From the NCBI GenBank assembly GCA_030626845.1, contig DAOUTG010000015.1, positions 1 through 42,461 of the forward strand: DNA of 42,461 nt. The letters run 5' to 3'. Each line of letters starts with the position of its first letter. The first letter of the stretch is position 1. This DNA comes from Methylococcaceae bacterium (GTDB lineage Bacteria > Pseudomonadota > Gammaproteobacteria > Methylococcales > Methylomonadaceae). The translations under genes and the position numbers were made by a program. Below the pieces are notes generated by a model. That model was not told the DNA's origin and made no database searches. It was given only the letters and a program-made list of their open reading frames with translations. Positions 1 to 42,461 of this stretch are shown piece by piece.

Positions 1-2
1 GC

Positions 3-1202
3 TTAAGTAAATCGAAACCTGTTATTTTAGCCGCCGCCATTATTTGGGCGCATGCGGCTGTTTTAGCAACGTCTATGGGCGTTCCTATTGAAGAACTGCA
101 TGAAGAAATTGAATTTGATTTAAAAGAATATGCGGCGTTAATGTTGTTCTTATTGGTTGCGATGACTTATATCAATGCCATGGCAGAACGTAATGTGTTT
201 GAAGCTTTACGCTCTTGGATGGTTAGAAAAGAATTTAATTATAAACAATTATTTTGGATTACAGGGATTATTACCTTCTTTTTATCAGCCGTTGCTGATA
301 ATTTAACCTCTGCCTTATTAGTGGGTGCTGTGGTAACCGCAGTTGGTGCAAACAGTCCTAAATTTATTGCGATTGGTTTTGTTAATCTCGTTGTTGCCGC
401 AAATGCGGGGGGGGCGTTCAGTCCTTTTGGCGACATTACTACTTTAATGGTATGGCAAGCGGGTTACGCAGAATTTTTTGACTTCTTTAATTTATTTATT
501 CCCTCGGTTGTTAATTATATTATTCCTGCATTTTTTATGTATTTAGCTGTACCTGATGAAAAACCATTAGCAAGCGATGAAGAAGCCGTTGTTATGAAGC
601 AAGGCGCAATCACGATTTGTGTTTTATTTGCCATGACGATTGCAACCGCTGTTTGTTTTAAACAGTTCCTTCATTTACCGCCTTTCATGGGCATGATGGC
701 AGGACTTTCTATCTTAATGATTTATGGTTATCGAATAAATTTAATTGAGAAAAAAGCCGAAGAAGTTAATCCTTTTGATATTTTTAATAAAATTCGTGAT
801 GCTGAATGGGATACTTTATTTTTCTTCTTTGGGGTTGTATTCTCGGTCGGTGGTTTAGCCTATATCGGTTATTTAGAATTATTATCAGCAGGAATGTATG
901 ATGGGTTAGGCGCAACCAGTGCGAATATCTTAGTGGGTATTTTATCGGCGATTGTTGATAATATTCCAGTGATGTTTGCAGTTTTAAACATGGGTCTGGA
1001 TATGGACTTGTATCAATGGTTATTAGTCACATTAACAGCGGGTGTTGGGGGTTCAATGTTATCGGTTGGTTCTGCCGCAGGGGTTGCCTTAATGGGACAA
1101 TCAAACCATAAATATACCTTTTTCACCCACATGAAATGGACACCTGTGATTGCCTTAGGTTATTTTGCGAGTATTCTTACCCATTATTTAGTTAATGGTT
1201 AA
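3..1202 (+). CDS. nhaD: Na+/H+ antiporter NhaD, 5' end outside window
   Basis: This inner-membrane antiporter exchanges sodium for protons in pH and salt homeostasis. The reading frame is open to the first bases of the window with no stop, so the start lies upstream and the first ATG at 75 is internal. About 399 residues are visible, against roughly 450-480 usual for NhaD of the ion transporter (IT) superfamily. Many hydrophobic helices are present. Family-type polar segments are ADNLTSALLVGA, NAGGAFSPFGDITTLMVW and, in the second half, a matching IVDNIPVMFAV. The two DN-containing segments fit the inverted-repeat fold of this superfamily. The gene is followed after 93 bases by ampG, with hairpins between. 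Function is confident; exact ion preference is inferred from the family. Confidence 0.9.
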   Translation, partial: LSKSKPVILAAAIIWAHAAVLATSMGVPIEELHEEIEFDLKEYAALMLFLLVAMTYINAMAERNVFEALRSWMVRKEFNYKQLFWITGIITFFLSAVADNLTSALLVGAVVTAVGANSPKFIAIGFVNLVVAANAGGAFSPFGDITTLMVWQAGYAEFFDFFNLFIPSVVNYIIPAFFMYLAVPDEKPLASDEEAVVMKQGAITICVLFAMTIATAVCFKQFLHLPPFMGMMAGLSILMIYGYRINLIEKKAEEVNPFDIFNKIRDAEWDTLFFFFGVVFSVGGLAYIGYLELLSAGMYDGLGATSANILVGILSAIVDNIPVMFAVLNMGLDMDLYQWLLVTLTAGVGGSMLSVGSAAGVALMGQSNHKYTFFTHMKWTPVIALGYFASILTHYLVNG

Positions 1203-1206
1203 AGGT

Positions 1207-1269
1207 AAATTATTTTATAAATAATTTGTCGGTTAGCAGTCTCTTTGTAAAGTCAAAAGATTGCTAACC
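1207..1269. terminator. Two consecutive hairpins between nhaD and ampG
   Basis: The first is an AT-only inverted repeat, AAATTATTT (1207-1215) and AAATAATTT (1219-1227), with a 3-base loop. The second is GGTTAGCA (1231-1238) pairing with TGCTAACC (1262-1269), and the stem continues inward with few mismatches (TCTCTTTG against CAAAAGA). There is no long T tract after the second stem, so terminator function for nhaD is plausible but not certain. Confidence 0.45.
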
Positions 1270-1295
1270 TAATTTACAATATCAATATTTAATCC

Positions 1296-2639
1296 ATGAA
1301 AACCCAAAATAGCTGGTCAGCCGCTTTTTCTATTTATTTTCAGCCTCGTGTTTTGGGAATGATTTTTTTAGGCTTTTCAGCAGGTCTACCTTTCTTATTA
1401 GTTTTTTCCACCCTCTCAGCATGGTTACGTGATGAAGGCACGGCACGTACTGTGATCGGTTTTTTTAGTTGGGTTGGACTCACTTATTCCATTAAAGTTT
1501 TCTGGGCACCTATTATAGACCGCCTACCTTTACCGTTACTTACAAAATGGTTAGGACGACGACGCAGTTGGATGTTAATTGCTCAATTAGGTATTGCTGC
1601 AGGATTAATAGGCATGGCCTATTGTGATCCTAATTCCCAATTACAGCAGATTGCCTTCTTTGCAATCATGGTTGCCTTTAGTTCCGCCACTCAAGATATA
1701 GTCATAGATGCCTACCGAATTGAAGCGGTGATTCCAGAATATCAAGGGGCAATGGCAGCCACTTACGTTTTCGGTTATCGAGTCGCCTTATTAGTCGCAG
1801 GTGCAGGCGCACTTTATATTGCCGAATTTATGAATTGGCAAATTGCTTATTTGGCGATGGCAGCGACTATGTCAATAGGAATAATTGCCACGCTTTCAAT
1901 TAAAGAACCTGAATCGGTTACAAATAACAAAGCTGAATCTATTGAAGCGCAATTGGAACAAAACCTAGGTATTGAAAATAATGATTCGCCCTTATCACGA
2001 TTAACAGTATGGTTTGCAGATGCTGTGGTTTGCCCATTTGTCGAGTTTTTTACCCGTAATGGTAAGTTAGGTTTATCTATTTTAGCTTTAATTGCGGTTT
2101 ATAAAATGAGTGATATTACCATGGGGGTGATGGCAAACCCATTTTATTTAGATTTAGGGTTTAGTAAAAAAGAAATTGCTGATGTTAGCAAAATTTTTGG
2201 TTTTTTTATGACTATTTTGGGTGCTTCATTAGGGGGGATTTTAGTCGTTCGTTATGGATTAATGAGACCCCTTTTATTGGGTGCTATATTAGTTGCCTTA
2301 ACTAATTTACTCTTTGCTTTATTAGCGGTGAGTGAACCCAACTTAAAATTATTAGCGGTGGTAATTAGTGCCGATAATCTTAGCGGAGGAATTGCCACCT
2401 CCGTTTTTATTGCTTATTTATCGAGTTTAACGAATAGTGCTTATACGGCAACCCAATATGCCTTATTTAGTTCATTAATGACCTTACCTGCAAAACTGTT
2501 AGGGGGTTTTTCAGGCATTATTGTTGATGGCTATGGTTATCAATATTTTTTCATTTATGCCTCAATATTGGGTTTACCTGCTATTTTACTGGTTACATTT
2601 TTAATGTATCATCAAAATAGCTTAATTAATGATGAATAA
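1296..2639 (+). CDS. ampG: AmpG-family MFS muropeptide permease
   Basis: AmpG permeases carry anhydro-muropeptides released during cell-wall turnover across the inner membrane for recycling. The 447-residue protein begins with a conserved AmpG opening (PRVLGMIFLGFSAGLPF, then LSAWLRDEG). It has the LGRRRSW loop after the second or third helix and the ATQDIVIDAYRIE segment of this family. About 12 membrane helices are visible, with a long cytoplasmic loop near residues 205-235 rich in Glu and Asn. Length is in the range of single-domain AmpG homologues and shorter than the E. coli protein. The gene stands alone on the plus strand. It could belong to the wider AmpG-like family with another solute, so muropeptide specificity is inferred. 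Confidence 0.88.
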   Translation: MKTQNSWSAAFSIYFQPRVLGMIFLGFSAGLPFLLVFSTLSAWLRDEGTARTVIGFFSWVGLTYSIKVFWAPIIDRLPLPLLTKWLGRRRSWMLIAQLGIAAGLIGMAYCDPNSQLQQIAFFAIMVAFSSATQDIVIDAYRIEAVIPEYQGAMAATYVFGYRVALLVAGAGALYIAEFMNWQIAYLAMAATMSIGIIATLSIKEPESVTNNKAESIEAQLEQNLGIENNDSPLSRLTVWFADAVVCPFVEFFTRNGKLGLSILALIAVYKMSDITMGVMANPFYLDLGFSKKEIADVSKIFGFFMTILGASLGGILVVRYGLMRPLLLGAILVALTNLLFALLAVSEPNLKLLAVVISADNLSGGIATSVFIAYLSSLTNSAYTATQYALFSSLMTLPAKLLGGFSGIIVDGYGYQYFFIYASILGLPAILLVTFLMYHQNSLINDE

Positions 2640-2805
2640 TAAAATTTATCCAGTACTTTTATTTTGGCTAAAATAAACTTAATTAAAGGGTTTACTTCTT
2701 ATTTAATAAAGAGAGTATATTTCTTAAATATTATTACCAAAATGAAACCTAAGTCAATCAAATAAAAATAAAATTTCGGGTATTTAAAAATAGCTAACTG
2801 TTTAA

Positions 2806-2982
2806 AATTCCTTTTGTTTTTATCCTTTTGAGCGTTTATCTGCCAAAGATAGTTCTATTTCTGGTAATGGAATAGGGCTTAGTTTTTGTGAAAAATTGAT
2901 GAAATTAATGGAAGGACATATTGGTGTTGATACGGTTGTTGATAAAGGGTCTTCTTTTTGGGTTGAAATTATGGCGGTTTAG
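2806..2982 (+). pseudogene. Histidine kinase remnant (C-terminal ATPase lobe only)
   Basis: In the frame ending at the TAG of 2980-2982 the sequence encodes the end of a HATPase_c domain. A PFERLSAKDSS F-box-like stretch is followed by a G2 box, GNGIGLSFCEKLMKLMEG, and the closing strand KGSSFWVEI. Upstream in the same frame there are stops at 2785, 2791 and 2803, and no start codon, phosphoacceptor or N-box. It is therefore the 3' tail of a degraded hybrid or sensor kinase. The G2 box has Asn where Thr or Ser is usual. The rest of the 2640-3127 gap holds an AT-only hairpin (2658-2677, possible ampG terminator) and nothing else recognisable. Confidence 0.72.
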
Positions 2983-3044
2983 CCTATAAAGCCTAAGGTT
3001 TATAGAAAATGCTAATCTAATCCTTTTGATTACTTCAACGTTAT

Positions 3045-3085
3045 AAAAACCCCCGTAAACTTTAAAAATTTACGAGGTTTTTTTT
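3045..3085. terminator. Bidirectional intrinsic terminator
   Basis: The left arm AAAAACCCCCGTAAA (3045-3059) pairs, with one unpaired or mismatched base, with TTTACGAGG and the following T run (3069-3085). An eight-T tract follows on the plus strand, and the A run at the left gives a T tract on the minus strand. It sits between the kinase remnant and the convergent heme-binding-like gene and can end transcription from both sides. Confidence 0.75.
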
Positions 3086-3127
3086 ATGCTTTTATGTAAC
3101 TACGCAAAAATAATTACAAGGTTTAGG

Positions 3128-3901
3128 TTAATTGTTTGTTTGAGTTGCAGATAAGGTTGCATTGACTGTTTTTTCAGTATGTCCACAATCTGGGTGTTCA
3201 AAACCTGCAGCACCCGCACCTGTTTCACCTGTGTAAATCATTTGGTCATTGCTCGCAGGACTTGGACCTGCGGGAACGAAGTCTAAATTTGCCGCATGAC
3301 GAATGCGCCAAGCAATATTATGATCGGCACAAGATGAATCACCACTCACACCTAACGCACCTAGTAAAACCCCTTCAGTGTTATATAAACCAAGACCACC
3401 ACCAAAAACATTAACACCACCCACTTTACCGCCTACCATTGGGTCTTCTGATGTCCCGTATTTTGATGAATCACCGCCATAAGCAACACTAACATTCACA
3501 GGATTACTTTCTTGTAACCCGAATAAGCTACCGCCATTTTGTGTCGCTTGATGTAAATTTGCCGTTGATAAAGCAAATGTTGGTAAACTAAAAGCATTGG
3601 CTGTATTGGCTTTTTGCGCTGCAATTACACGACTTCCAGGCCATTGATCGCCTCGGTCACTCCCAGATTTTGCAATGGCACAAACGATACCATCACGATT
3701 AACAATGGCTCCCCACATTCCAAATCCAAAACCGCCATTATCTTGTGCTTGAGCATCAATAAGAAGTCCTTTTAGCGCATTATAAATAGAAGTCCGACTT
3801 GCTTCGTCGGGACATATATCGGTAACTTCTACCGCAGATACTGTGGTTGCTGCTAAAGAAAATACACAGCTTGCAATAAATTTGTTTTTTTTGTTCAACA
3901 T
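3128..3901 (-). CDS. Secreted GlcG/HbpS-family (DUF336) heme-binding-like protein
   Basis: The 257-residue protein has a Sec signal peptide (MLNKKNKFIASCVFSLAAT, cleavage probably after SAVA-like TVSAVE). The mature part matches the GlcG/HbpS fold: an alpha-helical start (DEASRTSIYNALKGLLIDAQAQ), then GMWGAIVNRDGIVCAIAKSG, and the family core GGGLGLYN..GVLLGALGVSGDSSCADHNIAWRIR. HbpS members bind heme or corrinoids, and GlcG members are small proteins of unclear role. The C-terminal tail after YTGETGAGAAGFEHPDCGH is longer than in cytoplasmic GlcG. The gene is a single transcription unit ending at the shared terminator. Periplasmic location is supported by the signal peptide; the ligand is not determined from sequence. 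Confidence 0.8.
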   Translation of the reverse strand: MLNKKNKFIASCVFSLAATTVSAVEVTDICPDEASRTSIYNALKGLLIDAQAQDNGGFGFGMWGAIVNRDGIVCAIAKSGSDRGDQWPGSRVIAAQKANTANAFSLPTFALSTANLHQATQNGGSLFGLQESNPVNVSVAYGGDSSKYGTSEDPMVGGKVGGVNVFGGGLGLYNTEGVLLGALGVSGDSSCADHNIAWRIRHAANLDFVPAGPSPASNDQMIYTGETGAGAAGFEHPDCGHTEKTVNATLSATQTNN

Positions 3902-3934
3902 TGAATTAATCCTTATCTTTATTTTATTATTAAT

Positions 3935-4050
3935 GACCTCTGTACATGATAAAAAATATTATGAGAAATAAATTACTTATAAATCAATGAAATGCTGGAG
4001 TCCAAAATATGTTTTGGACTCCATTTTACATTTTTTCATGTACAGAAGTT
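3935..4050. repeat. MITE-like element, copy 1 (complete, with terminal inverted repeats)
   Basis: The ends are inverted repeats: GACCTCTGTACATGA at the left (3935-3949) and TCATGTACAGAAGTT at the right (4036-4050), matching at 13 of 15 positions. The centre holds a near-perfect palindrome built on GGAGTCCAAAA and TTTTGGACTCC. There is no coding capacity. A second, left-truncated copy follows at 4071-4148, a lone left end lies at 18888-18934 and a related hairpin at 9307-9332. Confidence 0.7.
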
Positions 4051-4070
4051 AATGATAGACTAGTTAAAAA

Positions 4071-4148
4071 AAATTACTTATAAATCAATGAAATGCTGGA
4101 TTCCAAAACATGTTTTGGACTCCGATTTACATTGTTGTCATGTACAGA
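4071..4148. repeat. MITE-like element, copy 2 (left end missing)
   Basis: The stretch from AAATTACTTATAAATCAATG (4071) to TCATGTACAGA (4138-4148) repeats 3970-4046 at an offset of about 101 bases. It keeps the palindromic core (one arm changed to GGATTCC) and the right terminal repeat, but has no left TCTGTACATGA end. Together the two copies fill most of the 331-base gap between 3902 and 4232. The remaining 4149-4232 shows nothing distinct. Confidence 0.7.
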
Positions 4149-4232
4149 GATATTTTTTACAGGAAAAATAAGTTGTAAGTTTTTATTTTTCACTCGACTA
4201 ATTAGAAAAACAAACATAACACAAGTAAAACA

Positions 4233-4985
4233 ATGATGATCATTAAACAATCGCTTTTAGCTTTTACAACGGCTTTATTTCTTACAATGAATGTTTCAGC
4301 CACTGAACCTGACTGGAAACCTTATGCTAATTTATTGGCGAGTAGCGTCAAACAAGGCACAAAACAAGGGGTTTCTTTAGCAATGGTTGATTATGCGGCT
4401 TTAAAGAAAAGTGGGAAATTAGACGCGGTTTATCAACAATTATCCGCTTATCCTGTGGCTAAATTGCAAGGAAAACAGGAAAAACTCGCCTTTTATATTA
4501 ATACCTATAATGTATTGGCATTAAAAATGGTGGTCGATAATGGGTCATTAAAAAGTATTAAAGATGTCGGCAGTTTAATCAGTCCTGTTTGGGGAAAAGA
4601 TGCAGGGGTGATTGGTGGAAAAACAGTTTCCTTGGATGAGATAGAAAATAAAGTAATTCGCCCAATGGGTGAGCCGCGTATTCATTTTGCCATTGTTTGT
4701 GCTTCGGTTAGCTGCCCTGATTTATACAATAAACCTTATACAGCGGCGCAATTAGATAGTCAGTTAAACCGGCAAGCTAACGTTTTTTTAAATAATGCTA
4801 AAAAGGGGTTGTTTAGTGATGGAAAACAAATTCATGTCTCGAAAATTTTTGACTGGTTTGAAAAAGATTTTAAAACGGTGGGTGGCGTAGAAGCATTTAT
4901 TCGTCACTATAGAGCCGATTTACCTGCTTTAGAAATTGATGCCGATATAGATTACAACTGGAATCTTAATGGCAATACGCCTTAA
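4233..4985 (+). CDS. Secreted DUF547-domain protein
   Basis: The 250-residue protein starts with a signal peptide (MMIIKQSLLAFTTALFLTMNVSA) and is predicted to be periplasmic. The rest is a DUF547 domain: VDYAALKKSGKLDAVY, KLAFYINTYNVLALKMVV, then FAIVCASVSCPDLYNKPYTAAQLDSQL with the conserved SCP segment, and KIFDWFEKDF near the end. DUF547 proteins are widespread in aquatic bacteria; their biochemical activity is not established, although a cysteine-containing, papain-like fold has been suggested. It is the first gene of a likely operon with the TVP38 protein (20-base gap) and the flavoprotein (4-base overlap). Two ATG codons are adjacent at the start, and the Shine-Dalgarno is weak. Confidence 0.85.
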   Translation: MMIIKQSLLAFTTALFLTMNVSATEPDWKPYANLLASSVKQGTKQGVSLAMVDYAALKKSGKLDAVYQQLSAYPVAKLQGKQEKLAFYINTYNVLALKMVVDNGSLKSIKDVGSLISPVWGKDAGVIGGKTVSLDEIENKVIRPMGEPRIHFAIVCASVSCPDLYNKPYTAAQLDSQLNRQANVFLNNAKKGLFSDGKQIHVSKIFDWFEKDFKTVGGVEAFIRHYRADLPALEIDADIDYNWNLNGNTP

Positions 4986-5005
4986 TCCTTGCTTGGAGAA
5001 TAAAG

Positions 5006-5686
5006 ATGAAAAAATCACGAATAGCTTTGTTGTTGATTATCGCTGTATTAATCGCTTTATTTTTTGCCTTTGATTTGCAGCACTATTTAACCTTAGAGGC
5101 ATTAAAGTCTAAACAGAATGCTATGCTTGCTTATCATCAGGCTAATCCGCTGATGACGATTGCGATTTATATGTTAGTTTATATTGCAGCTACCGCATTA
5201 TCCCTACCCGGCGCAATAATTTTAACGCTTGCGGGCGGTGGTATATTTGGCTTATGGATAGGCACGTTAATTGTTTCATTCGCTTCAACAATGGGTGCAA
5301 GTTCCGCATTTTTAGCCGCACGGTTTTTATTCCGCGATGGGGTTAAAGATAAATTTGGTGAGCGTTTAAAAACAATTGATGAAGGCATTGCTAAAGAAGG
5401 CGCGTTTTATTTATTTACCTTACGCTTAGTCCCTATTGTGCCATTTTTTATGATTAATTTATTAATGGGATTAACAACCATTAAAGTCCGTACCTTTTAT
5501 TGGGTTAGTCAAGTTGGAATGTTGGCGGGAACGATTGTTTATGTAAATGCAGGCACACAGTTAGCAAAGCTTGAGTCATTATCAGGGATTTTATCACCTA
5601 TTTTAGTTGGCTCTTTTGTCTTTTTAGGCATATTTCCGTTGTTAGCCAAAAAAGCTTTGTCATTTTATCGAAGTGAGGAATTATGA
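5006..5686 (+). CDS. TVP38/TMEM64-family (VTT/DedA-like) membrane protein
   Basis: The 226-residue integral membrane protein belongs to the VTT (SNARE-associated) family. The N-terminal helix is followed by the core segment SLPGAIILTLAGGGIFGLWIGTL, a GASSAFLAARFLFRD stretch, and the second conserved part LFTLRLVPIVPFFMINLLMGLT. A terminal hydrophobic helix ends at residue 214. VTT proteins are linked to lipid scrambling and membrane homeostasis. A good Shine-Dalgarno (TTGGAGAA) lies 8 bases before the ATG. It overlaps the next gene by ATGA. A TVP38 protein next to a class I flavin-disulfide oxidoreductase is a recurring pair in proteobacteria, so the two probably work together, but the joint reaction is unknown. 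Confidence 0.88.
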   Translation: MKKSRIALLLIIAVLIALFFAFDLQHYLTLEALKSKQNAMLAYHQANPLMTIAIYMLVYIAATALSLPGAIILTLAGGGIFGLWIGTLIVSFASTMGASSAFLAARFLFRDGVKDKFGERLKTIDEGIAKEGAFYLFTLRLVPIVPFFMINLLMGLTTIKVRTFYWVSQVGMLAGTIVYVNAGTQLAKLESLSGILSPILVGSFVFLGIFPLLAKKALSFYRSEEL

Positions 5687-7173
5687 TGTCTAAATTAGCA
5701 CAAACTAAAGTATGGAAAAAACCTAAGAAATTTGATACTAATCTTATCGCTATTGGCGCGGGTTCAGGTGGTTTAGTGACAGCCTATATTGCCGCCGCCG
5801 TTAAGGCAAAAGTCACTTTAGTTGAAAAGCATAAAATGGGCGGTGATTGTTTAAATACAGGCTGTGTGCCATCAAAAGCGTTGATTCGTTCCGCTAAGTT
5901 TTTATCACATGTCACCCGTTCGGCTGAATTTGGGATTAAAAAAGCGGAAGCTGAATTTGATTTTTCTGAGGTGATGGAACGCGTACAAAATGTGGTTAAA
6001 AAAGTTGAGCCGCATGATTCCATAGAGCGTTACAGTGAGTTAGGCGTTGATGTGATAACAGGAACGGCTAAAATCATTTCGCCGTGGGAAGTGGAAGTGA
6101 CCACCGAAACAGGTGTGCAAACGATTAGTACCCGCTCGATTGTGATTGCCGCAGGGGCGCGTCCTTTTATTCCTCCTATTGCTGGCTTAGATCAAGTGGG
6201 GTATCTAACTTCGGATAATATTTGGACTCTACGCAAAAAACCAAAACGTTTAGTCGTCTTAGGCGGAGGCCCGATTGGTTGTGAATTAGCTCAATCCTTT
6301 GCACGTTTAGGCTGTGAGGTCACTCAGGTTGAAATGTTGCCTCGAATTATGATCCGTGAAGACAGCGAAGTATCTGAAATGGTGACGGAAAAATTTCGCA
6401 AAGAAGGCATTGAGGTTTTAACTGAGCATAAAGCGAAACAATTTATGCTTGAAAATGGCGAGAAAACCTTAATCGCAGAACATGATGGCAAAGAAGTTAA
6501 AATTGCCTTTGATGAAGTTTTATTAGCGATTGGACGTGTTGCGAATATCTCAGGTTATGGTGTTGAGGAAATGGGAATAGAATTATCCCCACGTAAAACC
6601 ATTGCGATTAATGCCTTTCAAGAAACTAATTATCCTAATATTTATGCTTGTGGTGATGTCGCAGGGCCTTACCAATTTACCCATACCGCTGCCCATCAAG
6701 CATGGTATGCCGCCGTAAATGCTTTGTTTGGGTGTTTCAAAAAGTTTAAAACCGATTATTCGGTCATTCCGTGGGCAACCTTTACTGATCCAGAAGTAGC
6801 TAGAGTTGGATTAAATGAACAAGAAGCCAAAGAACAAGGCATTGCTTATGAAGTCAGTATTTATGGTATTGATGATTTAGATAGGGCGATTGCTGATAAT
6901 GAAGCGCATGGTTTTGTGAAAGTCTTAACTATACCCAATAAAGATAAAATTTTGGGTGTAACCATAGTCGGTGAACATTCGGGCGATTTAATTGCTGAGT
7001 TTGTGTTGGCTATCAAATACAATTTAGGACTTAATAAAGTCTTAGGCACAATTCATATTTATCCAACGATGGCAGAAGCCAATAAATATGTGGCAGGCGT
7101 TTGGAAACGTCAGCATCAGCCTAAAAAGTTATTGGAATGGATAAAATGCTATCACACTTGGCGGCGAGGATAA
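5683..7173 (+). CDS. Class I pyridine nucleotide-disulfide oxidoreductase (MerA/Lpd-like)
   Basis: The 496-residue flavoprotein has an N-terminal FAD site (LIAIGAGSGGLVTAYIAA, near 21-38), the redox disulfide GGDCLNTGCVPSK (Cys56 and Cys61), an NAD(P)H Rossmann motif (VVLGGGPIGCELAQSFARLG), the second FAD motif (NIYACGDVAG) and the C-terminal dimer motif GTIHIYPTMAEANK. It resembles mercuric reductase and dihydrolipoyl dehydrogenase. It lacks the N-terminal HMA domain and the C-terminal Cys-Cys pair of true MerA (only one Cys near the end, WIKCYHTW), and no mer or 2-oxo-acid dehydrogenase genes are near. The TVP38 partner upstream, translationally coupled by ATGA, points to the membrane-associated oxidoreductase subgroup of unknown substrate. 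Shine-Dalgarno GAGGAA precedes the start. Confidence 0.88.
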   Translation: MMSKLAQTKVWKKPKKFDTNLIAIGAGSGGLVTAYIAAAVKAKVTLVEKHKMGGDCLNTGCVPSKALIRSAKFLSHVTRSAEFGIKKAEAEFDFSEVMERVQNVVKKVEPHDSIERYSELGVDVITGTAKIISPWEVEVTTETGVQTISTRSIVIAAGARPFIPPIAGLDQVGYLTSDNIWTLRKKPKRLVVLGGGPIGCELAQSFARLGCEVTQVEMLPRIMIREDSEVSEMVTEKFRKEGIEVLTEHKAKQFMLENGEKTLIAEHDGKEVKIAFDEVLLAIGRVANISGYGVEEMGIELSPRKTIAINAFQETNYPNIYACGDVAGPYQFTHTAAHQAWYAAVNALFGCFKKFKTDYSVIPWATFTDPEVARVGLNEQEAKEQGIAYEVSIYGIDDLDRAIADNEAHGFVKVLTIPNKDKILGVTIVGEHSGDLIAEFVLAIKYNLGLNKVLGTIHIYPTMAEANKYVAGVWKRQHQPKKLLEWIKCYHTWRRG

Positions 7174-7520
7174 ACTAATAAAACTTATCTTAATAAATTC
7201 AGTGTAGTAGAGATAGTATTAGTCCTCTTTTAAAGCCTATTTTTTTGTACTTGGAAAAACCAGTCTACTTTGATTAAAATTACGTTGTATGGCTTGCCCT
7301 TATATTCAAGCAAGGTTTTAAGAGATTATGCCTTAAAGAAAGTGCCTGAATTAATTGATGACTTTTTCATGATCCGCTCTGAATAGCTTAAAATAGTAGA
7401 GCAATTACCAACATTCATTTTGTGAGTCAGTTAAACTTTTTGAGTTAAAAAACAAAAAACATGATTCTCAATTAAAAATTACAGTATAATTTCTGATTAA
7501 CTAATTTTTGACTAAGGCGT
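7174..7520 (+). promoter_or_regulatory. Non-coding gap with candidate promoter for the secretion operon
   Basis: This 347-base gap holds no convincing gene. A TATAAT hexamer at 7485-7490, 31 bases before the ATG of the ABC transporter, is a good -10 candidate; no strong -35 is visible. A short open fragment (LYSSKVLRDYALKKVPELID, stop near 7387) lacks a start codon and is not recognised; it may be a gene remnant. Confidence 0.4.
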
Positions 7521-9263
7521 ATGGGACAAAAAGGCGTAAAATCTGACTTGCAGAAAGCTTTGTTATTATGTAAAGGAGCTTTTTTATCAGCCGCAGGATT
7601 TAGTATGGTTATTAATCTTCTCATGCTAACCCCCACTATTTATATGTTACAGCTATACGACCGAGTATTAAGTTCACGTAGTGAAACTACTTTGCTCATG
7701 CTGACTCTAATTGTTGTTGCTATTTTTATCACCCAAGGTGCATTAGAAATAGTACGCTCACAAATATTAGTTAGAGTCAGCGCACGACTTGAAATACTAT
7801 TAAATCAACGCTTATTCAAAATTGCTTACAAAAGATCCCTTTATACAGGGGGACAACAGGCATCCTCACAACCTTTAGATGATTTAACCTCACTAAGACA
7901 ATTCTTAACAGGCAATGGTTTATTTGCTTTTTTCGATGCCCCTTGGATTCCCTTCTATGTAGGGATCATGTTTCTATTCCACCCCTATTTTGGCTGGGCT
8001 GCTATTATCGCGGCAGTTATTTTAATTATCCTAGCTATTTTTAACGAAAAATCTACGAGTAGTACCCTTGCAGAAGCAAATACTTTATCTGCTACTAATC
8101 GAATGCATTTAAATAAAAGTTTAAAAAATGCGGAAGTAATTGAATCAATGGGGATGTTAGATAATATTTTTCAACGCTGGTTGACTAAAAGTCGGACTAT
8201 TTTAGATTTACAAGCCAAAGCAAGTTCTAAAGCAGGATTTTTAAGCGCACTTTCAAAAACATTACGTGGAATGTTTCAGTCACTAGTCTTAGGCTTAGGT
8301 GCTTACCTTGCTATTCAGCAAGAAATTAGCCCTGGTTTAATGATTGCAGGCTCTATTTTATTAGGTAAAGCACTCGGTCCTATCGACCAAATGATTGGCG
8401 GATGGAAAGGTTTTATTGTCGCTCGTACCCAGTATGCACGACTTAATGAATTGTTAACTCAAATTCCAGAAGATAAGGAAAAAATGAGTTTACAAGCTCC
8501 TGAGGGAAATATTCAAGCAGAACAAGCCGTCGTCGTTCCTCCAGGTTCTAAAATAGCTGCCGTCAAAGGTGTTTCATTTGTTATTGAGCAAGGTGATACC
8601 GTTGGAATTCTAGGCCCAAGTGGCGCAGGTAAATCTAGTTTAGTTAGAGCTTTACTGGGTATCTGGTCTACGGCTAATGGAAAAATTCGCCTAGATGGTG
8701 CAGATATTTTTGATTGGGATAGAATTGAATTAGGCTCTCATATTGGTTATTTACCTCAAGATATTGAATTATTTGAAGGGACAATTAGTGAAAATATCGC
8801 CCGTTTTGGTGAGGTTGATTCAGATAAAGTGATTGATGCTGCAAAAATGGCAGGCGTTCATGAAATGATTTTACACTTACCTGAGGGCTACGATACTTTA
8901 ATTGGCGCAGTGGCTAATAACCTCTCGGGTGGACAACGACAACGTGTTGGTTTAGCAAGAGCGCTTTATAATCATCCAAAACTTGTGGTCTTAGATGAGC
9001 CTAATTCTAATCTTGATGAGCAAGGTGAAATTGCTTTAGCTCGTGCGATTGCTAAGTTAAAAGAAAAAAACACAACGATTATTATTGTAACGCATCGTCA
9101 TAATATTTTAGGACAATTAGGTAAATTATTAGTCCTACAAGAGGGATTATTAGCCTTATATGGCGAGCGTGATGTTGTACTAGCAAAATTAGCAGAGCAA
9201 CAAGAAAAAGCGGTGCCTCCAGCACGAAGACTACCTCCGAAAACTTTTACTATTCCTGTTTAG
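7521..9263 (+). CDS. Type I secretion ABC transporter (PrtD/AprD type permease-ATPase)
   Basis: This is the inner-membrane ATPase of a type I secretion system that exports unfolded proteins directly out of the cell. The 580-residue protein opens with an ABC transmembrane domain (MVINLLMLTPTIYMLQLYDRVLSSRSETTLLML is the typical PrtD start, about residues 24-56). The nucleotide-binding domain has Walker A GPSGAGKSS, Q-loop YLPQDIELF, signature LSGGQRQRVGLARAL and Walker B LVVLDEPNSNLD. There is no C39 peptidase domain. The adaptor follows at 9398. No TolC-like protein and no RTX or other secreted substrate is encoded in the window, so the cargo is unknown. Linker residues 330-345 are enriched in Gln, Ala and Val. 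Confidence 0.92.
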   Translation: MGQKGVKSDLQKALLLCKGAFLSAAGFSMVINLLMLTPTIYMLQLYDRVLSSRSETTLLMLTLIVVAIFITQGALEIVRSQILVRVSARLEILLNQRLFKIAYKRSLYTGGQQASSQPLDDLTSLRQFLTGNGLFAFFDAPWIPFYVGIMFLFHPYFGWAAIIAAVILIILAIFNEKSTSSTLAEANTLSATNRMHLNKSLKNAEVIESMGMLDNIFQRWLTKSRTILDLQAKASSKAGFLSALSKTLRGMFQSLVLGLGAYLAIQQEISPGLMIAGSILLGKALGPIDQMIGGWKGFIVARTQYARLNELLTQIPEDKEKMSLQAPEGNIQAEQAVVVPPGSKIAAVKGVSFVIEQGDTVGILGPSGAGKSSLVRALLGIWSTANGKIRLDGADIFDWDRIELGSHIGYLPQDIELFEGTISENIARFGEVDSDKVIDAAKMAGVHEMILHLPEGYDTLIGAVANNLSGGQRQRVGLARALYNHPKLVVLDEPNSNLDEQGEIALARAIAKLKEKNTTIIIVTHRHNILGQLGKLLVLQEGLLALYGERDVVLAKLAEQQEKAVPPARRLPPKTFTIPV

Positions 9264-9306
9264 GAATACTAGTATCGCTATTTTTAAGCAATCTATAAAA
9301 AAACTT

Positions 9307-9332
9307 GGAGTACAAAACATGTTTTGTACGCC
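9307..9332. repeat. Palindrome related to the MITE-like core
   Basis: GGAGTACAAAA (9307-9317) faces TTTTGTACGCC (9322-9332). It resembles the core palindrome of the 3.9-4.1 kb elements, and GATTTACATTG follows here as there. The terminal GTACATGA repeats are absent. It lies between the two secretion genes and may be a decayed copy. No T tract follows. Confidence 0.5.
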
Positions 9333-9397
9333 TGAAGAAACTTGAAGATTTACATTGCCATCCCAATTTCTACATTTCAGATAGAAATTAAAACCTA

Positions 9398-10741
9398 ATG
9401 ATACCAACCGAATCAATGAATATCAAAGAAGCATCGAAGAATAACACCTCAGAAATAACGGTTAACGCTGATGACAAACCTGTACGACGTTTAGGTTGTC
9501 TTATTTTGTTTTTCACCATTGGTATTTTTGGTTATTGGAGTTCTGTCGCCCCTATAGCGAGTTCTTCCTTAGCGACAGGAATTGTTACGGTTAAATCACA
9601 CCGAAAAACAGTGCAACATCTTGAAGGGGGAATTGTTAAAAAATTATGGGTTAAAGACGGCGATAAAGTCAAACCAGGTGACAATTTAATTACCCTTGAT
9701 AATACGCAATTTAAAGCGCAAGTTGAAATTCTACAAGGACAGTTTATTGTAAGATCTGCTCTAAATGCACGCTTGAGTGCCGAACGTCAGCAGATAAATA
9801 AAATTGATTTTGAGGCATTAAAATCATTCGCTGATATTCGTGCTGATGAAGCAATACAGGGACAAAAACATATTTTTAAAACCCGAAGAAGTAGTTATAA
9901 CGGTGAAATCAGTTTATTAAAAAAACGGATTCAACAATTGACATCAAGAGCAAAAGGACTGAGTGCCCAAAGATCCAGTAAACAAAAATTAACGATTTCT
10001 TATAAAGAAGAAATAAAGGATTTAAAAGAGTTATTAGCAGAAGGTTTTGCTGATCGACGACGTTTGAGAGATTTAGAGCGAAGCCATACGAGTTTGTATG
10101 GTGAAATTGCAAGCTTGGAGGCAGAAACTGCCTCTATTCAAATGCAAAAAGGGGAAACAGAATTACAAATTATACAAACTAAGCGCAAATTTCAAGAAGA
10201 AGTCGCAGAGCAACTTGAAAAAGTAAGTTCGGAGCTATTTGATATTTCTGAAAGATTACATGCTGAAAAAGATAGAGTGGCTCGAACTGAAATAAAAGCC
10301 CCTGTTGAGGGCATTATTTTAGGGCTAGAAATGTATACGGAAGGGGGGGTTATTTTAGCGGGACGGCCTATCTTAGACATTGTTCCTAAAAATGAAGAAT
10401 TAGTGATTGATGCTAAAGTCGCATTAGTTGATATTGATAAAGTTAAAATAGGCTCATCTGCAGAAATTCGTTTTAGTGCATTCAATAGCAAAACAACCCC
10501 AACTATGGAAGGGGTGATAAAAAAATTATCGGCTGACAGTATTATTGATGAAAAAACAGGAAATCAATATTATCAGGCAACCGTAGAATTAACTAAAGAA
10601 AGTGAAGAGAAACTAGGTGATCTTATCCTTATTTCAGGCATGCCAGCAGAAGTATTGATTAATACAGGGGAGCGCACTTTGCTTCAATATTTAGTTCAAC
10701 CTGCGACAAATGCTTTCGCCCGTTCGCTTATCGAAGAATAA
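9398..10741 (+). CDS. HlyD-family periplasmic adaptor of type I secretion (PrtE type)
   Basis: The membrane fusion protein bridges the ABC transporter and an outer-membrane channel. The 447-residue sequence has one N-terminal membrane helix (LGCLILFFTIGIFGYWSSVAP, about 32-52) and the lipoyl half motif HRKTVQHLEGGIVKKLWVKDGDKVKPGD. A long coiled coil runs from about 105 to 300. The second half-motif is RTEIKAPVEGIILGL, followed by the conserved HlyD C-terminal segment (VDIDKVKIGSSAEIRFSAF, ISGMPAEVLINTGERTLLQYLVQP). Length is typical. The start could be ATG 9398 or ATG 9416; neither has a strong Shine-Dalgarno. It lies 134 bases after the ATPase gene and 33 bases before the preferred tyrA start, which may be cotranscribed by accident of position. 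Confidence 0.92.
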   Translation: MIPTESMNIKEASKNNTSEITVNADDKPVRRLGCLILFFTIGIFGYWSSVAPIASSSLATGIVTVKSHRKTVQHLEGGIVKKLWVKDGDKVKPGDNLITLDNTQFKAQVEILQGQFIVRSALNARLSAERQQINKIDFEALKSFADIRADEAIQGQKHIFKTRRSSYNGEISLLKKRIQQLTSRAKGLSAQRSSKQKLTISYKEEIKDLKELLAEGFADRRRLRDLERSHTSLYGEIASLEAETASIQMQKGETELQIIQTKRKFQEEVAEQLEKVSSELFDISERLHAEKDRVARTEIKAPVEGIILGLEMYTEGGVILAGRPILDIVPKNEELVIDAKVALVDIDKVKIGSSAEIRFSAFNSKTTPTMEGVIKKLSADSIIDEKTGNQYYQATVELTKESEEKLGDLILISGMPAEVLINTGERTLLQYLVQPATNAFARSLIEE

Positions 10742-10774
10742 ACTGCTTTGAAATTCTTAAAACATCAAGGACTC

Positions 10775-11647
10775 ATGTTTAATAAATTATGCATCATTGG
10801 CGTTGGTTTAATCGGTGGCTCAATTGCAAAATCTGCTCGTCAAAAAAATTTAGCCTCTACGATTGTTGGCTTTGGTCGTTCTGAGGATATTGAAAACCTA
10901 AAACATGCCAAGGATCTCAAAATTATAGATGATTATTTTATTGATATTCAACAAGCCGTTGAAAATACAGATTGTGTCATTATTGCAACGCCTGTTGGCA
11001 GTTTTGAAACCATTTTTAAACAACTTAAACCCTATTGGTCAAAAAAAATAATTTATAGCGATGCTGGAAGCACTAAGGGTAGTGTGATTAAAGCTGCAGA
11101 AGCTATTTTTGGTTTTGTTCCCACGAACTTTGTTCCCGCTCACCCAATTGCAGGGGCAGAACAAAGTGGTGCAAATGCTGCCATCCTAGATTTATACAAA
11201 AATAAACGCTTAATTATCACCCCATTAAAAAATACAGATAAACAAGCTTTAGCGACTATCAAAGCATTTTGGGAAGATATCGGCTCTTATGTATCTTTCA
11301 TGGATATTGAACATCATGATACTGTCCTTGCAGCAACCAGCCATTTACCTCATATTCTAGCCTACGCGCTCACGGATTTATTAGGGCGTAAAGATGAAAC
11401 CATGGAAATTTTTAAATATGCGGCGGGAGGATTTAATGATTTTACGCGTATCGCTTCTAGTGACCCTACCATGTGGCTAGATATTTGTATCGCGAATAAG
11501 GGAGAAATTATGCCTTTGATAGCCGAATTGCGATATAAACTGGAAGAAATTGAAACCTTATTAGAAGATAATAAAACCCAAGATTTATTTGAAACCTTTA
11601 GCTATGCTAAAAATGCACGACAACGATTTCTTGAGCATTTAAAATAA
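10775..11647 (+). CDS. tyrA: Prephenate dehydrogenase (TyrA)
   Basis: This enzyme oxidatively decarboxylates prephenate to 4-hydroxyphenylpyruvate for tyrosine synthesis. The Rossmann motif IIGVGLIGGSIAKSARQK is at the N terminus. It is followed by IIATPVGSFETIFKQL, the family segment SDAGSTKGSV, then FVPAHPIAGAEQSGANAA and the catalytic-region HLPHILAYAL. A TTG start at 10748 would add nine residues. The ATG at 10775 is preferred because AAGG precedes it and it places the Rossmann strand right at the start as usual. This gives 290 residues, typical of stand-alone TyrA. hisC lies 6 kb away, so they are not an operon. Chorismate-derived chemistry is also invoked in the accessory block, but linkage is not implied. 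Confidence 0.9.
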   Translation: MFNKLCIIGVGLIGGSIAKSARQKNLASTIVGFGRSEDIENLKHAKDLKIIDDYFIDIQQAVENTDCVIIATPVGSFETIFKQLKPYWSKKIIYSDAGSTKGSVIKAAEAIFGFVPTNFVPAHPIAGAEQSGANAAILDLYKNKRLIITPLKNTDKQALATIKAFWEDIGSYVSFMDIEHHDTVLAATSHLPHILAYALTDLLGRKDETMEIFKYAAGGFNDFTRIASSDPTMWLDICIANKGEIMPLIAELRYKLEEIETLLEDNKTQDLFETFSYAKNARQRFLEHLK

Positions 11648-11717
11648 ATATTTTAAATTTCAAAGTAGAGTCCTGATAATGTGTCGTTAAAATGCAAGGG
11701 TTTTCGGGAAATTGACA

Positions 11718-11749
11718 CTACCTTGGAACATTTAATATTGTCAAGGTAG
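11718..11749. terminator. Hairpin after tyrA
   Basis: CTACCTTG (11718-11725) and CAAGGTAG (11742-11749) form an 8-base perfect stem with a 16-base loop. It sits between convergent tyrA and the small secreted gene. No T tract follows on the plus strand, so termination is only a possibility. Confidence 0.35.
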
Positions 11750-11780
11750 CGTATTTCAAACGGTTAAGTTTTTTTGTAAA

Positions 11781-12128
11781 TTACCAGCTACGTTTAACTT
11801 GTTTACATTTAACTTTTACATTTTCAGCATTACAACGATAAAATCCTTCATATTCACCACCGCATTCGCTACAAGAAACGGTGCCTTTATCTAAAACTTT
11901 AGCAAGACTCCAGCCATAAGCTATGTTATTACAAAGTAAAGTACTATATTTTTTAAAACGATAAGGTTTAGTGGCTTTTTTAATGGCTTTTTCTTTTGTC
12001 AAGCAGCCTGGGTTAGATTTTAAATTACCCGTCACTTCTTGATAAACCCACTCATCAGTATTGGCTGCAAAGCTGTTTGCTGTAAAAAAAGATAAAGCGG
12101 CTGATAATATTAATAGTTTAAGTTTCAT
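11781..12128 (-). CDS. Small secreted six-cysteine protein, unknown function
   Basis: The 115-residue product has a clear signal peptide (MKLKLLILSAALSFFTANSFA, cleavage probably after FAA). The mature part is basic and contains six cysteines, in GCLT, LLCNN, SCSECGG, YRCNAE and KCKQ, which could make three disulfides in the periplasm or outside. Aromatic residues flank several cysteines. I do not recognise the family. The Shine-Dalgarno is good (AGGAGAAA upstream on the minus strand). The gene is monocistronic, convergent with tyrA, and has the TetR gene about 107 bases upstream on the same strand. Confidence 0.7.
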   Translation of the reverse strand: MKLKLLILSAALSFFTANSFAANTDEWVYQEVTGNLKSNPGCLTKEKAIKKATKPYRFKKYSTLLCNNIAYGWSLAKVLDKGTVSCSECGGEYEGFYRCNAENVKVKCKQVKRSW

Positions 12129-12235
12129 TTATTTTTCTCCTAAAATTATTATAATGGGTCAACTTATTTTATACCGTTGACTCAGGTAACTTTAACATTA
12201 TTAAGCGAACTAAAAAATAAATTTATACCCAAGGG

Positions 12236-12844
12236 TTATCTACGAAGATTGACCTTAAAATAGTCATGTAATAAATCATCGCAACAGCGTGCTAAAGGCG
12301 TGGCGGATTGTTCTATTTTCATTCTTAATAATGCCCCTTGCCAGCTATCAACCAATAAATCTGCCATTCTTTTTGCCGTTTTATCTGCGCGTACCGTCCC
12401 TTGTTTTTGGGCTTGATTTAATCCTTGTTCTAGTAAGTTACGATAATCATCTACGGCTGATTTTAAGGCTAATCGACAAATATCACTGCTATCACCCATT
12501 TCACCCATTAAATTGCCTAATAAACAGCCGCCTTTAAAATTTTCTTGTCGAGAAAGCCGTATGAGTTCGTCAAAATAAAAAGTCATGGATGATAAAGCAT
12601 CATAGCGAGGGTCATCTAAATGGGTTTTAAGTTGGGTGATAAAAGGGGTGATGTAATGCTTAATGACTTCTGCACCAAAGGTTTCTTTATTTTCAAAATA
12701 ATGATAAAAAGAGCCTTTAGGAATTTGAACGCTATCTAATATTTCCTTTAATCCTGTGGCATGATAACCCTGTGTCATCATTAAGTTGACACCTTGGTCC
12801 AGTAACTTTTCACGTTTAATTTGTTTAGATGTTAATTCGCTCAT
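12236..12844 (-). CDS. TetR/AcrR-family transcriptional regulator (AcuR-like C-terminal domain)
   Basis: The 202-residue repressor has an N-terminal helix-turn-helix, about residues 8-52 (REKLLDQGVNLMMTQGY, then LKEILDSVQIPKGSFYHYFENKE). The ligand domain carries the KGGCLLGNLMGEMGDSS segment typical of the AcuR/YcdC-like subgroup with a small cysteine-containing pocket. It is divergent from argG with a 139-base spacer. Repressors of this kind usually control a neighbouring gene or themselves, but argG is a housekeeping gene, so the target is not clear. The ligand cannot be read from sequence. Confidence 0.88.
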   Translation of the reverse strand: MSELTSKQIKREKLLDQGVNLMMTQGYHATGLKEILDSVQIPKGSFYHYFENKETFGAEVIKHYITPFITQLKTHLDDPRYDALSSMTFYFDELIRLSRQENFKGGCLLGNLMGEMGDSSDICRLALKSAVDDYRNLLEQGLNQAQKQGTVRADKTAKRMADLLVDSWQGALLRMKIEQSATPLARCCDDLLHDYFKVNLRR

Positions 12845-12941
12845 GGGTCAATCATATGACTTAGAATTTTAAAAAGCAATGCTTTCTTGTTATTTTAATT
12901 AAGCTAACTAAAGTTTCAGGCATTTTTTTCTTATTTTCAGG

Positions 12942-12947
12942 TATAAT
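12942..12947 (+). promoter_or_regulatory. Candidate -10 element for argG
   Basis: TATAAT sits 36 bases before the argG ATG, with AGG seven bases before the start codon as the ribosome site. The -35 region (around 12919-12924) is a poor match, so strength is uncertain. Confidence 0.4.
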
Positions 12948-12983
12948 CAAAAAATTTCAGCTTAACGGTATAGTTTTAGGTTT

Positions 12984-14192
12984 ATGTCAGATATTAAAAA
13001 AGTGGTTTTAGCTTATTCAGGGGGTCTTGATACTTCCGTTATCTTAAAGTGGTTGCAGGACGAATACTCAGCCGAAGTGGTCACTTTTACGGCAGATATT
13101 GGTCAAGGAGAGGAAGTTGAGCCTGCACGATTAAAGGCTCAAGCTTTAGGGATTAAAGAAATTTATGTGGAAGATCTGCGTGAAGAATTTGCACGTGATT
13201 ATGTATTCCCTATGTTCAGAGCCAATACGGTTTATGAAGGTGAATATTTATTAGGAACTTCTATAGCACGTCCTTTGATTGCCAAGCGTTTAATTGATAT
13301 TGCGAATAAAACAGGGGCTGAGGCGATTTCACATGGCGCTACAGGCAAAGGTAACGATCAAGTTCGTTTTGAGTTAGGTGCTTATGCACTTCGCCCAGAT
13401 ATTAAGATTATTGCGCCTTGGCGTGAGTGGGATTTAAATTCACGTCAAGCTTTACTTGCTTATGCTGAACAGCATAATATTGCGGTGGATATGAAAAAAG
13501 GGCAAGCCTCACCTTATTCTATGGATGCAAATTCATTACATATTTCTTATGAAGGCGGTATTTTAGAAAATCCATGGGCGGAAGCTGAAGATGATATGTG
13601 GCGATGGTCTGTGTCACCTGAAAATGCACCTGATAAAGCGACCTATGTTGAATTGACTTATCGTCAAGGTGATATTATTGCGATTGATGGTGAAGCGCAT
13701 AGCCCGCATCAAGTGATGGAAAAATTAAATAAATTAGCGGGCGATAATGGGGTAGGGCGGTTAGATATTGTTGAAAATCGTTATGTGGGTATGAAATCAC
13801 GGGGGTGCTATGAAACCCCCGCTGGCACTGTGATGTTAAAATCCCATCGAGCGATTGAGTCTTTAACTTTGGATCGTGAAGTCGCCCATTTGAAGGATGA
13901 GTTAATGCCACGTTATGCCTCACTTATTTATAATGGTTATTGGTGGTCGCCTGAACGTGAAATGCTACAAACAATGATTGATGCCTCGCAAGTGAATGTG
14001 AATGGTGTAGTCAGAGTTAAATTATACAAAGGGAGTGTGAGTGTTGTCGGACGACAATCTGCAACAGATAGTTTATTTGATGAGAATATTGCAACCTTTG
14101 AAGATGATGAAGGCGCGTACAATCAACAAGATGCAGAAGGGTTTATTAAACTTAATGCGTTGAGAATGCGAATTGCGGCAAAAAATAAATAA
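12984..14192 (+). CDS. argG: Argininosuccinate synthase
   Basis: This cytoplasmic enzyme joins citrulline and aspartate using ATP to make argininosuccinate in arginine biosynthesis. The N-terminal ATP-pyrophosphatase motif [15 protein letters not shown] is present. Other family segments are [39 protein letters not shown], and SIYS-like [23 protein letters not shown]. There is also a C-terminal [14 protein letters not shown]. Length is 402 residues, full for the bacterial family. The gene is a single unit with its own candidate promoter and is followed by a GC-rich hairpin. Confidence is high. Confidence 0.97.
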
Positions 14193-14199
14193 TCTACCA

Positions 14200-14218
14200 G
14201 GGTGGGCATTGCCCACCC
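14200..14218. terminator. GC-rich hairpin after argG
   Basis: GGGTGGGC (14200-14207) and GCCCACCC (14211-14218) form a perfect 8-base stem with an ATT loop, 8 bases after the argG stop. It stands out in AT-rich surroundings. No T tract follows, so it could be a mRNA-stabilising or REP-like hairpin as well as a terminator. Confidence 0.5.
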
Positions 14219-14289
14219 CAGATAACAAGGTTTATAATAATAACAAAACCAAACGCTAATAAGGCGAATGTGTCCGCTTAGGAAAAAAG

Positions 14290-14919
14290 ATGGCAAAACC
14301 ACATAGAGTCACTCCAACATCTGGAAAAATACAAAATGATATTGTTATTTTGCACCAGAATCTTCAGCATCAACGATTAATTAATTTGAATCGTTATTTA
14401 ATATTAGCTATTTTTGTATTAATGACAATGGTCTTTGTTTTAGGTTTTTTTGTTTTTCCTGATAATAGTGATATGGCACAGACGTTAAAAAATAAACAAC
14501 AACAGGCCGTTGCGATGAAAAACTCGCCTGCTATTAGTGCTGAAATTGATAGCTTAAAAGGCGAATTGGTTGGCTTAGTCAGTGGTTCTATTGAGGCTAA
14601 ATTAAAATCACTTGAAGAAGGAATTAAACTGGGTAGCGTGTTAAGTTCGTTACAAACATTACAAGCTATTCGTAACGATGTGAAGGTTTTGCATAAATAT
14701 TCAGATCCATTAGAACAAAAACAACAGCAAATTGCACAAGCTAATGTGGCATTGATTGAAGAAGTTTCTCATCTTAAAAGTCTTATTTATTTAACTTTAG
14801 GCTCATGTAGTTTGATGTTTACAGGGTTATTATTAATTTGGGCTAGAAACCGTCGATATTTTTTAAATAATCAAAAAAATTCACCTTCTTTATTAAAATC
14901 AGCGAATATCTCTAAGTAA
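14290..14919 (+). CDS. Membrane protein with central coiled coil, unknown function
   Basis: The 209-residue protein has two predicted membrane helices, YLILAIFVLMTMVFVLGFFVF (about 37-57) and LIYLTLGSCSLMFTGLLLIWA (about 164-184). Between them is a roughly 100-residue hydrophilic helical stretch with heptad-like spacing (KSLEEGIKLGSVLSSLQTLQAI, LEQKQQQIAQANVALIEEV), probably periplasmic. The N terminus is basic with His and Lys. I do not recognise the family. It could be a scaffold or sensor-like protein. Its 3' end overlaps the convergent retropepsin gene by 21 bases, so both stop codons lie inside the other gene. Confidence 0.7.
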   Translation: MAKPHRVTPTSGKIQNDIVILHQNLQHQRLINLNRYLILAIFVLMTMVFVLGFFVFPDNSDMAQTLKNKQQQAVAMKNSPAISAEIDSLKGELVGLVSGSIEAKLKSLEEGIKLGSVLSSLQTLQAIRNDVKVLHKYSDPLEQKQQQIAQANVALIEEVSHLKSLIYLTLGSCSLMFTGLLLIWARNRRYFLNNQKNSPSLLKSANISK

Positions 14920-15405
14920 TAATTTTTTATTACGTTGTGTCATTTCCAGATGGCGCATAAAATTCATACCTAATAAAATTTCTTCACCCTCCATATAAGG
15001 GTTGATATGCGCTCTAAGGTTGGGCAGCGTAATTGCGCCTAAACTAACACTATCTAATTTAGTTGAAAAAACAGTGATTGCACCATTAGCTGTAGTAACT
15101 TGTAAAGGGGAGCCTTTTTTTAATTGCAAGCGTTGGGCTATTTTTTCAGGAATACTAATTTGGGTCGCGCCTGTATCTAATAAAAAAGTCACTTTTTTGC
15201 CATTAATTTTTCCATTGGCAACATAGTGACCTCGGCGGTTTTGAATTAAGGTGACTTCTGCAATACGATCATTATCATAATTTATAGCAACCGCCTGATT
15301 GGGATTATTTTGTTTTTCGAGGAGTTTATTCGCTGCAATGGTTAATAAGCTTAAAAATAAAATCCATGCGATATAAATCATGCCTTGACCGATTTTTTTA
15401 CTCAT
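14899..15405 (-). CDS. Membrane-anchored retropepsin-like aspartic protease (TIGR02281 type)
   Basis: The 168-residue protein has an N-terminal anchor helix (GMIYIAWILFLSLLTIAANKLL, about 8-29). One retropepsin unit follows with the active-site motif FLLDTGATQISIP (Asp77), the flap-side NGAI region and the second hydrophobic-glycine motif ILLGMNFM. Such proteins act as dimers, since each gives one Asp. The family is common in proteobacteria and the substrate is usually unknown. The gene starts inside the end of the DUF2288 gene (8-base overlap), so the two are translationally coupled. Confidence 0.87.
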   Translation of the reverse strand: MSKKIGQGMIYIAWILFLSLLTIAANKLLEKQNNPNQAVAINYDNDRIAEVTLIQNRRGHYVANGKINGKKVTFLLDTGATQISIPEKIAQRLQLKKGSPLQVTTANGAITVFSTKLDSVSLGAITLPNLRAHINPYMEGEEILLGMNFMRHLEMTQRNKKLLLRDIR

Positions 15406-15709
15406 AATTATTTTTATCCTGTACTAAAATCCACGGTTTAATGACAACAGCCCAAAGTATCACTTCGTCTTCTATCCATTTTTGGGCTTGAATGTCTGAT
15501 ACTTTGCCAATTTTACGGGCTTTCATCCAAGTTTCAACTTGGTTTTTATTATCTTGTGAGAATTGGTAAGCGACTTCAATTAAATCTAAATCATCTGTAA
15601 CAAATACCGCATGACCTTGAGCAAAAAAACGTTGTAATTCATGCCAAGGAATTTTTGAGGTTTCTAAGTTTAGTTTTTTGCGGCTTAGGGTGTTGTTTTC
15701 TTGAGTCAT
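15398..15709 (-). CDS. DUF2288 protein
   Basis: This small cytoplasmic protein of 103 residues matches DUF2288: IPWHELQRFFAQGHAVFVTDDLDLIEVAY, followed by DNKNQVETWMKARKIGKVSD and the terminal VILWAVVIKPWILVQ. The family is short, widespread in cyanobacteria and gammaproteobacteria, and has no known activity. It is the first gene of a two-gene minus-strand unit with the retropepsin. Its 5' end is 95 bases from the divergent TPR gene. Confidence 0.85.
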   Translation of the reverse strand: MTQENNTLSRKKLNLETSKIPWHELQRFFAQGHAVFVTDDLDLIEVAYQFSQDNKNQVETWMKARKIGKVSDIQAQKWIEDEVILWAVVIKPWILVQDKNNYE

Positions 15710-15804
15710 AAAAATTCTGATAGCTTTATTGGGAAGATACTGTAAGAATAAGGACGTTATTTTATTGTAATAAAAATATTAATCATTAGAAAGAGAAAAT
15801 AGTT

Positions 15805-16590
15805 ATGTCACTTTTCAGTACCATTAAGAAAAAAACCACGCTAAGTGCTGCCACCAGGCAAATTGCCAAAGCGCGTAAAGCGCAGGATGGAAAATCCCAG
15901 CAACTTTATAAAAGTGCCTACGAAGGTTTTGAGTTTGTGTTGAGCGATAATTTAATGCTTGCAGATGCTTTATATAACTGGGGATTTGGATTATTAAATC
16001 AAGCAAAAAGCCAAAAAGATGAATCAGCCATTAATTTATATGAAGAGGCGATTAATAAATATAGTTTTTGTTTGACGATAGAGCCTTATTATTTAGGAGC
16101 GGCTGTTGAGGGAGGCGTTGCTTATATGGATATTGCGCGTATTAAAGGGGTTGTTGCTGATGATGATTTATATGGGCGTGCAAAAAAATGTTTTGAACGC
16201 GCTGGAGAAATTCAAAAAGGCAGTGGTGCGTTTAATTTGGCTTGTTTTCATAGTATTGGGAATAACCATGAAGCCTGTCTTGCCTCATTAAAAGAAGCCA
16301 AAGAATTTGCTCATTTACCTGATGAAGCTGATATTTTAAATGATCCTGATATGCAAAATGTCATTAAAACCCCTTGGTTTATTGAATTTATGGATGAGAT
16401 AAAAATTGAAAAAGAAGTCGCTGAAAAAGCAGTGGCTGAAAAGAAAAAAGCAAAAAAAGAAGCTAAACTGAGAGCCAATGGAGCGACTAATATGGGTAAT
16501 GATGACGATTCAATAGCGAAGGATGAAGTAGAAGCGACAAAGCCTGATGAAGTAGTGGATGTTGAAAGTTCAGAGAAGAAAGCAGAATAA
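15805..16590 (+). CDS. TPR-repeat protein with charged C-terminal tail
   Basis: The 261-residue cytoplasmic protein has TPR-like helices from about residue 30 to 200 (ALYNWGFGLLNQAKSQ, AINLYEEAINKYSFCLTIEPYYLGAAVEGGVAYMDIA, GAFNLACFHSIGNNHEACLASLKEAKE). The last part, ADILNDPDMQNVIKTPWFIEFM, is the TPR 'end-of-group' pattern. The tail (after 205) is very rich in Lys, Glu and Ala and is probably a disordered or single helix. There is no signal peptide. It most likely acts as a protein-interaction adaptor; the partner is unknown. The Shine-Dalgarno AAAGAGAAA is reasonable. Confidence 0.75.
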   Translation: MSLFSTIKKKTTLSAATRQIAKARKAQDGKSQQLYKSAYEGFEFVLSDNLMLADALYNWGFGLLNQAKSQKDESAINLYEEAINKYSFCLTIEPYYLGAAVEGGVAYMDIARIKGVVADDDLYGRAKKCFERAGEIQKGSGAFNLACFHSIGNNHEACLASLKEAKEFAHLPDEADILNDPDMQNVIKTPWFIEFMDEIKIEKEVAEKAVAEKKKAKKEAKLRANGATNMGNDDDSIAKDEVEATKPDEVVDVESSEKKAE

Positions 16591-16663
16591 TATTTACCCT
16601 ATTCTTCTGTAGGTGATAAAAAGGTAAACTAGAGTCTAAAACATAATTTTGAAAACGGGCATT

Positions 16664-16875
16664 TTATTTATTTAGTCGTAGAACAGAATATAACCGCAAA
16701 AAAGATAAAAAATAGGGAATAAAGGTTATTAATACAACTATTTTGACGAAATGCCAATAGCCTTTTTCTCTACTTTTATAATCTATTATTATTTTATGCC
16801 CAAGATATTTTTCAAAATTTTTTTACTTTGTTGATCTTTAATTTGATCTTCATTACTGGCTGAACTGTGTAAAGC
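16664..16875 (-). pseudogene. Possible frameshifted small membrane protein remnant
   Basis: On the minus strand two overlapping frames read as one protein if a single frameshift at a seven-T run (16818-16824) is allowed. The first part is ALHSSASNEDQIKDQQSK. The second is KYLGHKIIIDYKSREKGYW, then HFVKIVVLITFIPYFLSFL, ending LRLNK and stop at 16664-16666. The second part contains one clear membrane helix followed by basic residues. No start codon or ribosome site is evident, and I do not recognise a family. Otherwise the 16591-16923 gap shows nothing. Confidence 0.3.
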
Positions 16876-16923
16876 CTATCCTAGTCACCCCCTCCATTTT
16901 CAAAATTCAATAAAATCTTATTT

Positions 16924-17451
16924 ATGAAATTTCAATTTACTGATCCTGCAACAGATTTTTCCGATGGTTTAAAGGTGATTAAAAATTACCATCAAAGCCT
17001 TTTACAAAAAGGAGAGGCTTTATTATTGTTGGTTGATGAAATCAAACGGCAAGGTATGGACGAAGCTTTGGCAAATCGTTGTATTGATTTACACTGTTTT
17101 TATTTTCATGCGAATCGTTTACATCATTTAGACGAAGAGAAGGCATTGTTTCCTTTATTAGCAAATCATTCACATCTCTATAGTGGAATGATGGATTTAT
17201 TGACCCAAGACCATGAGGAAATAGAATACGATTGGCAATTATTAGCTCAATTGTTGGGTACACCTGAACAAATTACTGATCATGATGAATTACAAAAACT
17301 TGCAATTGAATTTGAAAAAAAACAGCGTGAACATTTAGTCCGTGAAGAAGAAGATTTTTTACCTAAAATAGAATTAATAGTCTCATTGACACAAAAACAA
17401 CAGCTAGGTAAAGAAATGTTAGCATTGAGGAATTTAAGAGCCGATTCATGA
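16924..17451 (+). CDS. Hemerythrin-like HHE-domain protein
   Basis: The 175-residue protein is a four-helix bundle with a pattern of iron-ligand residues: HQSLLQKGE (His near residue 23), LHCFYFHANRLHHLDEEKALFPLL, TQDHEEIEYDW, and REHLVREEEDFLPKIE near residue 140. This matches the HHE cation-binding (hemerythrin) domain. Such proteins bind a di-iron site and O2 or NO, or help iron or nitrosative stress responses. It has no signal peptide or extra domain, so it is a soluble single-domain type. The gene is monocistronic, followed by a short hairpin. Confidence 0.85.
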   Translation: MKFQFTDPATDFSDGLKVIKNYHQSLLQKGEALLLLVDEIKRQGMDEALANRCIDLHCFYFHANRLHHLDEEKALFPLLANHSHLYSGMMDLLTQDHEEIEYDWQLLAQLLGTPEQITDHDELQKLAIEFEKKQREHLVREEEDFLPKIELIVSLTQKQQLGKEMLALRNLRADS

Positions 17452-17485
17452 ATTAATCTAACTTGTCATCCTTTCAAATAATTAT

Positions 17486-17509
17486 AAAGGTGTGACACTT
17501 CACATCTTT
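17486..17509. terminator. Hairpin between hemerythrin and hisC
   Basis: AAAGGTGTGA (17486-17495) pairs with TCACATCTTT (17500-17509), ten pairs including one G-T. It lies in the convergent gap between the hemerythrin gene and hisC and may end either transcript, with short T content only. Confidence 0.4.
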
Positions 17510-17612
17510 AGATTGATGCCAATAGACGAAGCACAGTATTCCGTTTTAAGTTGGTAGCCTTGTTTTTGCCCCGTCCCTTTAATTTCTATTTTAAGTAAGA
17601 TGCGTAATCTGA

Positions 17613-18731
17613 TTATCCGTTAGCTAATACACTGCTCAAAGCTTCAATAAAAAATAAGTTTTCTTTTTTTGTACCTATACTAATGCGTAAATGATTCGGC
17701 ATTTCATAAATTCCACCTACAGGCCGCACGATGACCCCTTTTTTTAACAAGGCTTCATAAATAGGTATCGCAGGTTGTTTAAAATCTACACTAATAAAAT
17801 TACCTGCCGAAGGTATCCATTCTAAATTTAATGATTTAAACGCAGCAGTTAATTGCATCATTCCTTGATTATTTGTTTCTACTGCTAATGCTAAGTAATC
17901 CTCATCGGCTAAAGCAGCTTCTGCGGCAACGAGAGCTAAAGCATTATTATTAAACGGCTGTCGAACCCGATTTAATAAATCTGCAATTTCAGAACTAGAT
18001 AAACTATAACCAATTCGTAAACCTGCTAAACCATAAGCCTTAGAAAAAGTTCGGGTAATAATTAAATTAGGAAATTCAATCAGCCAACTAATGGAATTTG
18101 CGTGTTTATCAGCCGCTATAAACTCAAAATAAGCTTCATCTAACACGCATAAAACAGTTTCAGGTAATGCGGCAATAAAGTTTTTTATCGCTTCTGGTTT
18201 TAATAACGTTCCTGTGGGATTATTAGGATTAGCAATAAAAACTAACCGTGTTTTTGCATTTACAGCATCTAACATAGCATCCAAATCATGCCCATAATTT
18301 AGTGCTGGAATAACGCGTGCAATTGCACCTACAGCCTGCGTAACAATCGGATACACCGCAAAGGCATGTTGTGAAAAAATAATTTCTAATTTAGTATCAA
18401 CAAAAGAACGTGTAATAATTTCTAGCAAATCATTAGAACCATTGCCTAAGGTAATTTGCTCAACGTTTACCCCTAATTTTTGAGATAACGCTGTTTTTAA
18501 ATTAAACCCCCCGCCATCAGGATAACGACTTAAGTTAGGCAAAGCTTTGGTAATTGCTATCGTTACATTAGGGTTTATACCTAATGGGCTTTCATTTGAA
18601 GCCAATTTTACAATATGACTTAAACCTAATTCTCGTTTTAGCTCATCAATAGGTTTACCTGGTTTATAAGGAATAAGTTTCTGTACGCCTTTTAGGGCAA
18701 GATTAAAAGTTCTGGTAGTATGATTAGTCAT
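17613..18731 (-). CDS. hisC: Histidinol-phosphate aminotransferase
   Basis: This PLP enzyme converts imidazole-acetol phosphate and glutamate to histidinol phosphate in histidine synthesis. The 372-residue sequence has LASNESPLGINPN near the start, LGNGSNDLLEII, the NPNNPTGTLL motif, CVLDEAYFEF, the PLP-lysine segment RTFSKAYGLAGLRIGY, and VRPVGGIYEMPNHLRISIG at the end, all hallmarks of HisC. Some homologues also act on aromatic amino acids. In bacteria with hisC next to tyrA the enzyme may serve both pathways, but here tyrA is 6 kb away. The gene stands alone, outside a his operon. Confidence 0.92.
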   Translation of the reverse strand: MTNHTTRTFNLALKGVQKLIPYKPGKPIDELKRELGLSHIVKLASNESPLGINPNVTIAITKALPNLSRYPDGGGFNLKTALSQKLGVNVEQITLGNGSNDLLEIITRSFVDTKLEIIFSQHAFAVYPIVTQAVGAIARVIPALNYGHDLDAMLDAVNAKTRLVFIANPNNPTGTLLKPEAIKNFIAALPETVLCVLDEAYFEFIAADKHANSISWLIEFPNLIITRTFSKAYGLAGLRIGYSLSSSEIADLLNRVRQPFNNNALALVAAEAALADEDYLALAVETNNQGMMQLTAAFKSLNLEWIPSAGNFISVDFKQPAIPIYEALLKKGVIVRPVGGIYEMPNHLRISIGTKKENLFFIEALSSVLANG

Positions 18732-18887
18732 AAAATAGTTTGAAAATTTAAACTGATAAGGACTAAATTATACCATTTAGGAATAGGTATGAAATAATTC
18801 TAACAATTTCGCTGAGAAAATTTTTTTGTAGATAATGTTTAATAGCGTTGTTTTTAACAATGATTAACGATAAAGTCTATTTAAGTT

Positions 18888-18934
18888 CTCTGTACATGAC
18901 AAAAAATATTATGAAAAATAAATTACTTATAAAT
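18888..18934. repeat. MITE-like element, lone left end
   Basis: CTCTGTACATGA followed by AAAAAATATTATG and AAATTACTTATAAATC repeats the left part of the element at 3938-3985 with few changes. The palindromic core and right terminal repeat are absent. It sits in the 315-base gap 18732-19046, exactly at the boundary between the housekeeping region and the biosynthetic block. Confidence 0.65.
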
Positions 18935-18982
18935 CCACATTTTTATTTATCTTACAACCTAATAACTAACTTTATTTTAATT

Positions 18983-19010
18983 TTGAGTCACAATTTTATC
19001 ATGGTATGCT
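18983..19010 (+). promoter_or_regulatory. Candidate sigma70 promoter for the plus-strand biosynthetic arm
   Basis: TTGAGT (18983-18988) and TATGCT (19005-19010) are separated by 16 bases. The ATG of the first sulfotransferase lies 36 bases downstream. It is a reasonable housekeeping-type promoter; no operator was recognised. Confidence 0.45.
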
Positions 19011-19046
19011 TTTAACATAATTATTTCTATTTAAAAAAATTCATTT

Positions 19047-19877
19047 ATGCCAATTTCCAACAACAATAAATCTACAAATGCTTTCACAGGCGTACTCACC
19101 AATTCTTTATCCAGAGGCGGTGAACTCCTTTTAGCGGAAACCATTGAAATGCTTGGATACCAAGATACCGAAGCACATACACGTCTTAATTATAAAAATG
19201 CGCGAATACGATTAAACAACAACCGCAATGATACCGATATAGGAAATAAAATTGTTATTAGTCCTTATTCCCCGTGGTATTTTAAACCTTCAGTTTTCAA
19301 AAAATGGCTAACTGCATTTCCATCAAGGCAAGGTATTTCAGTGCATATTCCACAAACTCAAGTATTAGCTCCTATCCTTGAAGAACTCAATTATCGCCAT
19401 ATTTTAATTATGCGGGATCCTAGAGCCTTATTAGCCAGCATTCTTTTTATTGATGAACTCCCTTTGTATTTTTTACACTCTGATTTTGAAACCTTAACGC
19501 CAAGTCAACGTTTACGGTTTATCGCAGAAGGCGGTTATGCAGAAAAAGCACAAGCAACCGTAGTTAGTTTTGCTAAAGTTTATCGTTCAATGTTAGCATG
19601 GAAAAATTCTGAAGACTGTTTAATGGTATCTTATGAAGCATTAGTGGGTGATTTAGGCTTTCAACAACAAAAACAAGCCTTAACAAATATTGCTGATTAT
19701 TTAGAGACAAGCTTTGATGAAGCTATTTTTGAACAATTAAACCGAGATAACGCTTCATGGAAAGCACATCTTAAAGTTAATCAACTAAAAGAATGGGAAG
19801 ATATTATGGGGTTAGAAAATTTGAATTATATTATGGATTATTGTCAACCACTTTGCTATGAGGCAGGTTATAAATAA
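19047..19877 (+). CDS. Sulfotransferase-like protein (divergent PAPS site)
   Basis: The 276-residue protein is predicted to transfer sulfate from PAPS to a hydroxyl or amine. The 3'-phosphate-binding segment is clear: YRHILIMRDPRALLASILF, with Arg-Asp-Pro at 123-125. The 5'-phosphosulfate loop at residues 20-29 (SLSRGGELLL) departs from the usual PRSGTT type. C-terminal YEALVGDLG resembles the late part of sulfotransferases. There is no signal peptide. The next gene, another sulfotransferase, starts on the last base of this one (TAATG), so the two are translationally coupled. This is the first gene of the plus-strand arm. The acceptor is unknown. Alternatively it is a degenerate, non-PAPS nucleotide-binding relative. 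Confidence 0.72.
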   Translation: MPISNNNKSTNAFTGVLTNSLSRGGELLLAETIEMLGYQDTEAHTRLNYKNARIRLNNNRNDTDIGNKIVISPYSPWYFKPSVFKKWLTAFPSRQGISVHIPQTQVLAPILEELNYRHILIMRDPRALLASILFIDELPLYFLHSDFETLTPSQRLRFIAEGGYAEKAQATVVSFAKVYRSMLAWKNSEDCLMVSYEALVGDLGFQQQKQALTNIADYLETSFDEAIFEQLNRDNASWKAHLKVNQLKEWEDIMGLENLNYIMDYCQPLCYEAGYK

Positions 19878-20527
19878 TGTTAATCTCTCATAAATACCGT
19901 GTCATTTTTATACATATTCAAAGAACAGGCGGAACTTCTGTCAGTAATGCATTGATTGAAGCTGATCCTGATATTGTTTACGAATTACCGCTTGATCCCC
20001 AAAAAAAACGTCAAAAACATTGTTTCATTAGTGATATATATCCCATTTTATCATCTGAAATATTTTCAGATTACACTAAATTTAGTATTGTAAGAAATCC
20101 TTACGAGCGTTTATTTTCATGGTATTCAATGTTTAAACATAAAACAATTAACCCAGGTAATGTTCCAGAAATATCCAATGCAATTACTTGGTTTGATACC
20201 GTAGAAGCACAGATGAAACCTTTTATGAATAGCTTTGAGGATTTTTTATCTCTACCCAATGAGGATTTTTTTCAACGTTTTTATTATAACCAATTGGATT
20301 ATTTACAAATTAATCAAAAATTAGCCGTAGATAATATATTACGTTTTGAAAACTTAACTGATGATTTTAATTGTTTAGCACAAAAACTTAATATTAAAAT
20401 AAACTTACCTCATATCAATCAATCCGTTAATAAAAATAGTTATCGTGATGCTTATACAGAAAAAACACAAAATCTTATAGCAGAACGCTTCCAAGAAGAT
20501 CTTAATTATTTTGGTTATGTATTTTAA
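19877..20527 (+). CDS. Sulfotransferase family 2-like protein, copy A
   Basis: The 216-residue protein belongs to the Sulfotransfer_2 (carbohydrate type) family. The 5'-phosphosulfate loop is FIHIQRTGGTSVSNALIE (residues 11-28) and the 3'-phosphate motif is FSIVRNPYERLFSWYSMF (69-86), followed by FEDFLSLP and the late ILRFENLTDDFNCLAQKL. No membrane anchor is seen, in contrast to eukaryotic relatives. It is paralogous to the gene at 29950: both start M-(L/F)-IS, and both end with a helical YTEKTQ/YTKQL stretch then an acidic-aromatic tail. Coupled to the upstream sulfotransferase by TAATG; 46 bases from the reductase downstream. Confidence 0.85.
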   Translation: MLISHKYRVIFIHIQRTGGTSVSNALIEADPDIVYELPLDPQKKRQKHCFISDIYPILSSEIFSDYTKFSIVRNPYERLFSWYSMFKHKTINPGNVPEISNAITWFDTVEAQMKPFMNSFEDFLSLPNEDFFQRFYYNQLDYLQINQKLAVDNILRFENLTDDFNCLAQKLNIKINLPHINQSVNKNSYRDAYTEKTQNLIAERFQEDLNYFGYVF

Positions 20528-20573
20528 TTAACCTGAATCATCAAATCTTAAACCCCATAAGCAGGAAATCTTT

Positions 20574-21779
20574 ATGTCAACAGAGATTAATTTAAAGGAA
20601 GAAGCTGTTCTTGATACAACGATTCAATTTCAACAACCATTATCAAAAAACATTGCTAATCCTAAGGCTATTTTTTTAACAGGAACAACGGGTTTTTTTG
20701 GTGTTTATCTATTACATGAATTACTGTGTAAAACCAACGCTAAAATCTATTGCCTTATTCGTAGTAAAAACCAACAAGAATCCGCTCAACAGCGTCTTGA
20801 ACAACATCTGCATTTTTACTCACTTTGGGATGAAAAATTTTCTTCACGCATTATTCCCGTTTCAGGTGATCTGTCGCACCCTCAATTTGGGCTTTCTAAT
20901 GAAAGCTTCAATAAATTAGCAACAACAATTGATGTTATTTATCATAATGGGGCTTGGGTTAATGCGATTTATCCCTATTCATTATTAAAAAAAACCAATG
21001 TTAATGGTACCATTGAAATACTTCGTTTAGCGAGTCTGGGTCAAACTAAACCATTACACTTTATCTCAACGATTGCTGTTTTTTTTAGTACCCCTTATCA
21101 AGCGCATCAAAAAATTCTAGAAACAGAACCGCCTAATGCTCATCTTAAAGGGGGTTATAAACAAAGTAAATGGGTTGCAGAAGGTTTAGTTTTAGAGGCT
21201 CAAAAACGGGGGTTACCTTGCTGTATTTATCGCTTAGGTCGGGTTATGGGAGATAGTAAAACAGGGATTACCCAAAATCTTAATGACCTGTTAATCAGTA
21301 TGATGAAGGTCTGTATTTTATTAAAAAAATATCCCGACTGGAAAACTTCGCTCTCTTTAATTCCTGTTGATTATAGCGCGCAAGCCGTTATTCATTTATC
21401 GTTACAAAAACAATCCACAGGAAAAACATTTCATATTCTAAACCCCAATTCTATTCAATGGGCAACATTTTTTGAAACAATAAAGCAATTAGGTTATCCC
21501 TTAGAAAAGGTTTCTCATCAACAATGGCAGCTAGCAATTGAAGCTTATGCTCATGAAAATAAAGAGACTAAATTTAACGCTATTTTACGTTTTGTTTTAA
21601 ATTCATCAACCGCCATGAGTCAGGACAAACCAGACTTTGATAGCACTCAAACTTTAGCAGGATTAAAAAATAGCCATCTTGAATGTCCAACCGTAGATAC
21701 CCAACTAATTTCAACTTGGTTTTCTTACTTTCAACAATGCAAACATATTTTATTACCCACTGATGTTAGCCAAGAGTGA
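20574..21779 (+). CDS. Stand-alone thioester reductase (SDR, NRPS terminal-reductase type)
   Basis: The protein reduces a carrier-bound acyl thioester to an aldehyde or alcohol with NAD(P)H, releasing the product of an NRPS-like line. The 401 residues show the Rossmann loop FLTGTTGFFGVYLLHELL (34-51) and IYCLIRSKNQQ, then VSGDLSHPQFGL, YHNGAWVN, and HFISTIAVFF. The catalytic Tyr and Lys are in YKQSKW (195-200). SLIPVDYSAQAVIHL follows, matching reductase domains at the end of NRPS modules. It is a free enzyme and not fused, so it must act in trans, most likely on the carrier of the A-PCP-C protein at 39243-42461. Shine-Dalgarno AGGAAA. Its last codons overlap the first ATG of the next frame by four bases. 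Confidence 0.88.
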   Translation: MSTEINLKEEAVLDTTIQFQQPLSKNIANPKAIFLTGTTGFFGVYLLHELLCKTNAKIYCLIRSKNQQESAQQRLEQHLHFYSLWDEKFSSRIIPVSGDLSHPQFGLSNESFNKLATTIDVIYHNGAWVNAIYPYSLLKKTNVNGTIEILRLASLGQTKPLHFISTIAVFFSTPYQAHQKILETEPPNAHLKGGYKQSKWVAEGLVLEAQKRGLPCCIYRLGRVMGDSKTGITQNLNDLLISMMKVCILLKKYPDWKTSLSLIPVDYSAQAVIHLSLQKQSTGKTFHILNPNSIQWATFFETIKQLGYPLEKVSHQQWQLAIEAYAHENKETKFNAILRFVLNSSTAMSQDKPDFDSTQTLAGLKNSHLECPTVDTQLISTWFSYFQQCKHILLPTDVSQE

Positions 21780-21877
21780 AAAAACTTATTTTTTCACCCC
21801 AATTACATATCGACTTAAATTTCATCACCCGCTTAATGAAGTCACTCAAATCTAGATTAGGCTTAAAAGAGAAAAAT

Positions 21878-23005
21878 ATGATTATTTTAAAAAATATTAG
21901 CGTTCCTATAGCCATCGTTTTTTTATCACTCTTAAGCTTACAAGTTAATGCCACAGAGATTGCCAAAACGATTCCTTTTGATTTAGAACAATGGGAAATT
22001 AATGATAAAGACGGAAAGTTTATTGATTATTTAGGACAAAAAAGCCTATTACTTAAAACGGGCAATGCTATTATTAAAGACTCTAATTTTACCAGTGGAA
22101 TTATTGAGTACGATATTGCTTTTAGTTCTGAACGAACTTATGCGGGCGTGATGTGGCGTTGGCAAAATTCAGAAAATTATGAAAAATTTTTTATGCGTGC
22201 GCACCAATCAGGACAGCCCGATGCTAATCAATATACACCTGTTTTCAATGGATTAGATGGTTGGCAATTATATTATGGAGAAGGTTATGGCGCACCGGTT
22301 GATTATGTTTATAACGAGTGGATGCATGTCAAGTTAGTTGTCTTTGATGGAAAAGCAGAAGTTTATATCCGCGATATGAATAAACCTGCATTATTAATTA
22401 ATGATTTAAAGCGTGCGACTAAATCAGGAAAACTTGGCTTAATAGCAAATTCAAATCCTACTTATTTTTCTAACTTTAGTTATACCGAAATGAGTAAGCC
22501 TTCTTTTAAAGGGGTATTCAAAACTCAAAAAGAACCTGCCATTGGAACCATTATGTCTTGGTCAGTTTCGGATGCTTTCGATGAAAAATCATTAGAAAAT
22601 AAACTCACCCTAACAGAAGAGGATAAAAATGGCCGTAGTTGGACAAGTCTTGCGAGTGAAACTAATGGTTTAGCGAATTTGGCTAAAATTCAAGCGACTG
22701 AAAAAGCTAAAGATACCATTTTTGCTCGAATAACTATCAACTCAGATAAGGATCAAACAAAATTATTTCGTTTTGGTTTCAGCGATAAAGCCAAGGTCTA
22801 TTTAAATAATCAATTGATTTATGGGGGTAATAATATCTATGGAACAAGAGATTATCGCTTTCTAGGAACCATTGGACTTTTTGATGAACTCTATTTACCT
22901 TTAAAGAAAGGCGATAATGAACTTTATGTGGCTGTCTCTGAAATTTTTGGGGGTTGGGGACTTATCGCAGAACTTGCCAATATAGAGGGTATTTCAATTA
23001 AATAA
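21878..23005 (+). CDS. Secreted two-domain lectin-like (LamG/DUF1080-like) protein
   Basis: The ATG at 21878 is preferred (375 residues). It has AAAGAGAAA upstream and begins a clear signal peptide (MIILKNISVPIAIVFLSLL, cleavage near VNA-TE). An upstream ATG at 21776 would overlap the reductase by four bases and give an unusual leader. Domain one, about 25-205 of the shorter form, is a concanavalin-like fold (FDLEQWEINDKDGKFIDYLG, YAGVMWRWQNSENYEKFFMRAHQ, GAPVDYVYNEWMHVKLVVFDGKAEVYI). Domain two, about 215-375, is beta rich with a KVYLNNQLIYGG-type galactose-binding pattern. No catalytic motif is visible. It is probably a periplasmic or surface carbohydrate-binding protein, convergent with the sulfatase gene. 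Confidence 0.7.
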   Translation: MIILKNISVPIAIVFLSLLSLQVNATEIAKTIPFDLEQWEINDKDGKFIDYLGQKSLLLKTGNAIIKDSNFTSGIIEYDIAFSSERTYAGVMWRWQNSENYEKFFMRAHQSGQPDANQYTPVFNGLDGWQLYYGEGYGAPVDYVYNEWMHVKLVVFDGKAEVYIRDMNKPALLINDLKRATKSGKLGLIANSNPTYFSNFSYTEMSKPSFKGVFKTQKEPAIGTIMSWSVSDAFDEKSLENKLTLTEEDKNGRSWTSLASETNGLANLAKIQATEKAKDTIFARITINSDKDQTKLFRFGFSDKAKVYLNNQLIYGGNNIYGTRDYRFLGTIGLFDELYLPLKKGDNELYVAVSEIFGGWGLIAELANIEGISIK

Positions 23006-23020
23006 TTTAGCAAAAACAAA

Positions 23021-23045
23021 AGAGCCGACACTTAGGGTCGGCTCT
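23021..23045 (-). terminator. Intrinsic terminator of the sulfatase transcript
   Basis: AGAGCCGAC (23021-23029) and GTCGGCTCT (23037-23045) make a perfect 9-base stem with a 7-base loop. On the minus strand a T-rich tract (TTTTGTTTTT) follows the stem directly, making it a strong terminator for the sulfatase. It may also end the plus-strand operon. Confidence 0.82.
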
Positions 23046-23066
23046 CCAGATTAAAATAGCTAACTA

Positions 23067-25547
23067 TTAGAAACCATCTTGTGTTGCTTTTGTTAATAAG
23101 TTTGGTAACGAATCAACCAAGGTAATTTTATCACCATAGCGTTCAAGATTATAAATATAGATATTATTATCACTGGGTTTATAACCTAAATAGGTTTTAG
23201 TTTCAGGATAATAACGTGCTTTATAGCCTTCAATTTGCATTAATTTCTTGCCATTTGTTGCTAATAATGCAGGATCAACTTTACCTTCACCCCAGTTCAT
23301 CACCCGATCATATTCAGTCACATCGCCTACTGTTTCCGCGACTTGCGTCACTAAAATTTGATTAGTTGACATTTGTGGTTGATTTTCACGCGCCATAATG
23401 ACTTGACTTGTCCGTGTTTGACCTAAAGCATCACTAGGAACACTGACTGTTGCTTCAACGTTAGCTGATTCTCCTGCGGCTAATGTAACACTAACGGCAG
23501 ATGATAAAGTACAGACCCAATCTGATTGGCAACTTAAATTATAAGTTTCTGCATTATCACCACGATTAGTTACTTGAAATAGATAACGAACATCGGTACC
23601 AGGGCTAACATTCGTTTCTTTTTTTGCATTTTGAGGCACAATCCCTACATTTTGCTCGTATTCGTTATACATTCCCATTAACTGGGTTAGTTTTTCTGGG
23701 TTTTGTTCACCAAGATCATTAGACTCTAAAACATCTTCGGTTAAATTATAAAGTCTCCAAGGCTCATTCGCACCCAGTCCCCAGCCTCCATTCCCTAAAC
23801 GCAAAATTTTCCAAAGCTGTCCTTCTTCTTCATAAAATAAAGCTTTATTAGGACTTTCACCAATGATTTTCCTATTTTGATCTCTTGCTGGATTGCCAAA
23901 GAGTTCATAACCAATGGGTTCATTTGCGTGAGCTGATTGTTCTGAGCCATCAAGTACCTTACGGATACTTTTACCATTCATAGGACAAATATTAGTTTTA
24001 CCTTCATAAGTCCCTGTACAATTATCCCAATCAGGTTTAACCCCAACGCCTACAGGATGTTGAACACTCGCATAATCTAATATGGTTGCCGCTAAATCAG
24101 CTACTGTTGCAATAGAATCACTTTTAGAGCCTGCTTCAATATTTCCTGCAGGATAGGCAATCACCATTGGAGCGCGAATTCCCCCTTCTGCAACTGTTCC
24201 TTTTGAGCCATAAAGTGAACCATTCACTGCTTGTACCCATTGTGGACCATTAGAAGTAAAAGAGCCTCTATCACCCATATTTTCAAACGAATTATCCGTG
24301 CCTTTATGAAGCAGCATATCACGTTCTAACCAATCCCATTCAACGCCATCACCACCATTATCAGAAAAATAAATGAAAACCGTATTCTCATATTCACCAA
24401 TATTTTTTAAATGCGTTACCATACGGGCGACTTCTGAATCAAATAATTCAATCATCCCTGTATAGATAGCCATTTTCTTCGCTAACACTTTTTTAAGGTC
24501 ATCAACGGTTTGAATATTTCCCCATGTGACATTATAAGGCGGTTCGGTCACTTTTTTCATTAGTGTATCCCACTTAGGATCACTATCATTCGCCCATTCA
24601 GGAAAATCAGCACGCCTTGCAGGAAAATCTTGCGTACTAGGAATTAAACCTGACGCCTGCATTTTTTGAAAACGCTCTGCACGAATACCATCCCAACCTT
24701 GTTGATAATATAAGTCTATATATTCTTGTTTAATTAACTCAGGTGGAAGCTGATTAGGTTCATGTGGCATAGTATCAGCGTAATACAAGAAAAATGGTTT
24801 ACGCTCAGTATTGGCACTTTTACCTTCATCAATATACTCAATCGCTTTATCAGTATGAGCCGTTGCACTAAAATAATCAGGTGGAAATTCTTCAGTCGGT
24901 GAAATTATTTTATCATTTTCAAAAAAACGTGAACAAAAACCTTCTGTTCTTTCACAAGAACCATAATGTTCAGCTCCACCATTTAAAACCCCGTAGCTCT
25001 TTTCAAAGCCTTGATCAATAGGCCATGTTCCTCGAAGGAATACCGGTTGATGGTCAATAAGCGTACTTTCACCTAAATGCCATTTACCAACCATATAGGT
25101 ATCATAATTACTATCTTTTAATAATTTTGAGACCATAATACTTTGTTCATTAACATAAGCTTTATAACCTGGAACCCCTACTTGTACATTTTGGGGGTTG
25201 AGTAGCTGAGGTTCCATTGTTCCTAAGCCATTGATATGGTTATCTATTCCTGTCAAAAAAACGGAGCGTGATGGAGAACAAGTAGGTAAAGCATGAAAAT
25301 TAGTAAATGTTTTACCCACACTGGCCAAACTATCCATTGCAGGCGTTTTTGCTTCTCCTCCAAAACTTGCAAAATCTGCATAACCTACATCATCAGCAAC
25401 TAATAATACAATATTAGGTCGCGTATCATTTGCTGCCATTGAAAAACTTGAATACAACAGGGGTATCGTAGCAAGTAATAGATGCCTTCGATTGATTGAA
25501 GCCTCTTTTTGAGGCTTCATTTTTTTTCTAAAATACTTATTTAACAT
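23067..25547 (-). CDS. Type I sulfatase (formylglycine-dependent), exported
   Basis: The 826-residue enzyme hydrolyses sulfate esters. After an N-terminal leader with RRHLLLATIPLLYSSFSMA (possibly Sec or Tat-like), the core starts RPNIVLLVADDVGYADF with metal-binding Asp-Asp. The formylglycine motif is CSPSR (90-94) in HALPTCSPSRSVFLTG. VGKWHLGE and the late VFIYFSDNGG segment complete the site. The C-terminal 170 residues include an Ig-like NEW3-type domain (RYLFQVTNRGDNAETYNLSC, then ANVEATVSVPSDALGQTR). The start at 25547 has GAGAG five bases upstream. The maturation enzyme is not in this window. It follows the octaheme cytochrome gene by 112 bases, and ends at its own terminator. Confidence 0.9.
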   Translation of the reverse strand: MLNKYFRKKMKPQKEASINRRHLLLATIPLLYSSFSMAANDTRPNIVLLVADDVGYADFASFGGEAKTPAMDSLASVGKTFTNFHALPTCSPSRSVFLTGIDNHINGLGTMEPQLLNPQNVQVGVPGYKAYVNEQSIMVSKLLKDSNYDTYMVGKWHLGESTLIDHQPVFLRGTWPIDQGFEKSYGVLNGGAEHYGSCERTEGFCSRFFENDKIISPTEEFPPDYFSATAHTDKAIEYIDEGKSANTERKPFFLYYADTMPHEPNQLPPELIKQEYIDLYYQQGWDGIRAERFQKMQASGLIPSTQDFPARRADFPEWANDSDPKWDTLMKKVTEPPYNVTWGNIQTVDDLKKVLAKKMAIYTGMIELFDSEVARMVTHLKNIGEYENTVFIYFSDNGGDGVEWDWLERDMLLHKGTDNSFENMGDRGSFTSNGPQWVQAVNGSLYGSKGTVAEGGIRAPMVIAYPAGNIEAGSKSDSIATVADLAATILDYASVQHPVGVGVKPDWDNCTGTYEGKTNICPMNGKSIRKVLDGSEQSAHANEPIGYELFGNPARDQNRKIIGESPNKALFYEEEGQLWKILRLGNGGWGLGANEPWRLYNLTEDVLESNDLGEQNPEKLTQLMGMYNEYEQNVGIVPQNAKKETNVSPGTDVRYLFQVTNRGDNAETYNLSCQSDWVCTLSSAVSVTLAAGESANVEATVSVPSDALGQTRTSQVIMARENQPQMSTNQILVTQVAETVGDVTEYDRVMNWGEGKVDPALLATNGKKLMQIEGYKARYYPETKTYLGYKPSDNNIYIYNLERYGDKITLVDSLPNLLTKATQDGF

Positions 25548-25583
25548 AACTACTCTCTATCCTTATTAATTAGAGTAATACAC

Positions 25584-25603
25584 AGACTCTTTTAAAAGAG
25601 TCT
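25584..25603. promoter_or_regulatory. 20-base perfect palindrome between cytochrome and sulfatase genes
   Basis: AGACTCTTTTAAAAGAGTCT is fully self-complementary. It lies 36 bases upstream of the sulfatase start and 56 bases after the cytochrome stop. No T tract follows on either strand. It could be an operator for a dimeric regulator or an mRNA hairpin. Confidence 0.45.
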
Positions 25604-25659
25604 TCTCTTTTACGTATTAAATTTAGATGCGCTTAATTATTCAAAAATAACTATTGCTT

Positions 25660-27897
25660 TTATCTTGTAAGCATTTGAATAAATCTTTTCGCCTTTTTCG
25701 GCTGTTTTTGTTGCTGGTAAAAAATGATTAATGCATTAATAATTCTTTGATTATTTGGTGCAAGTGCATAGGCTTTTAAAATAGCTTTTTCAGCATTAGT
25801 CATCCTATTAATTTTTTGTAATAAAAGCCCATAATTATAATAAACAGCCGCCTGATTTGGCATTAATACAATCGCTTTTTCTAAATGTTCTACTGCTGCT
25901 TGCAGCTGCTGTTGCTCCACTAATAAAAGACTTAATGAATAATGAAGGCTTCCTGACTCAGGAATAAAGGTTAGCCCCTCTTTAAAGATTGCAACCGCTT
26001 TTTGTCGTTGCCCAATCGTATAATAAAGATTAGCTAACGCGCTGTAACTAGGCAGAAAATAAGGGTTTAGTTGAATGCTTTGGCGATAAGCTTGTATCGC
26101 TAATTCAGACTTTCCCTGATTTACATACAAATTCCCTAAATTCAAATGACCTTCAGGATGATCTGCTAAAGCTATCTGAGCCGCTTTATATTCCTCCAAA
26201 ATCTCGTTTAACTGTTGCCGTTGTTGTGGTGTAAATAGTTTTTCTGGTAATGGGGCTAATAATCTTGCCGCTTCGATACGTACGCTTTGTACTGAATCAT
26301 TTAACAGGGGAATAACGACATTAAATTTTTGCTCATTAGGTAAGCTGTCTAATCCTCGTAATGCGATTACACGTATTAAAGGTGAATTATCTGATAATAA
26401 TGCTAACCGAGTATCAAGCCCTTGAAGACCATAATTTGAGAGCAAATCCAACCCAGTAGCACGAATAATAGCGGCTTGCTTAGGGTCATTAATTAGATTA
26501 ATTAAAGGCGTGACCGCATCTGTCTTACCTAAACGCGCAGGTGCTATCACCTCAGCAATCGAAAAACGGCTTTGCCATTGTTTTCCATACCATTGATTCA
26601 TTGCTGTAATAGCCCATTCCTGTGTTTTATCCTCATGACATTGGGTACAGGCATTAGGTAAATTCCATTTCTTTGAAAGATCAGGGCGCGGAATAGAAAA
26701 ACTATGATCACGACGGGCATCAGTTTGCATATAAGTAGTTGCAGGCATATGGCAATTAACACACTGACTTCCTGCAGAGCCTATGGGATGAAAATGATGC
26801 TGAGAAGAATCGTACTCTTTTGAAATTAACGTGTTAAATTGTTTGCTTGGGGGGGTTAGCTGATGGCAACGGGTACATAAATTGTTATTATTTTCCTTTA
26901 CTTTTAGGGTATGAGGATTATGGCAATCAAGACAGTCTACCCCTTGTTGATACATTTTTGATTGCGTAAATGAACCATAAACATAAACCTCATCAAGAAT
27001 TTGTCCATCACTATGATAAGCCCCCTCACGTAATAATTCTGGCATAAAGTCATCAAAAAAATCACGCCCATGAGTATCATTTTTACTAACAGAATAACGA
27101 CGAGCATGGCAACGTGCACAACTTTCAACACTTTGTTGCGCTGACATTGCTTTATAATTAACAACTAAACCTTTATTAGGATAATTGTATTGCTTTTCTT
27201 CAGGGTTTTTAGCCCAGTCAAGATGGTGACTCCCAGGGCCATGACAAGCTTGGCAACTAACATTGACTTCACTCCAAGTGCTTTTATAGTCTGCTTTTTT
27301 TACATCATAATTAAGCGTCATATTCGTCATATGACATTCCATGCAAGAAGAATTAGCGGTAAATGCCACACTTGCCCAATGCAGTGGTGTATTGGGTTCA
27401 AACGCTTCCTCTGGGTATAAATCAAACCACTGTTTTTTCTCAGTATCCCAAGCGACCGTAAAGGCTTGAAGCTTACCCTTAGGTAAGGCTAATAAATACT
27501 GTTGTAATGGCTTAATACCAAAAGTGTATTTAACTTCAAAATCAGCATATTTTCCCTCAGCCCCTAAAGTATTAATAAAATATTTATTCTCTTTTTTGAA
27601 AAAATGACTCTTTACACCCGCATCTGTAAATAAAACATTATTAAAGTCCCCCAGTACTGTTTGCTTATTAGCCACTTGCATTGCTTTTTCATGATCTGAG
27701 CCTAACCAACGCTGTGTTTGCTCCGTATGACATTCTGTACATAAATTATTATTTATAAAATCAGGGGCTTGCTTAGGTTGAACCACAGTCATAACGTCTA
27801 TTTTAGTCGGCATAAAAAAATACCTCGTGACCATCACTAAAATTATCACTAAAGCCAATAAGCTTATTATTATTTTAAATTTAACCTTATTTTTCAT
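25660..27897 (-). CDS. Octaheme cytochrome c with HEAT-like and TPR repeats
   Basis: The 745-residue protein has an N-terminal membrane helix (FKIIISLLALVIILVMVTRY), so it is anchored or exported to the periplasm. Eight CxxCH heme sites are visible: CTECH (53-57), CMECH, CQACH, CARCH, CLDCH, CTRCH, CVNCH and CTQCH. All lie in the first 430 or so residues, with paired doublings as in cytochrome c554-type proteins. From about 450 to 560 are HEAT-like repeats (IIRATGLDLLSNYG, LIRVIALRGLDSL, SVRIEAARLLAPL), then TPR repeats to the end (GHLNLGNLYVNQGKSELAIQAYRQSIQLNPYFLPSYSALA). Electron transfer is certain; the substrate is not. No quinol-oxidising partner is adjacent. It lies 51 bases after the ligase gene in the same direction. 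Confidence 0.88.
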   Translation of the reverse strand: MKNKVKFKIIISLLALVIILVMVTRYFFMPTKIDVMTVVQPKQAPDFINNNLCTECHTEQTQRWLGSDHEKAMQVANKQTVLGDFNNVLFTDAGVKSHFFKKENKYFINTLGAEGKYADFEVKYTFGIKPLQQYLLALPKGKLQAFTVAWDTEKKQWFDLYPEEAFEPNTPLHWASVAFTANSSCMECHMTNMTLNYDVKKADYKSTWSEVNVSCQACHGPGSHHLDWAKNPEEKQYNYPNKGLVVNYKAMSAQQSVESCARCHARRYSVSKNDTHGRDFFDDFMPELLREGAYHSDGQILDEVYVYGSFTQSKMYQQGVDCLDCHNPHTLKVKENNNNLCTRCHQLTPPSKQFNTLISKEYDSSQHHFHPIGSAGSQCVNCHMPATTYMQTDARRDHSFSIPRPDLSKKWNLPNACTQCHEDKTQEWAITAMNQWYGKQWQSRFSIAEVIAPARLGKTDAVTPLINLINDPKQAAIIRATGLDLLSNYGLQGLDTRLALLSDNSPLIRVIALRGLDSLPNEQKFNVVIPLLNDSVQSVRIEAARLLAPLPEKLFTPQQRQQLNEILEEYKAAQIALADHPEGHLNLGNLYVNQGKSELAIQAYRQSIQLNPYFLPSYSALANLYYTIGQRQKAVAIFKEGLTFIPESGSLHYSLSLLLVEQQQLQAAVEHLEKAIVLMPNQAAVYYNYGLLLQKINRMTNAEKAILKAYALAPNNQRIINALIIFYQQQKQPKKAKRFIQMLTR

Positions 27898-27948
27898 AGC
27901 ATCAATGGGAAATCATTAGATTAAGAGGTTACCAAAACTATTGGATTT

Positions 27949-29376
27949 CTAAGCAGTAATAGATTGTTTAAGTGCTTGACGATCTATTTTTCCATTCGCT
28001 AATAAAGGTAACGATTGACGCAAAATAATTTCATCAGGTACAGCATACCGGGGTAGCTCATTAAAACAGACTTGACGAATAAGTTTAGCTTGGTTTTCAG
28101 TATAAGTGAATCCATAATCTAATTGACAAAACGCATATAATTTTTTCCCTCGCAGCGTTTCTTCATCGCTGTTTAATACCAATACTTGAATAATCGCATC
28201 AATGTCTAATAACACATGTTCAATATCATTAAACTGAACTAAAAAACCTGCACGATTACAGCTATTGGCTTCTCTTGCAATCAGTTCAAAACAATCTTTA
28301 TCTAAAGGCTTGGCAATATCACCCGTAGCATAAGGTAAAATACTAATTGCGACTGCTTCACCTTGACTATTAATATACCCATTAAAACCATAAGAATGTG
28401 AGCAATAAAGACGCTTATTATCATCAATCGTTATTTCAACACCCGACATTGGGTAAAGCGAGGTTGTTTGTTCATTCGTTGTAGTGGCAGCAGCCCCCAT
28501 CTCAGTACTACCATAGAGATTAGTCAGCGTGCCAAAATACGTTTGATATTGCTGATGAAGCGTTGTTGCTAAAGCCGCCCCTGCACTAATGGTTTGCTTA
28601 AAAGGTTGTTGACTTTTTCGCCGCATTTTAACTAACATCGCACAAAGCGTTGGATTCAAATAAACTACATTGGGTTTAAAACGGCGTTGATGATCCATAA
28701 AACGTAAAATATTAGTATCCGCTTGTAAATCAATAAAAGCCCCTGCGATTAATGCAGGAATAAGTCCTGCGCCCAAACCATAAAGATGAAAAATAGGGAC
28801 GGCAAGGGTAACGCGTGAATCTTCATTTAAGTCAAAACGACTGACACAATTTTGTGCATTAGCTAATAATTTATCATGGGTAAATACAACCATTTTTGCA
28901 TCCCCCATACTGCCTGAAGTACGTAATAAAATCTTGGGTTCTGAGAAACCTAAGCGTTGATAAGCCACTTGATTAAACAAAGGATTATGATAACTATTCA
29001 TCCCTTTAACAAGAGTTTCAGGTTTACAACCTGAAGCTGAGTTTAATCCGTTGACTGTTAAATGAATATCACAAAATGCAGGGATACAAGGTTTAAAACC
29101 TGGCTCTTTTAAGGCATTACCTTCTGAGGGTAATAATAAAAAATGTTGCCCCCGATAAAATAAGGCTAACAAAACAATCAGTGCGGCAGTAGTATTCGCA
29201 CATTCAAAGGCAATACAATCGGTGACTTTTATATCATGCTTAAGAAAATAACTTTCAAGCACATCAAAGTAATCCGCTAAATCAGTATAAGCGATCTGTG
29301 TTTCTGTATCCCCTAAACAAGGCTGTTTAACGAGTTCAGAACCCTGTAATTGATCTAATAACGTAATAAAAGTCAT
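27949..29376 (-). CDS. Adenylate-forming acyl/aryl ligase
   Basis: The 475-residue enzyme is a class I adenylate-forming (ANL) enzyme that activates a carboxylic acid as acyl-AMP. The ATP-binding motif is LLRTSGSMGDAKMVVFTHDKL (atypical, with Met and Asp where Thr-x-Pro-Lys is usual). It has LYGSTEMGAAATT (aromatic and ribose region), YATGDIAKPL, and a C-terminal NGKIDRQALKQ with the catalytic Lys. The hinge motif reads REANSCNRAGFLVQFNDIE, where a Lys is replaced. The gene starts three bases after the chorismate-lyase-like gene, so 4-hydroxybenzoate is the likely substrate. No carrier domain is fused; transfer to the PCP at 39243-42461 or to CoA is inference. Confidence 0.85.
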   Translation of the reverse strand: MTFITLLDQLQGSELVKQPCLGDTETQIAYTDLADYFDVLESYFLKHDIKVTDCIAFECANTTAALIVLLALFYRGQHFLLLPSEGNALKEPGFKPCIPAFCDIHLTVNGLNSASGCKPETLVKGMNSYHNPLFNQVAYQRLGFSEPKILLRTSGSMGDAKMVVFTHDKLLANAQNCVSRFDLNEDSRVTLAVPIFHLYGLGAGLIPALIAGAFIDLQADTNILRFMDHQRRFKPNVVYLNPTLCAMLVKMRRKSQQPFKQTISAGAALATTLHQQYQTYFGTLTNLYGSTEMGAAATTTNEQTTSLYPMSGVEITIDDNKRLYCSHSYGFNGYINSQGEAVAISILPYATGDIAKPLDKDCFELIAREANSCNRAGFLVQFNDIEHVLLDIDAIIQVLVLNSDEETLRGKKLYAFCQLDYGFTYTENQAKLIRQVCFNELPRYAVPDEIILRQSLPLLANGKIDRQALKQSITA

Positions 29377-29379
29377 TTT

Positions 29380-29937
29380 TTATTCGCCACGAAAGAATTG
29401 ATACGGAAATTTTTCAGTAATAATCATAATGATCTTATTATTTGAGGAAACGGTATAAGTTCTTGCGATCATTTTATCATTTGCTGAAATATTAAAATGC
29501 GTTGCTAATTCGCTTGCTAGCTCTTCACCTGCTCCCACAATGACTTTATAAGTTTCACAGCGATATTTCGCCCAGAGCTTACCAATAGGTTCTTGAGAAT
29601 TTAATAAATCAGTACGAAAATTAACTTCAAGATTATTAATAATTACCACTGACTCAGCATAAAGCCAATTATTCAAGGTATTTTGCCCTTGTAACAAGGT
29701 TTTTCTTTTTAAAAATACACGCTCATCAGCAGGCATAAGTTCTTGCTGAAGGTCTGATAATTGATTCAAATCTTCTTCAATATTTTCATAAAGCTTGACC
29801 ACTTTAATAGATTCATTCAGGTATTGTTCTAATAATTCAGTTACTGTTCCATCGGTAATTAATAAAACGCGCTGGAAAGTCGTTAATTCTTTTAAAAGTT
29901 GCTTATCGGGATGCTTTTTCATTAATTCACTATCCAT
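29380..29937 (-). CDS. Chorismate pyruvate-lyase family (DUF98) protein
   Basis: The 185-residue cytoplasmic protein fits the DUF98 family, which includes mycobacterial 4-hydroxybenzoate-forming chorismate lyase (Rv2949c). Matching segments are FQRVLLITDGTVTELLEQYLNESIKVVKL, RVFLKRKTLLQGQ, LYAESVVIINNLE (the substrate-pocket strand), and EPIGKLWAKYRCETYK. The expected reaction is chorismate to 4-hydroxybenzoate plus pyruvate. The family also includes proteins of other function, so the reaction is inferred. It lies 12 bases after a sulfotransferase gene and three bases before a ligase gene, giving a plausible produce-and-activate unit. A second ATG (residue 6) could be the real start. Confidence 0.82.
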   Translation of the reverse strand: MDSELMKKHPDKQLLKELTTFQRVLLITDGTVTELLEQYLNESIKVVKLYENIEEDLNQLSDLQQELMPADERVFLKRKTLLQGQNTLNNWLYAESVVIINNLEVNFRTDLLNSQEPIGKLWAKYRCETYKVIVGAGEELASELATHFNISANDKMIARTYTVSSNNKIIMIITEKFPYQFFRGE

Positions 29938-29949
29938 TGTTGTTTTGAA

Positions 29950-30609
29950 TTAAGTTCCATCAAATGTATATTCAAATAAATCAATATCTTCTGCAAAATG
30001 TGTTGCCACCAATTGCTTAGTATAGTCATTATAATAATCTTGATAACCTCGATGACTACTATTATTTAACTTAGGCAACGAAGCATTAATACCTAATTGA
30101 GCGGTTATTTTATTAAAATCTTCACTAAGGGTTTCAAATCGTCCTAACTGATCCACCGCAATTTTACCCTTTTTATCTATTAACATTGTTTTTTGTAACT
30201 TAGTTGCCCCTTTCGGATAAGGTTTATCTTCTGTAAGCAGCCATTCCAAATAGTTCTTAAAACTGCCTAATTCACAAAGTATTTCATAGCGAGGATTTTC
30301 TTTTTCTTTTAATAAAAAATGGTACATTGAAACTTGCCAATCCCAAGGATTACGAACAAAAGCAAATTTATAAAAATTTTCAAATTCGTCAGGTAACGCC
30401 TGTTGTGTTTGCTTAACCGTTGCATGAATCAACATAGAGTCCCACATTTTATAAAGGGGATTAATATGACCATTAATTTCTTTGGGAGGACGTTTAATTT
30501 TGAAGCACTTAGGCTCTATTGTATAAGGGGCTAAGGCATGACGAATACTAATCCCCGCCACTTTAGCAACGTGAAAAAAAATAAATGAATGACTGTATGA
30601 AATAAACAT
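29950..30609 (-). CDS. Sulfotransferase family 2-like protein, copy B
   Basis: The 219-residue protein is a paralogue of the one at 19877. The PAPS 5' loop reads FFHVAKVAGISIRHAL (residues 11-26); many relatives have AGTS at this place, so Ile replaces Thr. The 3'-phosphate motif FAFVRNPWDWQVSMYHFLL (82-100) is intact. The C-terminal NNSSHRGYQDYYNDYTKQL matches the copy A tail. No anchor helix is present. It is between the ABC exporter gene (33 bases upstream) and the chorismate-lyase-like gene (12 bases downstream), so it is almost surely in the same operon. The acceptor may be the phenol of 4-hydroxybenzoate or a product sugar or lipid; this is inference. Confidence 0.84.
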   Translation of the reverse strand: MFISYSHSFIFFHVAKVAGISIRHALAPYTIEPKCFKIKRPPKEINGHINPLYKMWDSMLIHATVKQTQQALPDEFENFYKFAFVRNPWDWQVSMYHFLLKEKENPRYEILCELGSFKNYLEWLLTEDKPYPKGATKLQKTMLIDKKGKIAVDQLGRFETLSEDFNKITAQLGINASLPKLNNSSHRGYQDYYNDYTKQLVATHFAEDIDLFEYTFDGT

Positions 30610-30642
30610 TAAAAATCCCTATATTTTTGAAAAATAATCATT

Positions 30643-32271
30643 TTATTTTTTAATTATATCAACTTTTAAGAGTTGTCCAAAATCCATCTTTAGAACGCGA
30701 TCAGCAACATGAAAATAATGGTCATCATGGGTAACAGCAATGACGGTTTTTCCTTTTTCTTTAAGTTCAAGAAGAATTTCTTCATAAAAATATCGTCGAA
30801 AATCAGGGTCTTGATCTGCTGCAAATTCATCCAAAATTAAAATAGGTTTATCTTCGAGTACTGCGGCTATAAAGGCTAAACGTTTTCTTTGCCCTGTGGA
30901 TAAGTCAGTATTAGTAAATCGTCCTTTTCTGAAACGGGTTATTTTATCCATCCACATTTTCTTTAACCAATAATTTACAATCTTATCATCTATTTCTTCC
31001 ACGCCATAAAGTCGATCAAAAAGATGAAAGTCAGTAAAAATAATGGAAAATAACTCCCTATAATTTTGATAATTATTGTCATCAATTATTTCTTGATCGA
31101 CATAAATAGCCCCTTCGCTAGAGTAATATAGCCCCACTAATAATTTTAAAAAAGTCGATTTACCACTCCCATTACCCCCAATAACAAATAAAAGTTCACC
31201 CGCAGTAATTTTTTCAGAAATAGGGCCTACTGAAAAAGAAGCCGCTGTTTTTTGTTTTGGATAACTAAATAATATATTTTTAAGCTCTATTTCCTTAAAC
31301 CCCGCATAAGATATACTTAAATCATGTGAATCTTGATGAATTGCGGCATCAATTTCTTCTTCCAAATTAGAAACATCTTTTAAAATAACATTAATTTGAG
31401 TAAATAATGGGATGATATCAAAAATAATAGTAATAGGTCCATAAATAAATAACATGGTTGCCGTTATTTTATAAATATTAATTGTTTGTTCATGATTAAA
31501 AACAGGGACAATAAAAATAAGAATAGGAATCAATGAAAAAACTAAAATACGCCCAATTCCTGCTGTTTTTGCTTGAACCTTTCCCCCTAATATTTTTAAG
31601 TCTCTCGCTTCCTTTGCATTTTTTATAATCGTTTCATAAAGCCGATCACTTTTTTCTTGATTAATCTTTATTTCTTTAAACCCATTAAGTAAATGTGAAA
31701 GCGATTCAAAATACTCTGTTTCATGATTAATAATCCCCATCATAGAATGCTTTATTTTCTTCTTCTGTATTAAAAAAAAAAAATATCCTATAATTAACCC
31801 AATTAGAGTAATGAAAAAACTAATAGAGGAAATAAATGCCATATAAATAAGTGAAAAAACAATCAGTGTGACAAATTGTGCTGCCATAATAATGCGTGGA
31901 ATAGCCTGCGATAAAAGCGCATTATCATTGGTCAGACGATTGTAAAGAATACTTTCTCCTTTTTGTTCATAAAAAGACAGGTCAACTTTACGAAGTTTAT
32001 TTGAAAGACGGGTTCTTAAACTCGCTAATGCTTCTTCTATGAGTGATACCGCTGTTGATAAACAGTACCATTGTCCATATAAAAATAATATAAACGCAAT
32101 AAGATACATAAAAAAATATTGTGTGATAGCTTCTTTATTTGCGATAAAGTCAGCAACATGATTGACAATAGCAAGTAAAAGACTATTCGCCAGTCCTGTC
32201 ACAACTGCCATTATAATAACTTTATGAACAGGAATAGTTGACTCTTGTTCGAGAAGGTCTAATAATTTCAA
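30643..32271 (-). CDS. Cyclic-peptide-type ABC exporter (SyrD/PvdE-like)
   Basis: The 542-residue protein is a half-transporter for small nonribosomal products. Six membrane helices in the first 300 residues precede the ATPase domain with Walker A VIGGNGSGKSTFLKLLVGL, signature DLSTGQRKRLAF, and Walker B ILILDEFAADQDPDFRRYFYEEIL. The AADQDP and HDDHYFHVADRVLKMDFG endings are diagnostic of the cyclic peptide exporter family (TIGR01194 type). It is the first gene of the minus-strand arm. The start at 32271 is 160 bases from the divergent P-type ATPase. Its location next to NRPS-like genes supports export of the product from cytoplasm to periplasm. Confidence 0.9.
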   Translation of the reverse strand: MKLLDLLEQESTIPVHKVIIMAVVTGLANSLLLAIVNHVADFIANKEAITQYFFMYLIAFILFLYGQWYCLSTAVSLIEEALASLRTRLSNKLRKVDLSFYEQKGESILYNRLTNDNALLSQAIPRIIMAAQFVTLIVFSLIYMAFISSISFFITLIGLIIGYFFFLIQKKKIKHSMMGIINHETEYFESLSHLLNGFKEIKINQEKSDRLYETIIKNAKEARDLKILGGKVQAKTAGIGRILVFSLIPILIFIVPVFNHEQTINIYKITATMLFIYGPITIIFDIIPLFTQINVILKDVSNLEEEIDAAIHQDSHDLSISYAGFKEIELKNILFSYPKQKTAASFSVGPISEKITAGELLFVIGGNGSGKSTFLKLLVGLYYSSEGAIYVDQEIIDDNNYQNYRELFSIIFTDFHLFDRLYGVEEIDDKIVNYWLKKMWMDKITRFRKGRFTNTDLSTGQRKRLAFIAAVLEDKPILILDEFAADQDPDFRRYFYEEILLELKEKGKTVIAVTHDDHYFHVADRVLKMDFGQLLKVDIIKK

Positions 32272-32431
32272 TGATTAATCCTTGTATTAAGCATACAAAA
32301 ATAAGGCTACTCATTTAATATTTGTAGTCTTAAAAATAGAGGGAATTTTCTAAAAACTGTTTTAGAATGACACGTAAGTCATGTTTTAGGTTATCCTTAC
32401 CCTTAAATATAAATTCAGAAGAGGTTTAATT
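32272..32431. promoter_or_regulatory. Divergent control region with two short inverted repeats
   Basis: This 160-base spacer separates the ABC exporter operon from the ATPase gene. TCTAAAA (32349-32355) faces TTTTAGA (32360-32366) with an ACTG loop. Immediately after, ATGAC and GTCAT (32367-32382) form a second repeat. They may be operator sites for coordinated control. The ATPase has AGAGG as ribosome site. Confidence 0.4.
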
Positions 32432-34420
32432 ATGTTAATTATTGATACATTTATCATTTTAGGTGTTTATACTAGCTTACGCTTAAAAGAACACTATAAA
32501 AATTATAAAAATAAACAAAAAATAGTTGATAATGATTCTCTATTAGTCATTTTAGATGACCCGAAGAAACAGCAACATTATGTTCGTGTCAGTAGTAATG
32601 CTGTTATTTTAAGTCTTATAACCTTTTTATACCCCCCCCTTAGATTAATTACTTTTGCCGTAGTAGCCTATAGTACATTACCTGTCTTAAGACGTGCAGA
32701 ATATTCGCTTATCGAAGAACGTAAGCTCAAAAGCGATACCTTATCAGCTATTGTCAGCATAGTTAGCTTAGGGACAGGGGTGCAATTAGTCGCGGCAATA
32801 CAAACTTGTGTTTATCATTTAAGTTGCCAAATGGTTATGCGTAGTAAAGATTTATCTACCCAAGCTTTAAGCAGTGTTTTTTCTCAACAATCCAGTCAAG
32901 TTTGGGTTATGCGTGAACAAGTAGAAATTCAAATTGAACTAGAAAATCTTCAAATCAATGATATTGTGGTCGTTAAAACAGGCGAAATCATCCCTGTTGA
33001 TGGGGTTATTATAAAAGGTTGTGCCTCCATTGATCAACAAAATTTAACAGGAGAGCCTATCCTCGCTGAAAAAGAACTCGCAGACGATGTATTTGCAGCA
33101 ACGTTGATTATTAGTGGTGAACTTCATATTCGCGTAGAAAAAACAGGAACTGACACCACGGCTTCTCAATTGACTGAAATTTTAAAGAACACCACTGATT
33201 TTAAAACTAGTTTACAATTGAAAGGCGAGTATTGGGCAAATAAAAGCACTCTACCCTTACTCACAGCAAGTCTTGTTTCTATTCCTTTTCTCGGCTTAAG
33301 TTCAGCAACTACTTTATTATTTGGTGCACCCACTAATACCATTCAAGTAATGACTTCAATGCAAACGTCCAATTATATGACTTTAATTGCCTGTCATAGT
33401 ATTTTAATTAAAGATGGTAGAGCGTTAGAGTCTTTAGGTAAAGTCGATGTCGTCCTCTTTGATAAAACAGGAACGCTTACAGAAGCGTATCCTGTGGTTG
33501 CAAATATTCACTCCTTTAGTGATTTAACTGAGAATCAAATTTTAACCTATGCTGCCGCGGCAGAAATTCGTTTAACCCACCCGATTGCAAAAGCAATTAT
33601 CAATGAAGCTAACAATCGGGAACTTGAACTTCCTCAAGTAGATGAAGCTTATTATAAAATGGGGCATGGTATTGTCGTTCAATTAGAAGGACAATTAATT
33701 CAGGTCGGTAGTCATCGCTTTATGCAAAAAGAAGGGATTAAAATCCCCCATGAGGCTAATTTAAGTGCTGTTTTCATTGCAATTAATGATAATGTCGTAG
33801 GCTGTATTGAATTACAGGCTAATACCCGTGACGAAGTCCCTCAAATTATTGGCTTATTACGTCAACAAGGCATTAAAAAAATTATCATTGTTTCTGGTGA
33901 CCACCAACAACCTACACAAGATTTAGCCGAAAATTTAGGAATTGATGATTATTTTTATGAGGTATTACCTCAAGAAAAAGCGGCCATTGTTGAACAGTTA
34001 CAACTACAAGGACATAAGGTCTGTTTTATTGGTGATGGAATTAATGATACTTTAGCCATGCAAAAAGCGGATGTTTCTATTTCTTTATCAGGGGCGGCTT
34101 CCATTGCAACGGATATGGCACAAATTGTTTTTCTGGATGGTAATTTATGTCATCTTAATAAATTATTTGAAATAGCAAAACGACTTAATTCAGGGCTAAA
34201 AAACAGCCTATTATTCTGGACTGCTTATGGGGTTGGCAATATTGCCTTAACCATTATATATCCATTGGGATTAATAAGATCTTCTTTATTATTTGCCAGT
34301 GTTTTCACCTTAGGTTTAGGTCATACCTTGTTACCCTTAGCGATGTTAGAGCCTAAAAATTTAAGAGACCGAAAAAGATTACCACATTTAACAGAAGAAG
34401 AGAATTCTAACGACTTGTGA
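32432..34420 (+). CDS. P1B-like P-type ATPase lacking the CPx motif
   Basis: The 662-residue protein has the catalytic parts intact: LTGEP (205-209), DKTGTLT with phosphorylated Asp344, THPIAKAI (HP motif of P1B ATPases), and GDGINDTLAM. There is no N-terminal heavy-metal-binding (HMA) domain. The membrane helix that normally carries CPC, SPC or CPH before the phosphorylation site reads FGAPTNTIQVM (297-307), so the Cys/Pro metal ligands are replaced by Ala-Pro-Thr. Helix count is about eight. The substrate cannot be read. It is followed by a DUF4390 gene with a GTGA overlap, and divergent from the exporter. Alternatively this is a regulatory or non-transporting homologue. Confidence 0.85.
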   Translation: MLIIDTFIILGVYTSLRLKEHYKNYKNKQKIVDNDSLLVILDDPKKQQHYVRVSSNAVILSLITFLYPPLRLITFAVVAYSTLPVLRRAEYSLIEERKLKSDTLSAIVSIVSLGTGVQLVAAIQTCVYHLSCQMVMRSKDLSTQALSSVFSQQSSQVWVMREQVEIQIELENLQINDIVVVKTGEIIPVDGVIIKGCASIDQQNLTGEPILAEKELADDVFAATLIISGELHIRVEKTGTDTTASQLTEILKNTTDFKTSLQLKGEYWANKSTLPLLTASLVSIPFLGLSSATTLLFGAPTNTIQVMTSMQTSNYMTLIACHSILIKDGRALESLGKVDVVLFDKTGTLTEAYPVVANIHSFSDLTENQILTYAAAAEIRLTHPIAKAIINEANNRELELPQVDEAYYKMGHGIVVQLEGQLIQVGSHRFMQKEGIKIPHEANLSAVFIAINDNVVGCIELQANTRDEVPQIIGLLRQQGIKKIIIVSGDHQQPTQDLAENLGIDDYFYEVLPQEKAAIVEQLQLQGHKVCFIGDGINDTLAMQKADVSISLSGAASIATDMAQIVFLDGNLCHLNKLFEIAKRLNSGLKNSLLFWTAYGVGNIALTIIYPLGLIRSSLLFASVFTLGLGHTLLPLAMLEPKNLRDRKRLPHLTEEENSNDL

Positions 34421-34968
34421 GCTTTATTTTATGCCTGTTTTTATTCATTAGTTTATTTTCACCTCCTTTACTAACGGGTGAATTTTCAACACAAATTAAA
34501 GCGGTAAAATTTGAGAAAAATGCTCACGGGTATCAACTTAAAGCAGATGTTGATTATCATCTCAGTCCTATCGCAACCGAGGCAATTCAAAGTAGTATAG
34601 CCTTAACCTGGTGTTTAAAAATTAAATTAGAACAAATAAATACCTTATGGAATAACATACTGATTAAGCATAAATACTGCTATAAAATTCGCTATCATGC
34701 CCTATTAGACAGTTATAGTGTTAATGACCCTAACAGCCAAAAAAATAAGTATTTTACTTCACTTGTAACAGCATTAGATTCAATGTCGCAAATACGCCAT
34801 ATCAAGCTTATTAAAGCCTCGGCACTTAATAAAAATATTTTATATACCGTTGCCACTAAACTACAATTCGAGCGAGAAACCTTACCATTAGCACTAAAAC
34901 CTATTGCTTACCTTAATTCAGATTGGGATTTATCAAGCCCCTGGCAACAGTGGAAATTACAACCTTAA
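34417..34968 (+). CDS. DUF4390 protein, secreted or anchored
   Basis: The 183-residue product starts at GTG (overlapping the ATPase stop as GTGA) with a hydrophobic leader (MSFILCLFLFISLFSPPLL), possibly a signal peptide or anchor. The body matches DUF4390: YQLKADVDYHLSPIATEAIQSSIALTWCLKIKLEQ, then YKIRYHALLDSYSVND, and the terminal LPLALKPIAYLNSDWDLSSPWQQWKL. In many gammaproteobacteria DUF4390 lies beside ntrY/ntrX, so pairing with a P-type ATPase is unusual. The role is unknown. Its stop lies only six bases from the convergent sulfotransferase stop. Confidence 0.8.
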   Translation: MSFILCLFLFISLFSPPLLTGEFSTQIKAVKFEKNAHGYQLKADVDYHLSPIATEAIQSSIALTWCLKIKLEQINTLWNNILIKHKYCYKIRYHALLDSYSVNDPNSQKNKYFTSLVTALDSMSQIRHIKLIKASALNKNILYTVATKLQFERETLPLALKPIAYLNSDWDLSSPWQQWKLQP

Positions 34969-34974
34969 AAACAG

Positions 34975-36210
34975 TCAAATTAATAAATTTTCATTCCTTA
35001 ATTGCTTTATTAAACCTGCAAGACTTGATAAATAAGGGCTTATTTCCGCTTCATATTGTCGCCATTTATCCGTTACAGGCGGTGAAATAACCATCGTTGA
35101 TAAAGGTAAAGGTTGTGAAAATAATTGATTTATCTCATCACTCCAAGTTAATTGTGCAAAAGAACTCAGCCGTTGAAAAGTCTTTCTAGGTTGTTCAATT
35201 AACTCTTTATAAGTCACAAAACAATACGCATTTTCAGTTAAATCACTCAAATCATTTAAAATTGTTTGATTAGCCATCCGCCATTGATAAGTGGCAATTT
35301 CCGCCAGTGAGCTATCTTTTAAACTTTCCCAGTTAGGCGGCAATAAACCATACCATTCTTTGTGAGACCAACGAGGCATATCTTTATAAGTTAAAAAGCG
35401 ACTAGAACGCCAGAATTCTAATAAACTACTGATATTTTCAAGCGGATCACGATAAAGAAAAATAAACCGTGCTTGAGGAAATACTTGTTTTAAAAAAGGA
35501 ATTCTGAGTGAGTTTTTAGGAGTTTTTTCTAAAAATCTAATTTTTTTAGGTGGATTTTCAATTTTAGTATAAGCTGTTTTTTCGCTATTTTGTAATCGCT
35601 TTGCAAACCAGTGTTTTACGTCAGTAGCAACCGCCGAAGAAGCCTCAGTTAAGCGATTAGATTTATAATCATGCGCTTTCGGATGTAAATAGTTTATATC
35701 CATTTCAATGTCGTGGCTTTCTTGACCAATACTCCATATTTCTTCAAATTTGGATAAATTTTCAAATAATAAAGAACTTCCTGAACGAGGGGCTGAAACA
35801 ATAAACAAAGGGCGGTCAAATTCAGGGTGCAGAGAAGACTCTAGTAATGGTACTTGCTGGGGTTTTCGTCTATGAAATAAACGTTTTTTTTGAATTTGCA
35901 AAGCCCCTTGAGGATAAAGCATAAATTCAATCGCAATGACCGCTTGTTTATCCTTCCCCTCAGTAGATAAATATTTTCTTATCTTCGTTAGAACCGCTTC
36001 TTTAAAATAAAATATCACATCCCGATAACTTAATTCACCGATAGGGTTTTGCTGAAAACGCGTATAAACTACTTGCCAGCGCCCTAAAAAAGTTTCAAAA
36101 CATGTTTCTTGTGCCACTTTATCAATAATAGATAACTTTTCTAAACAGCCCCCTTGTCGTATAGCTTCAACTAATTGTTTAACCTCTAAAGGCGATAATA
36201 CTTTTTCCAT
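34975..36210 (-). CDS. Sulfotransferase (canonical PRSGS type)
   Basis: The 411-residue protein has the most canonical PAPS site of the four. The 5' loop is PLFIVSAPRSGSSLLFENL (134-152), and the 3' region is EKTPKNSLRIPFLKQVFPQARFIFLYRDPLENISSLLEF (228-266), followed by a late TYKELIEQP. The first 130 residues are an extra helical N-terminal region not seen in minimal sulfotransferases, possibly a docking part. No anchor or signal is found. It is the last gene of the operon 42461-34975, four bases after the aminotransferase. The acceptor is probably the product of the upstream enzymes, inferred from position. Confidence 0.9.
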   Translation of the reverse strand: MEKVLSPLEVKQLVEAIRQGGCLEKLSIIDKVAQETCFETFLGRWQVVYTRFQQNPIGELSYRDVIFYFKEAVLTKIRKYLSTEGKDKQAVIAIEFMLYPQGALQIQKKRLFHRRKPQQVPLLESSLHPEFDRPLFIVSAPRSGSSLLFENLSKFEEIWSIGQESHDIEMDINYLHPKAHDYKSNRLTEASSAVATDVKHWFAKRLQNSEKTAYTKIENPPKKIRFLEKTPKNSLRIPFLKQVFPQARFIFLYRDPLENISSLLEFWRSSRFLTYKDMPRWSHKEWYGLLPPNWESLKDSSLAEIATYQWRMANQTILNDLSDLTENAYCFVTYKELIEQPRKTFQRLSSFAQLTWSDEINQLFSQPLPLSTMVISPPVTDKWRQYEAEISPYLSSLAGLIKQLRNENLLI

Positions 36211-36214
36211 TTTA

Positions 36215-37435
36215 TTAGCCTATTTCATCAGGAAATGACGCAGGCAAATTATTCATAGCCCTTACTATTTCCTCGCGTGAACCAAAAGCACTTAAGCGTA
36301 AATACCCCGTTCCCGCTAGACCAAACATTGAACCAGGGGTCCCCACTAATCCTGTATGGTGCATTAAGTACTCGAAAAATTCCCATTCATCCATTTCTGC
36401 AATCACTTTAACCCATAGATAAGGGTTATCTACTGCCCCGAAACACCGTAAACCTAAACTTTTCAAACCTTGACGTAACAACTTTGCATTCTGTAAATAA
36501 TAATCAACAATCGCTTGGGACTCTTGTTGTCCTTCTTCAGACAATAAAGCTAATGCCCCCCGTTGAGCAATATTAGATGGTCCCCAATATTTTATTTGAT
36601 GCTGCATTGACCACATTTTATGCAATTCATTTTCTTTAGAATCTTTAATCATCAAGGTTTTAGGAATAATACACCAACCCACTCGTAATCCTGTAAAACT
36701 CGCTTCTTTAGAAAAAGAGCTAATTTCTATCGCACACTTTTTTGCCCCTTCTATTTCGTAAATAGAACGTGGTATATTTTCGGTACTAATAAAAGATTGA
36801 TAAGTCGCATCAAAAATAATAACCGCCTGATTTTCAAGTGCGTAATCAACAAAGGCTTGCAATTGCTCAAACGTAGCCGATTGCCCAGTAGGATTATTAG
36901 GAAAACATAAACATAAAATATCAACTTTTTCTTTAGGAGGTTTTGGAATAAAACCATTTTCTTCATAACAGGGCAAACTTAAATAACGCCGTCCTGTTAA
37001 TTTAATCCCTTCAATAAAGGCAGGGTAACCTGGGTCTTGCAAAGCAATAACACTGTCTTGAGAAAATAATTCTTGAATGGCACTACAAATTAATTGAGCG
37101 CCATCCGTAATAAATATTTCATCAACATCAAGTGCAACGGTGAATTTTTGTTGATAACGATTCGTCAGTGCTTGTTTTAATTCATTATTACCTGTCACAG
37201 GTTCATAACTAGTGTAAGTTTCAGCCTCGCCTAAGCCTAAACTATAATCACTCATCGCCTTAACAGCCGTTGCGGGTAAAGGATGACTGGTATAACCAAA
37301 GCTCATCGTATACACAGGACGCGAATGTTTTTCCTGATAAGCCTTGATAATCTTCATCAATTTATTTTCAATAAAATCAACAAAGCTTGAGTTATCTGAG
37401 GACATTTGACTTAATAACGGGTTTTTATTTGCCAT
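36215..37435 (-). CDS. PLP aminotransferase, DapL-like subgroup
   Basis: The 406-residue fold-type I PLP aminotransferase resembles LL-diaminopimelate aminotransferase more than AspC. The key PLP-lysine segment is EISSFSKEASFTGLRVGWCIIPK. Early segments are ITDGAQLICSAIQELF, LQDPGYPAFIEG, CLCFPNNPTGQSAT and VIIFDATYQSFI. The end is GTPGSMFGLAGTGYLRLSAFGSREEI, like DapL. In this context, between a TPP enzyme and a sulfotransferase, it probably aminates a keto or aldehyde intermediate for the product rather than serving lysine synthesis. The true donor is unknown. Confidence 0.85.
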   Translation of the reverse strand: MANKNPLLSQMSSDNSSFVDFIENKLMKIIKAYQEKHSRPVYTMSFGYTSHPLPATAVKAMSDYSLGLGEAETYTSYEPVTGNNELKQALTNRYQQKFTVALDVDEIFITDGAQLICSAIQELFSQDSVIALQDPGYPAFIEGIKLTGRRYLSLPCYEENGFIPKPPKEKVDILCLCFPNNPTGQSATFEQLQAFVDYALENQAVIIFDATYQSFISTENIPRSIYEIEGAKKCAIEISSFSKEASFTGLRVGWCIIPKTLMIKDSKENELHKMWSMQHQIKYWGPSNIAQRGALALLSEEGQQESQAIVDYYLQNAKLLRQGLKSLGLRCFGAVDNPYLWVKVIAEMDEWEFFEYLMHHTGLVGTPGSMFGLAGTGYLRLSAFGSREEIVRAMNNLPASFPDEIG

Positions 37436-37452
37436 TTATATTTTCCTAACTT

Positions 37453-39231
37453 TTACTGGTCAATTGGGGGGGCTTCATCAGCATCAATATAAACATCCAA
37501 TACAGTAGGCCCTTGACGTTGACAAATCGCCTTGAAGTCAAGGGTATCAAAATCTTCTGGATTACGAAGTGTATAACCTTCTGCGCCCACTGATTTTGCC
37601 ATCATGACAAAGTCCGTAGGAATGACGGCAAATTCAAGAGGTATTGTTCCTATTTGATGATTTCTATGTTTAACTGCCCCATAACACCCATCATTTAAAA
37701 TAATAAAAATCACAGGTAATTTTTCAGTAACCGCTACGGTAATTTCATGACCATACATTAAATAACTCGCATCACCCACTAATGAAATAACAGGCGTTCC
37801 TCTTTTTCCCAACGCCGTTCCTATTGCACTCCCTGGCGACCACCCCATTGAACAAGGCCCTGTGGTTATCATTCGGTAATTTTCAAAATTTGCCCAAAAA
37901 TGATAATGAACTGTCCACTCTACGGCTGTTCCATTATCAATTAAGAGTAAAGTTTCAGCAGGAAACCGTCGCATTAATTCATACATTAATCGCTGCGGTT
38001 TAATTGGACTACTTTTATTTTGATGAGCATCAGGAATATTTAATTGAATTTGAGGCGGAGGTAAATAATTAGCAGCACAAGTCTCACCTGCTTTATAATC
38101 TAATTTTGAATTATCAAAACAAAGAGAATTTAATTTTCCTTCTGTTAAATCAATTTTCAGTGTCGCTATCAATTGCTGAAAGACCTCCCCTGTCCTACCT
38201 TGAACCTGTAATCTTGCCATCGGTGAACGGGGGAAATAAATGGTTGAATGATGAATATGAACTAATTTCTCATTCATTAACATACCATCCCAAGACTTAG
38301 TTCCCATTTGTCCAAGACTTGTTCCTACTGCCAAAATTAAACCCACTGATTCATCTAACAAAGCATCCCGTGCTGTTTTATGCCCCCCCACACCAAAGAC
38401 CCCTTTAAATAAAGGGTGATAAGGATTTACTCTAGATTTACCACGTAAAGAAGTCACGATAGGCGCGTGAATCATTTCAGCAAATTGCATTATGGTTTCA
38501 GTTGCCCCATCACATTCATAGCCTATAAACAAAGCCACTTTTTTATTTTTTGCTAACACCTCGATAATAATATCTGAGAGTTCAGTGACTGCCCTATTAT
38601 CAATAGTAGAAGTCGTTGCCGCTTTTGTGACTAAAGTTGATAAATTAGGATAAGCCAATGCCTCTGAACAAGGTGCGCGAAGAATATCCGCGGGAATCCC
38701 CAAATGAACAGGGGCTTGTAGCGGTTGATGCGCGCTAATCAATGCAGTCGCTAATTTTCCTTGTAACTGTTTTGGATGAGTAATTAGTGAATTATATTTA
38801 GTACAATGCTCTAACATCCCGATACTATCAATAATATCGGGAAAATTACCTTGATAAGGCGTACATTCTTGTAACGCCCCTTTCCCTGCGGTCGCTAATG
38901 CCGTTTGTCCTGTTATCACTAATAAAGGCGCGTGAGCGGCATAAGCTTCTGCAACCCCTGTCACAATATTTGTCGCTCCAGGCCCTGCGGTTGTTAGACA
39001 AACCCCTAACTTTCCTGTCTCTAAAGCATAACCTGCGGCCATAAATGCCGCCCCTGTTTCATGAATATTCATGATAGTGCGTATTTTTCCACGCTGTTCG
39101 CTACGATATAATGATTCATAAAGTGAAGCAACATGCCCCCCTGCAATACCAAATACGTATTCCACCCCAATTTGTTCTAAATAAGCCACAATTAAATCAC
39201 TTAGCGTGGTAATTTCTTGCGTTTCCGACAT
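37453..39231 (-). CDS. TPP-dependent enzyme, acetolactate-synthase/decarboxylase type
   Basis: The 592-residue enzyme shows the three-domain pattern of TPP decarboxylases and carboligases. The PYR domain has catalytic Glu58 in MNIHETGAAFMAAGYALETG, followed by TTAGPGATNIVTGVAEA. The central domain has VALFIGYECDGA. The PP domain shows GDASYLMYGHEITVAVTEK with ILNDGCYGAVKH, the metal and TPP binding motif. It is ALS-like by sequence, but no small regulatory subunit is nearby, so ilvB function is unlikely. It may decarboxylate or couple a 2-keto acid to give a precursor for the aminotransferase. It starts 11 bases after the A-PCP-C gene. Confidence 0.88.
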   Translation of the reverse strand: MSETQEITTLSDLIVAYLEQIGVEYVFGIAGGHVASLYESLYRSEQRGKIRTIMNIHETGAAFMAAGYALETGKLGVCLTTAGPGATNIVTGVAEAYAAHAPLLVITGQTALATAGKGALQECTPYQGNFPDIIDSIGMLEHCTKYNSLITHPKQLQGKLATALISAHQPLQAPVHLGIPADILRAPCSEALAYPNLSTLVTKAATTSTIDNRAVTELSDIIIEVLAKNKKVALFIGYECDGATETIMQFAEMIHAPIVTSLRGKSRVNPYHPLFKGVFGVGGHKTARDALLDESVGLILAVGTSLGQMGTKSWDGMLMNEKLVHIHHSTIYFPRSPMARLQVQGRTGEVFQQLIATLKIDLTEGKLNSLCFDNSKLDYKAGETCAANYLPPPQIQLNIPDAHQNKSSPIKPQRLMYELMRRFPAETLLLIDNGTAVEWTVHYHFWANFENYRMITTGPCSMGWSPGSAIGTALGKRGTPVISLVGDASYLMYGHEITVAVTEKLPVIFIILNDGCYGAVKHRNHQIGTIPLEFAVIPTDFVMMAKSVGAEGYTLRNPEDFDTLDFKAICQRQGPTVLDVYIDADEAPPIDQ

Positions 39232-39242
39232 TGGTAAATTTC

Positions 39243-42200
39243 CTAAATATTTAAATCAACAGGTTTAATTAACTGCTCTGGATTAGTAATCATCGTATTT
39301 AATAATACGTTGAAATTTGCTATCATTTTTAAGATTGTTGAGGTTTCAAATAAATCACTTCTATATCTAAATTTTGCTTTCAAGACATTACCTTCATCAT
39401 GCTTTTCTTCCCATATCGGCATCGCTAAATCCAAAAACATCTTTTCTCTAATATTTTCTTCAATAGGTGAAGCTATAATACCTGCACTTCTTATTTCTGT
39501 TACTGGTGTAGGTAATAAATTGAGCATGACTTGATAAGGCATCTGATAGTTTAAATCCTTGGGTTCTTTTTCATCTAAAGCTTTTATAACTTGCTTATAA
39601 GTTAATTCTTGATGAGTAAGTGCCGATTGAAGTGCAAGCTGTGTTTGATTTAATAAATTTGAAAAGGTTAATGAGTCACTGAAACTAATACGTATGACTA
39701 TTTGTCCCGAAAAATCCCCAAATATAGATTCTGTTTCTTGATGAAACCGTTTACTCATGGGGACTGCAATAACAATTTCTTTATTTCCAGTATAACGATA
39801 AAGTAATGCTGCTAATAAAGAAAATAAGCTGATAAATAAGGTTATTCCTCGTTGCTGGCTTAAGGCTTTTAAATCATCGGTTAATTTAGCTGAAAGCTGA
39901 AATCCCTCAATGGCGGCAGGAAAGGTAGAACCATTAGTTATTCTAGGTTTATCTGTGATTAAATTTAATCGAGGTAAGTCAACAGGGAATAATTCCTGAT
40001 AATATTTAAGGCACTCGGTTAGTTTTTTCTTGCTATAACACGCACGCTGCCAATGTGCGAAATCCGCATATTGAATTGGTAATAGCGGTAATAATGAAGA
40101 TGAATCTTGTTTCAATAAATTTATTTCATATAATTTAAATAAGTCACGAAAAAATATTTCCATGGAACTTGCATCCATAATAATATGATGAATGTAAACC
40201 CATAAGATATGAGATTTATCGTTAAGGCGTATTAATTTTACCCGCCACGGAGGACTATTGATTAAATCAAGCGGTTGTTGTGTTTCTTGCAAAATCAAAT
40301 CATCCACTTCTTCTGTTTGTTCTGGCTCTGAGATAAAACTCAAATCAATCACTTGCAAGTAAAATCGTAACTTAGACACAATTTGTTGTAGGGGAAAACC
40401 ATCTTTTAATGGAAAATTAACCCGTAAATTTTCATGACGCTGAATTAATTCATTGATACTTTTCTGTAAACATTGAATATCAATTGTTCCTGTTAACTTC
40501 CAAAAATTAAGCCGACTCCAAAGTTTATTATTGTCTTGTGATTGACAGTTAAACCAAACTTCTTCTTGTAAAAAAGACAATGGCATAGCTTGATCTCTTG
40601 CCACCTTTTGAATTTTTGGTATTTCAGCGTCAGAAGATAAATTCCATATTTTTACCAAATAATTAGCTAATAATTCAGTCGTAGGATAATGCCAAGCAAC
40701 CACAGGATCAACGGCTCGTTCTGAGCGTGAACCTAAATCTCGCATTAATTTCATTGTTAAAATTGAAGTCAACCCATATTCAGTAAAAGCTTTATCTATT
40801 TGAATTTCTTCAATCGCTAATTTAAACTGCTTTGATAACCATTCCATAATCCATTGTTGAATTAATTCGACTGATAATGATTCGCTATTGGTTGTTCCAC
40901 TAGGGGGTGCTTGCAAACCCAAATCGACTTGTTCACGTAACACGCGTTTCAGTATTTTTCCTGATTTTGCTTTTGGCAAAGCCGCTATAAAATTAACCGT
41001 AGAAGGAATTTTATAACCTGCCATTAATCCTTGGCAATAATCAATAATTTCGGTTTCATCTGCCTTTTGCCCTGATTGCAAAACAACCGCTGCACAAACC
41101 TGCTCCCCCATCACCGCAACAGGAATACCATAAACAGCCACTTCGGCAATCGCAGGATGCTCTGCTAAAATAGCTTCTACCTCGGAAGGATACATACTTT
41201 GCCCACCGACATTAAGCATATCTTTTTTACGGTCATTAATAAAAATATAACCGTCTATATCCTTATAGCCAATATCTCCTGTATAAAACCAGCCGTCTTT
41301 AATCGCATCAGCAGTTTCTTTCGCGCGATTCCAATAACCTAAAATTATTTTGGGACTTTTAACCACGAGTTCGCCCGATTGCCCTACAGCAACCGATTCT
41401 CCATCCTCATCAACAACCTTTATTTCAACACCTTCTACAGCAGCACCTACTGCCCCTGCTTTAGGTTTTAAATAATGATTAAAACAACATTGTGAACATT
41501 CGGTCAAACCATAAGATATATTAATCGTTTGTTTGAATTTTTGTTGCCATTTTTGAGCTAACTCTGAAGGCATTGCCGTTCCTCCAGAAATATAAAAACG
41601 TACTGATTGCATTTGTTCTAAACTGGCTTTTTCAACTAAAACTGAATAAACAGGCGTTGAGCCATAAAAACAGCTAATCTTATGCTCAGTAATTGAGTTA
41701 ATCACCGCATTCGGCTCAAAATCACGATGTAAAATAATCGTACTCGCCGTGGCCATACAGGTATTTAAACCCGCACTGAGGGTAAAGCTATGCGATAACG
41801 GTGAAAACAACAGCACCCGGTCATCAGGCTGCATTCGATATAAATAAGCGGTTGTACGCGCATCAAAAATTATATTACCATGGGAAATAACCGCGCCTTT
41901 AGGAAATCCCGTTGTCCCTGAGGTATAAAGAATCGCTGAAGGGGCATCAGCTTTCATCACTTCAGTTTTAAAATTAACTGCGCTTTGATTAATAAGATTG
42001 GCTAAAGAAATATCGCCTTTAACCGCACCTTCAGTAATTAAAATATGAACTAACTGTAATACGTCCTCATTATTAATAGCCTTTCGTAAATTCTCGGTAG
42101 TGATTAAAGCAATTGCACCACTATCATTAACAATATAGCTCACTTCTCTAGCAGTCAGAGCAGGGTTCACAATAACAGCAACCGCGCCTAATTTTTGAAT

Positions 42201-42461
42201 AGCAAAATAACTGCTAATAAATTCAGAGCTATTAGGTAAAAATAATACCACTCGCTCACCGCGTTTAATCCCTAATTGTGATAATCCTGTTGCAATTTGA
42301 TTACTGATATTATTGAGTTCTTCAAAGGTAAATGCTTGTTCTTCAAAAATTAATGCTGTTTTTTCAGGAAACAACCGACTTGCTTGTTCAAGATTATTAG
42401 CAATATTGAGCGAAATTTTTTCTGTTATAACAGTTTCTGGCTCATTTTCTTTTTGAACCGA
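39243..42461 (-). CDS. NRPS-like acyl ligase - carrier - condensation protein, 5' end outside window
   Basis: The frame is open to the window edge, with a TTG at 42374 but coding sequence upstream of it (NIANNLEQASRLFPEK), so the start is outside. Numbering from 42374: a FadD-like adenylation domain (about 1-490; ATP motif ILYTSGTTGFPKGAVISHGN, WFYTGDIGY, VGGQSMYPSEVE, PKAKSGKILKR). Next is a carrier domain (505-580) with the pantetheine Ser537 in EYGLTSILTMKL. Last is a condensation domain (595-1043) with active site HHIIMDASS (729-737), where Ala replaces the usual Gly after Asp. The C domain seems complete. It is an acyl loading and condensing unit that must receive its amine partner from elsewhere. 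It is the most upstream visible gene of the operon. Confidence 0.9.
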   Translation of the reverse strand, partial: SVQKENEPETVITEKISLNIANNLEQASRLFPEKTALIFEEQAFTFEELNNISNQIATGLSQLGIKRGERVVLFLPNSSEFISSYFAIQKLGAVAVIVNPALTAREVSYIVNDSGAIALITTENLRKAINNEDVLQLVHILITEGAVKGDISLANLINQSAVNFKTEVMKADAPSAILYTSGTTGFPKGAVISHGNIIFDARTTAYLYRMQPDDRVLLFSPLSHSFTLSAGLNTCMATASTIILHRDFEPNAVINSITEHKISCFYGSTPVYSVLVEKASLEQMQSVRFYISGGTAMPSELAQKWQQKFKQTINISYGLTECSQCCFNHYLKPKAGAVGAAVEGVEIKVVDEDGESVAVGQSGELVVKSPKIILGYWNRAKETADAIKDGWFYTGDIGYKDIDGYIFINDRKKDMLNVGGQSMYPSEVEAILAEHPAIAEVAVYGIPVAVMGEQVCAAVVLQSGQKADETEIIDYCQGLMAGYKIPSTVNFIAALPKAKSGKILKRVLREQVDLGLQAPPSGTTNSESLSVELIQQWIMEWLSKQFKLAIEEIQIDKAFTEYGLTSILTMKLMRDLGSRSERAVDPVVAWHYPTTELLANYLVKIWNLSSDAEIPKIQKVARDQAMPLSFLQEEVWFNCQSQDNNKLWSRLNFWKLTGTIDIQCLQKSINELIQRHENLRVNFPLKDGFPLQQIVSKLRFYLQVIDLSFISEPEQTEEVDDLILQETQQPLDLINSPPWRVKLIRLNDKSHILWVYIHHIIMDASSMEIFFRDLFKLYEINLLKQDSSSLLPLLPIQYADFAHWQRACYSKKKLTECLKYYQELFPVDLPRLNLITDKPRITNGSTFPAAIEGFQLSAKLTDDLKALSQQRGITLFISLFSLLAALLYRYTGNKEIVIAVPMSKRFHQETESIFGDFSGQIVIRISFSDSLTFSNLLNQTQLALQSALTHQELTYKQVIKALDEKEPKDLNYQMPYQVMLNLLPTPVTEIRSAGIIASPIEENIREKMFLDLAMPIWEEKHDEGNVLKAKFRYRSDLFETSTILKMIANFNVLLNTMITNPEQLIKPVDLNI

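Follow-up and report, generated by a model that had tools for sequence, protein, structure and literature searches.

The genes at 19047-42461 of the window, i.e. of the whole 42,461-nt stretch of DNA analysed here, form part of a biosynthetic cluster, the conserved core of which is kept on one contig in a second family of the order. Joined to a second contig the cluster is about 34 kb long and encodes a protein of 1779 residues in which a complete Mo/W-bisPGD enzyme, an acyl or aryl ligase, a carrier domain (PCP) and a condensation (C) domain share one reading frame. We think it likely that this is a specialised-metabolite cluster of a methanotroph-containing order which operates by the mechanism proposed below. 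The product would most likely be a chorismate-derived aryl metabolite that is sulfated inside the cell, exported and trimmed by a sulfatase; its nature, the reaction of the Mo domain and the targets of sulfation we infer from the gene families. The features are listed in Table 1.

Table 1. Features of the window (contig C49) and of the adjoining part of contig C108
Feature	Position	Strand	Evidence
Sulfotransferase-like st1 (Sulfotransfer_1, weak)	19047..19877	+	33% homologue beside TR in G690
Sulfotransferase st2 (Sulfotransfer_2)	19877..20527	+	53% in G213:C67
Trans-acting thioester reductase (TR)	20574..21779	+	TIGR01746; 45% in G690, 51% in G005
409-aa probably secreted beta-sandwich protein	21776..23005	+	beside TR and sulfatase in G005; absent from the initial annotation
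Formylglycine-type sulfatase, probably secreted	23067..25547	-	PF00884 135, CSPSR; signal-like start by eye; 45% homologue in G690
Octaheme c-type cytochrome with TPR repeats	25660..27897	-	eight CXXCH; 51% homologue in G690
Stand-alone AMP ligase lig475, candidate aryl-acid activator	27949..29376	-	PF00501 98 bits; homologues in G690 (cut by contig end) and G213
Chorismate pyruvate-lyase-like protein (CPL)	29380..29937	-	PF01947; homologues in G690 and G213
Sulfotransferase st3 (Sulfotransfer_2)	29950..30609	-	49% in G690, 53% in G213, each beside a CPL gene
PvdE/SyrD-type ABC exporter	30643..32271	-	TIGR01194; homologues in three related loci: G690, G213:C67, G694
P1B-like P-type ATPase without CPx motif	32432..34420	+	TIGR01525 358 vs cut-off 346 bits
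DUF4390, probable housekeeping bystander displaced from rsmB	34417..34968	+	Pfam
Sulfotransferase st4 (Sulfotransfer_3)	34975..36210	-	homologues in G690 and G213 clusters
Class I aminotransferase	36215..37435	-	PF00155; TIGR03542 (LL-DAP aminotransferase) 405 vs cut-off 364.7 bits
ThDP enzyme, acetolactate-synthase-like	37453..39231	-	all three TPP domains; best solved relative BbmA
Rear 1072 residues of the 1779-aa fusion: acyl/aryl ligase - PCP - condensation domain	39243..42461	-	Pfam and C108 junction
127-bp overlap	42335..42461		exact match to C108:25837-25963
C108 part of the cluster	C108:15261-25963		DUF697, PBP-OmpA, SPFH, lipoprotein-like, radical SAM, ACP, Zn-dehydrogenase, Mo-enzyme front

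The window is one whole contig of a draft assembly of 116 contigs, and the cluster continues past its right edge at 42461. The exact overlap with the end of C108 was found only at these two contig ends in the genome (G000). C108 adds the Mo/W-enzyme front of the fusion, a Zn-dehydrogenase (ADH), a stand-alone carrier protein (ACP) and a radical SAM protein of the HemN type, which the initial annotation missed because the contig ends. It had described a ligase-carrier-condensation protein; the domains were correct, yet the protein is not complete but the rear of the fusion, truncated at the contig end with its front on C108. For a further contig, C85, no join was found, its right end having no second occurrence elsewhere and its left end having been compared with four other contigs. 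The DUF697, PBP and SPFH accessory genes of C108 may be spread more widely than this cluster. Outside any such cluster, a PBP-like fragment adjoins DUF4390 in the congener G001 (by eye) and a DUF697 relative is found close to the P-type ATPase gene in G005.

Pfam and NCBIfam profiles were run against 19 of the 36 ORFs listed for the window, and Pfam profiles against ORFs of C108. They supported every enzyme named initially, that is the ligase-carrier-condensation domains, TR, the CPL with its own ligase, the TPP enzyme, the aminotransferase, four sulfotransferases, the exporter, the sulfatase, the octaheme cytochrome and the P-type ATPase, and the ORF listing confirmed that the genes are packed with short gaps. 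All four sulfotransferases passed the Pfam cut-offs (PF00685 24.6, PF03567 48.5 and 47.8, PF13469 83.9), st1 barely so with a margin of 2.6 bits over the PF00685 cut-off of 22. TR scored 349 bits with TIGR01746 (curated cut-off 213) and had MxcG as its second match, while the exporter scored 316 bits with the cyclic-peptide-type family TIGR01194 (cut-off 286). The CPL reached 50.9 bits with PF01947 (cut-off 22) but 27.3 bits with the chorismate-lyase equivalog NF037993 of NCBIfam (cut-off 175), and therefore the protein is termed chorismate-lyase-like. The ligase, carrier and C domains (PF00501 291, PF00550 31 and PF00668 260 bits) carry the NRPS-type motifs TSGTTG, GLTS with its Ser, and HHIIMDA (HHxxxD), respectively.

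Besides itself, the ThDP enzyme had five matches of 46-49% identity (E<=1e-90) in 201 genomes of the family, all from one genus. Two of their neighbourhoods (L035, L036) contained no other window gene, and L035, the one annotated, looks unrelated; nothing informative on the reaction was found in the literature on BbmA. The 409-aa protein has a signal-like start (by eye) and no Pfam family. In the 201 family genomes four others match it, one at 38% and three weakly and partially. The front half of its structural model, which is of low confidence (mean pLDDT 60.6, 4 sequences), resembles sugar-binding beta-sandwiches and hints at such a fold.

A check for conserved co-occurrence showed that the core is linked in relatives. 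A single contig of G690 (C195), a genome that belongs to the same order but to a different family, has counterparts of 10 cluster genes, namely both ligases, the CPL, three sulfotransferases (st1, st3 and st4), TR, the octaheme cytochrome, the sulfatase and the ABC exporter. The original proposal of one cluster for chorismate-type, acyl-NRPS and sulfation genes was thus upheld by a distant relative, as was the lack of a matching characterised cluster, none being found in the openly licensed literature. Among the DNA compared, the G690 cluster holds the best match to each of the A, PCP and C domains. Yet A-PCP is a separate 630-aa protein there, and the C domain terminates a KS-AT-methyltransferase-ACP-C protein encoded beside it. 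In further contrast, the Mo enzyme, ADH, ThDP enzyme and aminotransferase are absent from the G690 contig, which ends inside the ligase gene, and had no match in any of the 38 places compared. G213 mixes genes of C108 and C49, with CPL, st3, radical SAM and ACP together on C60, and SPFH, PBP and DUF697 with ABC, st2, lig475 and st4 on C67. The G694 locus contains an APS kinase and two sulfotransferases.

The P-type ATPase, also counted as a member initially, has its best matches (69% and 63%) in congeners outside such a cluster. Its value as a marker was assessed by hand count at 35 ATPase loci, a subset of those found, excluding P-type hits, st2/st3 cross-hits, window housekeeping genes and the G694-derived APS kinase query. 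With no other cluster gene at 23 of the 35 places, the ATPase alone is a poor marker. Other cluster genes numbered 12 at G690:C195, 7 at G213:C67, 4 at G213:C60 and 5 at G694:C46, the last including one generic ligase match and rising to 6 with the ACP of C85. Heavy-metal P1B ATPases have a CPx motif in a membrane helix. The motif is absent from the window ATPase and, at the expected place, from the other 41 copies read; further upstream, TPS was flagged in L193 and APS in L197. In this genome the link between the ATPase and the cluster is weak; the membership of the ATPase is uncertain and it may be a bystander. DUF4390 was rejected as a part of the cluster and is probably a bystander too: of 11 loci examined in relatives, 9 have it next to an rsmB-like gene.

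The Mo-enzyme, ligase, PCP and C domains are one reading frame across C49 and C108. C108 by itself reads through the Mo domain into the start of the ligase. The stretch from residue 696 to 765 contains neither an ATG nor a GTG in frame, and third-position GC is alike on both sides (0.27 and 0.25). The fusion was present in one genome only. No other fused Mo-ligase protein occurred among the relatives that could be judged (L083, L103 and L108, where matches stop at a contig end, were excluded), no Mo/W-NRPS fusion was found in the openly licensed literature, and a scan of genome contigs gave no ligase-PCP-C relative. Matches to ligase-PCP-C at E<=1e-30 in 59 of 61 genomes of the genus, family and order were dismissed; apart from the protein itself, those listed were at most 38% identical, and by identity and frame length they look like generic ligases or NRPS modules.

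The nearest solved relative of the Mo domain is acetylene hydratase of Pelobacter acetylenicus (2e7z; E 8e-113 over 686 residues). Four N-terminal Cys align with those of 2e7z, as does Cys141 with the Cys ligand of the metal. Asp13, the catalytic residue of acetylene hydratase, follows the second Cys; in the fusion this position is His17. The reaction of the Mo domain cannot be named from homology because of this exchange. Of the 87 rows aligned, 80 had His at this position, but the count is biased since one search pattern required CHGG. The relatives considered are the best 80 of 548 from a scan with two short patterns, derived from two sequences and including the CHGG one, and cover proteins that bear either pattern.

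From these families we propose the following mechanism. The chorismate-lyase-like protein would form 4-hydroxybenzoate or a close relative, and a ligase would load this acid or another one onto a carrier; the 4-hydroxybenzoyl product suggested initially, sulfated, possibly lipidated and with an amine part, is thus a putative one. The Mo/W domain and the Zn-dehydrogenase may remove, add or move a ring oxygen, either once the substrate is bound to the fused carrier or immediately ahead of loading. The C domain at the end of the protein would couple the acyl group to an amine, perhaps supplied by the ThDP enzyme and the aminotransferase, and the trans reductase would release the chain as an aldehyde or alcohol. 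PAPS-dependent sulfotransferases would sulfate the product, the ABC exporter would take it out, and the probably secreted sulfatase would trim it. Sulfation may thus be a protecting group in synthesis and export. Some observations speak against this explanation: two ligases compete for the loading role; the Mo enzyme, ADH, ThDP enzyme and aminotransferase, unmatched in the 38 places, might constitute a pathway of their own; the gene rows of L065 and L066 (see below) point to a polysaccharide over a released metabolite; and st1 lies just above, the lyase below, a family cut-off.

Alternatively, the genes might serve to attach sulfate and an acyl group of shikimate origin to a polysaccharide, either extracellular or on the cell surface, and yield no free metabolite, which we regard as unlikely. 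Among the best 80 of 548 relatives, the two closest Mo domains (L065 and L066, from Deltaproteobacteria-type MAGs) are encoded in polysaccharide loci, next to genes for an acyl ligase and for an alcohol dehydrogenase that resembles ADH. The ligase, ADH and Mo genes stand there in a row on a single strand, together with export and sugar-transferase genes, and in L066 three shikimate-pathway genes (DAHP synthase/chorismate mutase, DHQ synthase and DHQ dehydratase) lie between ADH and Mo. Within the same 80, a polysaccharide-export gene occurred in 7 of 21 loci of a hand-picked close clade versus 0 of 59 others. The Sulfotransfer_2 type of st2 and st3 and the possible sugar-binding fold of the 409-aa protein would fit. 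If the sulfatase acted on sugars, as this neighbour may suggest, the protect-and-release idea would fail. On the other hand, the cluster ORFs run matched no family of glycosyltransferases or of polysaccharide export, the PCP, C domain, trans reductase and TIGR01194 exporter are parts of specialised metabolism, and in G690 the KS-AT-methyltransferase-ACP-C protein adjoins the A-PCP gene.

It is rather improbable that two unrelated sets are neighbours here, one being the conserved sulfotransferase-NRPS cluster and the other an acquired pathway of ADH, Mo enzyme and ligase that includes the ThDP enzyme and aminotransferase. The lack of matches to ADH, Mo domain, ThDP enzyme and aminotransferase in the 38 places and the grouping of the window Mo domain with L065 and L066 from other phyla would agree with this, but the Mo domain is in frame with ligase, PCP and C domains that best match the G690 cluster. 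Furthermore, the ADH, fusion, ThDP enzyme, aminotransferase and st4 genes share one strand and are 4-25 bp apart. A metal chelator of the siderophore or chalkophore type is more doubtful still. TIGR01194 exporters and MxcG-type reductases serve siderophores, and MxcG was the second match of TR; yet a receptor family was not seen among the ORFs run and the P-type ATPase lacks the metal motif. Least probable of all is that the fusion of Mo enzyme and ligase arose from an error in sequencing or assembly, since C108 alone reads into the ligase, the overlap is unique to the two ends, the GC values agree and no alternative start precedes the ligase, even though the draft breaks exactly at the junction and one genome only has the fusion.

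Thus we favor the view of a specialised-metabolite cluster. We suggest tentatively that the Mo/W-bisPGD enzyme serves as an in-line NRPS-type domain that removes or moves oxygen on a carrier-held shikimate- or chorismate-derived acyl group, and that the order possesses a cluster family which sulfates the product for synthesis and export and desulfates it outside the cell. If true, a bis-PGD enzyme in a carrier-protein line would add low-potential oxygen-removing chemistry to the assembly-line domains. With its core shared by two families of the order, the cluster stands for a family that can be tested, and protection by sulfate, export and desulfation yields simple knock-out predictions. The Mo-domain relatives in polysaccharide loci are a second lead.

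Compared with acetylene hydratase, the window enzyme differs by the exchange of Asp13 for His, by its fusion to ligase-PCP-C and by its place in a biosynthetic cluster. Bis-PGD enzymes are familiar from respiration and catabolism. A HemN-like radical SAM protein, as seen near the window Mo enzyme, is reportedly encoded in the CC-1065 cluster too, whereas no other CC-1065 gene was recognised here. Mo-dependent catechol dehydroxylases are nearest to acetylene hydratase, and homologues in the CC-1065 and yatakemycin clusters, two Streptomyces clusters, put bis-PGD enzymes into biosynthesis (PMC7028382). The likeness to these is by description rather than sequence, and the accessible parts of that paper do not mention a fusion. 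The tundrenone cluster of Methylobacter was likewise compared by description and not by genes; its metabolite is from a methanotroph lineage as well and, according to the initial annotation, chorismate- and lipid-derived. To our knowledge, few metabolites of methanotrophs have been characterised. Tundrenone is under HSL quorum sensing (PMC6977074), and the Pfam runs on 19 ORFs of the window and on those of C108 showed no HSL synthase. The pyoverdine and syringomycin systems differ by their many-module peptide lines, and a sulfatase is found here instead of an acylase. They share an exporter above the TIGR01194 cut-off. In the pyoverdine pathway PvdQ trims the product in the periplasm after export, and an enzyme of the periplasm could do likewise here.

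Profile searches (Pfam, NCBIfam) and motifs bore out the enzyme list of the initial annotation throughout. The window is a complete contig of 42461 bp (C49) of the assembly G000 (2.51 Mb, 116 contigs, 96% complete). The cluster continued past its end onto a second contig, C108, which we reached by a search for carrier proteins within G000. The final 127 bases of C108 were identical, in reverse orientation, to the final 127 of the window, and this stretch occurred only at these two contig ends across G000. Joining them yielded a fusion protein of 1779 residues, in which a linker of about 20 residues connects a Mo/W-bisPGD oxidoreductase to a ligase, a PCP and a C domain. On C108 by itself the frame of the Mo domain already continued for 40-odd residues into the part in common with the window. 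Between residues 696 and 765 of the fusion the sole usual in-frame start codon was a TTG at 737, within the conserved front of the ligase; in a by-eye alignment the A-PCP protein of G690, a genome of another family of the order, started 12 residues before the matching point. The join was independently supported by G213 (same family, other genus), because two of its contigs intermingle genes split between C108 and C49: one carries CPL-st3-radical SAM-ACP (C60), the other SPFH, PBP and DUF697 along with the exporter, st2, lig475 and st4 (C67). The joined cluster spans about 34 kb from DUF697 (C108:15261) to st1.

Features of the joined cluster (st, sulfotransferase; TR, trans thioester reductase; CPL, chorismate pyruvate-lyase-like protein; lig475, stand-alone AMP ligase)
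Feature	Location	Strand
st1 (from 19047), st2, TR, 409-aa protein	window 19047-23005	+
exporter, st3, CPL, ligase (lig475), octaheme cytochrome, sulfatase	window 32271 down to 23067	-
P-type ATPase	window 32432-34420	+
DUF4390	window 34417-34968	+
ligase-PCP-C, ThDP enzyme, aminotransferase, st4	window 42461 down to 34975	-
Zn-dehydrogenase, 87-aa carrier, HemN-like radical SAM protein	C108, adjoining fusion front	
lipoprotein-like protein (no Pfam family), SPFH, PBP-OmpA, DUF697	C108, beyond the preceding group	
rsmB-like gene (named by eye)	C108, bounding the DUF697 side	

Conservation was assessed with the P-type ATPase as a query against 311 genomes of the order; 49 matched at E ≤ 1e-75 and the neighbourhoods of 35 places were examined. 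Because these places were fetched via the P-type ATPase alone, the other cluster genes were not selected for; at 23 of the 35 no further cluster gene was found. Co-occurrence in relatives, a check asked for by the initial annotation, was found on G690:C195, where core genes lie together. All counterparts on this 34.8-kb contig are on one strand: a ligase (35% identity over 229 residues, up to the contig end), st3 (49%), CPL (31%), A-PCP (43% over 592 residues), a KS-AT-methyltransferase-ACP-C protein (C domain 36%), st1 (33%), TR (45%), the octaheme cytochrome (51%), the sulfatase (45%), st4 (40%) and the ABC exporter (37%). The contig also holds two P-type ATPases, as well as relatives of DUF697 and of the lipoprotein-like protein. 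Among all DNA compared, the A, PCP and C domains of the window each had their top match there. G694:C46, a contig of a further genome, carried the exporter, SPFH, PBP, carrier, P-type ATPases, two sulfotransferases and an APS kinase. In the congener G005, TR, the 409-aa protein and the sulfatase were grouped, with no NRPS within the 17 kb read. In two other genera (L037:8573-13207, L038:5495-10359) a relative of the 409-aa protein lay close to both a sulfatase and a radical SAM protein resembling a sulfatase maturase, the latter with SPASM in L038.

Beside the established gene content, junction and conserved core, a function can be proposed. By family, chorismate lyases produce 4-hydroxybenzoate and ligases charge carrier proteins. 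Terminal C domains work with an amine, chain release by a trans reductase gives an aldehyde or alcohol, and TIGR01194 exporters transport NRPS-type products. In such a metabolite pathway the Mo domain would act on an acyl group attached to the fusion's own carrier, and sulfate may be a protecting or tuning group, later removed by the probably secreted sulfatase.

The relatives of the Mo enzyme point to polysaccharide instead. A quick 62-row tree placed the Mo domain of the window with two loci, L065 and L066 (SH-aLRT 96), whose surroundings hold polysaccharide export and sugar transferase genes. Their dehydrogenases were 63% and 59% identical to the Zn-dehydrogenase of G000, and their ligases 29-30% to the window ligase domain, no closer than generic ligases; both genes lie upstream of the Mo gene in the same orientation, separated by short gaps. 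In L066 the stretch from the dehydrogenase to the Mo gene is occupied by genes for DAHP synthase/chorismate mutase, DHQ synthase and DHQ dehydratase, so the pair probably acts with shikimate-type acids, at least there. Of the 21 loci that we assigned to the close clade, 7 had a polysaccharide-export neighbour, versus 0 of 59 others. The loci of the nearest Mo clade beside such genes included L065, L066, L079-L082 and L103. The gene content of L065/L066-type loci points to a so far undescribed modification of polysaccharides with acyl groups. Further points count against the proposed function: the Mo enzyme, dehydrogenase, ThDP enzyme and aminotransferase had no match in the 38 places compared, a low-confidence model gave the 409-aa protein (no Pfam family) a sugar-binding-like fold, st1 was barely over its profile cut-off, and CPL was below the NCBIfam equivalog cut-off.

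Membership of the P-type ATPase and DUF4390, judged from gene neighbourhoods, appears doubtful. The ATPase was 69% and 63% identical to congener copies outside such clusters, with a DUF697 relative near the G005 copy. Relatives have DUF4390 next to an rsmB-like gene at 9 of 11 loci, and in all five inspected by eye it preceded a sensor-kinase-like gene. In G000 it is displaced from rsmB, which lies at the opposite cluster edge on C108, and is 6 bp from a sulfotransferase gene; insertion with inversion is the likely cause. The CPx metal motif was missing at its expected place in all 42 P1B-like ATPase copies read in the order (window, L191-L230, L052:139-2019). Some of these lay next to or within NRPS, sulfotransferase or ACP genes, the majority elsewhere. 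At L052 (contig C85 of G000, 139-4985), a second sulfotransferase locus of this genome, the ATPase is accompanied by Sulfotransfer_1, an ACP that shares 68% identity with an ACP next to NRPS genes in G091 (L229), and a Sulfotransfer_3 protein whose C-terminal part, cut by the contig end, resembles by eye a condensation-domain start.

The types of parts in the cluster are already known; their combination is new as far as searched. In mostly openly licensed literature, Mo enzyme with NRPS or gene cluster returned one relevant paper (PMC7028382, eLife), methanotroph sulfotransferase clusters returned only papers unrelated by title and abstract, and sulfation-desulfation NRPS prodrugs none. A term search of the main text of a 2025 methanotroph cluster survey gave no word beginning with 'sulfo' (PMC11964084).

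Relatives of the Mo domain were sought in one genome per named species (about 85,000 species) with patterns built from two sequences. We took 80 of at least 548 loci, 41-69% identical to the Mo domain, from Deltaproteobacteria, Nitrospirota, anammox planctomycetes and others. Together with seven more, 87 loci were read; a fusion-length frame was not found among them, the longest being 1181 aa, while three reach a contig end and their length cannot be judged. Anammox-type planctomycetes (L067-L069 and L070, Candidatus Kuenenia) held relatives of 62-64% identity in a neighbourhood common to all four. In the host's own family the Mo domain matched in 10 of 237 genomes (E ≤ 1e-80), the nine besides G000, from other genera (L145-L153, L156), as separate acetylene-hydratase-like proteins with 39-40% identity; the L156 copy adjoins apparent Mo-cofactor genes by eye. 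The AMO/pmoA family was present in 23 of 31 genomes searched in the order (15 of 19 in the own family) and was not found in G000, its congeners G004 and G005, or G008; by gene content the order, probably Methylococcales, includes methanotrophs. Because acetylene blocks methane monooxygenase, a protective role of the family's acetylene-hydratase-like enzymes is worth considering.

The top solved match of the Mo domain was acetylene hydratase (E 8e-113, 381 bits), followed by thiosulfate reductase (253). All four N-terminal Cys align with it, as does the Cys that binds the metal, whereas the catalytic Asp13 of acetylene hydratase is His in the window; four aligned family copies of the separate enzyme have the acetylene-hydratase-like motif CSTCDINC, with Asp. 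According to parts of one paper, acetylene hydratase is the nearest enzyme to related dehydroxylases, and such an enzyme is used in biosynthesis in the CC-1065 and yatakemycin clusters of Streptomyces (PMC7028382). Because these dehydroxylases and cluster enzymes are near acetylene hydratase, oxygen removal is favoured, by analogy and as a first guess, as the reaction of the Mo domain.
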